A stretch of DNA of 64,000 bases. Source: Prescottella soli. Lineage in GTDB: Bacteria > Actinomycetota > Actinomycetes > Mycobacteriales > Mycobacteriaceae. Shown piece by piece: positions 1 through 64,000 of the stretch; position 1 is the first letter of the stretch; every line of letters starts with the position of its first letter. The DNA lies in the NCBI RefSeq assembly GCF_040024445.1, contig NZ_CP157276.1:1674001-1738000 (forward strand), in the 5' to 3' direction. The notes beneath the pieces are model-generated. The model did no database searches. It was not told the DNA's origin and was given only the letters and a program-made list of their open reading frames with translations. The translations under genes and the position numbers were made by a program.

Positions 1-2245
1 CGGGGCCGAGGAGCTCGCCGAGCTTGTAGAAGTAGACGTTGTCCGACCACTGGATCGCGCCCAACAGGTTGTTGGGCCCCATCGGCTGCCAGTTCGCGAA
101 CGTGTGCCCGCCGTAGCTGTAGGCGGCGCCGGTCTCGATCACCTGCTCCGGATCCAGCACCTGGTCCTCCTGGTTCGCCGACGCCACGACGATCTTGAAG
201 GTGGAGCCGGGCGGCGCGGCGGTCTGGTAGGCGTGGTTGAGCATCTTGCCGGGACCGGCCCCCTCGGTCTGGGCGGCCAGCGCGACGGCGTCGACGGGCG
301 GACCGTAGACGTTGTTGTCGTACCCGGGGACGCTGGCGAGCGCGAGCACCCCACCGGTGCGCGCGTCCATCACCACCGCCGCGCCGAGGTCACCTCCGCT
401 GCTGCGAACCGCCTGAGCCAGCGCATCCGTCGCCAGGGTCTGCAAGCCGATGTCCAGGTGCAGCCGCAGAGCGTGGCCGGGCACCGGATCCACGCGCTCG
501 GCCGGGCCGACCAGATTTCCGGCAGGATCGACGTAGACGCACTGCCTGCCGTCCGTGCCGCGGAGCAGCGCGTCGTACTGCTTCTCGAGACCCGCCCGGC
601 CCACCCGCGACCCGAGTGCGAGCTGCGGCCAGCGTTCCATGTCCTGCGGATCTCCGACGCTGACGTAGCCGAGGACGGAGGCGAGCGTGGCGCCGTACGG
701 ATAGTGCCGCTTTCCGGAGGGCACGACGAGCACGCCGGGCAGCTTCGCGTCGATGATCCGGCGAGCCTGATCGGGGGGAACCCGGCCGACGACGGCCTGC
801 ATCTCGTCGCCGCTGTCCCCCAGGGTCTTCGTCAGCTCGGCGTCGGGCTCACCCAGCAGCGAGGCGAGGACGGCACGCGAACCGGAGTCATCCTCGTCGA
901 ACATTCGGCTGACCACCGAAATGGAGTACTCGGGAACGTTGGTCGCCAGCGGAACGCCGTTCCGGTCCAGGATCTCACCGCGTTCCGCGGGCAGTCGGAT
1001 GCAGCGAGTCATCTGGGTATCGCTCAGCGCGCGTAACTCCGGACCGCGATCGCTCTGCAACTGCCAGGCGAACACGCACATCGCCACGAGGAGCGCGGTG
1101 ACCGCGAGGGAACCTGCCGTGACGCCCCGCGGCCGTCGCCGGCGTGTCGACGGCTGTGCCCACAGCGGCCGACCGACACCGTCGCGCCGCACCGCGAGCA
1201 CCAGTCCGATCGAGACGAATCCGACGACCGCGACCGTGCCCCCGTAGCTGAACATCGGGAGCGGCATTCCGGTCTGGGGCAGTACGGACAGGCTCGCACC
1301 GATCGACAGCACCGCGTGGATCCCGAACAGCCCGCCGATGCCCGCGGCCACCAGCGCAGCTTCCCTGGTCCGGGCGCGTCGTGCGGCGAGGGCAGCACGC
1401 CAGGTGATCACCAGGCTGGCCGCGATGACCGCGATGCCGGCGAACAGCCCCCACCCGTACACGAGGCTCGCGAACGCGAGGTCGTGTTGCGACTCGGGAA
1501 GGTATGCCGCTCTCAGGTCGTACGTGGGGTCTCGCGCCAGGCCCCACAGACCACCGCTGCCGACCGCGATGTCGGCCTGCATCGATGCCCAGCCCGATCC
1601 GCCCGGGTCGGCGTCGCTCGACACGAACGTCTGGATCCGTTCGAGCTGGTACGGGCGGAGGAAGAGAACGGCAATGGGCAGCGCGGCGATCCCCAGCGCG
1701 AACAGCGGCATCAGCGGTGCCATCGGCACCCTGGCCAGGATCAGCATCAGCGCCGCTATCGCGGCCAGCACCACGGCACTCGACAGGTCGGGCTGCAGAG
1801 CAACGAGTGCGACCACGACACCGGCGATCGCCAACGCCGCCACCAACCGGCCGAACGTGTAGCCGCCGGCCAGGATGGTTGCCGACACCATGACCAGACC
1901 GAGCTTGACGACTTCGGCCGGCTGAACGGTGAACAAGCCGAAGTCCAGCCAACGCTGCGCGCCCTTGACCGCGACCCCGACGAGCGGCACCGCTGCCAGC
2001 ATCGCGACCGAGACCGCGAGGGTCACCCAGCCGAATCGGGCCAGATTGTTCACCCGCATTCGCGACACGGCCCACATCGCCCCGAGGCCGATCACGGTGA
2101 AGACCGCATGGCGGATCGCCTGCGACGTGAGCCCGATCGAGACCAGGTTGAGCAGGCCGAGGACCGCGAGAACGACCGCCGCCGACACGATCCAGGGGTC
2201 CGACTCTCGATCGTGTCCCCTCGCCCGACCACCGTCCCCACTCAT
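1..2245 (-). CDS. SEDS glycosyltransferase-class B PBP fusion (RodA/FtsW + transpeptidase), 3' end outside window
   Basis: One uninterrupted minus-strand frame of 748 codons runs off the left edge. Residues 1-355 are a multi-pass SEDS peptidoglycan polymerase with GAQRW (96-100), QPDLSS (151-156), PESQHD with the conserved Asp at 255, and FSYGGT near 332-337. After an Arg-rich linker a further TM helix (about 378-396) leads into a class B penicillin-binding protein. This begins PAERGEILDRNG and has the catalytic SxxK at Ser681-Lys684 (STFK) and SxN at 734-736 (SDN); the KTG motif would lie beyond the edge. SEDS and PBP partners are normally separate neighbouring genes, so the polymerase and crosslinking enzyme are expected here at 1:1 in the membrane. 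Start ATG 2245 overlaps the upstream stop (TGATG). Whether it serves elongation or division cannot be told. Confidence 0.9.
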   Translation of the reverse strand, partial: MSGDGGRARGHDRESDPWIVSAAVVLAVLGLLNLVSIGLTSQAIRHAVFTVIGLGAMWAVSRMRVNNLARFGWVTLAVSVAMLAAVPLVGVAVKGAQRWLDFGLFTVQPAEVVKLGLVMVSATILAGGYTFGRLVAALAIAGVVVALVALQPDLSSAVVLAAIAALMLILARVPMAPLMPLFALGIAALPIAVLFLRPYQLERIQTFVSSDADPGGSGWASMQADIAVGSGGLWGLARDPTYDLRAAYLPESQHDLAFASLVYGWGLFAGIAVIAASLVITWRAALAARRARTREAALVAAGIGGLFGIHAVLSIGASLSVLPQTGMPLPMFSYGGTVAVVGFVSIGLVLAVRRDGVGRPLWAQPSTRRRRPRGVTAGSLAVTALLVAMCVFAWQLQSDRGPELRALSDTQMTRCIRLPAERGEILDRNGVPLATNVPEYSISVVSRMFDEDDSGSRAVLASLLGEPDAELTKTLGDSGDEMQAVVGRVPPDQARRIIDAKLPGVLVVPSGKRHYPYGATLASVLGYVSVGDPQDMERWPQLALGSRVGRAGLEKQYDALLRGTDGRQCVYVDPAGNLVGPAERVDPVPGHALRLHLDIGLQTLATDALAQAVRSSGGDLGAAVVMDARTGGVLALASVPGYDNNVYGPPVDAVALAAQTEGAGPGKMLNHAYQTAAPPGSTFKIVVASANQEDQVLDPEQVIETGAAYSYGGHTFANWQPMGPNNLLGAIQWSDNVYFYKLGELLGP

Positions 2246-3477
2246 CAGCAGGCCGCCTTCTCGGCGGGCACGTACAGCGGCACCGACGCGGCGACCGCCG
2301 GAGCGCTCGTGACCGCGGCGATGGCCAAGGCGGGACTGTTCGGCAGGGCGGTCCGGCTCAGGCCGTACACGCCGTCCCGCCCCTGCTCGGCCGGGATGGT
2401 GACGTCACCACCCTCGTGTACCTCGCCCGAGCATCGGTCGTAGACGTTCAGCTTCCAGGTGACCGCGCCGACGGCCGTCGGGTCGAGGCGAACGTCCACC
2501 CGCACGGCGCACGGCTTGCCGGGGCTGCACGATCCGTCGGCGAAACTTGCTGCGACCCCGGCGATCTGACCCGCGGACGCCGGGGCACCGGTATCGACCG
2601 GCGGCGGTGCGACCCCACCGGCCGCGGCGGGGTCCGCCGGCTCGGGCGGCGGCGACACCGGCTCGATGAGGTTCTGCGCGGAGGGGTTCACCGGATCGCG
2701 GAGGGTGTCCCAGCCCCGGCTGAGCTGCTCCCAGGCGTGCGGGGCCGCCACGACCGCGCCGGCGAGAACGACGATCGTGAGCAGGGCGAACACCCCCTGT
2801 CGCCGGGACGGCCGCCTCCGACGACTGTGCCAGGGGCTTCGGACCGGCGGAAACCAGCCGGTGCTCGTCACGAGCGACCCGGCCGGCACGGACGGACCGT
2901 TCTGTACGTCGGCCCGATCTTCCCGGTCTTCCCCTACCCGACAATCCGGTCGGGATCGAACCGTCGTCGCCCTGACGAGTTCGCCGATCTGGCGCCTCCG
3001 CCGGGACTCGTCGGCCGGGTCGAACTCGGGCGCGACGGCCCGACCGAATCGGCGCACCATATCATCCAGATCCGTTGTCTCCGATATCGATTCGGTCAGG
3101 AATCCGTCGAACTCGGGCCCGCGACAGTTCGTCGCGATATCGCGGAGCAGGCTCGCGATCGCACCGTTCGCCGCGACGCGGGACGCGGCGCTGCCGGCGC
3201 CGTCGATCGTGAGCCGTCCGCCGTCGGACACCATCACGGTGTCGTCCCGCACAGCGACCGGACGGCCACTCCCGGCGACCGGTTCGAGCTGGTCCGCCAA
3301 GTCTGCGACCAATTGCGCAGCTTGCACCGGTGTCAGCCGCGCGACCGCGAGCAGCCGCGGGAGCGTGACACTGACACCGCCACCACCCGAGTCGTCATCG
3401 ATCCGCTCGGGTGGTTCCGGACGGGTGGCGGCGGGCTCGCGGCTTCCCGCATGGACGCCCAAGGCTGCTTCGTTCAT
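2245..3477 (-). CDS. Single-pass membrane protein of unknown function upstream of the SEDS-PBP gene
   Basis: About 410 residues. A cytoplasmic Asp/Arg-rich half is followed by a basic stretch (HSRRRRPSRRQG) and one TM segment (FALLTIVVLAGAVVAAP). Outside is a Pro/Ala linker (EPVSPPPEPADPAAAGG) and a C-terminal beta-rich domain with Cys pairs (CSPGKPC, DRCSGE) that ends with Cys. The ATG at 3477 follows a GGGGAT-like ribosome site; a longer start at 3516 is possible. The gene shares one base with the SEDS-PBP start, so translation is probably coupled and the product may be an accessory of that wall synthase. That role is inferred from position only. I do not recognise the family. Confidence 0.75.
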   Translation of the reverse strand: MNEAALGVHAGSREPAATRPEPPERIDDDSGGGGVSVTLPRLLAVARLTPVQAAQLVADLADQLEPVAGSGRPVAVRDDTVMVSDGGRLTIDGAGSAASRVAANGAIASLLRDIATNCRGPEFDGFLTESISETTDLDDMVRRFGRAVAPEFDPADESRRRRQIGELVRATTVRSRPDCRVGEDREDRADVQNGPSVPAGSLVTSTGWFPPVRSPWHSRRRRPSRRQGVFALLTIVVLAGAVVAAPHAWEQLSRGWDTLRDPVNPSAQNLIEPVSPPPEPADPAAAGGVAPPPVDTGAPASAGQIAGVAASFADGSCSPGKPCAVRVDVRLDPTAVGAVTWKLNVYDRCSGEVHEGGDVTIPAEQGRDGVYGLSRTALPNSPALAIAAVTSAPAVAASVPLYVPAEKAAC

Positions 3478-3522
3478 CGCGCATCCCCGAAACGATCTGC
3501 CTCCCGCAGGTGGCACCGGACC

Positions 3523-3703
3523 GGAGCGGGTGGGCGGTGGACTGGGCTCTGCTTGATCCTGTCGAAATCCATTGCGCCTGTTCGAATCTATTTAACTCCG
3601 ATCCGGTCCGTCGAGGGGAGGAATCGCGAAGGCGGAAGGGCTCGGGCGCCCACCCGACGCACGGGAGGAGCCCACCGGGCGGAGCGGGTGGGCGGTGGAC
3701 TGG
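3523..3703. repeat. Pair of identical 23-bp direct repeats in a divergent intergenic region
   Basis: The 23 bases at 3523-3545 (GGAGCGGGTGGGC plus GGTGGACTGG) recur exactly at 3681-3703, 158 bp apart. They lie between the divergent genes starting at 3477 and 3808. The 330-bp gap holds no convincing gene. The repeats could be a duplicated regulator site or a duplication scar. Confidence 0.7.
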
Positions 3704-3807
3704 ACGAGCAGCGGGAGGAACCGGACACAGTGCCGCCGATCACCCCGACGGCATTCCCGTTTTGCCTGATTCGATCGCGCCCGCACCGTTTCGTAACGTA
3801 AGTACCC

Positions 3808-5445
3808 GTGTCGATCGAAGTCCCTCCCCCGATTCCCACACCGACCCGGGCATGGCCCGCGCTGGTGCGCGTACCGCGGGACGGACGGCGCTGGCCGGGA
3901 ACCGTGCGGGCGGCGGTGGCCGTCGCACTGCCCGGGCTCCTCGGTCTCGCGCTCGGCCACGATCCGGCGGCCGCGACCGCGACGCTCGGCGCCTTCGCGG
4001 TGGTGTACGGCGAGAGTCGTCCCTATCGGGTGCGGTGGCGGGCGGTCTCGGTCGCGGCGTGCGTGATGGTGGTCGGGGCCCTCATCGGGGCCGTTGTCGG
4101 CAGCGCCGTCCACGACGCGGCCGCGTCCGGCGGATCCGCGCTGTGGCCGCTGGTGCTGGTGCTCACCATGTCCGCGTTCGTGGCCGTGGGTGCCTTCATG
4201 GTCGACGCTCTGCGACTCGGTGCACCGGGCGCGTTCCTGCCGCTGCTCGCGGTCGAGATCGCGTCGGCGCTGCCCGCGGCCGGCGTTCCCGTCGGCCACG
4301 TCGTCGCTTGGACGGCGGTCGGTGGGGTCACCGCCGTCGCGGTCGCGATGTCCGGCTGCGTGGCACGCCCCCGCACCCCCGAACGCGCGGCGGTCGCATC
4401 TGCCGTCGCGGCCGTCGACGCCTTCGATCGCACCCGGGACTCGGCGCCGCGTCGCCACGCGGCGGTCAAGGCCGTCCACGCCGCATGGCAGTGCCTGCAC
4501 GACGCGGGGATCGCCACGCAGGACCATCCCCTGACCCGGGACCTGCTCGAGGCGCAGGATCGCTGCGTGTCACTCCTGCACGGCAGCGAGACGGCCCTCG
4601 ACACCGACCGTGAAGACCTGTGGCGACGGGTCCCCGCCCCGCGCCCGACGATCCGGTTCCGGTTGGAACGTGCGGCACACCTGCGGGGCCGGTCGACGCT
4701 CATCGTCGTCCGACTGCTCGTGGCGTGCCCGGCGGCCGGCATCGTCGCCATGAGTCTCGGTGTCGCGCGGCCGGATTGGGCGGTCATCACCGCCGCGATG
4801 ATTCTGCACCAGGGCCCGGACCGGGTCCTCGGAACGTATCGGGCCGTGCACCGCTTCGCGGGAACGGTGCTGGGTCTGCTGGTACTCGCAGCGTTGAAGC
4901 CGATCGACCCGACCGGTGCCGTCCTCGTGCTCGTGCTGGCCGCATCGATGGCCGGAGTGCAGGCGTACCTCGTCCGCAACTACGGACTGGCGATGGTGTT
5001 CATCACGACCCTGGCGCTGCTGCTCGCCGGTCTCGGGTCCCCCGACGACCTCACCGGGGTGACCCGGGATCGCCTGCTCGAGACGGTGATCGGTGTCGTC
5101 GTCGCCGTCATCGTTTTGTGGACGGTGCTGCCGGCGTCGTACCGCCGTGTCCTCGAGGACGCGGACGGCAGGGTCGCGACCACGATCGAACGGATCGAGG
5201 CCACGCGAGACCGGTCCGAGACGCGTGAACTCTGCCGCGGACTCGAATTCGACCTGCACTCGGCGACGACGGCTGCGCTGGTGGCCGCGCACACCGATCC
5301 GGAGTGGACCGAGCGGAGGTGGTCCCGGCACCACCGGATCAACGAGGCCGGCTATCGGGTGCTCGCGCTGTCCGGAACGTCGTGGAACGACACCGGGGCC
5401 GCGCGGCGATCGCCACGCGGCCCCGGATCGGACGCTCGAAACTAG
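3808..5445 (+). CDS. FUSC-family membrane protein (aromatic-acid exporter-like)
   Basis: 545 residues, GTG start. The N-terminal half has a hydrophobic block of about six segments (VAVALPGLLGLALG; VSVAACVMVVGALIGAVVG; LWPLVLVLTMSAFVAVGAFM; VAWTAVGGVTAVAVAM). A soluble central region (about 195-290) follows. A second membrane block begins STLIVVRLLVACPAAGIVAM and contains DWAVITAAMILHQGPDRVLG and HRFAGTVLGLLVLAALKP, which is the classic fusaric-acid-resistance-like repeat, and the soluble tail holds RRWSRHHRI. Family members export aromatic carboxylates or other small molecules; the substrate here is unknown. The stop codon shares CTAG with the convergent stress-protein gene. Confidence 0.8.
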   Translation: MSIEVPPPIPTPTRAWPALVRVPRDGRRWPGTVRAAVAVALPGLLGLALGHDPAAATATLGAFAVVYGESRPYRVRWRAVSVAACVMVVGALIGAVVGSAVHDAAASGGSALWPLVLVLTMSAFVAVGAFMVDALRLGAPGAFLPLLAVEIASALPAAGVPVGHVVAWTAVGGVTAVAVAMSGCVARPRTPERAAVASAVAAVDAFDRTRDSAPRRHAAVKAVHAAWQCLHDAGIATQDHPLTRDLLEAQDRCVSLLHGSETALDTDREDLWRRVPAPRPTIRFRLERAAHLRGRSTLIVVRLLVACPAAGIVAMSLGVARPDWAVITAAMILHQGPDRVLGTYRAVHRFAGTVLGLLVLAALKPIDPTGAVLVLVLAASMAGVQAYLVRNYGLAMVFITTLALLLAGLGSPDDLTGVTRDRLLETVIGVVVAVIVLWTVLPASYRRVLEDADGRVATTIERIEATRDRSETRELCRGLEFDLHSATTAALVAAHTDPEWTERRWSRHHRINEAGYRVLALSGTSWNDTGAARRSPRGPGSDARN

Positions 5446-6338
5446 TCGCCCGACGGCACGATCAGCACCGGGCAGTCGGCGGTGTGCAGCATCGCCCGGC
5501 TGGTCGAGCCCAGCAGCATGCCCCGGAAGCCGCCGCGTCCACGGGTGCCGACCACGATCAACTGGGCCTGCTCGGCGTACTCGCTGAGCACCCGCACCGG
5601 CCGGTCCCGGGCCACGACGCGTTCGACGGCGACATCCGGGTACCGCTCCTGCCAGCCGGCGAGCCGCTCGGCCAGCACCACTTCCTCGCCGGTCTGGATG
5701 CGGCTCCAGTGCGGGTCGTCGGGGGTGGCGCCGAGGGAGGGCTGCACGCTCACGTCGCTCCAGACGTTCACGGCGATGAGGTTGGCGCTGCGCATCGCCG
5801 CCTCCTCGAAGGCGATCGCGACGGCGGGCTTGCACGACTCGGAGCCGTCGATGCCCACCACGATCGGGCCCTCGGTCGGCGGCAGGCCGTCGAGCGTGCG
5901 GCCACGGACCACGACGACCGGGGACTGGGCGTGCGCGGACACCGCCGCGGTGACGGAACCGACGACCAGGCCGGTGATCTCGCCGTGCCCGTGCGATCCG
6001 AGGACCACCATCCACGCCTGCGCCGACAGGTCGATCAGCGTCGGGGCCGGACGGCCGTCGACCTGCTCGGTGGTGATCTCGATCGAACCGATGTCCTCGG
6101 CCGACTGCTTGGCGAGGACGTGCGCGCTGTCGAGTCGCGACCGGGCCGTGTCGCGCAGTTCGTCCTGGAAGCTGCGGGCCAGGTACGGCTCGGAGTAGTA
6201 GAACGCCGGGATGTGCACGGCGGTGACGATGTGCAGGCGACGCTGGTGGACCGCGGCCGCGCGGGCCGCCCACACCACCGCGTTCGATGCCGCTTCGGAG
6301 CCGTCGACGGCGACGACGATCGCTTCGGTTGCGCTCAT
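5442..6338 (-). CDS. Universal stress protein, two tandem Usp domains
   Basis: 298 residues. Domain 1 (about 1-145) begins IVVAVDGSEAASNAVVWA and has the ATP-binding loop GSHGHGEITGLVVGS. Domain 2 (about 155-298) begins IVVGIDGSESCKPAVAIA, has GTRGRGGFRGMLLGS and ends CPVLIVPSGD. ATG 6338 is chosen; upstream codons in the same frame lack Usp character. Tandem Usp proteins that bind ATP are typical of mycobacterial dormancy regulons. It is one of two similar genes flanking an LLM oxidoreductase, and a weak DosR-type box lies at 6372-6391, just upstream of the start. Confidence 0.9.
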   Translation of the reverse strand: MSATEAIVVAVDGSEAASNAVVWAARAAAVHQRRLHIVTAVHIPAFYYSEPYLARSFQDELRDTARSRLDSAHVLAKQSAEDIGSIEITTEQVDGRPAPTLIDLSAQAWMVVLGSHGHGEITGLVVGSVTAAVSAHAQSPVVVVRGRTLDGLPPTEGPIVVGIDGSESCKPAVAIAFEEAAMRSANLIAVNVWSDVSVQPSLGATPDDPHWSRIQTGEEVVLAERLAGWQERYPDVAVERVVARDRPVRVLSEYAEQAQLIVVGTRGRGGFRGMLLGSTSRAMLHTADCPVLIVPSGD

Positions 6339-6371
6339 GGATCCAGTTTCTCCTTCACACCTGCGGTCCTG

Positions 6372-6391
6372 TCGAGACCATTGTCCCGGTT
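6372..6391. promoter_or_regulatory. Weak DosR/DevR-like box upstream of universal stress gene
   Basis: TCGAGACCATTGTCCCGGTT matches most of the core of the mycobacterial DosR consensus (TTSGGGACTWWAGTCCCSAA). It lies about 34 bp before the start at 6338. It is weaker than the site at 8626. Confidence 0.4.
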
Positions 6392-6419
6392 TCCGTCCGC
6401 CGTCGCGTGGGTCTCGGCC

Positions 6420-6460
6420 CCCGGCGGGCCGTGACGCTGGGCACGTCACCGCCCGCCGGG
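6420..6460 (-). terminator. Hairpin between the LLM and stress-protein genes
   Basis: Arms 6420-6436 (CCCGGCGGGCCGTGACG) and 6444-6460 (CGTCACCGCCCGCCGGG) pair over a 7-nt loop, just after the LLM stop. There is no clear T-run. It likely ends or attenuates the upstream transcript. Confidence 0.55.
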
Positions 6461-6466
6461 TTCCGT

Positions 6467-7507
6467 TCAGTCGACGATCGCGCGCAGCTTCTCGATGAGG
6501 GCGACCCGTCCCGCGCGGTCGGCGGCCAGCGGCGTCACGTTGAGCGTCGTCACGCCGGCGGCGGCGAACGCCGCGACACGTTCCTTGACGAAGCTCTCGG
6601 TGCCGATGAGCGAGACGGCGCGGACGAGTTCGTCGGGCACGGCCGCGGCGGCCTCCTCCTTCTTGCCGGCCAGGTACAGGTCCTGGATCTTCTCGGCCTC
6701 CTCCTCGTAGCCGTAGCGGCACGCGAGGTCGTTGTAGAAGTTCTTGCCCTTGGCGCCCATGCCGCCGATGTACAGCGCCAGGTGCGGCTTGATCCACTGC
6801 AGCAACGGTTCGACGTCGTCGCCGATCGCCAGCGCCGGGCCCGCGTAGATCTGCAGATCACCCAGCGCCGGGTCCCGCTTCGCCTTGCCGGCCGCGAGCG
6901 CCTCGCCCCACACCGACTCGGCCTTCTCCGGGTAGAAGAAGATCGGCTCCCAGCCCTCCGCGATCTCGGCGGTCAGTGCCACGTTCTTCGGGCCCAGCGA
7001 GGCGATGACGATCGGGATCCGCTCGCGCACCGGGTGGTTGATCAGCTTCAGCGGCTTGCCCAGGCCCGTGCCCTGGTCGGCCGGCAGCGGGACCTGGTAG
7101 TACTTGCCCTGGTAGTTGACCTTCTCTCGGCGCCACACCTGGCGGCAGATGTCGACCAGTTCGCGGGTGCGGCCGAGCGGGGCGTCGTACTTGACGCCGT
7201 GGAAGCCCTCGATGACCTGCGGACCCGACGCCCCGATGCCCATCACGAACCGGCCGCCCGAGACGTAGTCCAGGCCGGCCGCGGTCATCGCGGTCAGGCT
7301 CGGGGTGCGGGTGTAGATCTGGAAGATGCCCGACGCCAGCTCGATCTTCGACGTCCTGGCCGCCAGGTACCCCAGCTGGCTGACGGCGTCGAACGAGTAC
7401 GCCTCGGGCACGAACACGATGTCCAGGCCCGCGCGTTCGAGGTCGGCGACCTCCTCGACGGTCTCCGCGAATCCCCCGCTGTAGTTCAAGCCCATACCGA
7501 TGCGCAC
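6467..7507 (-). CDS. LLM-class (probably F420-dependent) oxidoreductase
   Basis: 346 residues with the luciferase-like TIM-barrel pattern. The N-terminus is RIGMGLNYSGGFAETVEEVADLERAGLDIVFVPE. Further family segments are KIELASGIFQIYTRTPSLTA, SGGRFVMGIGASGPQVIEGFHG and RIPIVIASLGPKNVALTAEIAEGWEP. This subfamily in actinobacteria usually uses coenzyme F420 for hydride transfer; the substrate is not predictable. GTG start at 7507. It sits between two Usp genes on the same strand, which suggests shared dormancy control, though a hairpin follows it. Confidence 0.88.
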   Translation of the reverse strand: MRIGMGLNYSGGFAETVEEVADLERAGLDIVFVPEAYSFDAVSQLGYLAARTSKIELASGIFQIYTRTPSLTAMTAAGLDYVSGGRFVMGIGASGPQVIEGFHGVKYDAPLGRTRELVDICRQVWRREKVNYQGKYYQVPLPADQGTGLGKPLKLINHPVRERIPIVIASLGPKNVALTAEIAEGWEPIFFYPEKAESVWGEALAAGKAKRDPALGDLQIYAGPALAIGDDVEPLLQWIKPHLALYIGGMGAKGKNFYNDLACRYGYEEEAEKIQDLYLAGKKEEAAAAVPDELVRAVSLIGTESFVKERVAAFAAAGVTTLNVTPLAADRAGRVALIEKLRAIVD

Positions 7508-7560
7508 TTCGGCGACCCCATTCCGTGTTATCTGTGACGGACGTTACGACGAAGTGGACT

Positions 7561-8496
7561 CTACGACCGCTCGGGCCGGACCACCATCACCGGGCACTGC
7601 GCCTTCTGGACCAATTCGTTGCTGGTCGAGCCCAGCAGCAGGCCACGGAAGCCGCCGCGCCCGCGGCTGCCGACGACCACCAACTGCGCCTTCTGCGACC
7701 ACGCCAGCAGGTGGGTGCGGGGGCCGTCGATGTACAGCTCGCGCTGGACCTCGACGTCCGGGTACCGCTCGCACCACCCGGCGAGGCGTTCGGAGAGAAC
7801 CTCGTGTTCGGCGTCCTCGAACGCGCGGGGGTCACGGATCGAGCTGCGCCCACCGGCGAGCGTCCCGTGCGGGGTGTCGCTCCACGCGTGGATCGCCACC
7901 AGCGGGACCCCGCGCTGCGCGGCCTCCTCGAACGCGACACCCGTGGCCCGCTCGCTCGTGGGGCTGCCGTCGACGCCCACGACCACGGGTCCCTCCTGCG
8001 GAACCTGGCCGTCACGCTGGTGGACCACCACCACCGGGCACACGCCGTGACTCGCGGCGTTGACCGCGGTCGAGCCGATGCCGCCGGCCGAGCCGCTGCC
8101 GGACGCCCCCAGCACCAGCGCCCGCGAGTCCTCGGAGAGCGACACCAGCCAGCGGGCGCCGCCCATCGTCGAGATCTCGGTGGAGATGTCCAGGTCGGCG
8201 GAGACCTCGCGGGCGACCGCCGCCGCGCGGGACAGGATCTCCTTGCCCTCGTCCTCCATCCAGTCGTAGATGCCTGCGACGTCGAGGTACGGCGCACCGT
8301 AGGTGTAGGGCGAGAAGTTCAGGGCGTGGATGATCCGCAGCGACAGGTTACGGTCCGCGCACATCTGCGCGGCCCAGCGGACGGCCGCTTCCGCGGACTC
8401 CGACCCGTCGACGCCGACGATCACCGCGTTCGCGTCCCGCGCGATCGACGGTTCCTCGGCGCCGTGCTGCATGCCCTGTGCGGTCATCCCGCTCAC
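7561..8496 (-). CDS. Universal stress protein, two tandem Usp domains, downstream of a DosR box
   Basis: 311 residues. The first Usp domain starts about residue 23 (AVIVGVDGSESAEAAVRWA, loop GASGSGSAGGIGS). The second starts about 168 (PVVVGVDGSPTSERATGVA, loop GSRGRGGFRGLLLGS) and the protein ends CPVMVVRPERS. The C-terminal domain is close to that of the protein encoded at 5442-6338, so the two are probably paralogues. ATG at 8496 or 8487 could start it. A near-consensus DosR box lies about 130 bp upstream (8626-8645), so induction by hypoxia or NO is likely. It is divergent from nsrR. Confidence 0.9.
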   Translation of the reverse strand: MSGMTAQGMQHGAEEPSIARDANAVIVGVDGSESAEAAVRWAAQMCADRNLSLRIIHALNFSPYTYGAPYLDVAGIYDWMEDEGKEILSRAAAVAREVSADLDISTEISTMGGARWLVSLSEDSRALVLGASGSGSAGGIGSTAVNAASHGVCPVVVVHQRDGQVPQEGPVVVGVDGSPTSERATGVAFEEAAQRGVPLVAIHAWSDTPHGTLAGGRSSIRDPRAFEDAEHEVLSERLAGWCERYPDVEVQRELYIDGPRTHLLAWSQKAQLVVVGSRGRGGFRGLLLGSTSNELVQKAQCPVMVVRPERS

Positions 8497-8625
8497 CCTC
8501 TTCCGTTTGTGACGAATCGGTGCGGCAAGTCGTGGTCGATCCGCCCCGGACCGAACCGATCGAGGTGCCGACTTCGACGTTAGTCACTCGGACCGCATTC
8601 CGTGGGGTGCATGAGTCCCGTGTAG

Positions 8626-8645
8626 TTCGGGACCAAAGTCCCGCC
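8626..8645. promoter_or_regulatory. DosR/DevR-type box
   Basis: TTCGGGACCAAAGTCCCGCC fits the DosR consensus TTSGGGACTWWAGTCCCSAA at nearly every position, including both GGGAC/GTCCC half-sites. A second half-like palindrome, TCGGGACTTCCCGA, lies at 8661-8674. The region is shared by the divergent Usp and nsrR genes. Confidence 0.7.
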
Positions 8646-8700
8646 GTGCAGGGCCGGAAGTCGGGACTTCCCGATGGGGCCCGAGATGCGCATCACATTT

Positions 8701-8723
8701 AATTGGAGTCTCAGATTCCAATT
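8701..8723. promoter_or_regulatory. Inverted repeat, probable NsrR operator
   Basis: Arms AATTGGA (8701-8707) and TCCAATT (8717-8723) are separated by 9 bp and lie 15 bp before the nsrR start. The AT-rich dyad stands out in GC-rich DNA and fits an autoregulatory site for an Rrf2-family repressor. Confidence 0.55.
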
Positions 8724-8738
8724 TCCTATTGTCGAGCC

Positions 8739-9197
8739 ATGCAGCTGACGCAGTTCACGGATCTGGGCCTGCGGATCGTCATGCGACTGGCCGCCGGGTC
8801 GACCGACGGATCCGGCGCGGCCCCGAGCACCCGCGCGATCGCCGACCAGCTGGCCGTGTCGTACACCCACGCCACGAAAGTGGTTGCGCGACTGGGTGAA
8901 CTCGGCGTCGTCACCACGCGCCGCGGCCGCGGCGGCGGCCTCGCGATCACCGAACTGGGCCGCTCGGCGTCGCTGGGCTGGCTCACCAGGCAGCTCGAGG
9001 GCGACGGCGAGGTCGTGACGTGCGAGGGCGACAAACCGTGCCCGCTGCGCCGCGGCTGCCGACTGCGCTCCGCACTGCGCAATGCCCAGGACGCCTTCTA
9101 CGGCGCCCTGGACGCGCTGACCGTCCGCGACCTGGCGGACGACTCCCCCCATGACGTGCTGCTGACGCTCACCGCGCCGGCGGTGAACGAACCGTAA
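8739..9197 (+). CDS. nsrR: Rrf2-family nitric-oxide-sensitive repressor NsrR
   Basis: 152 residues from ATG 8739, starting MQLTQFTDLGLRIVMRLA as Rrf2 proteins do. The winged helix contains TRAIADQLAVSYTHATKVVARL and the GVVTTRRGRGGGL wing. Three cysteines (CEGDKPCPLRRGC) match the [Fe-S] cluster ligands of NsrR. NO damages the cluster and releases DNA, de-repressing NO-detoxification genes. The flavohaemoglobin gene starts 23 bp downstream, which is the classical target and supports NsrR over IscR or RirA. An upstream TTG start is less likely because it lies inside the operator. Confidence 0.9.
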   Translation: MQLTQFTDLGLRIVMRLAAGSTDGSGAAPSTRAIADQLAVSYTHATKVVARLGELGVVTTRRGRGGGLAITELGRSASLGWLTRQLEGDGEVVTCEGDKPCPLRRGCRLRSALRNAQDAFYGALDALTVRDLADDSPHDVLLTLTAPAVNEP

Positions 9198-9220
9198 GCC
9201 CCGACCGACAGGAGAATCCG

Positions 9221-10444
9221 ATGCTCTCGGAGGCCTCGAAGGAAACCGTCCGCGCCACGCTGCCCGCCGTGGGCGCCGCGATCGGCGACATCACGCCGCT
9301 GTTCTACCGCAAGATGTTCGACGCCCATCCCGAGCTCGAGCGTGACCTGTTCAATCGCGGCAACCAGAGCCAGGGCGAGCAGCAGAAGGCACTGGCCGGG
9401 GCCGTCGCCGCGTTCGCGACGCTGCAGCTCGACCCCGATCCTGCACGGGTCGAGGCGATCCTGTCGCGCATCGCCCACAAGCACGCGTCGCTCGGCATCA
9501 CCGCCGACCAGTACTGGATCGTGCACAAGCACCTGTTCGAAGCGATCGTCGAGGTGCTCGGCGAGGCCGTCACGCCCGAGGTGGCCTCGGCGTGGGACGA
9601 GGTGTACTGGCTGATGGCCAACACCCTCATCGCGATGGAGGCCGGACTGTACGAGAAGGCCGGTGTCGAGGCGGGCGACGTGTGGCGGCCCGTGCGGGTC
9701 ACGCGCCGGGCGCACCAGTCCGCGGACACCGTCTCCTTCACGCTGGCCGCCGCCGACGGTTCCGCGCTGCCGACGTTCGCGCCGGGCCAGTACATCTCGG
9801 TCGCCGTCCACCTGCCCGACGGCGCCCGCCAGATCCGGCAGTACAGCCTCGCGTGCGGGCCCACCGACGCCGAGTGGCGAATCACCGTCAAGCGGATCGC
9901 GGGCCAGGCGCTGCCCGACGGTGCCACCACCCCCGCGGGCGAGGTGTCGAACTTCCTGTACGACAACGTCTTCGAGGGCGATGAGCTGACGGTGTCGCTG
10001 CCGTTCGGCGACCTGGTCCTGCCCGACGACGACGCCCCGCTGCTGCTGGTCTCGGCCGGCATCGGCTGCACCCCCATGATCGGGATGCTCGAGCATCTCG
10101 CGTCCACCGAGGACAAGCGCAGCGTCTCGGTCCTGCACGCGGACCGCTCCGCCGCGCAGCACGCGCACCGCGCCGAGCTCACCGAACTGGTCGAGCGGCT
10201 GCCGTCCGGCGTGGTGCACCGCTGGTACGAGGACCTGGGTGCGCGGGACGCGTTCGCCGGAACCCGGTTGGGCCGTGCGGATCTGACCGACGTCACCCTC
10301 GAGCCCGGCACGCGTGCCTTCCTCTGCGGCCCGCTGCCGTTCATGCTGGCGATGAAGGAGTCCCTCATGGCCCGGAACGTGCCGGAGGAGAACATCCACT
10401 ACGAGGTGTTCGGCCCGGACAGCTGGGCCGGTGCCACCGCGTAG
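9221..10444 (+). CDS. hmp: Flavohaemoglobin, nitric oxide dioxygenase
   Basis: 407 residues in the usual three-domain order. The globin (1-135) has Tyr29 (B10), Gln49 (E7 region) and proximal His88 (HKHASLGI). The FAD domain has RQYSLA. The NAD domain has GIGCTPMIGMLEHL and CGPLPFM, and the protein ends YEVFGPDSW. The enzyme oxidises NO to nitrate with O2 and NADPH in the cytoplasm. AGGAG lies just before the ATG. It forms an operon with nsrR and a terminator follows at 10465-10495. Confidence 0.96.
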   Translation: MLSEASKETVRATLPAVGAAIGDITPLFYRKMFDAHPELERDLFNRGNQSQGEQQKALAGAVAAFATLQLDPDPARVEAILSRIAHKHASLGITADQYWIVHKHLFEAIVEVLGEAVTPEVASAWDEVYWLMANTLIAMEAGLYEKAGVEAGDVWRPVRVTRRAHQSADTVSFTLAAADGSALPTFAPGQYISVAVHLPDGARQIRQYSLACGPTDAEWRITVKRIAGQALPDGATTPAGEVSNFLYDNVFEGDELTVSLPFGDLVLPDDDAPLLLVSAGIGCTPMIGMLEHLASTEDKRSVSVLHADRSAAQHAHRAELTELVERLPSGVVHRWYEDLGARDAFAGTRLGRADLTDVTLEPGTRAFLCGPLPFMLAMKESLMARNVPEENIHYEVFGPDSWAGATA

Positions 10445-10464
10445 TCACCCGGATCGAGAGCCAC

Positions 10465-10495
10465 GGTCGTCGGCGACATCACGTCGCCGACGACC
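10465..10495 (+). terminator. Terminator hairpin after hmp
   Basis: Perfect 13-bp stem GGTCGTCGGCGAC / GTCGCCGACGACC with loop ATCAC, 20 bp after the hmp stop. There is no T-run. Confidence 0.7.
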
Positions 10496-10538
10496 TGTGT
10501 TCCCGGGCAACGCCGCCGGGAGTGTTCTACGGTGAGGT

Positions 10539-11561
10539 GTGGCCCGACCTCAGTTGATCCTGACGCCGCTGACACCTGCGGCGATCTTCCTCGTCCTCAC
10601 CATCGACGAGGGCGGCGAGAACACCGTCCGCGACGTGCTCGCCGACGTCGACGGCCTGCGCAAGGCCGTCGGATTCCGGGTGCCCGATTCGGGATTGGTG
10701 TGCGTCACCTCCATCGGCGCGTCGGCATGGGACCGGTTGTTCGACGGCCCCCGCCCGGCGGAGCTGCACGAGTTCGTCGAACTCGACGGCGCCCGGCACC
10801 GCGCGCCCGCGACGCCCGGCGATCTACTGTTCCATATCCGCGCGGTGTCGATGGACCTGTGCTTCGAGCTGGCGTCGAAGATCGTCGGACGCCTGCGCGG
10901 CGCGGCGACCGTCGTCGACGAGACCCATGGCTTCCGGTACTTCGAGCAGCGCGACCTGCTCGGCTTCGTCGACGGCACGGAGAACCCCGAGGACGTCGAG
11001 GCGGCCGAGGCGGCCCTCGTCGGCGACGAGGATCCCGACTTCACCGGCGGCAGCTACGTGATCGTGCAGAAGTACCTGCACGACATGGATTCCTGGAACG
11101 CGATCTCCACCGAGGAGCAGGAGCGCGTCATCGGCCGCACCAAGCTCGACGACATCGAAATGGACGACGACGTCAAACCGCCCAATTCCCATGTCGCGCT
11201 GAACACCATCACGGACGAGAACGGCGACGAACGTCAGATCCTGCGGGTCAACATGCCGTTCGGCAGCCTCGGCGACGACGAGTTCGGCACCTACTTCATC
11301 GGGTACGCGGCCACGCCCTCGGTCACCGAGGAGATGCTGCGCAACATGTTCGTCGGCAAGCCCGAGGGCAACACCGACCGCATCCTCGACTTCTCGACGG
11401 CCGTCACCGGCGGCCTGTTCTTCTCCCCCACCGTCGAGTTCCTCGACAACCTCCCGCCGGCGCCGGGGATCCGGCAGGCCGGCACCGAAGACGCGAGCCC
11501 GTCTCCCGCCGCTGACGGATCACTCGGAATTGGCAGTCTGAGAAGGAGTTCCAACCGATGA
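10539..11561 (+). CDS. dypB: DyP-type haem peroxidase (DypB class), encapsulin cargo
   Basis: 340 residues, GTG start. It has the signature GFVDG with Asp145, proximal haem His218 (NSHVAL) and distal Arg236 (LRVNMPFG), each offset by 8 from Asp153, His226 and Arg244 of Rhodococcus DypB. It lacks a Tat signal. After a Pro/Ala/Ser linker (about 302-325) the tail DGSLGIGSLRRS (326-337) is a typical encapsulin cargo-loading peptide, so the enzyme is packed inside the shell encoded next. DypB enzymes use H2O2 on dyes, Mn2+ and lignin models. Its stop overlaps the encapsulin start (ATGA). Confidence 0.95.
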   Translation: MARPQLILTPLTPAAIFLVLTIDEGGENTVRDVLADVDGLRKAVGFRVPDSGLVCVTSIGASAWDRLFDGPRPAELHEFVELDGARHRAPATPGDLLFHIRAVSMDLCFELASKIVGRLRGAATVVDETHGFRYFEQRDLLGFVDGTENPEDVEAAEAALVGDEDPDFTGGSYVIVQKYLHDMDSWNAISTEEQERVIGRTKLDDIEMDDDVKPPNSHVALNTITDENGDERQILRVNMPFGSLGDDEFGTYFIGYAATPSVTEEMLRNMFVGKPEGNTDRILDFSTAVTGGLFFSPTVEFLDNLPPAPGIRQAGTEDASPSPAADGSLGIGSLRRSSNR

Positions 11562-12358
11562 ACAACCTCTACCGCGGTCTCGCCCCGATCACCGACGCCG
11601 CCTGGGCGTCGATCGAGGAGGAGGCAACCCGAACCTTCAAGCGGCACATCGCGGGACGGACCGTCGTGGACGTCTCGGGCCCGCACGGCACCGACTTCTC
11701 CGCGGTCGGGCTCGGCCGCACCACGGCGATCGACGCCCCGGCCTCCGGTGTGCTGGCCCGCCAGCGCCGCGTCGCCCCGCTGGTCGAGCTGCGGGTGCCG
11801 TTCACGCTGTCCCGCGAGGAGATCGACAACGTCGAACGCGGCGCGCAGGACGCCGACTGGGACGCCGTCAAGGAGGCCGCGAAGAAGATCGCGTTCGCCG
11901 AGGACCGCGCGATCTTCGAGGGCTACGCCGCGGCCGGCATCGAAGGCATCCGCGCGAGCTCCTCGAACCCGCCGCTGCGCCTGCCCGAGGACGTCCGCGA
12001 CGTGCCCGAGGTGATCAGCCAGGCGCTGTCGGAGCTGCGCCTGGCCGGCGTCGACGGCCCGTACTCGGTGCTGCTGAGCGCCGAGGCGTACACGCAGGTC
12101 AGCGAGACCTCCGATCACGGCTACCCGATCCGCGAGCACATCCGGCGGCTCATCGACGGCGACATCATCTGGGCGCCGGCGATCGACGGGGCGTTCGTGC
12201 TGACCACCCGCGGCGGCGATTTCGACCTGCAGATCGGACAGGATCTGTCGATCGGCTACCTGTCGCACGACTCCGAGACGGTCGACCTGTACTTCCAGGA
12301 GTCGCTGACGTTCCTCACCTACACGGGCGAGGCCTCGGTCGCGCTGTCGGCGCGATAG
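11558..12358 (+). CDS. enc: Encapsulin shell protein (family 1, HK97 fold)
   Basis: 266 residues, the usual length, starting MNNLYRGLAPITDAAWASIEEEA. Family segments include KRHIAGRTVVDVSGP, LVELRVPFTLSREEIDNVERG, EDRAIFEGY and LFLTYTGEA-like ending (FLTYTGEASVALSAR). Family 1 encapsulins of this size assemble small icosahedral nanocompartments around cargo enzymes. AGAAGGAG precedes the ATG at 11558, which overlaps the dypB stop by four bases, giving coupled cargo and shell synthesis. Confidence 0.96.
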   Translation: MNNLYRGLAPITDAAWASIEEEATRTFKRHIAGRTVVDVSGPHGTDFSAVGLGRTTAIDAPASGVLARQRRVAPLVELRVPFTLSREEIDNVERGAQDADWDAVKEAAKKIAFAEDRAIFEGYAAAGIEGIRASSSNPPLRLPEDVRDVPEVISQALSELRLAGVDGPYSVLLSAEAYTQVSETSDHGYPIREHIRRLIDGDIIWAPAIDGAFVLTTRGGDFDLQIGQDLSIGYLSHDSETVDLYFQESLTFLTYTGEASVALSAR

Positions 12359-12404
12359 GACCGGCACGACGCCCGAGTCTTCACTCACACGGTGAAACGA
12401 GGGG

Positions 12405-12445
12405 TTGACAGCAGGCACGGGGCGAAGGCTAGCCTAATCTGCGTT
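12405..12445 (+). promoter_or_regulatory. Promoter with IdeR/DtxR-like palindrome
   Basis: TTGACA at 12405-12410 and TAGCCT at 12430-12435 (19-bp spacer) look like a SigA promoter. The -10 lies in AGGCTAGCCTAA, a perfect 10-bp palindrome plus TAA that resembles half of the actinobacterial iron box (TTAGGTTAGGCTAACCTAA). Iron control is a suggestion only. Confidence 0.4.
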
Positions 12446-12497
12446 ACCGAACGGTGATGTAGGACCCGGTCGCACCGGGGTGTTAGGAGCAGCTTTC

Positions 12498-12746
12498 GTG
12501 ATCGACGACCTGATCGAACTCGCACACACCCAGAACGTCGTGCTCGAGACGCTGCCCTGCCCCGACGGCCGCGACGAGTACGTCCTCGCCCGCACTGACA
12601 CTGCGGCGACGATCCGGTTGTGGGTGCGGCCCGACGGGCGCTTCTCGCGGGCGCTCGGCGACGAGGGTGCGCTGAGCCTCGGCCAGGTCATGACCGTGTG
12701 CGGCCTCTCCTACTCCGCCCGCCGGGCAGCCACCCCGGCCGCCTGA
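12498..12746 (+). CDS. Small conserved-looking protein, unknown function
   Basis: 82 residues from GTG 12498, placed 7 nt after AGGAGC. It is acidic, with a mixed alpha/beta pattern (DDLIELAHTQNVVLETLPCPDGRDEYVLARTDT) and one Cys pair spread over the chain. No TM segment or signal. It has its own promoter and a bidirectional terminator, so it is a monocistronic unit downstream of encapsulin. No family is recognised. Confidence 0.65.
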   Translation: MIDDLIELAHTQNVVLETLPCPDGRDEYVLARTDTAATIRLWVRPDGRFSRALGDEGALSLGQVMTVCGLSYSARRAATPAA

Positions 12747-12762
12747 GTTTCGACCCGAACGT

Positions 12763-12800
12763 GAAAGTCCCCGACCGGTTCGCACCGGGCGGGGACTTTC
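12763..12800. terminator. Bidirectional terminator between convergent genes
   Basis: Arms GAAAGTCCCCG (12763-12773) and CGGGGACTTTC (12790-12800), with an inner ACCGG/CCGG pairing. It lies between the small plus-strand gene and the minus-strand M23 peptidase gene. Confidence 0.75.
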
Positions 12801-12818
12801 GTCGTCTCGGGGGTCGGC

Positions 12819-13649
12819 TCACATGGTGGCCGAGGCGCCGCGCCACGTGACCGCGACGCCGCGCTCCTCGAGCCACGCCGACGGGTCGACCTTCGCGCCG
12901 TTCGCGTTCCAGACCTCGAAGTGCAGGTGCGGACCGGTCGACTGGCCGCGATTGCCGACGGTCGCGATCTGCTGGCCCGCGACCACGTGCTGCCCGACTG
13001 CCACCTGGTAGTCGTTGACGTGACCGTAGATCGTGGTGGAGCCGTCGTCGTGCTTGACGCGCACCCACAGACCGAATCCGGATGCGGGACCCGCGTCGAC
13101 CACGACGCCGTCGGCGGCGGCGTAGACCGGGGTGCCGATCGGGGCCGCGATGTCGAGGCCGCCGTGATGGCTGCCCCAACGCGGACCGAAGTCCGAGGTC
13201 AGGGTGCCGGATACGGGCTTGACCGCGCGCGGCGCGCTCAGCGAGCCGCTCATCGAGCCGAAGCTGGCCTCGGCCGCGGCGGTGAGGTCGTTGACGACCT
13301 GCTCGACCTGCGGCATGCCTGCCGGGATCTCGAACGCCTTGACGGTGTCGATCACCTGCTGCGCGGTCGGCGCCTGCGGGAGCGTGGGCAGCGCCGGCAG
13401 CTCGACGCCGGCCGGGAGCAGGCCCTCGGGGAGTTGGAACTGCTGAGTGGTCGGGGCGGTGTCGGCGGCCGCGGATCCGGCTCCGAGCTGCGCTCCGGCG
13501 GTGAGGATGGCGCCCGTCGCGGCGGCGACGGTGGCGGCCTTCAGACCTGCGCCTGGACCGGAAGTTGCGTCGCGATGACGGCCCCGCTGGGCGGTCGGAT
13601 CGATCTCGATGAGAAGGGCGTCGGAATCCGTCCGGCGATGGCGTCCCAC
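12819..13649 (-). CDS. Secreted M23-family (LytM-like) metallopeptidase
   Basis: 276 residues. A basic N-terminus and hydrophobic Ala-rich segment (LKAATVAAATGAILTAGAQLGAGSAAADT, about 36-64) form an export signal ending AAADT. A linker with PAGVELPALPTLPQAPT precedes the catalytic domain (about 165-276), which has the zinc ligands H..D in HHGGLDIAAP and HLH in GPHLHFEV. It probably cleaves peptidoglycan cross-links outside the cell. No ydaO-like riboswitch is visible in the leader. ATG at 13649; GTG alternatives exist further in. Confidence 0.88.
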   Translation of the reverse strand: MGRHRRTDSDALLIEIDPTAQRGRHRDATSGPGAGLKAATVAAATGAILTAGAQLGAGSAAADTAPTTQQFQLPEGLLPAGVELPALPTLPQAPTAQQVIDTVKAFEIPAGMPQVEQVVNDLTAAAEASFGSMSGSLSAPRAVKPVSGTLTSDFGPRWGSHHGGLDIAAPIGTPVYAAADGVVVDAGPASGFGLWVRVKHDDGSTTIYGHVNDYQVAVGQHVVAGQQIATVGNRGQSTGPHLHFEVWNANGAKVDPSAWLEERGVAVTWRGASATM

Positions 13650-13923
13650 AGTCAGCTACCTCGTCAATCGTTTCTTCGGCCACGAACTCCGCAGTGCACT
13701 CGATCTTGCTGCCGGGCCAAGGTAACAAATCCATATACGTCTTCGCTAGCGTTACCTGATCTTTATTTTCGGTTGAGGCGGCGATCGATAGACTTCTCGG
13801 CATTCCGCCGCTGGCACGGCCCCCTCGTCTGCCATCCGGCCCTTCGGGAGCAGCCCCTGCTGGGGGGCGCGCCGTGGTGACGGAGCGCAATCGTGCGTGT
13901 CAGGCACCCAGGAGGTCGCGGCG

Positions 13924-16215
13924 ATGACGACAGGCCCCACGGTCGGCGGGAACGGCGACGACGACGCATTCCGGTTCGAGCCGTACCGACATCCGGCCGC
14001 CGGCTGGGGTGCTGCCAAGAGCGTGAGCCGTTTCCTTGCCCGGGAGCGCACGTTCCTCGACGGGCCGCGGGCCGTCATGCGAATGAATCACGAGGGCGAC
14101 GGCTTCGACTGCCCGGGATGCGCATGGCCGGACGATCTCAAGGGCCTGCACCTGGATATCTGCGAGAACGGGATCAAGCACGTCACCTGGGAGATGACCC
14201 ACAAGCGCGTCGACCGGGATTTCTTCGCCGCACACACCGTCGCCGAGCTGTCGAGGTGGAGCGACGCCGCCCTCGAAGACCGCGGCCGTCTGACCGAGCC
14301 CATGCGATACGACCCGGGAACGGACCGCTACGTTCCGATCACCTGGGCGGCCGCCTTCGACCTCGTCGGCCGCACCCTGCGTGAACTCGACGAACCCGAT
14401 CAGGCCGCCTTCTACACGTCGGGCAGGCTCGGGAACGAGGCAACCTTCCTGTACCAACTCCTGGCCCGTGAGTTCGGCACGAACAACCTGCCCGATTGCT
14501 CGAACATGTGCCACGAGGCGAGCGGTCGCGCCCTGCAGGCATCGCTGGGCACGGCCAAGGGCACGGTCGACCTGAAGGACTGGGAGGTCACGGACGCGTT
14601 GTTCGTCATCGGGGTCAACGCGGCGTCCAACGCGCCGAGGATGCTGACCTCGCTCGTCGAGGCCTACAAGCGCGGGGCCCAGATCGTCCACATCAACCCG
14701 TTGGTCGAGGCCGCGGCACGACGCGCGATCATTCCGCACGAGTTCACGGCGATGGCGACCTTCCGGTCCACTCCCACCAGCACCTTGAACCTGCAGCCGC
14801 GCATCGGCGGCGACATGGCGCTGCTCCGCGGGATGGCGAAGGTCGTGCTGGACGACGCGCGGACCGACCGGGACGCCCTCGACGCCGAGTTCATCGCACG
14901 TCACACCACCGGATTCGAGGCGTATCGCGCCCTGTGCGAGGCGACGCCGTGGGCGGAGATCGAACGCCAGTCCGGAGTCGCTCGCGCCGACATCGCCAAG
15001 GCAGCGCAGGTCTATCGCCAGGCGGACCGCAGCATCATCAGCTGGTGTCTGGGCGTCACCCAGCACGATCACGGCGTGGACACCGCCCGCGAGATCGTCA
15101 ACCTGCTGCTCCTGCGCGGGAACATCGGCCGGGAAGGCGCGGGCCCCTCACCGGTGCGCGGGCACAGTAACGTCCAGGGCAACCGAACCTGCGGTATCGA
15201 CCATCGCCCCGCGTCGGAGTTCCTCGACCGACTGGCCGACGTCTGCGAGATCGACCCGCCCCGAAAGCACGGCCTGGACACCGTCGGCACCGTCGAGGCC
15301 ATGCACCGCGGCGACGTGCAGGTCTTCGTCGGTATGGGCGGGAACTTCGCCCTCGCCGCTCCCGACACCCCGTACACCTTCGCGGCACTGCGGAAGTGCC
15401 GGCTGACGGTTCACGTCAGCACCAAGCTCAACCGCAGTCACCTGGTGCACGGCCGTGACGCGCTGATCCTGCCGTGCCTCGGCCGCACCGAGAAGGATCG
15501 GCAGCGATCCGGGGTCCAGGCGACATCGGTGGAGGATTCGATGAGCATGGTGCACCTGTCCGTCGGGATGAAGCGCCCCGCCTCGGCGCACCTGCTGTCC
15601 GAACCGGCCGTCATCGCCGGCATCGCCCGAGCGACGCTGCCCGACAGCGCCACGCCGTGGGAGTGGTACGTCGACGACTACGACCGCATCCGCGACACCA
15701 TGTCGCACGTGCTCGACGGATTCGAGGACTTCAATCGACGGGTCCGCCTGCCCCTGGGATTCCGCATCCGCCAACCCGCCCGTGAGCTGGTCTTCGACAC
15801 GCCGTCCGGGCGGGCCGAGTTCTCCACCGCCGCGCTGCCCGACGTCGTCCCGGCCGCGGGGCAACTGGTGCTCGGCACCATGCGGTCGCACGACCAGTGG
15901 AACACCACGATCTACTCCGACAACGATCGCTATCGCGGTGTGAGGAATCTGCGCACGCTGATCTTCATGAACGCCGCCGACATGGCAGAGCGCGGGATCG
16001 ACAGCTTCACCGCCGTCGAGATCACCAGCATCGCCCGCGACGGCAGCACCCGCTCCCTGCCCGGCTACACCGCCATCCCCTACGACATCCCCCGGGGCAG
16101 CGCCGCCGGCTACATGCCCGAGATGAACGTCCTGTGCGCGATCGGTGACTACAGCACACAGAGCAACCAGCCTCTGATGAAGAACGTCAGGATCACCGTG
16201 CGGCCGACACCGTGA
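13924..16215 (+). CDS. FdhF/YdeP-family molybdopterin oxidoreductase
   Basis: 763 residues from ATG 13924, preceded by AGGAGG at 8 nt (a GTG at 13897 is less likely). Molybdopterin-family segments include FDCPGCAWPDD near 60, FYTSGRLGNEATFLYQLLAREFGTNNLPDCSNMCHEASG, the pterin-binding HINP and RHT, GNIGREGAGPSPVRGHSNVQGNRT, and the C-terminal D1_C domain starting LGTMRSHDQWNTTIYSDNDRYRG. It lacks the N-terminal 4Fe-4S CxxC..C set of true formate dehydrogenases, as YdeP-like proteins do. The substrate is unknown; E. coli YdeP is linked to acid resistance. Predicted cytoplasmic, with no Tat signal. Confidence 0.88.
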   Translation: MTTGPTVGGNGDDDAFRFEPYRHPAAGWGAAKSVSRFLARERTFLDGPRAVMRMNHEGDGFDCPGCAWPDDLKGLHLDICENGIKHVTWEMTHKRVDRDFFAAHTVAELSRWSDAALEDRGRLTEPMRYDPGTDRYVPITWAAAFDLVGRTLRELDEPDQAAFYTSGRLGNEATFLYQLLAREFGTNNLPDCSNMCHEASGRALQASLGTAKGTVDLKDWEVTDALFVIGVNAASNAPRMLTSLVEAYKRGAQIVHINPLVEAAARRAIIPHEFTAMATFRSTPTSTLNLQPRIGGDMALLRGMAKVVLDDARTDRDALDAEFIARHTTGFEAYRALCEATPWAEIERQSGVARADIAKAAQVYRQADRSIISWCLGVTQHDHGVDTAREIVNLLLLRGNIGREGAGPSPVRGHSNVQGNRTCGIDHRPASEFLDRLADVCEIDPPRKHGLDTVGTVEAMHRGDVQVFVGMGGNFALAAPDTPYTFAALRKCRLTVHVSTKLNRSHLVHGRDALILPCLGRTEKDRQRSGVQATSVEDSMSMVHLSVGMKRPASAHLLSEPAVIAGIARATLPDSATPWEWYVDDYDRIRDTMSHVLDGFEDFNRRVRLPLGFRIRQPARELVFDTPSGRAEFSTAALPDVVPAAGQLVLGTMRSHDQWNTTIYSDNDRYRGVRNLRTLIFMNAADMAERGIDSFTAVEITSIARDGSTRSLPGYTAIPYDIPRGSAAGYMPEMNVLCAIGDYSTQSNQPLMKNVRITVRPTP

Positions 16216-16328
16216 CCGGGCCGCGATCACCGGCGCGTTGCCGGACGCGCGACCGATTCATCGAAGGACCGCGTCGGCGGTTACACTCCCAACTGCGGAA
16301 TACTGCGAACCGAGTTCGCCCCGCCCCC

Positions 16329-16401
16329 GCCCTCGTAGCTCAGGGGATAGAGCACGGCTCTCCTAAAGCCGGTGTCGCAGGTTCGAATCCTGCCGAGGGC
16401 A
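16329..16401 (+). tRNA. tRNA-Arg (anticodon CCT)
   Basis: 73-nt cloverleaf. Acceptor GCCCTCG/CGAGGGC with discriminator A, D-arm GCTC..GAGC, anticodon stem CGGCT/AGCCG around loop CTCCTAA (anticodon CCT, reads AGG), and T-arm GCAGG-TTCGAAT-CCTGC. CCA is not encoded. A secreted hydrolase gene follows, then the accessory, repeat-rich stretch. tRNA genes are frequent island borders. Confidence 0.96.
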
Positions 16402-16609
16402 CCCAAAGACCCTGATCCGGTGGATCTGCGTCGCGATGTCCGGAAACCCGGAGGACACCCCGCACCCGCCGCCACTCGCAGACGATGCCACCCGCTGAAT
16501 CGGATGCCGCTGTTCGCAAGGGATTTCGTCGAGGTGCCCTGCGTCGACGCGCGGAATGCGTACGACGGCAACCGACTCCTCCTCCGCCGTCTCTGGCTAG
16601 GCTGCGTTC

Positions 16610-17530
16610 GTGACGATACGACGACCACTGCTGCCCACGACCCGACACACCCGGACGCTGCTCCTCGCCGCGCTCATCGCGATGCCGATGGCGTCCGGAT
16701 TCTCGGCACCGGCCCTCGCCTCGGTTCCCGCGCCAGGTCCCGCGGCGCCGGCGGCTCCCGCTGCTCCGGAACGGCAATCCGTCAGCGAGCGGTACGCGGC
16801 CCCCGGCATCTACGCCGTCACATCGCTTGCGGTGCCCGGATACCAGGTGTTCCACCCCGCCGACATCGCCACCAGCCCCGACCGCCATCCGGTGGTCACG
16901 TTCGGTAACGGCAGCTACGCGACGTACGAGCAGTACGAGGAGTTACTTCGCCACCTGGCCTCCTGGGGCTTCGTCGTCGTGGTCGCCGACAGCAGCGTCA
17001 CCGGCGACGGGACCGAGATCCTGGCCGCAGCGCGCTACATCCTGGCGCAGAACGACAACCCGGAGAGCGTCTTTCACGATCGCATCGATGTCGCTCACGT
17101 CGCCGCCGTCGGACATTCGCAGGGCGCCGGGGGCTCGATCAATGCCAGCACCCACTCCGACGGACTCATCACGTCCACCGCTGTGCTCGACCTGCCCGAT
17201 CCCTGGTGGGCCTCTCGTCCCGTCGACGTGATCGACGTGGCTCGACTGACAGCTCCGGTCTTCTACCTGACCGGGTCCGACGATCCGGTCTCGACGGCCA
17301 TACCGCAGGCCGCCTATCACGCCGTGAGCCCGGTGCCCGCGGCCCGCGGTCGCCTGCTGGGGGTGGGGCACAACTGGCCCAGCGACGGAGGTGGCTTCCG
17401 CGGGTACCTCACCGCGTGGCTGCGCTTCACCCTCACCGACGACGCCGACGCCGCACGCGCCTTCGTCGGTCCGGCACCGGAGCTGTTGGCCGATCCACGG
17501 TGGGACGGGACTGCGGTCAAGGGTTGGTGA
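16610..17530 (+). CDS. Secreted alpha/beta hydrolase (chlorophyllase/PET-hydrolase-like)
   Basis: 306 residues, GTG start. Signal peptide LLLAALIAMPMASGFSAPALASV is followed by a Pro/Ala linker (PGPAAPAAPAAPE). The hydrolase domain has the oxyanion strand PVVTFGNGSYATYEQYEELL, nucleophile elbow GHSQG (Ser near 177), acidic residue in LTGSDDPV and catalytic His in GVGHNW. It probably hydrolyses esters outside the cell; the substrate is unknown. A hairpin 40 bp downstream ends the unit. Confidence 0.85.
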   Translation: MTIRRPLLPTTRHTRTLLLAALIAMPMASGFSAPALASVPAPGPAAPAAPAAPERQSVSERYAAPGIYAVTSLAVPGYQVFHPADIATSPDRHPVVTFGNGSYATYEQYEELLRHLASWGFVVVVADSSVTGDGTEILAAARYILAQNDNPESVFHDRIDVAHVAAVGHSQGAGGSINASTHSDGLITSTAVLDLPDPWWASRPVDVIDVARLTAPVFYLTGSDDPVSTAIPQAAYHAVSPVPAARGRLLGVGHNWPSDGGGFRGYLTAWLRFTLTDDADAARAFVGPAPELLADPRWDGTAVKGW

Positions 17531-17569
17531 ATCGACGGTTACTTCACGAACGCAGCGCAGCGACCTGAT

Positions 17570-17593
17570 CGAGGTCGGTCGTCACCGACCTCG
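17570..17593 (+). terminator. Terminator hairpin after the secreted hydrolase
   Basis: Perfect 10-bp stem CGAGGTCGGT / ACCGACCTCG with loop CGTC, 40 nt past the stop. No T-run. Confidence 0.65.
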
Positions 17594-18361
17594 GCCGTAC
17601 CGCTGAACACCTGCACCCCATACTGATTCGTGGTCCGGAGCATTACTTCGGCCGAGCCTCTGCTCGTCCTCACGCAGGCCGACGGCCTAGAGCCGCGCGA
17701 TGAGGGTGTCGCCCGGCCACACTCGTGAACCGAACCTGCCCCGCGCGACGGTGGCGCTTCACTTGCTGTACGTCGTGTGCGCCGGGTCGGCCTTGGGGAG
17801 TGCAAGAGCGTTTGCCGGATAACACGGGTTAGCCAGCAAACCCGCGTGTTCGCCACGCGGTCGATGGCGCCGCAGTTGTGAATCGTCATCGTAGTTGGCG
17901 GATGGTCACCATAGTTGGCGAAGTCGTCACCATAGTTGGCGAAGGGACGTCACGTCACACCGTCGCTCGAGCCCGGATCAGGCGCACGTCATCACAGCGC
18001 CCCCTCGATCGGCGACCCCACCGACGGCACTCGACACCCGCGGCATCGGCAGGCCGCGGGCACGATCACTTGAGCCAGTTGCCGATGTCTGAAATATCGC
18101 AATATTTGTTATCGGCCGCCGAAGATGACGAATTGCATTGGATGCACGAACTCGTGACTCCCTGCTAGTCGTCTATGAAACCGGTTGTGCGCTACGCCTT
18201 CCGGGAGACGGCCCGTTCGCGGATTGCTGTCAGGATCAGTGTGCGTTGACGTAACCTGAGCAGCTTTGACCTGCATTCTCCCGCCGGATCGATCATTTGA
18301 TGCAAGAGTCCATCGCCAATGGCGTGGTGGGCGCGGGAGGATGATGAACGAGTCCTGGTCC
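17594..18361. other. Gene-poor gap with an IS-end-like site array
   Basis: No open frame here has convincing protein character. The only clear structure is the phased array at 17877-17941, annotated separately. The gap separates the hydrolase terminator from the minus-strand gene that ends at 18362. Confidence 0.5.
17877..17941 (-). repeat. Three phased 16-bp sites, left-end-type copy of the dispersed repeat
   Basis: After TGTGAATC, the site GTCAYCRTAGTTGGCG occurs at 17885-17900, 17905-17920 and 17926-17941, that is every 20-21 bp (two helical turns). The reverse complement of the first site equals the right-hand part of the repeats at 21646, 23561 and 36462. Multiple phased terminal sites after TG are typical of IS21-family ends. 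No transposase gene follows. Confidence 0.6.
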
Positions 18362-19582
18362 TCAGGCCGGGGCGATACCGAGTTCCGCACCCACGTACGA
18401 CATGTCGTCGACGCCCTGGAAATTCGAGAATGCCTCGATAGCAAGCTCGTTGGGATGTGCCACTCCAGCGACGTCGCGCAAGGTCACCATTGTCCGAACG
18501 GCCAGTTCGTGCATGGTGGGATGTGTGGTGCCCCTTCCGGCCGGCGGGCCCAGCCAGATCGGCGCGTCGACAGCCCCGTGATGATCGGGCGCCCACTGCC
18601 ACCCGAGAACGCTCATCAGCCGGTCGATTTCCTTCAGGTCCGATCTTGCAGCATCCCCGAAACCGCACTCGCTGTCGATGTCACCACCGGAGTTGTAGAA
18701 CTGTACGACAACCTGCTTGTTCGGTCCCTGTCGAGGGACATCCAGGATGACATTGCCCAGCCACGGCAAAGTCGCCAGAACCCACTCGAACCGCGTGACG
18801 AACTCGTCCCACCCTGAGCACCGTGCCGGAAGGCCGGACAACGTCGGACGGTCGGAAGCGACCTCGCCCACAGCCTGTGTGCGGGTGGGGCCGAAGTTGT
18901 TGTAAGAGCTGACACGGAGCCGGTCAGGAGTCGTACCTAATCCGTCGCGCAACACCGCGACGATTGCAGCGGCGATCTCGTGTCGTTGGTCGTCGGCAGT
19001 GTGGCGCCATCCCGTTCTCCACTCCCGCGCATACTCCTCGACACGCCGGCCCCCGTGTTCGACGTCGTGATCGCGGCCGATACGGATTTCGACAGGCGTC
19101 CACAACGGCTCGTCGAGTGCCACCCAGCGCCCGGACTCACGGTCACGGACCTGGGAAAACAAGGTGGTCCGCTGCGACTGGATCACCGCCCGTAATCGGG
19201 CAGCCGTCACCGGTTCATCGGGCACCGTCACCCTGATATCAAGCCCTTTGTCATCCTCCCTGAACAGGATCCGCTGCCCGGTCAACGTGTCGCGCAGCTG
19301 AAGGCTGTCGCCATCCTTCGGCGAAATCAGCGTCTCGTTGTCATCCCAGTCCGGGTACAGCACCAGTTGGATGTCCTCAAACAGACTGGTCCAAACGTCA
19401 TCAGCCACAACCACTCCCCGTTTCCGAAACCTCCCGACAAACCTACCGACACGCCCCGACACGTACGTTTCCGACGCCAACAAACCATCCGCCTCGGCGT
19501 GGCCGGACGACGAGAGTTGGCGGCGAGTCTCAGTGCCGCCGTCCCAACCCTCAGTGCGGCCGTTTGAACCAGAGGCCGGCAC
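18362..19582 (-). CDS. TY-Chap/YbjN-like domain protein, function unknown
   Basis: Up to 406 residues from GTG 19582; the real start may lie 30-60 codons further in (near VVVADDVWTSLFEDIQLVL), because the first stretch is low-complexity. The C-terminal part (WDEFVTRFEWVLATLPWLGN, ...VVVQFYNSGGDIDSECGFGD, LMSVLGWQW, MHELAVRTMVTLRDVAGV) resembles the actinobacterial TY-Chap N-terminal domain, related to secretion-chaperone/YbjN folds. The middle (VEIRIGRDHDVEHGGRRVEEYAREWR) is unassigned. It has no signal or TM segment. Lower GC than the core genes and no operon partner suggest it belongs to the accessory region. Confidence 0.65.
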   Translation of the reverse strand: MPASGSNGRTEGWDGGTETRRQLSSSGHAEADGLLASETYVSGRVGRFVGRFRKRGVVVADDVWTSLFEDIQLVLYPDWDDNETLISPKDGDSLQLRDTLTGQRILFREDDKGLDIRVTVPDEPVTAARLRAVIQSQRTTLFSQVRDRESGRWVALDEPLWTPVEIRIGRDHDVEHGGRRVEEYAREWRTGWRHTADDQRHEIAAAIVAVLRDGLGTTPDRLRVSSYNNFGPTRTQAVGEVASDRPTLSGLPARCSGWDEFVTRFEWVLATLPWLGNVILDVPRQGPNKQVVVQFYNSGGDIDSECGFGDAARSDLKEIDRLMSVLGWQWAPDHHGAVDAPIWLGPPAGRGTTHPTMHELAVRTMVTLRDVAGVAHPNELAIEAFSNFQGVDDMSYVGAELGIAPA

Positions 19583-19598
19583 TCCTCCGACACCGGAG

Positions 19599-19773
19599 AA
19601 TCACGAGGGGGTCGGTGGCGAATTGGGTGAGGAAGCGGGTCTGGTCGTGGCCGGGGCCGTCGAAGGCAAGGTGGTTGAGGCCGGCGTCGAGGTAGAGCTT
19701 GATGGCGTTCCTAGGTCGCTCGGGGTTGGTTAGCCCGAACGGCAGTGCCAGTGATGGCAGGCCGAATTCGTCA
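19599..19773 (-). pseudogene. C-terminal fragment of an LLM-class oxidoreductase
   Basis: The reverse frame reads EFGLPSLALPFGLTNPERP and then AIKLYLDAGLNHLAFDGPG, HDQTRFLTQFATDPLVILR. This matches the usual tail of luciferase-like oxidoreductases. It has neither a start region nor a stop at the expected place, and the frame continues into the neighbouring gene. It is a remnant. Confidence 0.5.
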
Positions 19774-19852
19774 CAGTTGAATTCGTCGCGTTACCACTAA
19801 TCGACCGATGAATTAGGGCGGTCGCCGACACAACGGCTCATGGGGATCGTGA

Positions 19853-20461
19853 ATGATCCGAGCTGTGGTGGACATACCCGAGCCAGCGCGAGACGCCCGC
19901 ACACGTCCCGGCACCCCCCCCCCGCTGCCGGTCCGTGACGCCGGAACCGACCACCAGCTCCACGACTTCGCCCGCGAATGCGCCGCCCGCTACACCGCCG
20001 CGAAGGGCCGAGACACCGCCGCCGCCAACCCGATCGGAGCCGCGATCCGCGAGTACCGCGACAGCCTCGCCGCACTCGACACCGACCGCGTCCACAACGC
20101 CACCACCGCCGCATTCTGCGCCGACCTTGCCAACGACATCACCGGCAACCGGTCGGTGTGGCGCCTGAGCCGACTACTCCGACGCGCGGCTTCCGCCGAC
20201 GTCGACCCGGTCAACATGCTCCGCTGGCACGGCCAACGGATCACCGACAACGACAACGACATCACCGCCCTCGACAGCCTCACCGGCCCCCGGCCGGCGA
20301 ACGGCGAAGCCGCGGCCGACTCGCTCGCCATCGAACGACGCCGCGCCGAGTACGAGCGTGCCCGAAGTTCATCGGAACAGGCCGCCGAGTCGAACCGCCG
20401 GCGGATTGACCCGGTCACCAAGCCGGAGGAACCGAACCTCGGCCCGCGGCGACGCATCTAA
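19853..20461 (+). CDS. Hypothetical protein with a C10 homopolymer
   Basis: 202 residues, helical and charged, with no signal or TM segment. Readable core: HQLHDFARECAARYTAAKGRDTAAANPIGAAIREYRDSLAALDTDR and LANDITGNRSVWRLSRLLRRAA. The style is that of a plasmid or mobile-element accessory protein, but I do not recognise the family. Ten consecutive C (19914-19923) sit near codon 22, so the first 20 residues could belong to another frame, or the run may allow slippage. A hairpin follows at 20516-20534. Confidence 0.5.
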   Translation: MIRAVVDIPEPARDARTRPGTPPPLPVRDAGTDHQLHDFARECAARYTAAKGRDTAAANPIGAAIREYRDSLAALDTDRVHNATTAAFCADLANDITGNRSVWRLSRLLRRAASADVDPVNMLRWHGQRITDNDNDITALDSLTGPRPANGEAAADSLAIERRRAEYERARSSSEQAAESNRRRIDPVTKPEEPNLGPRRRI

Positions 20462-20515
20462 CTCCGACGGCCCCAATTTCGCACATCCATTTCACTATTC
20501 AGATAACATGCGCAA

Positions 20516-20534
20516 GCCGCCCGTACCGGGCGGC
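20516..20534 (+). terminator. Short strong hairpin
   Basis: Arms GCCGCCCG and CGGGCGGC with a 3-nt loop, 55 nt after the stop of the hypothetical gene ending at 20461. Confidence 0.5.
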
Positions 20535-20720
20535 ATAAACCAAGTGCCACGGGGCATTTCGAAGGGGAACGGTGCTTGACCACGAAACGGACCCGGCGGG
20601 CGACCGACGCGTTCCACGAGCGGACGTTATGCGGCGATACCGCATTTGACCCTCGAAGCGTCAGTGGCAGATCCGACATCCCGAAATGTCGCGAGTCGCG
20701 CCGTTGAGAAAAGGAACAGC

Positions 20721-21311
20721 ATGAGATCTACCCGCACCCGCCTGATGCTCGCGGGGGCCGGGCTTGCTGCGGCAGCTGCCGCCGCCGCAACGGCTCTGGC
20801 GCCAACCGCCTCGTCTGACGTCATTGGCTATGACCCGTATGGCGCTGTGAGCCTCACAGTTATCGGTGACACCTTCCACGTCGGCGGAACGTACACCGCG
20901 ACGGCCACACATAATTTCGTCTGTGGAATGGGGGTTCGGTTCTACGTCGTGACTAGGGGGCCGGGCAACTATGTTGAGGAACTGGGCACCGTCCCCAGTG
21001 CAGGTTGCACAGCCACCATTCAGTGGACCCCAACCCACGAGGGCACGGCCTACTTCCACGCAAACGGTCTGGGCGGTGACGCCGCCGCCGTCGTGACTGT
21101 GCTCAGCGCCGATCTCGGGCCGACCACAACCACAACCACGGCTCCGACCACAACCGAAGCTCCAACCACAACCGAAGCTCCAACCACAACCGTGGCTCCA
21201 CCTACCACCACAGCCCCGACCACAACCGAAGTTCCAACCACGACCGTGGCTCCACCTACAACAACGACAGCGCCGAAGGTTCCAACCGGCTCCAGCTACG
21301 GTTCCAGCTAA
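20721..21311 (+). CDS. Secreted protein with Thr/Pro-rich repeat tail
   Basis: 196 residues from ATG 20721, preceded by AAAAGGA. The Ala-rich signal peptide (LMLAGAGLAAAAAAAATALAPTASS) leads to a beta-sandwich, Ig-like stretch (about 35-130: VSLTVIGDTFHVGGTYTATATHNF, CTATIQWTPTHEGTAYF) with two Cys likely disulphide-bonded. The tail is a low-complexity run of TTTEAP/TTTVAPP units encoded by near-identical DNA repeats, and the protein ends SSYGSS. Such mucin-like tails may be glycosylated wall spacers. There is no LPXTG or membrane anchor. It is monocistronic. Confidence 0.7.
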   Translation: MRSTRTRLMLAGAGLAAAAAAAATALAPTASSDVIGYDPYGAVSLTVIGDTFHVGGTYTATATHNFVCGMGVRFYVVTRGPGNYVEELGTVPSAGCTATIQWTPTHEGTAYFHANGLGGDAAAVVTVLSADLGPTTTTTTAPTTTEAPTTTEAPTTTVAPPTTTAPTTTEVPTTTVAPPTTTTAPKVPTGSSYGSS

Positions 21312-21536
21312 GTTTGCCTGCCGTTCGGTGGGACCTGACGCGAAGCCACGGGCGGGCGGCGATGTCGGCCATGGACGGTTCAAAGCCCAGCTTCTTCACC
21401 ACCAGCTAACCCTGCGCTTCATATTCGACTGTGTTTGGTGTGAAGCCACGCCAGGCTTCGGGCCAAACCTATTTGGTGTGACGCCGCCGCAGGGCTCGCC
21501 GCTTCCCGACCAGCTGCTGAAGTGAACACGGAGTCA

Positions 21537-21810
21537 TTCAGAGCCCACTGAGCGCGTCGCGGCCAGCTGAGCCAGATCGGCGCCTCAGGAAGGTGTTGCA
21601 TCGCCAACCTCCGCCGGCAACATGATTTGGCCAACGAACCGCTCCGAACAATTGCCAACTTCGATGACGACCATCCCGCTCTGTTCTCGTCACGATAGTT
21701 GTCGCACCGCAGGTCAGAGCCCCGGCAATTGCCAACTACGATGACGATTCACACCGGCCGCGGCTGTGAACCGTCACCACAGATGGCCATTGGTCAGGAT
21801 AGTTGGCCAC
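21537..21810 (+). repeat. Dispersed repeat, copy A (longest)
   Basis: The core starts GAACAATTGCCAACTTCGAT (21646), includes an inverted GTCACGATAGTTGTC and the shared GCAGGTCAGAGCCCCG. It ends GCCAACTACGATGACGATTC-ACA, an 11-bp spacer and TGTGAAC. Two more phased sites (21773-21788 and 21794-21809) follow. Upstream, 21537-21645 is also similar to 36352-36461. No gene in 21312-22068. Confidence 0.75.
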
Positions 21811-22043
21811 CCGCAGTCGCACGACCCACTCACGACCGCACCCGAGCCACAACCACACTGCGACGTGGTCGGTGACGCGCTGGTTGTGGGCGCTATCGAA
21901 GAACGCGGCGCCCTCGATGATCAGCCCGTCACGCAGCCGCATGAGTAGCTCGCGTCCGCGCTCAGCGTGCAGGAGACCGGAACGTTCAAGCCCCCACATG
22001 GCCTCGCTCGTCGAGGAGGAACCCAGATGGGTGTTGACTAACA

Positions 22044-22067
22044 TTGATAGTGAGTGCACACTATCAA
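22044..22067. promoter_or_regulatory. Perfect inverted repeat, TetR operator
   Basis: TTGATAGTG (22044-22052) and CACTATCAA (22059-22067), with a 6-bp spacer, end one base before the TetR start codon. This fits tight autorepression. Confidence 0.75.
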
Positions 22068-22068
22068 C

Positions 22069-22620
22069 ATGCCTGAACCGTCCCCCCCGAGGCGTCAACG
22101 CCAGTCTGCCGAGCAGCGACGAGAAGACATACTGGCGGCCGCGCTTCGCGAGTTCAGCCAGAAAGGCCTCCATGGGGGTTCGACAGTGACCATTGCGGCG
22201 GACGCCGGGGTTTCTCAGCCGAACATCTTCAGGCTGTTCGCGACGAAGAAGGAGTTGTTCATCGCGGTGCTCGAACTCGTCTCGGCGCGAATTGAACGCG
22301 AGATGCTGCGGCGCGGTGCCGGGGCAGCGGACCCACTCGCGGCAATGGAGGCCGCTTGGGCATCGCTGCTCGAGGATGGCGACTTCATGTCGATGTACCT
22401 CCAAGGATTTGCGGCGTGCCACGATGCCGACGTCCGGGCTGTCATGCAGCGAATGACCCGGCATATCTTCGAGCGGGTCGAGCGGATGCCGGGCCTTGGG
22501 GCCGCAGAGGCGCACCGCTTCTTCGCCGAAGGGCTCATCTTCATGGCCGGGGGCGTCATGAAGTTGGACGAGGAGGCGACGGACGCTGACTGGGGGCGTC
22601 GCTTCCTGCACTCCGGGTAA
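22069..22620 (+). CDS. TetR/AcrR-family repressor
   Basis: 183 residues from ATG 22069. The N-terminal HTH (RREDILAAALREFSQKGLHGGSTVTIAADAGVSQPNIFRLFATKKELF) is canonical. The ligand domain is short and contains a helix with AACHDADVRAVMQRMTRHIFERV. The perfect dyad against its start and a related dyad before the next gene (22659-22678) indicate that it represses itself and the DUF2306 membrane protein 71 bp downstream. Confidence 0.9.
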   Translation: MPEPSPPRRQRQSAEQRREDILAAALREFSQKGLHGGSTVTIAADAGVSQPNIFRLFATKKELFIAVLELVSARIEREMLRRGAGAADPLAAMEAAWASLLEDGDFMSMYLQGFAACHDADVRAVMQRMTRHIFERVERMPGLGAAEAHRFFAEGLIFMAGGVMKLDEEATDADWGRRFLHSG

Positions 22621-22658
22621 GTCCTTGAGGCACAAAGGTCCCTCTCTTCAAGCCTAAA

Positions 22659-22678
22659 GATAGTGATCACTCACTAGC
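22659..22678. promoter_or_regulatory. Second TetR-type operator
   Basis: GATAGTGATCACTCACTAGC repeats the GATAGTG half-site of the 22044 operator, with a degenerate right half. It lies 14 bp before the DUF2306 gene start. Confidence 0.55.
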
Positions 22679-22691
22679 ATTGGAGACGCAG

Positions 22692-23417
22692 ATGTCGACA
22701 TCGACACCTTCCCAATCCATCCACCGTCGTTGGTGGTGGGCCGGATTCATCCTGATGACCCTGTCCGCAGTGGGGATCGCCTTGTTCTCGGTGATCGCCT
22801 ATCTCTCCGGCGACCCGGCGCGGAGCCGGATTCCGATCGATCCCGAGATAGCGACGCACTACCTCTCCGTAGTGGCGCACGCGCTGCCGGCGAGCCTCGC
22901 CCTTCTGATCGGTCCCTTCCAGTTCGCGACACCTCTGCGCAACTCGTTCCCGCGGGTGCATCGCATCCTCGGCAGGGTCTACATGGTGAGCATCGTGTTC
23001 GCGACCATTGCCGCGGTATTCGCCACCGCCTTCACCCTCGACGGGGTGCCGGTGCAGGTCGGGTTCACGCTCCTCATCGCGGCATGGACATACACCCTCG
23101 TTCAGGGATATCGAACAATCCGCCGTGGCCAGGTGCAGCTGCACCGCATCTGGATGATCCGCAACTACTCACTCACGTTCGCGGCGGTGCTCCTCCGCGC
23201 GTTCCTCGGCCTCGGCCTCGCGCTGCAACGATCATTCCCGGGGCTCACGTTCGCCGAAATCTACTCATCGAGCGTGTGGGCGTCGGTCCTGATCTGCGTG
23301 ATCGTCCCGGAGTACTTCATTCTCCAGAGATCGCCCGCTCCGCGGGCAGCACCTCGGGGACGGCGGGAGAACACCCGATCGACGAACGCGGCGGCGATAC
23401 CGGTTCGATCCCGATGA
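22692..23417 (+). CDS. DUF2306 multi-pass membrane protein
   Basis: 241 residues from ATG 22692 behind GGAGA. About seven TM segments, including FILMTLSAVGIALFSVIAYL, LSVVAHALPASLALLIGPFQF and VSIVFATIAAVFATAFTL. The family hallmarks HALPASLALLIGPFQF, RVHRILGRVYM and VQLHRIWMIRNYSLTFAAVLLR include His residues that may bind haem or metal. Function is unknown. It pairs with the upstream TetR gene through shared operator motifs, so it is probably induced by that regulator's ligand. Confidence 0.85.
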   Translation: MSTSTPSQSIHRRWWWAGFILMTLSAVGIALFSVIAYLSGDPARSRIPIDPEIATHYLSVVAHALPASLALLIGPFQFATPLRNSFPRVHRILGRVYMVSIVFATIAAVFATAFTLDGVPVQVGFTLLIAAWTYTLVQGYRTIRRGQVQLHRIWMIRNYSLTFAAVLLRAFLGLGLALQRSFPGLTFAEIYSSSVWASVLICVIVPEYFILQRSPAPRAAPRGRRENTRSTNAAAIPVRSR

Positions 23418-23560
23418 GTGGCGCGCTGATTCAAGAAGCTGAGGCGTAGGTGCCCATTCTCAGGCGAGGGCGGCCGCCCTGTGATCACTTCGTCGTGATG
23501 CACCCGGCGTATTGGAGTTGGCAGTCGAAGCTGAGCATGGTTCGGACAACGAACGACCAC

Positions 23561-23700
23561 GAACAATTGCCAACTTCGATGACGACGATCGCGCCCTGTC
23601 GTCGTCACCTTAGTTGTCACACCGCAGGTCAGAGCCCCGACGAATGCCAACTACGATGACGATTCACACCGGCGCGTGAACGGTCATCGTTGTTGGCCAG
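23561..23700 (+). repeat. Dispersed repeat, copy B
   Basis: Starts GAACAATTGCCAACTTCGAT, has the inverted TAGTTGTCACACCGCAGGTC core and GCCAACTACGATGACGATTC. It is then mirrored by GTGAACGGTCATCGTTGTTGG, giving a long stem with a short GC-rich loop. Confidence 0.75.
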
Positions 23701-23775
23701 CCGGCGGATGGTGACAGGCCGCCGTCGCTCGTTGGCGCGGGTTGCGTTCCGAAGTGGGAACCTATCGGTCCGAGA

Positions 23776-24069
23776 TCATTCCGTTCGTCGACTGAATCCG
23801 CCGCAACATACTCGCGAGCAGATCACGGCGTCAGCTGCGATTCCGGACTCGGTCCTCGAAATCGTGGAACGCCAGTGCTTCACAGCCTGGGCTACTTCGA
23901 TGGTCGCGCGGGTGAGCTTGCGCAGCTCGGCGTTGTCTGAGCCGACCAGTTCGACCTCGATGTAGCGCTCCAGCCTGATCTTCGTGCTCGCGACAGGCGG
24001 CTCCGGGTCATCACCGTAAGTCTGGGCGGCATCCACCGGAGGTCGGAGTCCTTTCCACTTACAGGGCAC
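23776..24069 (-). pseudogene. Decayed gene fragment
   Basis: Within this frame, RLERYIEVELVGSDNAEL and RKLTRATIEVAQAVKHW look like genuine protein sequence. The flanks do not, and the C-terminus appears shifted. The rest of 23701-24253 has no convincing gene. It is probably a remnant of an accessory protein that I cannot name. Confidence 0.3.
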
Positions 24070-24253
24070 TCACATTGGGCGCCTTCAGGAGGCTTACTCA
24101 CAGCACATGTGGCTGGGCGCCAACACCGTCTGCCAGAGCGGGCGCTAACCAAGGCAACGGGAGTCCCACCGGATGGGCTATCGGGTTCGCACTGGTCAGC
24201 GCTTCCCAGTCAGTGGTCTGCTGGCGGGAAGTGCCGGGGGATCCCACGGAACG

Positions 24254-24919
24254 TTATTGAGGGGTCGACACTTCGGGGAGTGGAGGCAGTGGCCGGGAGG
24301 CGACGACTCGTGCCTCGTCGGGGACGACTCCGACCATGCACAACATCGCCTGGGCGAAGACTTCGTCGGTGCCGTCCTGCGTCGGCGCCGACACCACGTG
24401 ATGCAGGGTCGAGAGCAGGGCGCCGAACACGCACGCCGTGGCAATCTCCACATCGGAAATCGTGAAGCGTCCACTGTCGACGCCCTTGCGCAGGTCACGC
24501 GCTGCCCGGGGGCCGAGAATGTCGATGAGCTTCGGATGAGCCACACCGAGTCGCACCACGAACCACCCCCACAAGGGATCGCTGATCGCGTGGCGCACGA
24601 GGTGACGCAGCGACGAAGAAAACACCTCCGCAGCGTCGGGCATGTCGACGGTCATCAAATCCATTCTGGCGCCCAGTGATTCGATCGATTCCTCGGCCAC
24701 CGCCTCGACGATCTCGTCACGGGACTGGAAGTAGTTGTAGAACGTCCCGACACCCAGGTCTGCGGCTTCGGTGATGTCCGACAGGCCCACCGCGTCGACT
24801 CCGCGTTCGGCCACGAGAGCGCGTGCGGCGTCGATGAGCCGTGCCCGGGTCTTCTCGCGCCGACGCTGGTGGCGCGACGCCGGAGGGGGTGTCGCGGAGG
24901 ATTTCGACGGTGCAGGCAC
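24254..24919 (-). CDS. TetR-family regulator divergent from the hydroxyquinol operon
   Basis: 221 residues. The HTH (REKTRARLIDAARALVAERGVDAVGLSDITEAADLGVGTFYNYFQSRDEIVEAVAEE) begins near residue 22 after a Ser/Pro/Arg-rich leader. The C-terminal domain contains VRLGVAHPKLIDILGPRAARDLRKGVDSGRF. Its 150-bp divergent spacing from the FAD hydroxylase gene suggests control of the catabolic operon, with an aromatic substrate or intermediate as the expected ligand. The intergenic region has only a weak dyad (GAGCGAAGA and TTCTTGCTC, 24973-25005). Confidence 0.88.
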   Translation of the reverse strand: MPAPSKSSATPPPASRHQRRREKTRARLIDAARALVAERGVDAVGLSDITEAADLGVGTFYNYFQSRDEIVEAVAEESIESLGARMDLMTVDMPDAAEVFSSSLRHLVRHAISDPLWGWFVVRLGVAHPKLIDILGPRAARDLRKGVDSGRFTISDVEIATACVFGALLSTLHHVVSAPTQDGTDEVFAQAMLCMVGVVPDEARVVASRPLPPLPEVSTPQ

Positions 24920-25069
24920 ATCGCAAACGCTACGCGATCGCCCCGCGAGCAGGGCGGGGATGGGTCACGGATGAGCGAAGACCCATAAATGAGTTCTTGC
25001 TCAATGTTGACGACTGTGTCACTCTTGTTTCATTCCTATGACCCAGCTCACTCTCGAAGAGGACGTGCA

Positions 25070-26701
25070 ATGACGGACACCCAGACGGCTCGCACCGAGG
25101 CCGCCGCATACGACACCGATGTGGCAGTGGTGGGCTGTGGCCCCGTCGGGACGCTGCTGGCCGTGCTGCTCGGTCAGCGCGGTCACCGAGTCACGATCGT
25201 CGATAAGTGGCCCGCTCCGTACGCACAGCCCCGCGCGGTCACCTACGACCACGAGATCGCCCGCATTCTCGCGATTCTGGGCATCGATTCGGACAACGAT
25301 CCGGCGGTCGAGTACCACGACGATCTCTACTACTGGCGTAACGCCGAAGGGGAAGACCTCCTCGAGGTCGACTGGAAATCCATCGCAGCATCGGGGTGGC
25401 GCACGCGGTACTGGTTCTCCCAGCCCGAACTCGAGAAGCGGCTTCGTGAGATCGCCGCGACCTTGCCGAGCGTGACGATGCTGCGCGGCTGGACGGCGAC
25501 CGACCTCGAGCAGAACGACGACGCGGTCGTGCTGACCGGTCAGGTCACCTGCACGAACGGCGACTCGGCCACCGAGGTGATCCGGGCAAAGTACGTCGTC
25601 GGGGCGGACGGTGCCAACAGCTTCGTTCGTACGGCACTTGGCCTGGACTTCGCCGACCACGGATTCTTCTTCGACTGGCTTATCCTCGACATGATCATGC
25701 CGGACATCTCGGGTCTCGATCTCGGCCCGACGCACTGGCAGCTGTGCGACCCGGCCCGGCCGACGACGATCGTCCCGGGCGGACCCGGCCGCCGCCGCTG
25801 GGAGTACATGGTGCTGCCCGGGGAGGACCCAGTGGAACTGGCCTCCGAGCAATCCGCGTGGCATCTGCTCGAACCGTGGGGCGTCACCCCGGCCAACGCC
25901 GAACTCGAGCGTTCTGCGGTCTACCGATTCCAGGCACGGTGGGCGGAAAACTGGCGCAATGGCCGTGGACTGATCGCGGGCGATGCCGCACATCTGATGC
26001 CGCCGTTCGCCGGCGAGGGTATGTGCGCGGGCCTTCGGGACGCCTTGGCCCTGGCATGGCGCCTGGATCTCGTGCTGTCGGGCAGATCCAGCGACGACGT
26101 GCTCGATACCTATGGGACCGAACGCAAGGGGCACGTCCAGCACTACATCGACTTCTCGATTCGCCTGGGCAAGATCATCTGCATTTCCGACGCCGACGAC
26201 GCGGCTGCCCGGGACCAGCAGATGATCGCCGAACTCGCCGCCTCCGACGGCACCCCGGTCGACACCGACATGGCCTCGCTCGGACCAGGCCTGTGGCATT
26301 CGGGTACCGCTCATGCCGGGGAACTGTCCGTTCAGGGCGTCGTGGAGGCGAATGGCCGACGGGGCCGATTCGACGACGTCGTGGGCCGAGGCTGGACCGT
26401 GATCGGCCGGGGTGCATCCACCGCGGACGTGCTCACCGACGAGCAGCGCCGCCTGTGGGACCGTCTGGACGGACGCTATGTCCGGATCGGGCCGGCGGGT
26501 GCCGACTGCGACGTGGTCGACGTGGACGGCACCTACGGGAGGTGGCTCGACGAGATCGGCGCCGACTTCATGATCCTGCGCCCCGACTTCTACGTCGCGG
26601 CCACCGCCCCCGACGCGGCGGCACTGCGGGACTCACTCGGCACGATTCTCGACGGGCTGCATTTGACCACCACCGATCGCGCACCGGTCACGACCCGATG
26701 A
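25070..26701 (+). CDS. FAD-dependent aromatic hydroxylase (resorcinol/MhpA-like)
   Basis: 543 residues from ATG 25070. It is a class A flavoprotein monooxygenase. The Rossmann motif is [20 protein letters not shown] (about 18-37), the DG motif [10 protein letters not shown] (about 178-187) and the GD motif [19 protein letters not shown] (about 300-318), with a thioredoxin-like C-terminal domain. It uses NAD(P)H and O2 to hydroxylate a phenol. Downstream hydroxyquinol dioxygenase and maleylacetate reductase imply that the product is hydroxyquinol, so resorcinol or a related phenol is the likely substrate. MhpA-type 3-hydroxyphenylpropionate hydroxylase is the alternative by sequence style. Confidence 0.85.
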
Positions 26702-26715
26702 AGAGAGCTGTTCCC

Positions 26716-27780
26716 ATGAACCTGAATTTCGATCACGTCACGCTCGGACAGCGGGTGCTGTTCGGATCTGGACGCGCTGCCGACAGCCTCGCCGACGAGG
26801 TCGCCCGGCTCGGGGCCCGACGGGTCATGGTCGTCGCGTCCCGATCCGAAGCCCGAGTCGCCCAGGCGGTCACGACACACATCGATGTGGCCGTGTTCCA
26901 CGACGACGTCGCCCCGCACGTTCCGATCGCCAAGGCCGAGTCGGCACGTGCAGTTGCGGTGGACAAGGCTGTCGACCTGCTGGTGTGTGTCGGCGGCGGC
27001 TCGACCACCGGGCTGGCCAAGGCCGTCGCCCTGGCGACGGGACTGCCGATCGTCGCCGTGCCCACCACCTACGCGGGCTCCGAGGCCACCAACGTGTGGG
27101 GCCTGACCGAGGCAGCCCGTAAGACCACGGGCGTCGACGACCGGGTGCTGCCCGTCACGGTGATCTACGACGCGCACCTGACGCTATCGTTGCCGGTGGA
27201 ACTGTCGGTCGCGTCCGGCCTCAACGGCATGGCCCACTGCATCGACTCGATGTGGGCGCCACGCACCGACCCGATCAACCGCGCCCTCGCCGCCGAGGGC
27301 ATCCGGGCGCTCGCCGAGGGACTGCCCGCGATCAAGGGAGATCCGCAGGACGTGAGCGGACGCGAGCAGACCCTGTACGGCGCGTACCTGTCCGCGGTCG
27401 CGTTCGCGTCCGCGGGATCGGGTCTGCATCACAAGATCTGTCACGTCCTCGGCGGCGCCTACAACCTGCCCCACGCCCAAACCCACGCGACGGTCCTGCC
27501 ATACGTCCTCGCCTTCAACGCCCCCGCCGCACACGAGGCGGAGCGGAGGATCGCCGCGGCGTTCGGGACGGGTACCGCGGTCGCGGGACTGAGCTCGCTG
27601 CGGGCGACGCTCGACGCCCCCCGAGCCCTGAAGGACTACGGGTTCGACGAGACGCAGATTCCCGAGGCCGTGGAGTTGATCCTGCCCGTCGTCCCCGATT
27701 CCAATCCCCGCCCGGTGACCGCCACCGATCTGGAAGCGCTCCTGCGCGCAGCCCATGCAGGCGAAACCCCCGTGCTGTGA
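26716..27780 (+). CDS. Maleylacetate reductase
   Basis: 354 residues from ATG 26716 (an in-frame ATG at 26698 overlaps the upstream stop as ATGA). Iron-alcohol-dehydrogenase fold: nucleotide motif [19 protein letters not shown], substrate loop [14 protein letters not shown], and metal-site histidines in [12 protein letters not shown] and [12 protein letters not shown]. It reduces maleylacetate to 3-oxoadipate with NAD(P)H, the step after hydroxyquinol ring cleavage, and sits directly between the hydroxylase and dioxygenase genes. Confidence 0.92.
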
Positions 27781-27793
27781 AAGGAACACGAAA

Positions 27794-28699
27794 ATGACCA
27801 CTCACACCGAAGCGCCGATCAACCCACAGCAGCAGGCACTCGAGGACGAACTCGTCGCCACCGTCGTCGCATCGTTCGACGCCGCCCCCAACCCGCGACT
27901 GAAGGAAGTCATGCAGTCGCTGACCCGGCACCTGCACGCATTCATCCGCGACGTTCGGCTGACGGAAGCAGAATGGAACACGGCGATCGAATTCCTCACC
28001 GCCGTCGGGCACATCACCGACGACAAGCGCCAGGAATTCGTCCTACTCTCCGACGTCCTCGGCGCATCCATGCAAACCATCGCCGTCAACAACCAGGCAC
28101 ACAAGGGCGCCACCGACGCGACGGTCTTCGGTCCGTTCTTCGTCGAGGATGCCCCCGAGATCCCGCTCGGCGGTGACATCGCCGGTGGCGCCTCGGGGCA
28201 GCCGTGCTGGGTCGAAGGCACCGTCACCGACACCGACGGCAAACCGGTTCCCGGCGCCCGCATCGAGGTGTGGGAGTGCGACGAGGACGGATACTACGAC
28301 GTGCAATACACCGACGAGCGGGTTGCCGGTCGCGCGCACCTGTTCACCAACGACCAAGGGCAGTACCGGTTCTGGGGCCTGACACCGGTGCCCTACCCCA
28401 TCCCTCACGATGGGCCGGTCGGCAAGATGCTCGAGTCCGTGGGCCGTTCTCCGGTCCGTGCGGCGCACCTGCACTTCATGGTCACCGCCGACGGTCTACG
28501 TCCCCTGGTCACGCACATCTTTGTCGACGGCGATCCGCAGATCGACATCGGCGACAGCGTCTTCGGGGTCAAGGAGTCACTGATCAAGGAATTCGCGGTG
28601 CAGGCGCCGGGATCTCCCACCCCGGACGGCCGTAGCCTCGGCGACCGCACTTGGGCGCGAGCGCGTTTCGACATCGTCCTCGCCCCCGCAGGCGTCTGA
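27794..28699 (+). CDS. Hydroxyquinol 1,2-dioxygenase (intradiol)
   Basis: 301 residues behind AAGGA. The N-terminal helical dimer domain (about 20-115) is followed by the intradiol beta-core. Fe(III) ligands match the family: Tyr168 (GYYDVQY), Tyr201 ([10 protein letters not shown]), His225 and His227 (AAHLHFMV), a constant offset of 4 from the actinobacterial hydroxyquinol enzyme. It cleaves 1,2,4-trihydroxybenzene to maleylacetate. Context favours hydroxyquinol over catechol as substrate. Confidence 0.92.
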
Positions 28700-28745
28700 C
28701 AACGCGCACGTTGCCGCTCACCTTCCGAACAGATTAGGACATCAC

Positions 28746-29924
28746 GTGAGGGTTTCGACCACGCCCTCGGCAGGAATCGACCTGACCGGCGAGGCGATCT
28801 TTCAGGCACACCTGGGAGGCAAGCTGGAGATCGGGTTGACCGCGCCACTCGAAGACAGGCGTGACCTGTCCATCGCCTACACCCCAGGAGTGGCCGAAGT
28901 CAGTCGCGCGATCCACCGCGACCCCGCCGTCGCCTACACCCACACGTGGGCCTCGCGGCTGGTCGCCGTGGTCAGCGACGGGACCGCGGTGCTCGGGTTG
29001 GGCAACATCGGCGCGGGCGCGTCGCTGCCGGTGATGGAAGGTAAATCGGCACTGTTCAAGAGATTCGCCGGGCTGAACTCCATTCCGCTGGTCCTCGAAA
29101 CCACCGACGTCGACGAGATCGTCGAGACTATCGTGCGGCTGCGGTCGAGCTTCGGGGCCGTCAACTTGGAGGACATCGCGGCCCCGCGATGCTTCGAGAT
29201 CGAAACCCGCCTCATCGAAGCACTGAATATGCCGGTCACGCACGACGACCAGCACGGCACCGCCGTCGTGGTCCTGGCCGCCCTGACCAACGCCGCCACC
29301 GTGATCGGCCGTGAGCTCGCCGCGCTGCGTGTCGTCATTTCAGGAGCCGGAGCCGCGGGGATCGCCGTCACCGACATCCTGCTCGCCGCCGGCGTGCCGG
29401 ATGTGACACTGGTGGATTCGCGCGGCATCATCCACCCGGATCGAGGGGATCTCACCGGCATCAAGGCCACGTACGCGGCCCGGACCAATCCCCGCGGGGT
29501 CACCGGCGGCTACGAGAACGCATTGGACGGTGCGAATGTCTTCATCGGTGTGTCCTCGGGCACCGTTCCGGAGGAGGCGTTGGCACGAATGTCCAAGGAC
29601 GCCGTCGTCTTCGCGCTGTCCAACCCGGATCCCGAAGTCCACCCCGACGTCGCCCGCAGGTTCGCCGCCGTCGTCGCCACCGGCCGCAGCGACTTCCCGA
29701 ACCAGATCAACAACGTCCTGGCCTTTCCCGGTATCTTCCGAGGCGCACTCGATGCCCGCGCAACGAAAATCACTCCGGCCATGAAGATCGCCGCAGCTCA
29801 TGCGATCGCGACGATCGCCGCCGAAGATCTCACCTGCGAGCACATCGTCCCGAGCCCCCTGGACGAGCGAGTCGCGCCGGCCGTCGCCGCAGCAGTCATG
29901 CAGGCCAGTTCCCCCGGCCGCTGA
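28746..29924 (+). CDS. NAD(P)-dependent malic enzyme
   Basis: 392 residues, GTG start. Short prokaryotic malic enzyme: YTPGVAEVSRAI (about 45), GNIGAGASLPVMEGKSALFKRF, DIAAPRCFEIE with metal-site acids, HDDQHGTAVVVLAAL, and the Rossmann motif ISGAGAAGIAVTDILLAAGV. It decarboxylates malate to pyruvate. Its place at the end of the hydroxyquinol operon suggests it pulls C4 units from the 3-oxoadipate pathway toward pyruvate and NAD(P)H. A perfect terminator follows. Confidence 0.9.
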   Translation: MRVSTTPSAGIDLTGEAIFQAHLGGKLEIGLTAPLEDRRDLSIAYTPGVAEVSRAIHRDPAVAYTHTWASRLVAVVSDGTAVLGLGNIGAGASLPVMEGKSALFKRFAGLNSIPLVLETTDVDEIVETIVRLRSSFGAVNLEDIAAPRCFEIETRLIEALNMPVTHDDQHGTAVVVLAALTNAATVIGRELAALRVVISGAGAAGIAVTDILLAAGVPDVTLVDSRGIIHPDRGDLTGIKATYAARTNPRGVTGGYENALDGANVFIGVSSGTVPEEALARMSKDAVVFALSNPDPEVHPDVARRFAAVVATGRSDFPNQINNVLAFPGIFRGALDARATKITPAMKIAAAHAIATIAAEDLTCEHIVPSPLDERVAPAVAAAVMQASSPGR

Positions 29925-29930
29925 GCGAAC

Positions 29931-29961
29931 CGGCACTCCGGTGGCAGCCACCGGAGTGCCG
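29931..29961 (+). terminator. Terminator of the hydroxyquinol operon
   Basis: Perfect 14-bp stem CGGCACTCCGGTGG / CCACCGGAGTGCCG with a 3-nt loop, 6 nt after the malic enzyme stop. Confidence 0.8.
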
Positions 29962-30077
29962 GGACACCGCCGGTGGCGGCCGCTCGGCATCGCGCGGTGC
30001 TCACCGATCCCCGCCGTCCACCACAGCTTCCCCACCGATGGTTCGCCGCCGGTGCAGCCAAGAAGGAGTCCCACCCA

Positions 30078-30392
30078 GTGTCCATCGGTCATGTCATCAC
30101 CTTCACCTTCCTGCCCGGCACATCCCCGGAAACGATCACGCGGCTGACCGACGCGCTCGACACACTCGCAGCCTCGTCCGAGGGAATCGAAAGCTACCGA
30201 CACGGCCGCGACCTCGAATTCCGTCACGGCAACGCCGACTATGCCATCGCCGCGGTGTTTCGCGATCGCGCCGCCCTCACCGCGTACCTGGCGGCGCCGC
30301 AGCACCTGCGCCTCGTGACCGACCTGGTCGAACCCCACGTCACAGCGAAAAGCTCCGTGCAATTCGAGTGCGCCGGCCCGGCCCAGCGCTGA
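30078..30392 (+). CDS. Dabb (stress-responsive A/B barrel) protein
   Basis: 104 residues from GTG 30078, behind AGAAGGAG. Dimeric alpha/beta-barrel pattern with conserved start GHVITFTFLPGTSPETI, central SYRHGRDLEFRHGNADYAIAAVF and QHLRLVTDLVEPHV. Such small proteins act as accessory or cyclase-like enzymes in aromatic metabolism. It follows the hydroxyquinol operon after a terminator, so a linked but separately expressed role is possible. Confidence 0.82.
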   Translation: MSIGHVITFTFLPGTSPETITRLTDALDTLAASSEGIESYRHGRDLEFRHGNADYAIAAVFRDRAALTAYLAAPQHLRLVTDLVEPHVTAKSSVQFECAGPAQR

Positions 30393-30471
30393 CGTCACAG
30401 CGCCCTGGCCGCCTTCGACGTCCACCGTTGCGGCGGCCCCGGCGGCCGCACCCGCGCAGAAAGGCTCCACC

Positions 30472-31644
30472 ATGAATATCGACGACACCCTCATCGGGAC
30501 TGCCCCCGAAACCAGTTCGAATCCCACACCCATCGACGGAAAGGACACCCGCCGATTCCTCGGCAGGGCCTGCGGCACGCTCGCGGTCACGACAGTGGTC
30601 TTCGTCCTGACCATGCTGCTTCCCGGCCCCCTCCGGTCGCTGCAGACCATCGGAACCCTCAGCACGTTCGGACTGGGACCCTTGCTGGTTCTCTCGGTGT
30701 GGTGGCCACGATGGACCCGGTGGGGCTCGCGCACGGTGCCCCCGATCGTTGCGGCGTTCGGCACCACCCTGGCCCTGATCGTCCTGGCCGTCGCCTTTGC
30801 CGGGTTGGCGCTGGCCGTGGTCGGGCGGTTCGACGTTGCCGGCCTGTTCTCCGCTGCCGCCGCCCAAAGCGAGGGTGTTCTCACACCTTTCCCCTTCGTC
30901 ACCACGCTCGGGGTGCTGACCTTCGTGTCGATGCTCCACGTCACGTTCGTCCTGGAGAAATGGCCGTTCGACACCGCCCAGCCGATCCGGGACGGACTCC
31001 TCGCATTCGCCTTCTGCTCGGTCCTGGCCGTCGCCACCTACTTCGTCGTCGCGAACTGGGACGGCATCGATCCATCCGTCCTGCAGGTGCTGGGCGTGCT
31101 CAATCCCGGTGGCCCGGTCGACGCCCTGGAACTGGTCGGATGGCTCGCCTGGATCGCCTGCCTCGACGTCGTGGTCATGGTGTTGCTGCGCGGTTGGCCC
31201 TTCGACGGGATCCGTTCTCGCCGGGTGCGGATCGCGGTGACCGGCACGACCATCCCGATGGTAGGAACAGCGCTGTACGTCGTCGCCAGGCGAGAGTTCG
31301 ACGTGTCCTCGACCGCAATCGCGGCCGCAGCGGCCATGGCGATCACGGCGGTGTTCGTCATGACCATCGCCTTCGACGGGCGTCTGTTGCGGGGTATCCG
31401 TTCGGCCGCGACGGAACGGACACTGTCACTTGCGGTGATGTGCGTCCTGGCCGCCGTGTTGTATGCCGTGTTGATCGGGATCGCCGGACGATTCGAGTCG
31501 TGGACCGAGGTGCCGCCGCAACTGTGGGTTGCGGTGTCCGGCTTGAACATTCTGGCACCCACCTTGATCCTGCACGACTCCGTCTGGAACAGATGGCCTT
31601 TCCGCCCTCTCCTCGCCGACAGCGCCGATCTGCACACGACCTGA
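30472..31644 (+). CDS. Ten-TM membrane protein with three WPF motifs, unknown function
   Basis: 390 residues. About ten hydrophobic segments, e.g. LAVTTVVFVLTMLLPGPL, GLLAFAFCSVLAVATYFVV and LAVMCVLAAVLYAVLIGIAG. Three similar loops follow long helices: VTFVLEKWPFDTAQP (about 162-176), VVMVLLRGWPFDGIR (about 233-247) and HDSVWNRWPFRPLL (near the end). This suggests internal repeats of an ancestral unit. No transporter family is recognised. Located between a Dabb gene and a WhiB gene after the hydroxyquinol operon, it might move an aromatic compound, but that is position-based inference. Confidence 0.75.
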   Translation: MNIDDTLIGTAPETSSNPTPIDGKDTRRFLGRACGTLAVTTVVFVLTMLLPGPLRSLQTIGTLSTFGLGPLLVLSVWWPRWTRWGSRTVPPIVAAFGTTLALIVLAVAFAGLALAVVGRFDVAGLFSAAAAQSEGVLTPFPFVTTLGVLTFVSMLHVTFVLEKWPFDTAQPIRDGLLAFAFCSVLAVATYFVVANWDGIDPSVLQVLGVLNPGGPVDALELVGWLAWIACLDVVVMVLLRGWPFDGIRSRRVRIAVTGTTIPMVGTALYVVARREFDVSSTAIAAAAAMAITAVFVMTIAFDGRLLRGIRSAATERTLSLAVMCVLAAVLYAVLIGIAGRFESWTEVPPQLWVAVSGLNILAPTLILHDSVWNRWPFRPLLADSADLHTT

Positions 31645-31674
31645 CAGCGGCGGTGCTTGAAGAAGAGACCGATC

Positions 31675-31977
31675 ATGGATCACCTACGTCGAGGGCGGCG
31701 CGACTCCGGAAACCCGCAGGCGGGTGGCCTGGGGTGGCGGTTGCACGCCCGATGCCGACACACCGTCGAGCATCTCTTCTTCCCTCCGGACAACGAGCGT
31801 CACGGGGCCCAGGTACGGAGAGAGGCTGCCGCCAAGGAGATCTGTGCAGACTGTCCCGTCATCATCGACTGCAGACACGACGCGTCGACCCAACCCGAGC
31901 TGGTCGGGGTCTGGGGAGCGCTGACCGAACGCGACCGCAGCTCCCGACGCCTACGTGCAACCGCCGCTGCGTCATGA
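31675..31977 (+). CDS. WhiB-family Fe-S regulator
   Basis: 100 residues from ATG 31675 (TTG 31657 possible). Four Cys cluster ligands: ARCRH, then CADC and DCRHD in ICADCPVIIDCRHDA. The turn motif is GVWGALTERDR, a variant of the usual G[VI]WGG, followed by a basic tail (SSRRLRATAAAS). WhiB proteins bind a [4Fe-4S] cluster and partner with sigma factors; this one may respond to O2 or NO. It lies 30 nt after the ten-TM gene, so the two may be co-transcribed. Confidence 0.88.
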   Translation: MDHLRRGRRDSGNPQAGGLGWRLHARCRHTVEHLFFPPDNERHGAQVRREAAAKEICADCPVIIDCRHDASTQPELVGVWGALTERDRSSRRLRATAAAS

Positions 31978-32315
31978 ACTCTTCCGGCGCGGCTGCGTGC
32001 GTCGCCTGGACTCGTACACACCCGCTAGTCGGACCGCCTCCACTCCACCGGTCGCCATCCTGGCCGGAGGACGACCCAGCGTTGACCTCCCGATTCACCC
32101 CGGTGCTCGTTTCACCCATCACATCGACGGCCAACGTCGGGACATCATGAGACCCCGAGGGCCTGCGGCGGTGCGAACGCCGACTGCAGAGTGGCTATCA
32201 CCCGATCGATCCAGTCCGACTCCACCGTGCCGCTGCGAGCCCGTTCGGCGACGTCGACGAGGCGCCTTTCAGCGCTCATGGCTCCTACGCCGAGACCGTT
32301 TGCGGCGGTGAGCAT

Positions 32316-33230
32316 TTGGTGCGACGCGAGGGCGTTGGTCGATCTCGATCCCGACATCCCTCCTGCCGACCCGCGGCCGCGGGTCGTGGCGGGCGCTGCT
32401 GGGTCGCAGGTCCCGACGGTGTTCACCGGGTCGAGGTGCGCCCCGACGGCGGCGCCGACGTGACCTGTCTCGACGGCCAGCCGGCCGTGCAGATCGCGCT
32501 CTGCGACGGGGTCCTGCTCGCGATCGGGAACACCGAGCACCGAATGCGACGCGACCCCAGGTCCGGCCACCTCGCGCCACTCGACATCCTGGACCGCCCC
32601 GCGCGGATCCTCGTCCCCGGCCGCGACCCAGCGCCGGTCGATCTACCGACAGGAACGGTCGACGCCGTCACGGCCACCGACGGCGGATTCGTTCTCCTGC
32701 TGACCGTCTCGCTCAGCGCTCCGGAACCGCGCGGCCGACAGCTCGTGTCGATCGCAACCGACGGGGCTGTGCGGCTCGGGCCCATCCTCGAGCTGTATTC
32801 GAATCTGTCGTCAGCGAGTCTGTCGCCGAACCCGTTGCGGCTGTACACACAGAAGACGGTCTACCGAGTCCTCGACGATCTGACCGTCGAGCCGATCCGT
32901 CCCGTGTCACATCACGGGCTTCGCCTGGGACTGATCGGCGACCGGCCGTGGACCGTCACGTACCGGCCGCGCGGCATCGGCCGCAGAGGGTGGTGGCCTG
33001 GCACCGGCCCGGACGACCTGCCACCCCGCGAGGCCGGTCAGTGGCTGTTCGTGCTGCTCGACAAGGACTCGGACAGGCCGACGACAGTCGTGCCCCTGTC
33101 CACTCCCCTGACCACGGCCGGCCGCCACCACCGACGGCACGGTCTGACTGGCCGACAGCGCCGTAACCGCGCTCCGCCCGGACGGGAGCGTCGACGACCT
33201 CGACCTCGCGTTTGACGACCGATCCCCCGG
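32316..33230 (+). pseudogene. Frameshifted hypothetical gene
   Basis: From about 32400 the frame reads GPDGVHRVEVRPDGGADVTC and continues as a beta-propeller-like protein to WLFVLLDKDSDRPTTVVPL. Near 33115 the natural frame shifts: the other frame gives TTDGTV-stop-LADSAVTALRPDG, where TGA replaces an expected Trp codon. The N-terminus also changes frame near 32390. At least two lesions are present. Function unknown. Confidence 0.55.
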
Positions 33231-33261
33231 CCACAGGCTCACTGGTCTCTAAGGTGAGCAC

Positions 33262-33999
33262 ATGGCCGGAAACGAGCAGCGCTGGCATTGGGCGCCCTAG
33301 GAACTGACACTCTCCGCCGGTCCGGAAGCTGGTCGCTGGATCGCGGAGGCGCTGCGCCGAGATGCAGCGGAGGTCGGTGCCCTCGTTCCGCCGGTGTTCG
33401 ACGCGTACGCCCGTGTCTTCCACCCCGTCTACCTTGGCGGCGGCGACGAGTGGACTCGAATCAACTGGCGCACGGTCGCCGAGCAACACGGCACGATCGC
33501 TCACGCTGCGATGAGCTGGCAGACCATCACCGGGACCCATCGTCCCGGCTACGACCCGGAAGAAGGCTCCCTGCCTCAACCGGAGGCCCGCGTCCTCGCA
33601 TCGATCCTCCGCAACCACACCACCACACCGGATGTGTGTTGGTTCGCGATCTGGGACGGATACGGAGACGAAGGCAGGCCCCCGCCCGGTATCGAACTCC
33701 TCGATGCCTACCGGAACATGGTCGTCCTCCACGGGCCGATCGACGCCGCCGAGGCTCGTTTCGGCACGACCCCGCACCACCGGGGCGGCGGCTACAGCGC
33801 CAACCTGTGGTGGCCTGACGATCACACCTGGTGCGTGGCAACAGATATCGACCTCAAATCGACCTACGTCGGCGGCAGCGCCGCCTGCATCGACGCCATC
33901 CTCACCGACCCACGTCTCGAAGCCTTCCCTATCCCCGACACCCACTTCTTCGGCTGGACAGCCGACACCATCAACCCCCACCCGCCGTACGGGACGTGA
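33262..33999 (+). pseudogene. Hypothetical gene interrupted by an amber codon
   Basis: ATG 33262 opens MAGNEQRWHWAP, then TAG (33298-33300), then the same frame continues as ELTLSAGPEAGRWIAEALRR to a stop at 33999 with good protein character throughout (PDVCWFAIWDGYGDEG, NLWWPDDHTWCVATDIDL). A shorter protein could start at GTG 33391. The family, a roughly 245-residue actinobacterial protein, is not named here. Either a nonsense mutation or a shorter, re-started product. Confidence 0.6.
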
Positions 34000-34053
34000 C
34001 AGCCACCGAACCCGCCCGTAGCGCCACCGGCTCGGTGGGCGCGGCAGGTGTGT

Positions 34054-34179
34054 GAACAATTGCCAACTATCTTGACCACCCTCGAAGGGGTCTCTCGCCA
34101 CCGCGGTTGTCAATCCCCAGGTCAGACGCCCGTGAAATGACAACTAGATTGGCCATTCACACCGGCCGCCGCTGTGAAT
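34054..34179 (+). repeat. Dispersed repeat, copy C, abutting an IS3 remnant
   Basis: GAACAATTGCCAACTATCTT, GGTTGTCAATCCCCAGGTCAG and CAACTAGATTGGCCATTCACA, then an 11-bp GC spacer and TGTGAATC. Immediately after, sequence changes to the IS3-type orfA fragment. Confidence 0.65.
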
Positions 34180-34182
34180 CGC

Positions 34183-34650
34183 CGAGGTCCGCGGCGAGTA
34201 CTCGTCGGAATGGGCAGCGATCGTGTCGGTCGCCGCCAAGTTGGGCATCGGTTCGGCACAGACCCTGCTGAACTGGGTTCGTCGCGATCAGGTCGACGCA
34301 GGGAAGCGCCCCGGGGTGACCAGCGACATGGCCGAGGAACTCCGCAAGCTCCGAGCTGAGAATCGAGAACTCAAGCGCGCCAACGATATACTGAAGTCGG
34401 CATCGACTTTCTTCGCGGCGGAGCTCGACCGCCGCACTCGGTGATCGTCGGCTACATCGACGACCACAAGCAGGAGTACGGCGTCGAGCCGATCTGGCGC
34501 GTGCTGACCGCACACGGCTGCAAGATCGCGCCGTCCACCTACTACGATGTCTGCGCCCGCCGGCGGCAGCCGTGCAAGCGGCAGCTGGGATTCGGGAGAA
34601 ACTGCGCGATCAGCGCACCGAGCGCAGCGTCCGGAGCGACCTGATCCGGG
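34183..34650 (+). mobile_element. IS3-family remnant (truncated orfA and orfB)
   Basis: 34183-34444 encodes the orfA tail: EVRGEYSSEWAAIVSVAAKLG, then SAQTLLNWVRRDQVD and the leucine-zipper helix EELRKLRAENRELKRANDIL. The first codons are missing. orfB starts at GTG 34441 (VIVGYIDDHKQEYGVEPIWRVL, CKIAPSTYYD) and loses its expected sequence near 34570; no DDE domain remains. The element is inactive and its right breakpoint lies just before a truncated PAP2 gene. Confidence 0.8.
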
Positions 34651-34675
34651 TCGGCTCGAAGCCCGTCTTGTTCCC

Positions 34676-34978
34676 ATGCCGGAGTCCGCGTCCTTCCCAT
34701 CCGGTCACGCCGCCTCGGCTTTTGCGTTCGTCTATACGGTGGGCCGACACTACCCGGTGTTTGCAGTGCCGATCCGGTTGCTCGCCAGTGGGGTGGCCTA
34801 TTCGAGAGTGCACACCGTTGTGCACTACCCCGGTGACGTGGTGCTCGGCTCCGTCCTCGGAGCCGGAACGTCGGCCATGGTGGCGGGCGCACGCGACCGT
34901 AGGAATCGGCCGCCAGGGCGGGAGGAAGGCGTCGTATCCGGCCGACTACTCGGGCTCCTCCTGGCGGACGACCGGTGA
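34676..34978 (+). pseudogene. N-terminally truncated PAP2 phosphatase
   Basis: 100 residues that retain phosphatase motif 2 (FPSGHAASAFAFV) and motif 3 (SRVHTVVHYPGDVVLGSVLGAG), but motif 1 (KxxxxxxRP) and the first membrane helices are gone, replaced by IS3 sequence. The last 11 codons overlap the convergent diacylglycerol-kinase gene. Probably non-functional. PAP2 phosphatase and DAG kinase domains are often linked or fused in actinobacteria. Confidence 0.7.
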
Positions 34979-35941
34979 AGCGCTCCTCGGTGACCTTGGA
35001 GGTCGGAGGCGAGCGGAGGGCGAGGCGCCAGGATGCCGGGACGAGATGCGCACGCGAAGGACTACCGGGCGAATGGCGAACCTGAGCGGTGGACTCAGCA
35101 CCACTGATTCACCGTCGATACCCGCGTGCACGGGCGCGGGGGCGAAGACCTCGAAGTCCGTTGCGCTCCAGGCGCGCCCTGGAGGATGCCGCCCACTGTC
35201 CGGTGCGTCGAGAATGACGATGCCCAGAAGGCCCTCACCGAGCGAGCGGCGAGTGCCGAGGACAGGAGGGTCCAACGCGTACGGGTTGTTCGACACCAGC
35301 ACGACGGCGAGCTGAGCGTGCTGGCGCCCTACGTCGTCGACGAGGCGCAGCGCCGGAGTCCTTGCACCGGGGCCGACCACCCGCTCGGCAGTCTCCACGA
35401 GGGTGCGCATTTTGGCGTCGCGATAGGCCGGATGGCGGACCGCCTCACCGTAGATCCCGAGAGAGACGTTGTTCACAAACGCGCGGCCGTTCACTTCTGC
35501 CAGGTCGATCCGCCGCTCTACCCCGTCGGTGAACGCGTCGAGCGCGCCCGCCACGTCCTGCCGGTCCACTCCGAGGTCGAACGCGAAGTGGTTTCGTGTC
35601 CCGGCCGGGACGCAGATGAACGGCACCCCCTGCGCGGCTGCGGCGGCTGCCACGACCGCCAGGGACCCGTCACCACCAGCCATCCCCAGCGCATCCGCGC
35701 CCTGCTTCACCGCCTCGTCGACGCACTCCATGAGGCTCTGGCCCGGATCGAGGACGACCACCTTGATCCCGCGATCCCGTGCCCGTTCAGCAACCCTTGC
35801 CCGGCCCGCCGCACCATCTCCCGATCTTGGGTTGACAAACAACACCGGCCGTAGCGGCGGGTCGGCTGCACTCCAGCCATAGCGGGTCAATCTCTGCTGG
35901 GACGGACCACTACCCGGCCGGGGAACCGGGGGCATGATCAT
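34946..35941 (-). CDS. Diacylglycerol kinase-family lipid kinase
   Basis: About 331 residues from ATG 35941 (upstream in-frame ATG at 36049). Kinase motifs: VLFVNPRSGDGAAGR (nucleotide loop), GMAGGDGSLAVVA and VPAGTRNHFAFDLG, with a C-terminal beta domain. It phosphorylates diacylglycerol or a similar lipid. It lies convergent with the truncated PAP2 gene, whose product would catalyse the opposite reaction. The C-terminal tail after IRPVVLRVRIS is low-complexity, and the last codons overlap that gene. Confidence 0.82.
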   Translation of the reverse strand: MIMPPVPRPGSGPSQQRLTRYGWSAADPPLRPVLFVNPRSGDGAAGRARVAERARDRGIKVVVLDPGQSLMECVDEAVKQGADALGMAGGDGSLAVVAAAAAAQGVPFICVPAGTRNHFAFDLGVDRQDVAGALDAFTDGVERRIDLAEVNGRAFVNNVSLGIYGEAVRHPAYRDAKMRTLVETAERVVGPGARTPALRLVDDVGRQHAQLAVVLVSNNPYALDPPVLGTRRSLGEGLLGIVILDAPDSGRHPPGRAWSATDFEVFAPAPVHAGIDGESVVLSPPLRFAIRPVVLRVRISSRHPGASPSARLRPPRSPRSASPVVRQEEPE

Positions 35942-36351
35942 GACGCCGTTCCCCGAGAGCCACCAGCTACCGATGCCAGCCCCATGTCGCCCTCGTGGAG
36001 CCCGCCGCCGGTCGGATCGCGCGAAGGACCGTTGACCGCTCGTCGGCATCGGACTGGCACGTCGAGCCCCCTTGGCGGTTTGCTGACCGTGACCTACCTA
36101 TCTACCTACCTTACGTCTCGATTCCACGGTGATCGATGCCGCCGAAAACCAGACTGCAGGGACGCGGTCGGGGCCGACCTCTGCCAGCAGTCCGGCGGTG
36201 CGAACGGCCGCGTACGCGTCCCATTGGATGTGTCTCGAAACCAGTTCACGTCGAAGACGTTTTGGGACACCCGAGCTCGTGAGCGCATTACTGGGCTCCA
36301 TTGGGGGTTCGTACGCTGACGAGGGCGTCGTTCCCACATGGAGCCGTTCAG

Positions 36352-36570
36352 GGCGACTGAGCGCATGAAGGGCCAGCTGGGCCAGATCGGTGCACCAGGA
36401 AAGTTGCATGGCCAATCTTCTCCGGCACTCGGGCGACATGATTTGGCCAACGAACGGCTGCGAACAATTGCCAACTTCGATGACGACGATCGCGCGCTGC
36501 CGTCGTCACGCTAGTTGTCACACCGCAGGTCAGAGCGCCGGGAAATGCCAACTACGGTGACGATTCACAG
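36352..36570 (+). repeat. Dispersed repeat, copy D, with long left extension
   Basis: 36352-36461 is similar to the region before copy A (shared CATGATTTGGCCAACGAAC). The core 36462-36570 has GAACAATTGCCAACTTCGAT, the inverted CTAGTTGTCACACCGCAGGTCAG and GCCAACTACGGTGACGATTC. No gene in 36050-36770. Confidence 0.75.
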
Positions 36571-36774
36571 CCGCCGCCGCGGCCCGCAGCGGCATCTCCG
36601 CGCCGACGCCTCCGCTACGAGCCGCCGCCGACCCACGAGCGCAGCGCGCGGCGTCGCGGCCGCACTCGCACTAGGTCGGTTTCGTGCGGTCGAGATCATC
36701 GGTAACGCGCGAACACGATCGACCAGACTCACAGGCGGGATCAGACTGGTGCCTTCGGTCCGGTCCTGCCTGCA

Positions 36775-37002
36775 TCAGATCGGATCGAACCCCGGAGCCG
36801 ACGCATCGTGCTTGAGGACCCGGACCCCGATCCCCTCACGGTCCACGCCCGTGAACCCGGCATCGGACAGCGCCGCGAACGCGTCCCCAGATCCACACGC
36901 GTCAGGTCGAGCCCCGGCGGCACATTCACCGTCTTCCGGTGATGCGAGACCCCCGTCCACACGATCACCACCGTCTCCAACGTCGTCGTGCTCCCTCCCC
37001 AC
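36775..37002 (-). pseudogene. Decayed 3' end of a gene, similar tail repeated at 39445-39475
   Basis: The reverse frame ends DAFAALSDAGFTGVDREGIG and VRVLKHDASAPGFDPI before a stop at 36775, with coherent protein character only in this last third. A similar C-terminal end (APAVPRFDPV, stop) and flanking DNA recur on the same strand at about 39370-39475. The family is unknown. Confidence 0.35.
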
Positions 37003-37043
37003 CGCCCGGTTTCGGAGGCCGAAGACTCGGGTAGCCGCCCACC

Positions 37044-37472
37044 ATGAGCAGCATCACCGAGGTCGTCGATGTGAACGTCCCGGTCTACATCGCCTACGGC
37101 CGGTGGGCACAGTTCGAGACGTACCCGCAGTTCCTGTCCGGAGTCCGCGAAGTTCGACGACTCGACGACAGTCACCTGCACTTCGTGGTCCACCTCGCCG
37201 GCGTGACCCGCGAATTCGACGCCAACATCATCGACCTACACCCGTACCAACGACTCGGCTGGCACTCCGACAGCGGCCCCGAGAACGCCGGTGTCATCAC
37301 CTTCCGCCCGATCGACAACACTCACACTCGTGTGACCGCCCACATCGATATCGACCCCACAGGATTCGTCGAAAACCTCGCCGACAAACTCGGCTATCTC
37401 AACCACCTCGTTCACAGCAACATGGCGCAGTTCAAACAGTTCATCGAAGAAAGCACCCAGACCCGCCGTTGA
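37044..37472 (+). CDS. SRPBCC-family (polyketide-cyclase-like) protein
   Basis: 142 residues covering one START-like domain: VDVNVPVYIAYGRWAQFETYPQFLSGVREVRRLDD, RLGWHSDSGPENAGVITFRPI, and the long C-terminal helix with HLVHSNMAQFKQFIEE. These proteins bind hydrophobic ligands or act as cyclases or aromatases; actinobacteria carry many in stress regions. A small membrane-protein gene follows. The ligand is unknown. Confidence 0.85.
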   Translation: MSSITEVVDVNVPVYIAYGRWAQFETYPQFLSGVREVRRLDDSHLHFVVHLAGVTREFDANIIDLHPYQRLGWHSDSGPENAGVITFRPIDNTHTRVTAHIDIDPTGFVENLADKLGYLNHLVHSNMAQFKQFIEESTQTRR

Positions 37473-37602
37473 CGACCGCACGCACAAGTACCAGGAACTT
37501 TTCTCGCGACCAGACGGTTTTCCAGGTACACAGTCATCTCTTGACATGGGCCGATCAGGTGGTGTGTCCTAGCACCGGATCTGTCCAAGCACGGAGCGAG
37601 CA

Positions 37603-37758
37603 ATGACGATCTTGGGTGCAGCGCTGACGCTGGTCGGTTTCTCGAACCACATGGACGCCCTGGAGTTGTTCGGCGTCGCGCTCCTCACCATGGGCTTGAC
37701 CGTCATACTGCTCGGCATCCTCGATGTCGGGGTTCGTGGCCGCCGCCACTGGTTCTGA
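37603..37758 (+). CDS. 51-residue single-TM protein
   Basis: ATG 37603 follows ACGGAG at a good distance. The product MTILGAALTLVGFSNHMDAL then LELFGVALLTMGLTVILLGI has two hydrophobic stretches (one clearly membrane-spanning) and a basic end (VRGRRHWF). It follows the SRPBCC gene. Function unknown; possibly a stress-related small membrane protein. Confidence 0.5.
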   Translation: MTILGAALTLVGFSNHMDALELFGVALLTMGLTVILLGILDVGVRGRRHWF

Positions 37759-38059
37759 CCTGTCAGACTTCCAGCAGGTCGCACACCCAACGGTCCAGCA
37801 CCACAGCTGTTCCCCCATCGCGGCTGCGCATGATGGCGGCGGCGCCGCAGGCTCCCACCCGACCGGGGCAGGTAAGGGATGACAGGTGACAGCGGCACCG
37901 CAGCAGCCGACGACCTTGCCGCCTGTGACAACTGCCACTACCATGGCAGCAGGTTGAAACAGTCAGCCGATGCTGGAGCACTTGCTCGTATCGGCGCTGT
38001 CGCGGATTCCACACCTCGATCACCGATACGAGTTCCTCGAATATCGGGAGTGACGCGAC

Positions 38060-38335
38060 ATGCACCACGCGAATCGAACCCCAGGGCTTCCATCGACAAA
38101 TCCGATCACCAACGTCGTGTCCGAGGCCAGAAACGACACCACCGCTGCGCACAACGACAACCACGACGGCGCCGCACAGTCGAAAGGAAAACACGGATAC
38201 CCCCTCATGGTCGCTTCCGGATCCAGCGCAGCCGCAACACTGTTTCCCGTCCTACTGGAAGCATCCGTAATCGTCACTGCAACAGCCGCTTTGGCTATCT
38301 TTATTGCAGTGATCGTGGCCGCCCTGGCCATCTGA
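38060..38335 (+). CDS. Small protein with C-terminal membrane helix
   Basis: 91 residues. The first 50 are polar (TNVVSEARNDTTAAHNDNHD), then one long hydrophobic segment (LLEASVIVTATAALAIFIAV and IVAALAI) forms a tail anchor. No clear ribosome site. It precedes the PAS-ANTAR gene by 200 bp. Real but unassigned, at modest confidence. Confidence 0.4.
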   Translation: MHHANRTPGLPSTNPITNVVSEARNDTTAAHNDNHDGAAQSKGKHGYPLMVASGSSAAATLFPVLLEASVIVTATAALAIFIAVIVAALAI

Positions 38336-38547
38336 CTGGAAGGGCCGCGGACGCGGGTGTCGCCCGCCACCTCACTACCGAGCCCGACCGCAACCAGATG
38401 ACCAGCCCCCACGCGAACCGACCGGCCTCACGGCAGATCGTCGGGTCAGTGGGCTACTTCCTGATGATCAGCGAGGCGTGAACGTCGTTGTGAATGGTGC
38501 GAGAATTGCCACGTGGCCAGGAACAGCGACGAGCCAGTGCAGTCGTG

Positions 38548-39165
38548 ATGACCGAACGGCTCGAACGGGTTGGGAGCTTCTGCTACTACCTCGACGGCGA
38601 TCGGTGGGAGTGGTCGGACGCGGTCGCCCGCATGCACGGCTACGAACCCGGCCAGATCGTCCCCACCACCGCTCAAGTGCTCGCGCACAAGCATCCCGAC
38701 GACCGCGAAAGCTCGGCGGACCTGATGCGGCGGGTCCTGCAGGACGGCGAACCATTCAGCAGCAGGCATCGAATCATCGACACCACAGGCAAAATTCACT
38801 ACCTCGTCGCCGTCGGTCAACGCACCACGGCCGACGGGCGCGTCGTCGGGATGTCCGGCTTCTACATCGACGTCACCGACTCCATCCGCAGCGACGTCGA
38901 CCGCACCATCACCGAGAACATCTCCGCATTCATCGAGTCCCGCACCGTCATCGAACAGGCAAAAGGCGCGCTGATGGTGATCTACGGAATCTCCGCCGAC
39001 CACGCCTTCGACGTCCTCACCTGGAAGTCTCAACAATCCAACGTCAAACTCCGTGTCGTAGCCGAAGAACTGGTCGCAGCACTCCCCACCGCCCTCGACA
39101 TCCCCTTCGACGTGCGCGGAACCTTCGATCGCATCCTCCTCGCCTCCGGCCGGCAACCGACCTGA
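38548..39165 (+). CDS. PAS-ANTAR RNA-binding regulator
   Basis: 205 residues from ATG 38548 (38494 also possible). A PAS/PAC sensor (about 5-115: FCYYLDGDRWEWSDAVARMHGYEPG, HPDDRESSADLM, GKIHYLVAVGQRTTADGRVVGMSGFYIDVTD) precedes an ANTAR domain (about 135-185: VIEQAKGALMVIYGISADHAFDVLTWKSQQSNVKLRVVAEEL). ANTAR domains bind two-hairpin RNAs to antiterminate transcription. Rhodococci and mycobacteria have many such orphan proteins. The target RNA is not identified here. Confidence 0.9.
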   Translation: MTERLERVGSFCYYLDGDRWEWSDAVARMHGYEPGQIVPTTAQVLAHKHPDDRESSADLMRRVLQDGEPFSSRHRIIDTTGKIHYLVAVGQRTTADGRVVGMSGFYIDVTDSIRSDVDRTITENISAFIESRTVIEQAKGALMVIYGISADHAFDVLTWKSQQSNVKLRVVAEELVAALPTALDIPFDVRGTFDRILLASGRQPT

Positions 39166-39407
39166 AGCAACAGGCAACCAAGAAAGTACGCAGCCCCGAA
39201 ATCGCGAACCTTCGGCCCCGACCTGCAGCCTGCACCTCCCGCCCTCGCGCCGCCGACCGGCCACTCTGAACCGGCGGCCACAGTCACCGATCCACAAACC
39301 ATCTATCCCACCCAACGCAAAACAGCCAATGTCCTCTCACACCCAAGCCATGAGTGCGAGAGCCAAGCCGCACCGCGTGAAAACGATCGACCACACTCAC
39401 AAGCGGA

Positions 39408-39432
39408 ACCGGCCCGCTGGTGACGGGCCGGT
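39408..39432. terminator. Hairpin between converging units
   Basis: ACCGGCCCG / CGGGCCGGT with a 7-nt loop, between the PAS-ANTAR gene and the minus-strand gene-tail remnant at about 39445-39475. The surrounding 39166-39956 has no other supported gene. Confidence 0.5.
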
Positions 39433-39956
39433 CCCCCGCATCAGACCGGATCGAACCTCGGAACCGCCGGGGCGAGTTGCCGACGAGAGCAGCGGCGATT
39501 CATCGTGGTTTACCTGCATAGATGACACGTCCCCCGCCGACTTCCGCTCCCCCATGGGGTGCCTCGTGGCGACTGTGGTTCAACTCTCGAACAGACCCGC
39601 GCCCATGTTTCCTCCCGCCTCCATCTGGTGGGGCGTCGACCGCCGCCGGGGCCCTCAATTCCATGCCGGAAACCGGAACGCGTGCAGGTCAGAGCCTTGT
39701 CACCGACCGATCGACCCCGTCTTGAGCCCGACGAAAGAGCCCCACCCCCACAACTCACGCGTGCCGTCGAGACCAATTGCGAACGGGCCGAGCACACGAC
39801 ACATCACCTGTACTAGCGGCGACCTCATCGCGAGGGCGGGGTCGCAATACCATGGGGCCGGCGCTTCGAGAGCTGGCGGGTGAATCGCCCGGCATCCTGA
39901 GCTGGGAAGTTCGTCGCGGGCACGCCCTCCCGAGTCGGCGGGTAGCGTCGAGGCAC

Positions 39957-40547
39957 GTGACTAGCAGTTTTCGGATCCGGCCGGCGACGTCGAGAGACAT
40001 TGTCGATGCCGCAGAGACCCTCGGTCTTGCCTTTGCTGACTACCCGTTCACCCGGCATACCGTCGATTCACGAGATCACCGAGACCGCGTGCGGTCGTTG
40101 CAGCGACTATTTTTGACGGAGATCGGGTTGCGATGCGGAAACGTCTGGGTATCAGATGATTTGACTGCGGTGGCTGTGTGGACGACGCCGTCTTCGGCGG
40201 GTCTGGACGCGGCTTTCGGTGATATCGCGGACCAGGTCACCGATCTGTATGGTGATCGAGCGGAAATGGCTGCGAGGGCTGATGAGGCGACCGCCTGCCT
40301 GCGGCCGACGGATCCCGTCTGGTATCTGGCGACGGTGGGTGTTGCGCCTGCCTCGCAGGGTCGGGGTCTGGGTCGAGCTGTGCTCGAGCCCGGGCTGAAA
40401 GCGGCGCGGGATCAAGGTTATGCGGCGTATTTGGAGACGTCGTCTCCGTCCAATGTCACCTTCTATGAACGCCTGGGGTTCGAGGTCGTCGGAAGCGTGC
40501 CCCTGCCCGACGACGGGCCGAAGGTGTGGGCGATGCTGCGGACTTAG
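39957..40547 (+). CDS. GNAT-family N-acetyltransferase
   Basis: 196 residues from GTG 39957 (GAGG seven bases upstream), starting VTSSFRIRPATSRDIVDAAETLGLAF. The acetyl-CoA loop is VGVAPASQGRGLGRAVLEPGL (Q/R-x-x-G-x-G/A type), followed by AYLETSSPSNVTFYERLGFEVVG. The acceptor is unknown; similar rhodococcal proteins are grouped with Eis- or Rv-type GNATs. Stand-alone, followed by a decayed PLD-like gene. Confidence 0.85.
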   Translation: MTSSFRIRPATSRDIVDAAETLGLAFADYPFTRHTVDSRDHRDRVRSLQRLFLTEIGLRCGNVWVSDDLTAVAVWTTPSSAGLDAAFGDIADQVTDLYGDRAEMAARADEATACLRPTDPVWYLATVGVAPASQGRGLGRAVLEPGLKAARDQGYAAYLETSSPSNVTFYERLGFEVVGSVPLPDDGPKVWAMLRT

Positions 40548-40579
40548 GCGGCCACGGAGTTCTGTAGCTGGTCCGCGCC

Positions 40580-41360
40580 GTGAACCAGGCGCGTACCTGG
40601 GCATCGACGCCCCCGACCTGCTCCCGCTCCGCGGCGGTGACATCCTGATCGTCAACGCCGCCCACCCCGCAGTACGGGCGCACGCCAACTCACCGCCCGC
40701 TCTCGCACACTTCGTCGAGAATGGGGTGCGGGTGCTGTCGTCACCGAACCTGCACGCCAACGTCATCGCCACAACCAAGCAGGCGATCGTCGGATCTGCC
40801 GGAGCCTCACGCAGTTCCACCATCACGGACAAGGCCGTGATCATCACAGACGACCCCGAAGCAGTCGCCGCAGCCCGCACGTTCATCGACAGCATCGACC
40901 AGACCACCACCGTCGTCACGAGGTGTTCATCGCCAACGCCGCCGCTATTTGGGCGATCGGCCGAACCGTCCCGTTGCTGGGCATCGGTGGCCGGATGGGC
41001 ACTGGGCACGATCTCCTACCGACCCCAGTCGACCGGATGTTCCTGTGGCACATCACTGACCACCAGCCGGGAGCCGACGAGACACTCGCGTGGGCGGCAC
41101 ACGCGCGCCGCACCTCGGCCGGGCCGGCCGCGGAGTACCCGGCCGAATGGCTGCGAGTCGACACACTCGCTGGCCGGGGCCAGCTCGAGCGTGGTGACGT
41201 GCTCCTCCAGGTCACTGCGGACGACACCTGGATCCAGTCGTCGGCGGTCGTGGACTCCGACCCGATACCGGTTCCACACACCGCCCACGCAGTCGCGTAC
41301 CTGCCACGCATCCGCGCTGATCTGAAGCCGCTACCAGTGCCCGAAGCCGAAGCTCGACTC
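40580..41360 (+). pseudogene. Frameshifted PLD-like (phospholipase D fold) gene
   Basis: First frame: AYLGIDAPDLLPLRGGDILIVNAAH, LSSPNLHANVIATTKQAIVGSAGASRSS (an HxK-like half-motif, with Asn for Lys context) and EAVIITDD-like KAVIITDDPEAVAAARTFID. At about 40918 one base is missing and the protein continues in another frame as EVFIANAAAIWAIGRTVPLL to ...IRADLKPLPVPEAEARLADLG. The 5' end is also missing. Similar proteins are nuclease-like and occur in defence or mobile loci. Confidence 0.6.
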
Positions 41361-41557
41361 GCCGACCTCGGACCCCCCGGCTGCGCGCCGACCACCAGGT
41401 CGTCTCCCCCATCCTCCGAATGGGTAGCTTCAGTGGTGGCTTGGGATCGACCACCGCGGGTGGTCGGGTGGGAAGTTCGTGGCGCCGCGAAAGGCTTCGA
41501 CCTCGTGACGGAAGATCGTCCTCGATCGCTAAGGGGCGGTGCAGGTCGGCGCGGTTC

Positions 41558-41700
41558 TAGAAGTTCGGTCCGATTTCGATGCTGCCGACGACGGTCCCGT
41601 CCGCCGCGTATCCGGTCAGGACGGGGCGGGGGCAGGGCTGCCAGCCGCGCGGGAAATGGGCGCGCGTCGCGGCCTTCTTCGCTCGATACGCTGATGCGTG
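41558..41700 (-). pseudogene. C-terminal gene fragment
   Basis: The reverse frame ends AKKAATRAHFPRGWQPCPRP and then VLTGYAADGTVVGSIEIGPNF before TAG (41560-41558). It looks like the end of a secreted or beta-rich protein; the upstream part is missing. Confidence 0.35.
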
Positions 41701-41813
41701 CCGTCCGTCCCGTGCAGCACGGGACCCTGGATACCGTGTGAATCGGGGTCGGTGTCATGGATGCGGTGTTCTGTTGGTTGGAAGTGGCGGCGGCCGAGGC
41801 CTGATGCGCGCTG

Positions 41814-42260
41814 TCAAGCTATGGCGTCGAAGTCCATATCCATCCAGTGAATCCAGTGGCCGGACTCGTCCGGCCGCTCCCAGCAGGCCGTCATCGATGA
41901 GTTGTCCTCGGACGTCCGGAGCGTGCTGCGCATCCGTTCGCCCAGGAAGGTCCACGTGCCGTCCGTGTTCAGGCGTGCGGTCATCGTCCCGAACGTCCCG
42001 GAGCCGTCGAATGCCCGCATGGTGTACGTGTCGGTCTCGGTGTCGTGGTCGCCGATCAGCTCGAGGGCCTGTACGTGGTCGTCGCCCATCATCACGTCGA
42101 CACGATGGATGACCCACATACCGCCGGCCATCCACTCGTACTCGTCGGTGCCGGCGATGATCGCCACCTCCTGCCCATGCTCGTCGAACACCGTTCCCGA
42201 CGTCCTCCACCGTCCGATGACGCTGTCGAGCGGACGCATCGTGTCTGCGGTGGCTGTCAT
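41814..42260 (-). CDS. DUF1579-family protein
   Basis: 148 residues from ATG 42260, behind GAGAGGA. Lipocalin-like beta pattern: LDSVIGRWRTSGTVFDEHGQEVAIIAGTDEYEWMAGGMWVIHRVDV, then FDGSGTFGTMTARLNTDGTWTFLGERMRS and WERPDESGHWIHWMDMDF. Function is unknown for the family. Monocistronic. 42345-42620 has no gene. Confidence 0.8.
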   Translation of the reverse strand: MTATADTMRPLDSVIGRWRTSGTVFDEHGQEVAIIAGTDEYEWMAGGMWVIHRVDVMMGDDHVQALELIGDHDTETDTYTMRAFDGSGTFGTMTARLNTDGTWTFLGERMRSTLRTSEDNSSMTACWERPDESGHWIHWMDMDFDAIA

Positions 42261-42620
42261 TGTTGGTCCTCTCGTAATCCGCAACCCCGGGCGCCCTTGA
42301 CCTCCCCCAGCACTGCGATCGTTCCATTTCCTCAGGCGCTCCACGCCCGAAAGGCACGCAATAGTCGACTGCTCGCACAGATAGACCGGCGGCCGCGCGA
42401 GAACTCATCGGACCGGGCCCTGCTTGACGGGTGTCCTTTTCGTCAGTTTCAGAAGTCGCCGGCACACCCAAGGCGTTCTGCAGCCTGATCGGCATGCCAC
42501 TTTCAACCCTCAGAACCGTGCCACGTTGGGCTGAAGATCACAGGTCGGCGCGTCGAGCAGTCCTGCACGGACGCCATAGTCCGGCCATTCGACACAGTTC
42601 GTTCAGCAACGAACAGCCGC

Positions 42621-42735
42621 AAACAAATGCCAACTTCGATGACGACGATCGCGCCTGTCGTCGTCACGCTAGTTGTCACCTCGCAGGTCAATACACCGTG
42701 AAATGACAACTACAGTGGCGATTCTCACCGGCAGG
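42621..42735 (+). repeat. Dispersed repeat, copy E
   Basis: AAACAAATGCCAACTTCGAT, GTCGTCACGCTAGTTGTCAC, CGCAGGTCA and TGACAACTACAGTGGCGATTC. An inverted copy of the left edge (GTAGTTGGCAATTGTTC) lies at 42784-42800, so the unit is flanked by opposed edges. Confidence 0.7.
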
Positions 42736-43018
42736 TGCCTGACCCGGATCGCGTGGATGGTGCCATCTGTGATGCCGATTAATGTAGTTGGCAATTGTTC
42801 ATGCCCACCTTCCTTCCTCGCTCCCGTCTGGAACGGCGTCCAGACTGCAGCTCGGATTCGCGGCGAATGTTCGGTGTCGAATTGGCACATCTACCAACGT
42901 ATTCCGGCAAATGTCGCCGCACGACGGTCGGAGCGCAGTCAGGCAGTTGAATGATCATCACGTGAGCAGGTTCTCGAACCTGCACTCGGCCGCGCCACGC
43001 GCCACTACACTTACGGGT

Positions 43019-43366
43019 ATGGCGCAGGCGGCCGAACCGTACCAGGCAACCGCGGCAGTCGGCGATTCGTCGACGTGCCCGGGGGCGCAATGCCACTTCA
43101 CGTTTCCGCCGGTTCCGGCCGGTAAGCGCCTGCAACTTACTAGCGTCTCGGCACAACTCGGTAGCGTCGCCGACAGCCTCGTCTTGGAGGGCAATGGTCT
43201 GTCCTACTTCGTGACGAAGTCGCATCCCGATCTCAGCTATCTGACGACACTGGTGAGCCTTTTCTACGAAGCCGGAAGCACGCCAACCGCCCGTGTGTTT
43301 GCACCCGACACAACGAAGCACACTTCGCTCATCATCACGCTCGTCGGCATCCTCGAAAAGCCATAG
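43019..43366 (+). CDS. Hypothetical beta-rich protein, possibly 5'-truncated
   Basis: 115 residues from ATG 43019: AQAAEPYQATAAVGDSSTCPGAQC, FTFPPVPAGKRLQLTSVSAQLG, DSLVLEGNGLSYFVTKSHPD and HTSLIITLVGILEKP. It has the look of the mature part of a secreted jelly-roll-like protein, with one Cys pair. No signal peptide remains before it, and the preceding sequence is repeat-derived, so the start of the original gene may be lost. Confidence 0.5.
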   Translation: MAQAAEPYQATAAVGDSSTCPGAQCHFTFPPVPAGKRLQLTSVSAQLGSVADSLVLEGNGLSYFVTKSHPDLSYLTTLVSLFYEAGSTPTARVFAPDTTKHTSLIITLVGILEKP

Positions 43367-43474
43367 CCAGAACCAAAGTGGCCGGTCGCGACTCGACTCC
43401 AGGGGCTGCCACTCAGTAGATCTAATTCACCCCTACGGGCGCAGGGAGTACCGCTTCAGCAGTCTCCTGTTTGG

Positions 43475-43890
43475 CGTCCGAACCTCACCAGCTCGCCCAG
43501 CGCAAGCCGTCGAAGGTGCGCAGCATCGTCCGCGAGGCCAACGCCAAGCTGCTGCCGGCCGACTTCGACATCGACATCGACATCCACTTCAACCCGCCGT
43601 AGCCTTGGGATCAGCGCCTGCGACCTCCTCAAGGTCATCATCTCGGGACGGGCGTCGGTGGTCACCGACTCCATCGAGCGGTTCACCCCGAACGGAGTCC
43701 TGTTGACGTCGGGCACCGAGCTCGAGGCCGACGTGATCGTCACCGCGACCGGCCTCAACCTACAGCTCTTCGGCGGGATGTAGTTGTCCGTGGACGGCGC
43801 CCCGATCGACTACCCAGACCACTTCGCCTACCGGGGCATGATGCTCAGCGACATCCCCAACCTGACGAAGATGACCTGCAACCGAAGCGG
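43475..43890 (+). pseudogene. EthA-like Baeyer-Villiger monooxygenase remnant
   Basis: Pieces in two frames: [37 protein letters not shown]-stop, then [49 protein letters not shown]-stop-LSVDGAPIDYPDHFAYRGMMLSDIPNL. This follows the C-terminal half of EthA ([36 protein letters not shown]) with internal deletions and stops. Non-functional. Confidence 0.75.
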
Positions 43891-43965
43891 ATCGTTGAGG
43901 ACTTCGACGTCGTCCCCGCCGCACGCGTGGTGGTGCTGAATCACCTTGAAAGGAGGCACAATCCG

Positions 43966-44463
43966 ATGACCACCATGATGACTCTGGCCGACCTGCTGCC
44001 AGCCACCGACGACACCATCGACTGGGACGTCGCCGCCTGCCGAGGCGACCGCCACCCCGACCACTGGTTCCCGGATCCGAGCGAGCCGTTCGACTGCGCC
44101 GCGCGTGTCTGCGCACGCTGCCCCATCACGACCGCCTGCGGCGACTACGCGGCCGCCATCGGTCAGTCCGGGGTATGGGGCGGGCGCGAGTACCGGCGCG
44201 GCCGCAGCGCCCGACAGCTGGCGCAACGGCTCGCCAACCGCGGGGTGAATCCGGAGCGCCGGGTTCACCCCGCTAGGCGCGTGTTGGTTGCGTCAGCGTG
44301 TCGACTACGGACCCCCATAGGTAGCCCCGACCCAGGATCCGGCACGGCTGACGACGAACGCAGGCAGCACCTTTCTGCGCGGGTGACCTCGAGGCCCACC
44401 CTCTACTGGGTATCCGGGGTTGTCATGGGCTACTACGCATCCGATGAATCGGGGCCGCAGTAA
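43966..44463 (+). CDS. WhiB-family regulator with an aberrant run-on tail
   Basis: ATG 43966 follows AAAGGAGG. Residues 1-90 are a standard WhiB protein: AACRGD, CAARVCARCPITTACGDYAAA (four Cys ligands), GVWGGREYRRGR and a basic end. After ANRGVNPERR the frame runs through a 14-bp hairpin (44241-44272) and another 60 residues of unlikely sequence (PTLYWVSGVVMGYYASDES). In another frame TAG follows the hairpin at once, so a 3' frameshift or deletion probably removed the original stop. The Fe-S domain itself is complete. Confidence 0.75.
   Translation: MTTMMTLADLLPATDDTIDWDVAACRGDRHPDHWFPDPSEPFDCAARVCARCPITTACGDYAAAIGQSGVWGGREYRRGRSARQLAQRLANRGVNPERRVHPARRVLVASACRLRTPIGSPDPGSGTADDERRQHLSARVTSRPTLYWVSGVVMGYYASDESGPQ
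44241..44272 (+). terminator. Hairpin inside the whiB reading frame
   Basis: CGGGGTGAATCCGG / CCGGGTTCACCCCG with loop AGCG, one mismatch. Its place suggests it was the terminator of the original, shorter whiB gene. Confidence 0.5.
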
Positions 44464-44743
44464 CCAGCGGTGCGGTGCCGGCCACTGCCACGGCGATGAA
44501 CGTCTTGCGCCAACCAAGGTGCCCGCCGATCCACGTGCCGATCGGCACACCGGCGGCAACGACCCGCGGGATCATCAACATCGCCAGCGAAGTAGACAGC
44601 GATGCGGCGATATTCGCCGCGACAAACACCGTCAGCGCCAGAGAGAACAACCTTCGCCGTGGGGTCCGAGCGAACACGACCGCTGCCACCGGAGCCGAAA
44701 TGGCGACAGTGAGAGAGGACCCCGTGATCAGCTGTCCCGCGGC
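44441..44743 (-). pseudogene. MFS transporter fragment
   Basis: The reverse frame holds PAAGQLITGSSLTVAISAPV and VFARTPRRRLFSLALTVFVAANIAASLSTSLAMLMIPRVVAAG, then jumps to GVPIGTWIGGHLGWRKTFIAVAVAG. These are helices 2-3 and 5 of a DHA1-type exporter with the intervening part and both ends missing. Confidence 0.65.
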
Positions 44744-44759
44744 GGGCTCGCTGCGCGAG

Positions 44760-45429
44760 TTAGTCGGGGTTCCGTGCCTCGACGAGGTATCGGGTGGAGT
44801 GCGCGACGAAGGGCCCATCGGATTCGATGCTCTCGTGGAGCTGGCGAAGTCGGTCGCGGTAGGCCGGCACCGTGAAGCCCGGGACCATCCAGATCACCTT
44901 GCGGAGAAAGTAGATCACCGCCCCGACATCGAAGAACTCCGCAGCGACTCAGAACGGATTTCGACAATGTCCAAACCCGCCGCCTCAGCGCCACGGCGCG
45001 CATCGTCCGGATGCCGTGCCCGCCGGACCTTCTCCGTTTGCGGCCCATGAAGTACTCGACCAGTTCGAAGACGCTCGCCGGGCCGACATGCTGCGCGAGA
45101 TAGGTGCCACCAGGTTCGAGCACGCGGGCAATCTCGTCCCACCACACCGTCACCGGGTGCCGACTGGTCACCAGGTCGAAGGCACTGTCGGCGAAGGGCA
45201 GCGGTGGCTCATCGTCGGCGACGACCACCACCCCCAACGGATTCAGCAACGCCGTGGCCGCCGCGACGTTGGGTGGCCACGACTCCGTCGCAACCATCAG
45301 CGGCGGGAATGTCGGCACGCCGGCCAGCACCTCCCCGCCGCCGGTCTGGATGTCGAGGGCCGACCGGGCCCTACGCATACGCTCCCCGATCAGCCGCTGA
45401 TAGCCCCACGACGGCCGCTCCTCCGTCAC
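44760..45429 (-). pseudogene. SAM-dependent methyltransferase with two frameshifts
   Basis: GTG 45429 opens TEERPSWGYQRLIGERMRRA and runs through PPLPFADSAFDLVTSRHPVT and EIARVLEPGGTYLAQHVGPASVFELVEYFMG (class I methyltransferase core). The frame shifts near 45040 (continuing HPDDARRGAEAAGLDIVEIR) and again near 44945 (EFFDVGAVIYFLRKVIWMVPG, ending STRYLVEARNPD before TAA). All segments join into one normal protein of about 250 residues, so two small indels inactivate it. Confidence 0.75.
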
Positions 45430-45688
45430 CCGCCCGTCCAGACACGAGAATCCCGCCCGGACACCGACACCGCCGCGGCCTCGGCCTCGGCCTCGGCCAC
45501 CAGATCCTCGAATGCACAGCCCATGCAGCCCACCGTCGCAGAACGATTGCGGACAGAGCGAACGGATCTATTGGGGATGCGAGGTCTACGCCGCCAGCGC
45601 CCCGTGGAAGTTCGACCGGCGCCTGGTCATCCCGCCATAGGATCCTGGCCCACTCCGTGATGGATCAGGTGCGGAAGTGACCGCGCAT

Positions 45689-46030
45689 CTACCCGAGAAC
45701 TTGGGGCTGGTCGATCACCCAAAGCCAGCGGCCGTCTGACTGTCGGCGCGCGACTTCGACGGTGGCCCCACCGTCGGGGAGGCGCACGGACGTCATCGCC
45801 AGGTTGCCGCTGCGGAGGGCGGGCTGTACCGCGCCCGGGGAGAACACCGGGGCGCCCGCCACGAGCTGTTCGTAGGCGGACCGGATCTCGGAGGTCCCGG
45901 TGGCTACCCGACCATCCAGCAAGGCAAGCACCGCGTCAGGCTCGTATAGTGCGACCAGCCCATCGACGTCACCGGCATTCAATCGCTCGACGATCAACCG
46001 GTTGAGGTCCTCAGGTTCCGCGGCCCACAT
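45689..46030 (-). CDS. SnoaL/DUF4440-type NTF2-fold protein
   Basis: 113 residues from ATG 46030 (TTG 46057 possible): LNRLIVERLNAGDVDGLVALYEPDAVLALLDGRVATGTSEIRSAYEQLVAG, then TSVRLPDGGATVEVARRQSDGRWLWVIDQPQ. This is the cone-shaped NTF2-like fold found in ketosteroid-isomerase and SnoaL-like proteins. The catalytic role is unknown. Confidence 0.82.
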   Translation of the reverse strand: MWAAEPEDLNRLIVERLNAGDVDGLVALYEPDAVLALLDGRVATGTSEIRSAYEQLVAGAPVFSPGAVQPALRSGNLAMTSVRLPDGGATVEVARRQSDGRWLWVIDQPQVLG

Positions 46031-46187
46031 AGTCGCTGTTCCGTTCAAGGTGTGCAAGCTCCATTCCAGATCGATCTATCGATTTCCCAGGACATCTCGT
46101 GATCGTCGCAGCCGGGTATGACACGAACCACGGCGACGAGAACGTACTCGCGGCATTGGGACCCACGTCGAACCTATCCGTCACGTA

Positions 46188-46940
46188 TCAGCAACGTTCG
46201 GCGCGGCTGCAACTAGCTTGTTTCCCGTTGTGGGAGTGTTCGTTGGCGCGTCCGAACTCAGTGCCGAACCAGCGGCCGATCGACTCCTCGGGAAAGTCGC
46301 GTCGGCGATAGGTGCCCGCGATCCGGTCGACGGCGGAGATGCGGTCGAATCGGAACGTCCGCCAATCGCCACGATCGAAGTCGAACCCGACCAGGTACCA
46401 GTGGCCCGCGCTGTGAACGTGACGGTGCGGATCCACTACTCGAGATGACCACGCACCGTTCTCATCGCGATACGTGAACCGGATGCGACCGGACTCCGCC
46501 ACAGCGTCCGCTACTGCGCCGACGGTTTGTGCGGTGACGCTGTGGTCCTCCTCGAGCACCTCGATAGCAAGATCGATAGCTGCGGCGCGGCAGCGCAAAC
46601 GTTGTGGGAGCACCTGATCAAGCTTCGCCGGTGCGACGGCCGCACTGTTGTCACCTTTTAGGTGAGGTGCGATCAGTCGCAAGCCAGCGGTGATCACAGC
46701 GACCTCGTCGGCCGTGAACAGCAGCGGGGGGATCGACAGCCCCGGCCTGAGCCGACAGGCACTCGCCGGCCCAGGACGGGCGTGGATCATGTAGCCGAGT
46801 CGGCGAAGTCAGTCGATGTCGCGCCTCACGGTGCGCGCACTGGTGCCGAGTCGATCTGCGAGTGCTGTGGCGGTCCATTCGGTTCCTGGTTGGAGGATCG
46901 CGAGCAGCGTCAGGGCACGCGCGGTCGGGTCGTTCTCCAT
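46188..46940 (-). pseudogene. HTH-WYL transcriptional regulator with an internal TGA
   Basis: ATG 46940 opens MENDPTARALTLLAILQPGT, then TATALADRLGTSARTVRRDID, TGA (46811-46809), LRRLGYMIHARPGPASACRL in the same frame. YafY-type regulators read RRDIDRLRRLGY here, so a CGA Arg codon has become TGA. The rest holds a WYL domain (GRIRFTYRDENGAWSSRVVDPHRHVHSAGHWYLVGFDFDRGDWRTFRFDRI). Only a DNA-binding-deficient fragment from ATG 46790 could be made. The C-terminal end also looks altered. Divergent from the NAD-binding gene at 47028. Confidence 0.75.
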
Positions 46941-47027
46941 CCGCCCATTCTGCCCGCAATGGCGGACAGGATCCGGCCGTCATCGTCGAAACGGTTGCGC
47001 AATTGATCTCGACGAGAGGAAATCATC

Positions 47028-47573
47028 ATGCGTATAGCCGTCGCTACTCCGACAGGAAACGTTGGCCGTCATGTCGTCACCATGCTCATCCGTGCAGGTG
47101 TGCGGCCATTTGCGCTCGCACGAAACCCTGATCGGCTGGCGGCGGACGTCCGTTCCGAGGTCGACGTGGTCGAGGTCGACCAATTCGACGCGGACGCCGT
47201 CGTCCTCGCGACAGCCGGTGTCGACTCGCTGCATTGGGTGGATCCGCCGGCTGGTAGCGCCGATCCGCTCGTGGACTATGGCCGCGCCACCACGAATGTG
47301 GCCCGCGCGGTTACGGAGAACGGTATCGGGCACGTCGTCTTTCAAAGCAGCGTCGGTGCCGAGAAGCGGCAAGGCGTGGGTGAGATCGATGGACTTGCCG
47401 CGACCGAGGCCGCTCTCGATGAAACACCTTCTGCCGTAACCCATCTGCGCTGTGTGGCCGAGCGCGCGCGGCGGTTGTCCCGCTGCCGGTTTGCAGTCGG
47501 GCAGCGCCGTTCGCAGCGGAGTCGACGGCGGGGCCGGCGTCACGCTCGGCGCCGTCTCCTGGTGTTACGGTGA
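47028..47573 (+). pseudogene. NmrA-like NAD(P)-binding protein, C-terminally broken
   Basis: It opens MRIAVATPTGNVGRHVVTML (Rossmann GxxGxxG) and follows the NmrA/TMR pattern through GHVVFQSSVGAEKRQGVGEIDGLAATEAALDETPSAVTHLRC. At this point a deletion fuses the frame to unrelated, Arg-rich sequence (AERARRLSRCRFAV...). About half the usual protein remains. The divergent WYL gene is the usual regulator of such oxidoreductases, and both partners are damaged. Confidence 0.65.
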
Positions 47574-47577
47574 GCCC

Positions 47578-48171
47578 GTGTTTGACTTTGCCAGCCTCGA
47601 CGCGGCGATCCTCATTACGCTCCGCGCGTGCGTCGCGGAACTCCGCGATGCCGACGACTCGCTCGCGATGGTGGCCTGCGGCATGGTCGAAGACCTCACC
47701 GGGTTCTTCGTCGCCGGGGCCGGTGCGACCTGGGCCACTGGGCTCGACGGGTCGAGCGCCGACAAGGCGCAGTGGGCCTGGAGTCCGTCAGAGTGGCCGC
47801 TCTGCGCTGAAGATCCGGACGATGCCGCGCCAGGGCGGGTAACGAGCGCAATCTGGGCGCTCTCTGGCACCCAGGCAGTGATCGACGGTACGGGGAAAGA
47901 GCTCGAGGCAGATGCCTATGATGCCCTCCGGCTGCAATACGAGAACCGGATCGTGCGTGCGATCCAGCGGATGCAGGCGGATGGCGAGTTTCGCGATGCC
48001 GCGGGGAATGACGTGTGGATCTGGCTGCACTCCGCGGACGACGCTGATCCCGAGCTCGACGCGCGCAGCTTTGCCGCCCTGCAGGGCCCCGAACTCGCCC
48101 GCGATTTCAGTGACCGTTTCGGCGCCGGGGGCGATCGGCTGCTCGCGCGCGTCGCGGCCCGCGAGGCGTAG
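47578..48171 (+). CDS. DUF4303-like protein
   Basis: 197 residues from GTG 47578: FDFASLDAAILITLRACVAELRD, WAWSPSEWPLCAEDPDD, and YENRIVRAIQRMQADGEF to WIWLHSADDADPELDARSFAALQGPELARDF. The WSPSEW and late YE..RI pattern fits DUF4303/SMI1-neighbourhood proteins; these often act as immunity-like partners of polymorphic toxins, but no toxin gene is visible here. Confidence 0.6.
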   Translation: MFDFASLDAAILITLRACVAELRDADDSLAMVACGMVEDLTGFFVAGAGATWATGLDGSSADKAQWAWSPSEWPLCAEDPDDAAPGRVTSAIWALSGTQAVIDGTGKELEADAYDALRLQYENRIVRAIQRMQADGEFRDAAGNDVWIWLHSADDADPELDARSFAALQGPELARDFSDRFGAGGDRLLARVAAREA

Positions 48172-48373
48172 CGCAGCACTGAAGGCGTCGTCCCGGTGAC
48201 CTGCGCGCTCAGGTCGCGCTCACGTTGGCGGAGTCGCGCCACGCTGCACCGCCGAGTGTGACTCCAGCCAAGGAATGGCCAATGAGGGGAGCCACGGATC
48301 ACATGTCCGCGGCGAACACCGAACCACGGACAAGCCTGCGTTGTAAGCGTGGTGCCGCACATAGGGTGTCGAG

Positions 48374-48847
48374 GTGTCCAACAAGAACGCGAAGGGGCCG
48401 CGACAGGTCGAGCTCATCGGTCCCGCCGCCGGGGTGATGACGTATTCGATTGCAGGTGGTCTCATCCTGGCCGGGCCGATCGCCGGGTGGGCCGACGGTT
48501 CGCTGGCGACCGGCCTGTGGTGGGGAGTCGTCACCCTCCCGATCGGAATCGGGCTTGCACTCAGTACTTACGGGTGGCGTTGGGACGAAAAGCGATTCCA
48601 GGCCGCCGGGATCGCGGCGACGGCGGAGATCCTCGCCGTCAACCGGATCCGGGGCAGCGACGAGAGCACGGACATCGCCGAACTGACGGTCCGTATCAGT
48701 GGCCCGGGTTTTGACACATTCGACGCAGGCTGTGAGGTGCCCACGGGTAGCGTGCGACCGCAGGTCGGTGACCGGCGCACGGCGATGGTGGAACCGTCCG
48801 ACCTCACCTTCGCCATCGGCTATGACCACCTTTTCCAGCAGGGCTAG
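48374..48847 (+). CDS. Two-TM membrane protein, unknown function
   Basis: 157 residues, GTG start. TM helices GVMTYSIAGGLILAGPIAGW and LWWGVVTLPIGIGLALSTYG are followed by a soluble domain (about 75-157: AAGIAATAEILAVNRIRGSDESTDIAELTVRISGPGFDTFDAGCEV, VGDRRTAMVEPSDLTFAI). The soluble part is beta-rich like DUF3592 or OB-type domains. No neighbour suggests a role. Confidence 0.65.
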   Translation: MSNKNAKGPRQVELIGPAAGVMTYSIAGGLILAGPIAGWADGSLATGLWWGVVTLPIGIGLALSTYGWRWDEKRFQAAGIAATAEILAVNRIRGSDESTDIAELTVRISGPGFDTFDAGCEVPTGSVRPQVGDRRTAMVEPSDLTFAIGYDHLFQQG

Positions 48848-49009
48848 GGCAGCGGCTGACCGGGTCGTCCAGATCCAGAGTGCAGGGTCCGGGTTCCCTT
48901 GCCGCAGGAGCACTGTCGGCCGGTCAGCCACGCGAACCGGAAACTCGACGTGGACAACAGCTGACGTGAGGACACGTTTTCGCACGTTCCCTGATCGAGG
49001 AGTTCCGAC

Positions 49010-49438
49010 ATGGCCCTGCCGATTCCCTCCGGACGGCGTACTGGTGTCGTTCTCGCTCTGGCCGCTGCAACGGTTCTGATCGGTTCGGCCCCCGCCGGTG
49101 CCGAGCCCGCCAACCCGTCGACTCCTCGCGGCTACCCCCAAGCCGTCGACGACGTGCTCGGTCCGCAGGACCCCGGCTTCTGGAACCCCGATGTCCCGGG
49201 AACCCGCGTTCTGACTCCGGTCGAGCCCGGGGTGAGGGTGTATTGCGCAAACCGTTTCGAGCCGACGCCCGGGTGCTCGACACTCGATATGCGCGACTTC
49301 TCCTCGCCGCAGCGGCCCCTCGTGTTCGTCGACGTACCCGTGATCGGGTGGCCGCCACTGCGTGTGTGGACGGACGTCCTCCCCCGCTTGGACGAGGGCT
49401 CCCTCGGTCAACTGATGGAACGCTTTTTCGCTCGTTGA
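49010..49438 (+). CDS. Small secreted protein
   Basis: 142 residues. Signal peptide TGVVLALAAATVLIGSAPAGAEPA (cleavage after AGA/AEP). The mature part has one Cys pair (VYCANRFEPTPGC) and Pro-rich sequence (NPSTPRGYPQAVDDVLGPQDPGF). I do not recognise a family. A second small exported or anchored gene follows 38 bp on. Confidence 0.65.
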   Translation: MALPIPSGRRTGVVLALAAATVLIGSAPAGAEPANPSTPRGYPQAVDDVLGPQDPGFWNPDVPGTRVLTPVEPGVRVYCANRFEPTPGCSTLDMRDFSSPQRPLVFVDVPVIGWPPLRVWTDVLPRLDEGSLGQLMERFFAR

Positions 49439-49476
49439 CACCGGGCCACCATGCGGCAGCATCTAGCCTGATCATC

Positions 49477-49923
49477 ATGAGGGCGGAGAAGATGCAGGTA
49501 GCGATTCGGTGCATCCCTTTCGCCATCCTCCTCGCCACCGTCACCGCGCTTGTCTACTTCAGCCAGGAGCCGCCAGCCGCGCCGAAGCCAGCCGAAATCA
49601 CCTGGCGCTCTGCTCTACCGAGTTGCGGCGACGCGGCGCCTCGCCCAGGGACCGAGCCACAGGAGCCACTCACCCCGTCGGTGATCGACTGCCTGTCGGA
49701 CGGTCGACAACGCGACGGCGGCGAGTTCGCGCTCACCCTCTATACGACAGAGGGCGATCCCATCGTCTACTACCTACGTGCCGCGGCCGGCACGAACGAC
49801 ATCGAGGTGTTGGTCGACTCGTCGCAGGACCAGTTCGGAGGCGACCCCGGCTGGCGCAGAATCACCTGCACAATCGCCGAACTCTCGTCCGACCTGCTGC
49901 GCGACTGCATGACCAGCTACTGA
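49477..49923 (+). CDS. Small membrane-anchored extracytoplasmic protein
   Basis: 148 residues from ATG 49477. TM anchor IRCIPFAILLATVTALVYFS is followed by PPAAPKPAE and a domain with four Cys (SCGDAAP, DCLSDGR, TCTIAEL, DCMTSY), probably two disulphides: ...GGEFALTLYTTEGDPIVYYLRAAAG. Function unknown. Co-oriented with the preceding secreted protein, possibly an operon. Confidence 0.65.
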   Translation: MRAEKMQVAIRCIPFAILLATVTALVYFSQEPPAAPKPAEITWRSALPSCGDAAPRPGTEPQEPLTPSVIDCLSDGRQRDGGEFALTLYTTEGDPIVYYLRAAAGTNDIEVLVDSSQDQFGGDPGWRRITCTIAELSSDLLRDCMTSY

Positions 49924-49955
49924 GTCCCGCAGTCGCGCGAGGTCGCCCAACGACC

Positions 49956-50032
49956 GGACAAATGCCGACTTCGGTGAACCACCATCGCACGCCATCGGCG
50001 CCACACTTGTTGTCACATCGCAGGTCAGAACG
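49956..50032 (+). repeat. Dispersed repeat, degenerate copy F
   Basis: GGACAAATGCCGACTTCGGT, CACTTGTTGTCACATCGCAGG and GGTCAG keep the order of the other copies, but the right end is missing. This is the last copy before the intact genes resume. Confidence 0.6.
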
Positions 50033-50079
50033 CAGCTCGGTCCCCGCCACCGGCTGTGGTGGCGGGGACCGCCGACTGG

Positions 50080-51717
50080 CTACAGCGGCGCGGTGATCGG
50101 CGCCTCGGGCGCATGGGTAATGTCGGTGGCCCCGGTCAGCAGGTAGTCCGTGATCGCGGTGTCGACCGTGGTGTTGCCGCCCTGGATGGCGGCGCCGTGG
50201 TCTCCGCCCTCCACGGTGAGCAGGTGCGCGCCCATGTCGCGGGCATGTTGGGCACCGCCGTCGTAGGGCGTCTGCGGGTCCCGCAATCCCTGCAGCACAA
50301 GGGGCGCCGTGGCCAAGCCCTTGTTGCCGATCTCAGGTACCGTGGTCACCGGAGGTGCGCCTACGCACCCCGGTCCTGCGCTGTAGCCGTAGCCGATCGC
50401 ATCGAACAGGTCGCCGGTGATGAACGTCGAGAAGAACCAGCCCGGGAGTCGCTCTGGCCGCGGCCCGACTGCGTTCTCGTTGCAGAGCACGATCGCCTGC
50501 ATCATTCGAGCCTGGACCATCGACTCGAGTTGGTCCTCGGTGACGTCGCTGGGCGCGCCTTCGGCGAGGGCCCCGAGGCCGTCCCGGATGACGCGGGCGA
50601 CCATCGGCCAGCTGTTCCGGGCGGGAAGTACTTGGCGCGTAAGGGCATAGATGCTCGACCCGGACTGGGTATGCGCCGGATCGGCGAGACGACGCAGGAA
50701 TGCCTCGAACTGGACCCGGGCTGGGCCCGTGAGGTCGACACCGGCCCGGTACGCGTCGGCGACGCTTTCCAGGCTGGGCGGGACGTCGCCGATCCGGGCC
50801 GGTGGGGGCGCGAGGGTGGGGTTGCCGCCCGCTTCCTCGACGATGCGGTCGGACCAGCGATGGTACACCTTCAGCGGCGTATCGCCGAGGCCGTAGGTCG
50901 CGTCGTTGGCGGCGATCCAGTCCATGAGGTCGTAGAAGCGCGCCTTGTAGCCGTCGTTCTGCTGCCAGAGGACGTCGTTCCAGATCCAGTCGCGATTGAC
51001 CGCCGAGTCGAGCACCATGCGTCCCGTGTGCTGCGGGAACAGCGTGGCGTACGTCGAGGCGAGGAGCGTGCCGTACGACAGGCCGTAGACGTCGATCACG
51101 TTGGCACCGAGCGCGATCCGCACCTGATCCCAGTCGCGGGCGGTGTTCTCGGTGGTGATGTGCGCGGTGGCGCCGGGCGTTGAGCCATCGCACGCCAGCC
51201 GCGCCGCCCCGCCCGCGAAGCCGACGTTCATCGCGGCCAGCATCTCCGGGGTGACGTCGCATTCGACCGCCCCGGCGTGTGCGAGGCCTCGGGGCTGCAC
51301 ACCGATGAAGTCCCACTGCCGGCGAATCTGCTCGGGAAGCGCCTGCGCGAGCATGCTGTTGGACGCGATCGCGTCGCCGCCCGGCCCGCCGGGGTTGGTG
51401 AACAGCACGCCCCGGCGCGCCCCCGGATCCTCGGCACGGTGACGGGTGACGAGGACGTCGATCGATCCGGCCCCCGGATTCGCATAGTCGCGCGGCACCG
51501 TGACGGTTCCACACTGGTCGGTGTCCGGATCGAGCGCGTACTCGGCCGGGCACGGGCCCCATGCTACTTCCCCGACGGTTGGGTCGGCGGCGGCCGAAGG
51601 TACTGCGACGGATACGAATCCGATCGTCACACCGATCGCAACGGCACCGACTCGAACACCCCGACCGGTGCGGGACCGCGACTTCCGAATACTGTTCCCC
51701 GAATTCAGCACATCCAC
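50080..51717 (-). CDS. Secreted Tap-like alpha/beta hydrolase (tripeptidyl-aminopeptidase type)
   Basis: About 545 residues, if it starts at GTG 51717 just before the signal peptide (GVRVGAVAIGVTIGFVSVAVPSAAADP). The hydrolase domain has GVLFTNPGGPGGDAIAS, GVQPRG, the nucleophile elbow DVYGLSYGTLLASTYATLFP (GLSYG, Ser) and the family C-terminal Tap domain with LVLQGLRDPQTPYDGGAQ (Asp) and GGDHGAAI (His). Relatives release tripeptides or hydrolyse esters outside the cell. Cys pairs (CGTVTV, CDVTPE, CDGSTP, CNENAV, GCVGAP) fit an exported enzyme. Confidence 0.85.
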   Translation of the reverse strand: MDVLNSGNSIRKSRSRTGRGVRVGAVAIGVTIGFVSVAVPSAAADPTVGEVAWGPCPAEYALDPDTDQCGTVTVPRDYANPGAGSIDVLVTRHRAEDPGARRGVLFTNPGGPGGDAIASNSMLAQALPEQIRRQWDFIGVQPRGLAHAGAVECDVTPEMLAAMNVGFAGGAARLACDGSTPGATAHITTENTARDWDQVRIALGANVIDVYGLSYGTLLASTYATLFPQHTGRMVLDSAVNRDWIWNDVLWQQNDGYKARFYDLMDWIAANDATYGLGDTPLKVYHRWSDRIVEEAGGNPTLAPPPARIGDVPPSLESVADAYRAGVDLTGPARVQFEAFLRRLADPAHTQSGSSIYALTRQVLPARNSWPMVARVIRDGLGALAEGAPSDVTEDQLESMVQARMMQAIVLCNENAVGPRPERLPGWFFSTFITGDLFDAIGYGYSAGPGCVGAPPVTTVPEIGNKGLATAPLVLQGLRDPQTPYDGGAQHARDMGAHLLTVEGGDHGAAIQGGNTTVDTAITDYLLTGATDITHAPEAPITAPL

Positions 51718-51809
51718 GACGGTAGTGCGCGGGACCGCTTTTCGTCGAACCGAGTCGGCATGCGCCGGGATAGCTTCCGTCTCTTCCTGGACGGAGCATG
51801 ATGAGCGGG

Positions 51810-52139
51810 CTACCGCGACGGCCGGGCCGTGTCGATCGATGTGTACGTCCACCACAGTGTGGTGCGTTCGGTAACCCCGAAGTCGTAGGTTCCGCCGACC
51901 TGTAGTTGATCGGTGATGCTCCGGTTCGATGATCGCACGCCGCCGCAGGACGTTTTGACCAGCGTATCCCGCTTCGCCCCCGGCGGTTCGTTGATCGCGT
52001 CGATCGTGCACCCGGTGCGGGTCGCAGGCTCCATGGTTGCCGTCGTGCTGAGGGCAGCAGCGCCACCGAGGGCCGTCATGCTGATGACCATCATGGTGAA
52101 GAACTGGTGCCGGCCGATCCACTGCCACACAGTCCTCAC
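51810..52139 (-). CDS. Small membrane-anchored protein, overlapping partner gene
   Basis: 109 residues from GTG 52139, whose GTGA overlaps the stop of the upstream small gene. One TM segment (FFTMMVISMTALGGAAALST), then an exported-looking domain with one Cys pair (GCTIDAINEPPGAKRDTLVKTSCGG) and a Thr/Trp-rich end (TERTTLWWTYTSID). The family is unknown. The tight overlap indicates a two-protein unit. Confidence 0.55.
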   Translation of the reverse strand: MRTVWQWIGRHQFFTMMVISMTALGGAAALSTTATMEPATRTGCTIDAINEPPGAKRDTLVKTSCGGVRSSNRSITDQLQVGGTYDFGVTERTTLWWTYTSIDTARPSR

Positions 52140-52312
52140 TTCGGAAACACCTCCTGCCACTGCTGCAGGTGCTCGAAGGTCGACTGCGGCGCGTGCACGA
52201 CGAGCACGAGGCCCGCGCAGATGATCGCTATCTGTGCGCCCCGTTCACTCCACATGCCCTGGCTGTCGGCCGACTCCCCCACCTGCACTTCCAGACTCTC
52301 GACCCTGGGCAC
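52136..52312 (-). CDS. Very small protein with membrane helix
   Basis: About 58 residues if the GTG at 52312 is used: VPRVESLEVQVGESADSQGM, then TM helix AQIAIICAGLVLVVHAP and STFEHLQQWQEVFPK. The start is uncertain because the upstream frame stays open to 52627. Stop TGA overlaps the next GTG start. Confidence 0.45.
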   Translation of the reverse strand: MPRVESLEVQVGESADSQGMWSERGAQIAIICAGLVLVVHAPQSTFEHLQQWQEVFPK

Positions 52313-52729
52313 GTCTTCGACCCGGAGCGCCCCCGGATTGATCGTAGCCGCCGAAAACCGGCAGACCGGACAGTGGTGGTGTCCTGCGGACCTCGGTCGG
52401 CTGCCGCCGTCGACGGACAGACCTCGCCATGAAATGGTCAGCACGAGAACCACTTTCCGCAGATTCGCGTGCCTCGACAACAGCCCCGCCACCATTTCCT
52501 CTTCCTGCTGCCCACACCAATCGGCCTCTGCCGGAGGCTCGCACGTCGTCGAAACGCGCGCGGAAGGTAAATCCCAGGCAGACCCGCGCGGGATCCGGAA
52601 CTCATCGCCTACTCCCGAAGACAGCACGATCCGGTACCCGTCAATGTCGGGATTACCACACCTGAGCTGCAGCTTTTGGCACGATTTTCATTGGCGGCGG
52701 GGACCGTCGAGCGGCTAGCCTCCGCGGAC

Positions 52730-54613
52730 ATGGACGAGTCGAGCGCGGACCCCGGGCGTCTTCAAGCCACCTTCGTCCCCACCCTCGCGACCCTCGCGTG
52801 GTGGGGCATCACGGACGTCGAGTCGGCGCTGACCACCCTCGGACTCCCAGCCGGCACCGCCACGACCTGCCGGCTGGCGGTCCCCGTCGACGCGGCCACG
52901 GTCGCACCGCGGACGGTGGAGGTTCGGGTCGTGGACCTGCCCGACGCGCTATCCGCCCTGCGCACGTCGGAGGTCGACGCAGACGAGTTCGGCGCATCGG
53001 TGTCGGCGTGGCGCCGGGCAGCACTGCTGCTCGACCACGGCGACGATGCGTCCTGGGCGGAACTGACCGCTTCGATGCCGACCGCCGCTCACGCGTCCCT
53101 GTGCGAGGACGAGACCGCGATCGGGACGGCGGCCGCGGCGCTGCGCCAGTTCGCCGCCGCGGCCGGCACCGGCCGCGAGCTGGCCGCCGCCGGAATCCGG
53201 GCGACGTTGCGTCCCTACCAGACTCACGGCGTCACCTGGCTACGTGCGCTGGCCAGTGAGGGCGGCGGCATCCTCGCCGACGAGATGGGGCTCGGGAAGA
53301 CGCTGCAGGCGATCTCGCTGCTGGCCACCCGCGCGGGGGCCGGACCGCACCTGGTGGTGTGCCCGACCTCGGTGATCGGCAACTGGCGCCGCGAACTGGA
53401 CCGCTTCGCCCCGGACTTGCCCGTGGTGGTGCACCACGGCGCGAACCGGGGGCTGCCGACCCCCGCACCGGGTGCCGTGGCGGTGCTCACCAGCTACAGC
53501 GTCCTGCGAACCGACGCGGACGAGCTGGCGGCCGTTGCGTGGGACTGTGTGGTGTTCGACGAGGCCCAGCAGATAAAGAATCCGACGTCGCTGGCCGCGA
53601 AGGCCGCCGCCCGACTGCCCGCGACGCTGAAGGTCGCGATGACCGGCACCCCGGTCGAGAACCGGCTCGAGGAGCTGTGGTCGCTTTTCCACATCACCAA
53701 CCCCACCGTGCTCGGTACCCGCGCGCGATTCCGGCAGCGGTTCGCGGCACCCATCGAGTCGGGACGCTCGCGCACTGCCGCGGACCGCCTCGCCGCCGTC
53801 ATCGCCCCCTACGTGTTGCGCCGCACCAAGGCTCAGGTGGCGACCGAACTGCCGCCGAAGCAGTTCTCCACGGTGGCGTGCACCCTCACCGACGAGCAGA
53901 TTCGCCTGTACCGCGGGGCCGTGGCGGACGCGTTCACCGCCGGACTGGGCAGCGGCGTCGCGCGGCGCGGGAACGTACTGGCGCTGCTCACAACGCTCAA
54001 GCAGGTCTGCAACCACCCCGCACAGGTCGCCACCGGCGACGACAGCGGACTGGCCGGGCGCTCCGGAAAGTTCGACCGCGCAACCGAGATGCTGGCGGAG
54101 ATCGTCGCGGACGGCGACCGGGCGCTGGTGTTCACCCAGTACCGCGGCATGGGCGAACTGCTGTCGTCGCACCTGACCGCCGAACTGGGTGCAGGGACAA
54201 TCCCGTTCCTGCACGGTGGCCTGGGCGTGGAGCGGCGGGAGCAGTTGGTCGACGACTTCCAGACCGGGGCGGACGCGGCGCCCGTGCTGATCCTCAGTCT
54301 GCGAGCGGCCGGCTTCGGGCTGAACCTCACCCGGGCAAGCCATGTGCTGCACTACGACCGGTGGTGGAACCCTGCGGTGGAGGCTCAGGCTACCGACCGG
54401 GCGCACCGGATAGGCCAGCGCCGGACCGTCAACGTGTACACCCTCGTCACGGGAGGCACCATCGAAGACCACATCGCCACCATGCATGAATCGAAACGCG
54501 CTCTGGCCGAGACTGTCTCGGGGAACACCGAGGCGTCGCTGGCCAATCTCCCCGACACCGAGCTGCGCGCCCTGCTCGACCTCGACGCGATCGGGACCAA
54601 GCGATGGGCGTGA
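52730..54613 (+). CDS. SNF2-family DEAD/DEAH helicase
   Basis: 627 residues from ATG 52730. An N-terminal domain (1-150) precedes the Swi2/Snf2 ATPase: LRPYQTHGVTWLRAL (Q-like), DEMGLGKTLQAISLL (motif I), FDEAQQIKNP (II), AMTGTPVENRLEELWSLFHI (III), and in the second lobe ALVFTQYRGMGELLSS, LRAAGFGLNLTRASHV and TDRAHRIGQRRTVNVYTLVT (V/VI). Such proteins translocate on DNA to remodel protein-DNA complexes. The stop overlaps the start of a SWIM zinc-finger gene, a common bacterial pairing. Confidence 0.95.
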   Translation: MDESSADPGRLQATFVPTLATLAWWGITDVESALTTLGLPAGTATTCRLAVPVDAATVAPRTVEVRVVDLPDALSALRTSEVDADEFGASVSAWRRAALLLDHGDDASWAELTASMPTAAHASLCEDETAIGTAAAALRQFAAAAGTGRELAAAGIRATLRPYQTHGVTWLRALASEGGGILADEMGLGKTLQAISLLATRAGAGPHLVVCPTSVIGNWRRELDRFAPDLPVVVHHGANRGLPTPAPGAVAVLTSYSVLRTDADELAAVAWDCVVFDEAQQIKNPTSLAAKAAARLPATLKVAMTGTPVENRLEELWSLFHITNPTVLGTRARFRQRFAAPIESGRSRTAADRLAAVIAPYVLRRTKAQVATELPPKQFSTVACTLTDEQIRLYRGAVADAFTAGLGSGVARRGNVLALLTTLKQVCNHPAQVATGDDSGLAGRSGKFDRATEMLAEIVADGDRALVFTQYRGMGELLSSHLTAELGAGTIPFLHGGLGVERREQLVDDFQTGADAAPVLILSLRAAGFGLNLTRASHVLHYDRWWNPAVEAQATDRAHRIGQRRTVNVYTLVTGGTIEDHIATMHESKRALAETVSGNTEASLANLPDTELRALLDLDAIGTKRWA

Positions 54614-55179
54614 AGTTCGGCGTCACCGCCTGGGGCCGCGCGTGGTTGCGAACCGTCGAGTCGACCGGCGCGTCCTCGCCGAACTCGCTTCTGCCACAGG
54701 CCCGCGCCCTCGCCGGCAAGGGCTCGGTCACCCTCACCGCCGTCGAGGCGGGCCGGATCCGGGCCGAGGTGACCGTCCGAGGAAAAGTGGTCCCGGTCGA
54801 GATCGCCATACCCCTGTGGAGCGGGAAGGAATCCGCCGCCGTACGCGCCCTGGTCACCCGTGCCGGCGCCGGGACCCGCTGGGTGGCGTCCGGCGAGATC
54901 CCCGACTCCCTGGTCGCCGAACTCACGGCGAAGTCCATCTCGGTCACCGGAGTGCCGTCGGCGCACACCACGACCTGCGCGTGCACCGGCCGCAAACGCC
55001 CATGCCTGCATCATCTTGCCGCCGTGTACCAGTTGGTGTCGCAGATCGACGAGGAACCGGCACTCGCGATCACCCTGCGGGACAAGCTGTCGCCCGCAAC
55101 CCGGCGCGCCGCTGCGGCCGCAGGCGCCGACGTGATTCCGTTGAGCCAGATCGACACAGCGGCCTTCTACGGCGACTGA
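54604..55179 (+). CDS. SWIM zinc-finger protein
   Basis: 191 residues; ATG 54604 overlaps the helicase gene by 10 bases. The SWIM motif CxC-x(n)-CxH is CACTGRKRPCLHH (about 126-138). The N-terminus FGVTAWGRAWLRTVESTGASS is typical of bacterial SWIM partners of SNF2 helicases. It probably binds DNA or protein and guides the helicase. Whether the pair serves repair or foreign-DNA handling is not known. Confidence 0.9.
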   Translation: MGVKFGVTAWGRAWLRTVESTGASSPNSLLPQARALAGKGSVTLTAVEAGRIRAEVTVRGKVVPVEIAIPLWSGKESAAVRALVTRAGAGTRWVASGEIPDSLVAELTAKSISVTGVPSAHTTTCACTGRKRPCLHHLAAVYQLVSQIDEEPALAITLRDKLSPATRRAAAAAGADVIPLSQIDTAAFYGD

Positions 55180-55378
55180 GTGCGCGGGTCGGACTACGGC
55201 CCCATCCGCACCGGCGCGAACCGGTTCGGACGGTCGGGACGGGCCTGCGATGCCCGGACGAAGGGCACATCAGTCACCACCACGCTCAGGGACGCTCGAA
55301 CTCTGCGGGATCCGACATCACGCTCCGAGGCCGTACCACGAGGCACAGCCCCGAAGTGCGGATGCTTCCTGGTGGCGG

Positions 55379-56044
55379 TCAATCCATCAGGTGGAGCGCG
55401 GTGAGGATGTCGGCGGTTTCGGTGCGGGTGGCGTAGTTGGGATGGACGTCGATCCAGCGGATCGTTCTGTCGGTGTCGATGACCAGCACGGTCGGCATCG
55501 GCACGCCATATCCGTTGTCGGCGTTGATTGTTGCCAGGTCCAGGCCCAGGCTTCGCTGGCCTTCGCGGACCTGGTCGGTGGGTGCGGTGAGGACGCCCAG
55601 TGCTCGGGCGATCTGGTTTCCGGGATCGGACAACACGGTGAAGGTCAGATCGTTCTTCTCGGCCATGGTCAACGAACCGTCGGGCTTCTGCGGGCTCAAC
55701 GCGATCAGCCCGACTCCGCGGTCGGACAGTGCCGGCACCAGCTGCTCCTGATAGGTCCGTAGAGCCAGGTTGCAGTAGGGGCACCAGGCTCCCCGGTAGG
55801 TAACGAGGACCGCGCGCCTCCCGGCCAGGGCCGCGTACAGGCTGGTGGGGTTGCCGTGCACGTCGAGCAGGTCGGCGTCCGGCATCGCAGTACCGGGCGT
55901 CGCGACACCCTCGGGGATTCCGTCCCTGTCGAGTCCAATCTGCTCGGCGGCGAATGCGGACAGGGCGCGCTCGGGGATCTGGCCGGCCATGGACTGGTGC
56001 ATGAGTTCGACGCGCTCGGCGATGGTGGGGTTCGTGCTGGTCAC
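55379..56044 (-). CDS. Peroxiredoxin-like (AhpC/TSA) protein
   Basis: 221 residues from GTG 56044, behind GGAAGGAG. Thioredoxin fold with the active-site GAWCPYCNLALRTY (CxxC type rather than a lone peroxidatic Cys), DLLDVHGNPTSLYAALAGRRAVLVTYRG, and a C-terminal cis-Pro segment GVPMPTVLVIDTD. The family (peroxiredoxin-like) likely reduces peroxides or disulphides. Its start faces the TetR operator at 56146-56171, about 100 bp upstream. Confidence 0.85.
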   Translation of the reverse strand: MTSTNPTIAERVELMHQSMAGQIPERALSAFAAEQIGLDRDGIPEGVATPGTAMPDADLLDVHGNPTSLYAALAGRRAVLVTYRGAWCPYCNLALRTYQEQLVPALSDRGVGLIALSPQKPDGSLTMAEKNDLTFTVLSDPGNQIARALGVLTAPTDQVREGQRSLGLDLATINADNGYGVPMPTVLVIDTDRTIRWIDVHPNYATRTETADILTALHLMD

Positions 56045-56145
56045 ATCGGTCTCCTTCCAGGCATTGGAAGCGAGGAGACAAGCACCCGGCCGTACTGGTC
56101 CGGTGCCTGGCGAAAATGGATTCGCTCCTCCAGTCCTACCGAGAC

Positions 56146-56171
56146 AAAAATGGAATATCAAGTCCATTTTT
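56146..56171. promoter_or_regulatory. Perfect AT-rich inverted repeat upstream of the peroxiredoxin gene
   Basis: AAAAATGGA (56146-56154) and TCCATTTTT (56163-56171) around an 8-bp centre. It shares TGGA/TCCA with the dyad at 56895-56910. Confidence 0.65.
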
Positions 56172-56229
56172 CGGCCTGCCGTCCGGCGACCGATCCGATG
56201 CACGAGGCAGCGGGCACACGGAGGTGCGG

Positions 56230-56871
56230 TCAGGAGACGGGGGCGCCGTCCGGGGCGGGCCGGGTACGGGATGCGATGTGGTCGATCATCGTGTCCAGGG
56301 TGGCTTCCAGCGGCGCGGTGTCGCGTTGCAGCTGGGTCAGCAGCAGCGCCCCTTGCAGGGCGGCCAGCGTCGCGGTGGCGAGTTTGTCCGGGTCGACGGC
56401 GGGGTCGAGGCGACCGGCCTCGGCCATCGATCGCAGCCCGGAGCGCACCCCGGACTCCCAGCGACGGAACGCCGTGGCGACATCGGCGCGGGCAATCGGG
56501 TTGACCTCGGCCAGTTCGCTGCCCAATGAGCCCAGCGGGCAGCCGCCCCGGCAGTGCATCTGCCGCTGGTGCGCGACGAGGAAGTCGCGCCAGGCCCGGA
56601 AACCGTCGACGGTGTCCAGCCGGGCGAACATGGGCTCCTGCGCGCCGACGATGGTGTCGCTCTGATACGCGATCACCGCCCGGATCAGCGCGTTCTTGTC
56701 GGTGAAGTAGTGGTAGACCTGCGAGTTGCTCACCCGGGCGGCGTCGCGCACGTCCTCGACGGTTGTCGCGGCGACACCGCGGTCGAACATCAACTGCGCT
56801 GCCGCGACAACGATCCGTTGCCGTGTCTGTTCACCCTTCGGCGTCAGGCGCCGCGGCTTTGTGCTGCTCAT
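56230..56871 (-). CDS. TetR-family regulator
   Basis: 213 residues. HTH: TRQRIVVAAAQLMFDRGVAATTVEDVRDAARVSNSQVYHYFTDKNALIRAVI. The ligand domain has CRGGCPLGSLGSELAE, a Cys-containing loop near residue 110 seen in some redox- or quinone-responsive TetR proteins. Two similar inverted repeats flank the gene, one before the peroxiredoxin gene it reads towards and one in the divergent promoter with the SDR gene, so it likely represses both and itself. Confidence 0.9.
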   Translation of the reverse strand: MSSTKPRRLTPKGEQTRQRIVVAAAQLMFDRGVAATTVEDVRDAARVSNSQVYHYFTDKNALIRAVIAYQSDTIVGAQEPMFARLDTVDGFRAWRDFLVAHQRQMHCRGGCPLGSLGSELAEVNPIARADVATAFRRWESGVRSGLRSMAEAGRLDPAVDPDKLATATLAALQGALLLTQLQRDTAPLEATLDTMIDHIASRTRPAPDGAPVS

Positions 56872-56894
56872 GACATCTGCAGTCTAGCATTTTC

Positions 56895-56910
56895 TGGAAT
56901 TGACATTCCA
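56895..56910. promoter_or_regulatory. TetR operator in the divergent tetR-SDR promoter
   Basis: TGGAAT-TGAC-ATTCCA is a perfect 6-bp-arm dyad between the divergent starts at 56871 and 56970. Confidence 0.6.
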
Positions 56911-56969
56911 TTTTTTCTGGAACACCATTGGCTCCGTCAAGCCGAACTCCTCCCTCGAGGGAGATCGCC

Positions 56970-57773
56970 ATGAAGAATCTTCGGGCGCGGTACGGCCCCT
57001 ATGCGCTGGTGACCGGAGCGTCGGCGGGAATCGGTGCCGAGTTCGCCGCTCAGCTCGCTGCCGCCGGATTCGACCTCGTGCTGGTAGCCCGCCGTAAAGA
57101 GCGTTTATCCGCGCTGGCCGACCGCCTGCTCGCCGAGCACGGCACCGTCTGCAAGATCATCGAGCTGGACCTTGGCAGCCCCGGAGCTGTCGGCGAACTG
57201 AGCCGGCGCACCCAGGCCCTCGACATCGGACTGGTGGTCGCCGCTGCCGGTGTGCTCACTGCGGGCCGGTTCCTGGACAACCCACTCGACGCCGAGACCG
57301 CGCTGGTCGAGCTCAACCTCGTCGTCCCCCTGCAACTCGCCCACGCCTACGGCCGCCGGTTCAGTGCACAAGGCCGCGGCGCGGTGATCCTGATCGCGTC
57401 CACCGTCGCGTTCGCACCGGCGCCCGGCCTGGCCAACTACGCCGCGGCCAAGGCCTACATCGCCTCTTTCGGCCAGGCGCTGAACTACGAACTGCGCCAC
57501 AACGGCGTCGACGTGCTCACCCTCGCCCCCGGCCCCACCCGCACCGAGGGCGTGGACACCGCCGAAGGCATCGACTTCACCCAGATGCCGCTGCCGATGG
57601 CTCCCGCGGGCGCAGTCGTCGGCAAAGCCCTGCGCAACCTCGGACGCAAACCGCTGGTCATCCCCGGCCGCATGAACAAGATCAGCGACTTCATCGGCAA
57701 GTACGCCACCCCGCGCCGCATGCAGACGATCATCTTCGGACAGCTGATCGGCCGCGCCACCACCAGCAACTGA
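56970..57773 (+). CDS. Short-chain dehydrogenase/reductase
   Basis: 267 residues from ATG 56970 after GAGGGAGA. Classical SDR: cofactor motif TGASAGIGAEFAAQLAAAG with the basic VARRKERL favouring NADP, AAAGV (NNAG-like), catalytic Ser in ILIASTVAF and YAAAK (Tyr/Lys), PGPTRT. The substrate is unknown. Its promoter holds the TetR dyad at 56895, so expression is probably ligand-induced with the peroxiredoxin gene. Confidence 0.92.
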   Translation: MKNLRARYGPYALVTGASAGIGAEFAAQLAAAGFDLVLVARRKERLSALADRLLAEHGTVCKIIELDLGSPGAVGELSRRTQALDIGLVVAAAGVLTAGRFLDNPLDAETALVELNLVVPLQLAHAYGRRFSAQGRGAVILIASTVAFAPAPGLANYAAAKAYIASFGQALNYELRHNGVDVLTLAPGPTRTEGVDTAEGIDFTQMPLPMAPAGAVVGKALRNLGRKPLVIPGRMNKISDFIGKYATPRRMQTIIFGQLIGRATTSN

Positions 57774-58575
57774 CAACCCCGCCCCCGGTTGCGTCGCCAC
57801 GCTCAACGTGGCTCCCACCAGCCTCTCGGGACATCGACAACCTTCTGCCAGCAGCAACTGGAGCTCGACCCAGTTCGCGCTCTGCGGACGATCTCCCGTC
57901 GCCATGAACTCCGACGCGACCGCACGTGCCGCGTCGCCCCCATGAGGCTCGGGCACGGAACGAGGAGGTCGCTCCCCGCCTGCATCCGCAACGTTCCCGG
58001 CGCATCCGGCTCATCTCCTGCGAGAAGCACTGCCACACAGCGCTACCCGTCGCTCTAGGCAGTCGGCTCAACGGCGACTGCCGCGTCTTCCGGCACGAAG
58101 TCGCCCTCACCGACACTCCGGACCACACCGGTCTTCACAGCCAGGAGCACCGATTTGACCTTCGACGACGTCAGCAGCCGATTCCTTGCCTCAGGACCAT
58201 CCGGGTTTCCGGATCGAGAGCACTTCGCGGCCATCGACGTGCCCGGTGCTGGTGGTCCGGTCGGTGGTGACCACGAGGCCTGCGAACAACAACGGCGCCG
58301 GTCCTGCGATCATGGCGGCTGTGGTGCGATTCGGGATCCCCCGGGGCCGTCACCCCCCCTGTTGAGGAGCTGCTGATCGTGCGCGAAGACCCGCCCCAAG
58401 GCGCGGATTCCTTGGGTTCACGCGGTCGTCGCAGCACTGTCGATGTGAGGGTGGCCGTGGCCGCGCCGGTGTCGCTTGCGGAGGACGGTTCTGCAACGGC
58501 AGCCGCACCGTCAACTCTCACATGCCGCCAGGTCAATGCGATCCCGCACCCGACCGTGAACCGGGAGTGGTGTCT
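57774..58575. other. Intergenic stretch without a supported gene
   Basis: The only coherent coding signal is a reverse-strand tail, about 31 codons ending at 58055 (LLAVKTGVVRSVGEGDFVPE, then DAAVAVEPTA), which looks like the end of a lost gene. Otherwise nothing is supported. Confidence 0.4.
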
Positions 58576-59214
58576 GTGACAAATGGGAACGTGGACACTG
58601 ATGTACTCCGTGAGGTCCCTGGCCCGCGAGACAATGAGCTGATTGCCCGGTCGCTGACGGATCCGGACGCCTTCGCGGGGATCTTCGATCGCCACTTCGG
58701 CACGATTCATCGCTATCTCGCTCGTCGAGCGGGGAACGATGCGGCGGATGATCTCGCCTCGGATGTGTTTGTGGTGGCGTTCGGTCGGCGGGCCGGTTTC
58801 GACCTGGCCTACGAGCACGCGCTGCCCTGGCTGTACGGAATTGCCGGCAACCTTCTGAACTCGAACCGTCGCCGCCTGGGCCGGGACATCGCCTTGCTCG
58901 CCCGTCACCCGAGGCCCGATGGCCCGTTGCCGTTCGAGGACCGGGTCGACGCCTCGATCGACGCCCGCCGCGAGGTCCGCGCGCTCGAGCGCCGGCTGCG
59001 GCGACTCTCGCAGGCGGATCTCGACACGCTGCTGCTCTACGCGTGGGAAGACCTCAGCTATCCCGAGATCGCCGAGGCGTTGCAGATCCCTGTCGGAACC
59101 GTGCGTTCGCGCTTGAACCGGCTCCGCCGCAAGCTGCGTGAACCGGAACCCGACGAACTCACAAGAACAGGGCGACAGCAGACCGAACCGGGGCAGGGAG
59201 ATGGACATGGGTGA
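58576..59214 (+). CDS. ECF sigma factor (sigma-70 family)
   Basis: 212 residues from GTG 58576, 8 nt after GGGAG. Region 2: DAFAGIFDRHFGTIHRYLARRAGNDAADDLASDVFVVAFGRRAGFD, and LPWLYGIAGNLLNSNRRR. Region 4: LSYPEIAEALQIPVGTVRSRLNRLRRKL. The C-terminal tail is polar (EPDELTRTGRQQTEPGQG). Its end overlaps the start of a single-TM protein that may act as its anti-sigma partner. The target promoter is not identifiable here. Confidence 0.92.
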   Translation: MTNGNVDTDVLREVPGPRDNELIARSLTDPDAFAGIFDRHFGTIHRYLARRAGNDAADDLASDVFVVAFGRRAGFDLAYEHALPWLYGIAGNLLNSNRRRLGRDIALLARHPRPDGPLPFEDRVDASIDARREVRALERRLRRLSQADLDTLLLYAWEDLSYPEIAEALQIPVGTVRSRLNRLRRKLREPEPDELTRTGRQQTEPGQGDGHG

Positions 59215-60142
59215 CTTCACGGAGATCCGTAGTCGGCGACCCGAGCCGCAACCTCCCCGCGACGAGGTCATCCTCCAAGCGAGACAAAACCTGATGCGCA
59301 CCATAGAAATCGACGAGTCCACGCAGTCATCTGCCTTCGAGGCCACTGGGTCACCGACTACGGTCGCCAAGCCCGGTTGGCTCCGTCGCCGGCCGGGGCG
59401 GGTGACGGCGGCGGTCAGTGCCGCCTGTGTCGCCGTCTCGGTGCTCGTCTTCGCCGCCGGATACGACCACATGGGTGTACCCGATCAGAGCCAGGTCGTT
59501 ATCGTGGGCGCGGCGCGCACTCTGGAGCAATCGGCGGCCTTGGTCGCGGCGACGACCGAGCCGATCGAGGCCGGACCGGTCCGGCACCTGCAATTCACCA
59601 ATCTGACCGATGCGGATCACCCGACGTACGACACCTTCGTGCGCCCGGACGGAACTGCACTCGTCGGCAAGATCGGCGGGGACCTCCACGAAACCTCCGG
59701 ATACCTGACGAGCGCTCAACTGGCCGGCCTTCCTGCCGACCCCTACCAATTGCGGACACAAATGCTGAGCCTGTCGCGCCAGCTCGGACTCGGGTACACC
59801 GACGAAGCCCCTGACCGGGCACTTTATCGGTTGGCGACCAAGTTGCTTCCGGACCCCGCAGTCACGCCCGAGGTCAAGGCCGGCATCTATCGAGTCCTCG
59901 CCGGGCTCGACCTCGACGCGATCCGGGCACGTGACCTCGGCATCGGCACAGATCGGACCGGGCGGCCCGGCTATGTCGTCGAGTTCACCTTCGAGGAGGG
60001 CTACGTCGACCGGATGGTGATCGACAGTGGGACCGGAGCACTGATCAGTGTCGAGACGGTGGACCGTGATGGAAAACTCTTTGGCGGCCAGGTCAACGCC
60101 TTTGCCGAGATGGTCGACCAGATGCCGCCGGCGCACCCGTGA
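59207..60142 (+). CDS. CU044_5270-family membrane protein (possible anti-sigma factor)
   Basis: 311 residues from ATG 59207 (59201 possible), overlapping the sigma gene. Cytoplasmic N-terminus of about 60 residues (RSRRPEPQPPRDEVILQARQNLMRTI), one TM segment (VTAAVSAACVAVSVLVFAAGY), and a large extracytoplasmic domain with LGLGYTDEAPDRALYRLATKLL and GYVVEFTFEEGYVDRMVIDSGTGALISVE. Members are usually encoded directly behind ECF sigma genes. Anti-sigma function is inferred from that layout. Confidence 0.82.
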   Translation: MGDFTEIRSRRPEPQPPRDEVILQARQNLMRTIEIDESTQSSAFEATGSPTTVAKPGWLRRRPGRVTAAVSAACVAVSVLVFAAGYDHMGVPDQSQVVIVGAARTLEQSAALVAATTEPIEAGPVRHLQFTNLTDADHPTYDTFVRPDGTALVGKIGGDLHETSGYLTSAQLAGLPADPYQLRTQMLSLSRQLGLGYTDEAPDRALYRLATKLLPDPAVTPEVKAGIYRVLAGLDLDAIRARDLGIGTDRTGRPGYVVEFTFEEGYVDRMVIDSGTGALISVETVDRDGKLFGGQVNAFAEMVDQMPPAHP

Positions 60143-60607
60143 CAGACATCGATGCTGCGGCCGCCGCCGCCGAAAGCGTCCTGGACGCCGTCACACCTAC
60201 CACCGGCCGACCGGGCCCGCGCCCAGCACGTCGAAGACTCCATCGCCGACATCCGCCGCGACGGGAGGTACTCGACGACCACGCCACCACGCTCGCGGGT
60301 CATCGCATCGATCGTGTCGGCCCGTCGTCGGCTCAGCGGTCTTCGGAATGAGGGCGGTCCGTGCGAGGAATCTCGGTGACACTCCAGCCTGTGAAAAAGC
60401 GGCGGGCATTCACGAGATAGTTCCGCAGATGCCGGAAGAGCGCCGTTACCTCCCAAAACTGCATATTCATACCTGATGGTCTCATATGTCGAGAGCGCAG
60501 CGTGATTGTTTCCATCCCGCCTGACGTCCGGTAACCCGCCAAGCGCGGGGCCCCACGGAGGGCATCGCGAAGTCCTCATCTCGAGAATGGGCGCACGGTA
60601 GCCATAC
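60143..60607. other. Gap with a possible decayed small gene
   Basis: A GTG at 60139 overlaps the previous stop and reads TDIDAAAAAAESVLDAVTPT, then the coherent sequence continues in another frame as ADRARAQHVEDSIADIRRDG. This suggests a frameshifted remnant. The rest holds no gene. Confidence 0.35.
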
Positions 60608-62449
60608 TCAATCCAGTTGCAGCTCCGGCTTATACAGGTCCAACCAGGTGTAGATGTCGACCGCGCGATCCAGGCTCGCCCGGGTGGCGGGATCCATCCG
60701 CATCGGATCTTGTGCCACCAGCTGTTGCATCCAGGTCCGGTCGATCAGGTCGAACAGCGGCGAATTGGCCTCAGCCAGGATCTCCTTCGCGAGCTGCTGC
60801 AGGTTCGTCGCGTAAGCGGGATCCTGTGTCAAGGGGTACCCGCTCTTCACACGGTCGACGACCGATTGCGGGAGCACATGTTTCGCGGCGTGGCGCAGCA
60901 GGCTCTTTTCGCGGCCGTCGAAGGTCTTCAGCGGCCACGGAGTGTTGTAGACGTATTCGACGAGGCGATGATCGCAGAACGGCACCCGAACCTCCAGGCC
61001 GGCCGCCATCGATACGCGATCCTTGCGGTCCAGCAGGATCCGCACGAACCGGGTCAGATGGAGGTAGCACGCCTCGCGCATGCGGTATTCGACCTCGGAT
61101 TCGCCGGGCAGGTGTTCCACCTCCGCGCACGCCGCGGTGTATTGGTCGGCAATGTAGCTGTCGATATCCAACCTTTCGCGCAGCTCCGGATTCAGGACGT
61201 CCCAGTGGGCGTCGTCGGTGTGCGCGCCGGTGAAGGCCATCCACGGGAAGGCGTCTGCATTGACCGCCCTCTCGTCGTGGAACCACGGGTAGCCGCCGAA
61301 CACCTCGTCGGCCGATTCACCCGACAACGCCACTGTCGACTGCTCGCGAATCGCCTTGAACAGCAGGTAAAGCGATAGATCCATATCGCCGAGTCCGGGC
61401 ATGTCGCGCGCGCTGATCACCGCACGCCGCACTGAAAGATCGAGCAGATCGGCCGAATTCAGCATCACGTCGTTATGTGCGGACCCCACCAACGCCGCGA
61501 CCTCGCGCGCGTACGGCGAGTCGGGGGTGTCGCGTACCTCGTCGGGGACGAAGTTCTGCTCTTGATGGAGAAAGTCCACCGAGAAGGTGCGCAGTTGCTC
61601 GCCGTGGCGCGCGAGACTCGCCGCGGCCAGACCGGTGATGGCGCTGGAATCCAGCCCACCCGAGAGCAATACGCAACGAGGCACATCGGAGATCAGCTGC
61701 CGGTCGACGATGTCGGTGAGCAGATCCCGCACCCGCTCGACGGACTCCACCCTGCTGTCGGTGTGCTCGACCGCCTCCAGGCGCCAGTAGGTGCGCTCGT
61801 GAATTCCATTGCGATCAACCCGGATCAGCGTGCCGGGCCGCAACTCGTACATGCCCTTCCATAACGACCTGCGCGGCTCCTTGGTCATGGCGAACAGCTC
61901 ACGAACCCCGTCCAGATCGACGGCTTTGCGCGCCAACGGGTTCGCCAGAATTGCCTTGGGCTCCGACCCGAAGAGGACACCGTCCGGTGTCGGGTAGTAG
62001 TAGAGCGGCTTGATGCCCATGCGGTCTCGGATCATCACCAGCTTCTCCTCGCGCTGGTCCCAGATCGCTAAGGCGTACATGCCGTTGAGGCGATCGACGA
62101 CGCTCTCGCCCCACTGCAGGTATGCGTGGAGAACCACCTCGGCATCACTGTCGGTGCGGAACGAATGACCCAGAGCCCGAAGCTGATCACGCAGTTCCCG
62201 GTAGTTGTACGTCTCCCCCGTGTACACCATTCCGACGTCCCCAGCGGGGGTGCTCACGCTCATCGGCTGCACCCCACCGGGCAGATCGATAATGGCCAGC
62301 CGCCGATGCCCGAGCCCCGCGTGAGTGCGTACGAAAGTGCCGCTGCCGTCCGGCCCGCGCAAAGCCATCGTGTCGGTCATCGCGTCGATGACACTCTGCT
62401 GTCGGGTCAGGTCGGAGTCGAACGACACCCAGCCTGCGATTCCACACAT
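60608..62449 (-). CDS. asnB: Asparagine synthase (glutamine-hydrolysing)
   Basis: 613 residues. Class II glutaminase domain with the exposed N-terminal Cys (MCGIAGWVSFD, Cys2), ALRGPDGSG, GLGHRRLAIID and GETYNYRELRD. Synthetase domain with the PP-loop CVLLSGGLDSSAITGLAA and LSGESADEVFGGYPWF. It makes Asn from Asp, Gln and ATP; some actinobacterial AsnB paralogues instead amidate wall or other substrates. Stand-alone minus-strand gene, divergent from the alcohol dehydrogenase. Confidence 0.93.
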   Translation of the reverse strand: MCGIAGWVSFDSDLTRQQSVIDAMTDTMALRGPDGSGTFVRTHAGLGHRRLAIIDLPGGVQPMSVSTPAGDVGMVYTGETYNYRELRDQLRALGHSFRTDSDAEVVLHAYLQWGESVVDRLNGMYALAIWDQREEKLVMIRDRMGIKPLYYYPTPDGVLFGSEPKAILANPLARKAVDLDGVRELFAMTKEPRRSLWKGMYELRPGTLIRVDRNGIHERTYWRLEAVEHTDSRVESVERVRDLLTDIVDRQLISDVPRCVLLSGGLDSSAITGLAAASLARHGEQLRTFSVDFLHQEQNFVPDEVRDTPDSPYAREVAALVGSAHNDVMLNSADLLDLSVRRAVISARDMPGLGDMDLSLYLLFKAIREQSTVALSGESADEVFGGYPWFHDERAVNADAFPWMAFTGAHTDDAHWDVLNPELRERLDIDSYIADQYTAACAEVEHLPGESEVEYRMREACYLHLTRFVRILLDRKDRVSMAAGLEVRVPFCDHRLVEYVYNTPWPLKTFDGREKSLLRHAAKHVLPQSVVDRVKSGYPLTQDPAYATNLQQLAKEILAEANSPLFDLIDRTWMQQLVAQDPMRMDPATRASLDRAVDIYTWLDLYKPELQLD

Positions 62450-62583
62450 GTAACGTCCCCCAATTCGGTTACCTGCACAGCTATTACGAATTTTTGCGAG
62501 AACAACCTAGAACGTGTTCCAATTTGGAGGATCTGTGGCTATCGTCACAGCTACCGCTAGTCACATAAGGGGAGGGTGTTGCA

Positions 62584-63711
62584 ATGAAGACCAAGGGTGC
62601 GTTGCTGTGGGGTATCAACGACAAGTGGTCGGTCGAAGAGATCGAACTCGGTGATCCGGTCGCCGGCGAGGTGCAGATCCGGATGGAAGCCGCCGGCATG
62701 TGCCACTCCGACCACCACATCGTCACCGGTGCGACGCCGATGGCGTCCTACCCTGCGATGGGTGGCCACGAGGGCGCGGGTGTGGTCATCAAGGTCGGCG
62801 ATGGGGTCAAGGATCTCGAGGTGGGCGACCACGTCGTGCTCTCGTTCATCCCGGCGTGCGGGCGCTGCCCGTCGTGTTCGTCGGGACATTCGAACGTCTG
62901 CGATCTCGGTATGGGGCTGCTCAGCGGTCAGGCCATTGCCGACGGCAGCTACCGCATCCAGGCACGCGGGGAGAACGTCATCCCGATGAGCCTGCTCGGC
63001 ACCTTCTCGCCGTACATGACCGTCCACGAGTCCCAGGCCGTGAAGATCGAGAAGGACATCCCGTTCGAGCTCGCGGCCCTCGTCGGCTGCGGTGTCCCGA
63101 CCGGTTGGGGTTCGGCGACACACATCGCCGAGGTCGAGCCGGGTGACTCGGTCGCGATCATCGGCGTCGGCGGTGTCGGCATGAGCGCACTGCAGGGCGC
63201 CGTCGCGTCGGGCGCCCGCCACGTGTTCGCGATCGACCCGGTTCCGTTCAAGCGCGAGCAGGCCCTCGCGTTCGGTGCCACGCACGCCTTCCCGTCGATG
63301 GAAGAGGCGATCGCGCCGATCATGGAGATCACGTGGGGCCGCATGTGCCAGAAGACCATCATCACGGTCGGTGAGATGAAGGGTGAGTACATCGACCCGG
63401 CCCTCACCCTCACGGCCAAGAACGGCCGCTGCGTCGTCACCGCCATGGGCCACATGGCCGACATGGACGTCAAGCTCAACTCCTTCACCTTCGCGATGCT
63501 GCAGAAGAGCCTGCGGGGCAACATCTACGGTGGCTGCAACACCCGCGTCGACATCCCGAACCTGCTGAACCTGTACCGGGCGGGTCTGCTCAACCTCGAG
63601 GACATGGTCACCAACACCTACTCGCTCGAGCAGCTCAACGAGGGCTACCGGGACATGCTCGACGGCAAGAACATCCGCGGCGTCATCCGCTACACCGAAG
63701 CAGACTGGTAG
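62584..63711 (+). CDS. NDMA-dependent alcohol dehydrogenase
   Basis: 375 residues, ATG behind GGGGAGGG. Zinc MDR family: catalytic-zinc ligands CHSDHH and GGHEGAG, the structural-zinc set CGRCPSCSSGHSNVC, and cofactor motif IIGVGGVGMSALQGAVASGA. The length, the start KTKGALLWGINDKWSVEEIELGDP and the end NIRGVIRYTEADW match the class that keeps tightly bound NAD(H) and uses N,N-dimethyl-4-nitrosoaniline or an unknown natural acceptor, often with a mycofactocin requirement. Physiological substrates are short alcohols. Confidence 0.93.
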   Translation: MKTKGALLWGINDKWSVEEIELGDPVAGEVQIRMEAAGMCHSDHHIVTGATPMASYPAMGGHEGAGVVIKVGDGVKDLEVGDHVVLSFIPACGRCPSCSSGHSNVCDLGMGLLSGQAIADGSYRIQARGENVIPMSLLGTFSPYMTVHESQAVKIEKDIPFELAALVGCGVPTGWGSATHIAEVEPGDSVAIIGVGGVGMSALQGAVASGARHVFAIDPVPFKREQALAFGATHAFPSMEEAIAPIMEITWGRMCQKTIITVGEMKGEYIDPALTLTAKNGRCVVTAMGHMADMDVKLNSFTFAMLQKSLRGNIYGGCNTRVDIPNLLNLYRAGLLNLEDMVTNTYSLEQLNEGYRDMLDGKNIRGVIRYTEADW

Positions 63712-63759
63712 GTCGCCGGTCGGGCGCGTCTCGCAATCTGATCGGGCAATGGCCGTGGA

Positions 63760-63803
63760 CAACGCCTCGGCCGCCGTCGCCTACGACGGTGGCCGAGGCG
63801 TTG
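63760..63803 (+). terminator. Strong terminator after the alcohol dehydrogenase
   Basis: A 20-bp stem CAACGCCTCGGCCGCCGTCG / CGACGGTGGCCGAGGCGTTG with loop CCTA and a single G-T wobble. It also separates the minus-strand fragment beyond it. Confidence 0.85.
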
Positions 63804-63809
63804 CACAAA

Positions 63810-64000
63810 CTAGCACTCGGGCCCGAGCAGCTCCTGCAGTCGCTCGCCCTTGCGGTACAGCTCGATCAGCAGCGGCCGCAGAGCCGGCCTCGGTCAACGA
63901 GTACTCGGCGCGTGACGGGAACCCGACGAGTAGCCGACGCTGGACCAGCCCCCGGCCGTGTTCGCGGCCGCGTTCAACAGCGGTGAACCTGCCGCGGTGG
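63810..64000 (-). pseudogene. HxlR/winged-helix-like regulator tail, apparently frameshifted
   Basis: The reverse frame gives RGREHGRGLVQRRLLVGFPS and RAEYSLTEAG (the wing of an HxlR-type regulator), then the natural continuation LRPLLIELYRKGERLQELLG and PEC before TAG lies one frame over. Sequence upstream leaves the window. Either a pseudogene or a base error. Confidence 0.4.

Follow-up and report, generated by a model that had tools for sequence, protein, structure and literature searches.

What are the repeats that recur between genes in one part of the Prescottella soli chromosome, and what put them there? In a 64,000-nucleotide window (contig NZ_CP157276.1, positions 1,674,001 to 1,738,000; coordinates below are those of the window), a first-pass annotation had described a dispersed family of multi-site repeats, and the family is real. 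A profile of the repeat matched five complete copies (21626-21766, 23540-23679, 34037-34171, 36442-36576, and 42602-42737; 94-145 bits) and a truncated copy (49956-50032; 49 bits), all six in the same orientation, and had no matches at E≤0.05 in a reversed 228 kb control. One short site occurred 9 times against a mean of 0.02 in dinucleotide shuffles, and a second occurred 5 times against 0.00. Across the entire 5.48 Mb genome, seven places matched at E≤0.001, and all seven were inside the window. The motif GAACAATTGCC was located at 21646, 23561, 34054, and 36462, in agreement with two of the annotated copy positions (23561 and 34054), whereas two others (21537 and 36352) had been set ~110 bp too low. 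The claim that copies lie between genes fits the open reading frames with Pfam support, which served in place of a full gene prediction; some long open reading frames without such support overlap copies.

Each complete copy has the anatomy of a transposon right end, with three 17-bp sites in the order minus-plus-minus, spacings of 33 and 44 bp, and the terminus TTCACA; architecture and spacing are common to the right ends. Left ends also contain several sites of a transposase-binding type but differ in layout, starting with TGTGAA and continuing with direct sites spaced 20-21 bp apart. Left-type ends were found at 17877, at 21765, and weakly at 23676, and a genome-wide search with the left-end query returned these window places plus two chance-level matches elsewhere (E 0.2-0.4). 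The supposed partial copy at 17877 does belong to the family, but as this different, left-type end. The first-pass annotation was right to see grouped transposase-binding-type sites at transposon ends (binding is predicted, and TnsB would be the protein that occupies the 17-bp sites) and right that no transposase accompanies them in the window units. We conclude that the repeats are very probably the left and right ends, differing in layout, of a Tn7-like (TnsABC/TniQ-type) transposon from the actinobacterial TnsA clade, and that they bound cargo-only units which were probably inserted successively by a transposase acting in trans. The further idea in the annotation, that of recombination sites driving decay, is conjectural.

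The units stack head to tail on the plus strand, in an array that lies 1.5 kb past a tRNA-Arg(CCT) gene and is devoid of transposase genes. Unit A (17877..21753; 3877 bp) begins with a left end (17877..17940; TGTGAATCGTCA...) that was found by profile (64 bits), site scan, and pattern and has direct 17-bp sites at 17883, 17903, and 17924 (20 and 21 bp apart); it carries a YbjN-like/TY-Chap3 gene (18362-19582, minus strand) and two open reading frames without an assigned family, and it closes with right end 1 (21626..21753; sites 21654(-), 21687(+), and 21731(-); terminus TTCACA; 131 bits). Its flanking 5 bp differ (GCAGT/CCGGC). Just 11 bp past right end 1, the left end of unit B (21765..21812; 43 bits) opens a 1904-bp unit (21765..23668) with genes for a TetR regulator (22054-22620) and a DUF2306 membrane protein (22680-23417), closed by right end 2 (23540..23668; sites 23569(-), 23602(+), and 23646(-); 138 bits) and flanked by sequences matching at four of five bases (GCGGC/CCGGC). 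Unit C (23677..34161; about 10.5 kb) has a worn left end (23676..23699; 17 bits, E 0.0045), flanking 5 bp that do not match, and cargo that includes an FAD monooxygenase (24989-26701), an iron alcohol dehydrogenase domain (in 25744-27780), a catechol-type dioxygenase (27755-28699), and a malic enzyme (28746-29924), among others. It ends at right end 3 (34037..34161; sites 34062(-), 34095(+), and 34139(-); 94 bits), whose module end recurs in genome G003 at 92% identity. Unit D (34173..36569; 2397 bp) runs from a TGTGAA left terminus through a diacylglycerol kinase-like gene (34946-36049, minus strand) to right end 4 (36442..36569; sites 36470(-), 36503(+), and 36547(-); 145 bits) and is flanked by an exact 5-bp target duplication, GCCGC (34168-34172 and 36570-36574). 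No left end was found in the stretch 36575-42727, which is closed by right end 5 (42602..42727; sites 42629(-), 42661(+), and 42705(-); 124 bits). The remnant annotated at 42784 is indeed a right-end fragment, namely an inverted start (42785..42805, minus strand; 14.8 bits, E 0.0099, near chance), with GAACAATTGCC on the minus strand at 42790. Right end 6 (49956..50032, plus strand; 49 bits) is truncated ahead of its third site and matches positions 23-98 of a profile of about 145.

In related genomes, some of which have similar rows of units, the left end, cargo, and right end move as one unit, which is not the solo ends or MITE-like element that had been suggested; a MITE, as a short non-coding element, is ruled out by a cargo of one to many genes per unit. 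Sequence comparison identifies this unit as what moves between species: genomes G007 and G074 have a common 1205-bp unit (97.3% identity) at different places, as do G033 and G074 (1655 bp, 97.5%). Among 16 units, the 5-bp flanks matched at all five positions in 7, including window unit D, at four positions in 2, and at zero to three positions in 7, a class that includes window units A and C. Flanks of the G003 unit match at only one of five positions, yet each side has GTCGCC if the register is shifted by one base. CCCCC is repeated at three successive boundaries in G033 and GCGGG at two in G074. In four Rhodococcus genomes, the same CTGTAGCAG occurs upstream of a DAHP synthase gene and is followed after 15-16 bp by a left end, a position that could also reflect one old insertion followed by descent.

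Might the array instead be a ruined Tn7-like island, in which once-complete elements inserted themselves and later lost their tns genes? Most left ends are missing from the window, right end 6 is truncated, the spacers are irregular, and units of 9.5-10.5 kb are long enough to have held tns genes. We nevertheless regard this history as unlikely. First, short units of 966-1677 bp have both ends and exact 5-bp duplications. Second, the two units found at different places in different species, at 97% identity, are cargo-only. Finally, tblastn searches with 12 Tns-operon proteins from three elements (E≤1e-3) detected no tns remnant in the window or the other array stretches examined.

Autonomous relatives point to a transposition machinery for the ends. 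The left-end pattern matched 8 of 401 genomes, two of them outside Prescottella and Rhodococcus. In one of these two, G192, the left end lies just upstream of tnsA (NF033179, 173 bits), tnsB (Mu-transpos_C, 38.7 bits), and tnsC (TniB, 55.5 bits), in a 32.1-kb element whose far end also has sites and which is flanked on each side by GACAC. A 5.6-kb relative in G049 has tnsA-tnsB-tnsC-tniQ-like genes, right-end sites of mixed orientation, and ATGAT on both sides. The tniQ calls in these relatives are sub-threshold (12.5 and 20.9 bits against a cut-off of 27), and the G192 and G049 left ends score modestly on the left-end profile (23 and 21 bits; E 3e-5 and 1e-4). Their right ends did not rise above the reversed control with the right-end profile, and the right-end link therefore rests on their own motif. 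The fourth gene of G192 had no relative among solved structures.

No transposase with exactly these ends was found. Neither tnsA/tnsB/tnsC nor TniQ/TnsD genes were detected in the window units, and the whole genome had no Mu-transpos_C match. Among 40 rve-bearing stretches of array genomes, none had matching multi-site ends except L103, which is the already known right end of G221. Array genomes with TnsB-like genes are G007, G115, G221, and G090, and no matching ends accompanied these genes in the scanned stretches of the first three. The right end was unmatched in a plasmid collection, the left end was unmatched in plasmid and phage collections, and viral contigs contained neither the left-end pattern nor a relative of G192 TnsB. 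Because tns genes are absent, a window unit is best described as a non-autonomous unit with Tn7-like ends rather than as an autonomous Tn7-like transposon. TnsABC from an element elsewhere, on a plasmid or since lost, may have mobilised the cargo-only units in trans by cut and paste, and a TniQ/TnsD-type factor could have sent successive insertions to one attachment point, where units would pile up. Tn7 resists insertion near its own ends, and tandem stacking would have to evade resistance of this type, a point that counts against a Tn7-like reading.

The ends resemble those of a Tn7-like clade dominated by Actinobacteria, whose members, by the account of Benler et al., 2021 (PMC8649781), are not experimentally characterised. 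Common features are TGT/ACA-type ends, a 5-bp duplication, perhaps a preferred insertion place, several sites per end with a layout unlike at the two ends, and, in the full-length relatives, a TnsA of family NF033179. By contrast, the units here lack tns genes, can be as small as 1 kb, occur in head-to-tail stacks, and have a right end with one inverted site between two direct sites. Tn7706 of Rhodococcus erythropolis NI86/21, described as Tn7-like with tnsA, tnsB, tniQ, and tniB (PMC12915292), comes from the same wider bacterial group but is autonomous, and it is likened here by its genes. Surveys usually identify Tn7-like elements through their tns genes and miss units that retain only the ends, although such units here move metabolic and regulatory genes from genus to genus.

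Other mechanisms fare worse. Integron cassette arrays line up unrelated genes that all point the same way and each end in one kind of site, and the array here shares this organization, with one strong left end followed by same-orientation right ends and different genes between them. Site-specific recombination of cassettes, integron-like or Xer-based, with the right end as attC and the first left end as attI, would also accommodate the dif sites near some relatives, but it is very unlikely: transposition, not IntI recombination, is what exact 5-bp duplications and TGT/ACA termini indicate, the cores of the sites differ from the attC core GTTRRRY, and the window contains no integrase and none of the eight tyrosine-recombinase (PF00589) matches of the genome. 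The arrays would be an integron-like outcome reached via a transposase. The earlier proposal of IS21-family ends, either solo or decayed, has scarcely any chance of being correct. Multiple sites at the termini and TG...CA ends are indeed IS21 features, but in searches for IstB and rve the window had neither an IstB match above cut-off (the only such match in the genome is partial, at 29 bits, 1.26 Mb away) nor any of the four rve matches of the genome, and TnsA, TnsB, and TnsC are encoded by the relatives that have this left-end layout. Regulatory sites of one transcription factor across a regulon could be multi-site, helically phased, and intergenic, but the chance of this reading is negligible, as the copies bound mobile units found in different contexts across species and occur in just 4 of 14 genomes from the genus.

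Where the units insert bears on a wider proposal. XerCD dif-like sites, dif being where chromosome dimers are resolved, lie 37-75 bp from some autonomous relatives and from an array elsewhere in the genus Prescottella. A position beside dif was seen in two Prescottella genomes, and a single old insertion passed on by descent could account for this too; a literature search returned no Tn7-like case of dif-adjacent insertion. The dif site of the present genome was not found in 2.62-3.02 Mb, the first 320 kb, the last 80 kb, or the window with 12 kb flanks. We tentatively propose, at somewhat less than even chances, a cassette system run by transposition, in which an actinobacterial TnsABC/TniQ transposase would mobilise Tn7-like-ended cargo units in trans and insert them successively, always in the same orientation, at a fixed attachment point. 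The resulting integron-like arrays would be common to Prescottella and Rhodococcus, and the parent elements would be dif hunters using a chromosomal or plasmid-borne XerCD site as address. Should dif prove to be a Tn7-like address, landing places could be predicted at XerCD sites on chromosomes and plasmids alike, and one could test whether the TniQ-like proteins of these elements read dif. Dif-like sites are the published target of the IS1202-family "dif site hunters," presented by Harmer et al., 2023 (PMC10132070) as 1.5 kb insertion sequences with a single transposase that insert 5 bp from the XerC site. Membership in that family, with its single large TnsB-like transposase, was rejected, as the array has no transposase and the relatives have tnsABC. 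As described there, IS1202 elements resemble the relatives studied here in TGT/ACA ends, a 5-bp duplication, a TnsB-like transposase, and insertion beside dif/pdif, and they insert in the same orientation, whereas these relatives are of the TnsABC/TniQ type, lie 37-75 bp away, and occur in either orientation relative to dif.

Each full right end of the repeat family contained, on alternating strands (minus, plus, minus), three 17-bp sites approximating TCGTCACCATAGTTGGC, with spacings close to whole helical turns (33 and 44 bp in four copies in the window, 32 and 44 bp in a fifth). The conserved stretch CACACCGCAGGTCAGAG was located between the second and third sites, and the terminus was TTCACA. 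Left ends, which are unlike right ends, started with TGTGAA, followed by direct sites at intervals of 20–21 bp. The six repeat copies described in the first-pass annotation were recovered by a profile search as right ends 1–6 (131, 138, 94, 145, 124, and 49 bits), together with three left-type ends (64, 43, and 17 bits), and reversed sequence gave no matches at E ≤ 0.05. Two of the annotated positions required correction, from 21537 to 21646 and from 36352 to 36462. The whole-genome search that the annotation had proposed, run with a right-end query, found seven places at E ≤ 0.001, all inside the window.

Array comparison showed that units span from a left end to a right end, and several sequence comparisons strongly support the interpretation that these are cargo-only units bounded by Tn7-like ends. 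First, genomes G007 and G074 had a unit of 1205 bp in common (97.3% identity), and G033 and G074 one of 1655 bp (97.5% identity), in each case within unlike surroundings. Second, DNA of Rhodococcus tukisamuensis was 96.6% identical to window 34578–36575, with both closing at the same right end, and Prescottella defluvii DNA was 92% identical to window 33189–34161, stopping at the final base of right end 3. Third, the target duplications that the annotation had suggested looking for were present, as identical 5-bp flanks, in 7 of 16 left-to-right units: two each in G007 and G033, window unit D (34173–36569), and two autonomous relatives with tns genes, G192 and G049. Four of five flanking bases were equal in two other units and three or fewer in the remaining seven, which included window units A (17877–21753) and C (23677–34161). 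Finally, CCCCC preceded the first left end in G033 and recurred at the next two right-end/left-end junctions, and GCGGG preceded the first left end in G074 and recurred at one inner junction, as would be expected from repeated insertion at one spot.

The cargo of unit A was a YbjN-type chaperone-like gene; that of unit B (21765–23668), TetR and DUF2306 genes; that of unit C, a pathway for aromatic compounds with FAD monooxygenase, Fe-alcohol dehydrogenase, and catechol-type dioxygenase, plus malic enzyme; and that of unit D, a diacylglycerol kinase-like gene. GNAT, WhiB, methyltransferase, and WYL genes lay past unit D. The aromatic degradation cluster with malic enzyme occupied window 24989–29924, inside its unit. 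Tandem 18-bp repeats (21109–21280) in the 3′ part of ORF 20646–21311 encode a Pro/Thr-rich tail.

No transposase or recombinase was detected when 30 array ORFs were compared with Pfam, in agreement with the first-pass reading that no transposase is present, and 12 Tns protein queries from three elements had no match in the window or the other fetched array stretches. Mu-transpos_C was found in three of nine array genomes (G007, G115, and G221) and in none of the other six, including that of the window. A protein search with TnsB of G192, in which just two candidates from each genome were scored, recovered G007 again and a 29% identical relative in R. tukisamuensis, so neither search gave a match in five of the nine. 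We infer that the units are mobilized in trans.

Candidate full-length relatives were the two autonomous elements. In G192, the left end was followed by tnsA (NF033179, 173 bits, cut-off 110), tnsB (Mu-transpos_C, 38.7 bits), tnsC (TniB, 55.5 bits), and a fourth gene of 289 aa that matched TniQ only weakly (E 0.23); the far end, 32.1 kb on, lay at sites of the same motif, and GACAC flanked both sides. The 5.6-kb G049 element encoded tnsA (235 bits), tnsB, tnsC, and a TniQ-like gene (20.9 bits versus a cut-off of 27), had mixed-orientation sites at its right end, and was flanked on both sides by ATGAT. Left-end profile scores for both elements were modest, and the right-end profile found neither right end above the reversed control. 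The likeness among the right-end stretches of G049 (CAGCTCAGAG), the window family (CAGGTCAGAG), and G192 (CCCAGGTC) is no more than suggestive. An uncharacterized, Actinobacteria-dominated Tn7-like clade has been described by Benler et al. (PMC8649781).

Landing places suggest that some Tn7-like relatives may target dif, the XerCD dimer-resolution site. A dif-like site lay 48 bp from the left end in both G192 and G049, and 43, 38, 57, and 75 bp from left ends set by eye in G363, Gordonia plasmid p174, G087, and G152, respectively. The p174 site (G. polyisoprenivorans, L228 9431–9510) had three mismatches. Sites with six or fewer mismatches occurred in 5 of 34 tnsB loci (203 kb), and ten shuffled patterns gave none; the G363 site came from a longer stretch, and a G126 site ~5 kb off was left out of the count. 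Among the other fetched loci (1.66 Mb), the only further sites were in P. defluvii and G007, both adjoining arrays. The G007 site (three mismatches to consensus) was 37 bp from the first left end; the P. defluvii site (one mismatch) had gaps of 39 and 53 bp to the left end, and a complete unit lay 480 bp away on its opposite side. The dif-side left end in P. defluvii (L211 1482–1509) has its first 14 bases (TGTGAATCGTCGTC) duplicated. Upstream of the DAHP synthase gene in four Rhodococcus genomes, the left end was 15–16 bp beyond an identical CTGTAGCAG. IS1202-family elements, with TGT/ACA ends and TnsB-like transposases, are known dif hunters (PMC10132070). Neither 'dif' nor 'XerC' occurs as a whole word in a survey of Tn7 target selectors (PMC10293859), and a literature search with most subscription papers outside its coverage returned no description of Tn7-like elements that target dif, nor of Tn7-like arrays lacking a transposase.

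Copies were present in 4 of 14 genomes of the genus. In the family sample, 16 of 401 genomes matched the right-end query at E ≤ 0.001, nine strongly (G000, G001, G003, G007, G033, G074, G090, G115, and G221) and seven through short candidate matches (E 8e-5 to 1e-3); G003 is the P. defluvii genome and G090 that of R. tukisamuensis. Same-orientation clusters contained five copies in 14 kb (G074), four in 12 kb (G033), and six in 56 kb (G007), with further copies in these genomes solitary. The left-end pattern (three or fewer mismatches) matched 8 of 401 genomes, with none from a backward-read control among the matches listed, and beyond Prescottella and Rhodococcus occurred in G192 and G324. 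The left-end-like double site in G324 (L081 1501–1543), whose 3-kb surroundings contained no tns gene, is possibly another cargo-only unit.

A pattern scan found no dif-like site in the window, where the array is situated past tRNA-Arg(CCT) (16329–16403). This tRNA gene was present in all 12 scanned loci of the genus, and left-side synteny ended there in all except P. defluvii, marking a likely island hotspot. The DNA beyond the tRNA gene varies from species to species. Window 17741–63950 had as its P. defluvii counterpart just ~2.3 kb of unlike DNA. The alpha/beta-hydrolase gene at window 16610–17530 was found elsewhere, without the tRNA, in three genomes (G008, G007, and G001; loci L184, L185, and L186), and thus belongs to the variable DNA as well.
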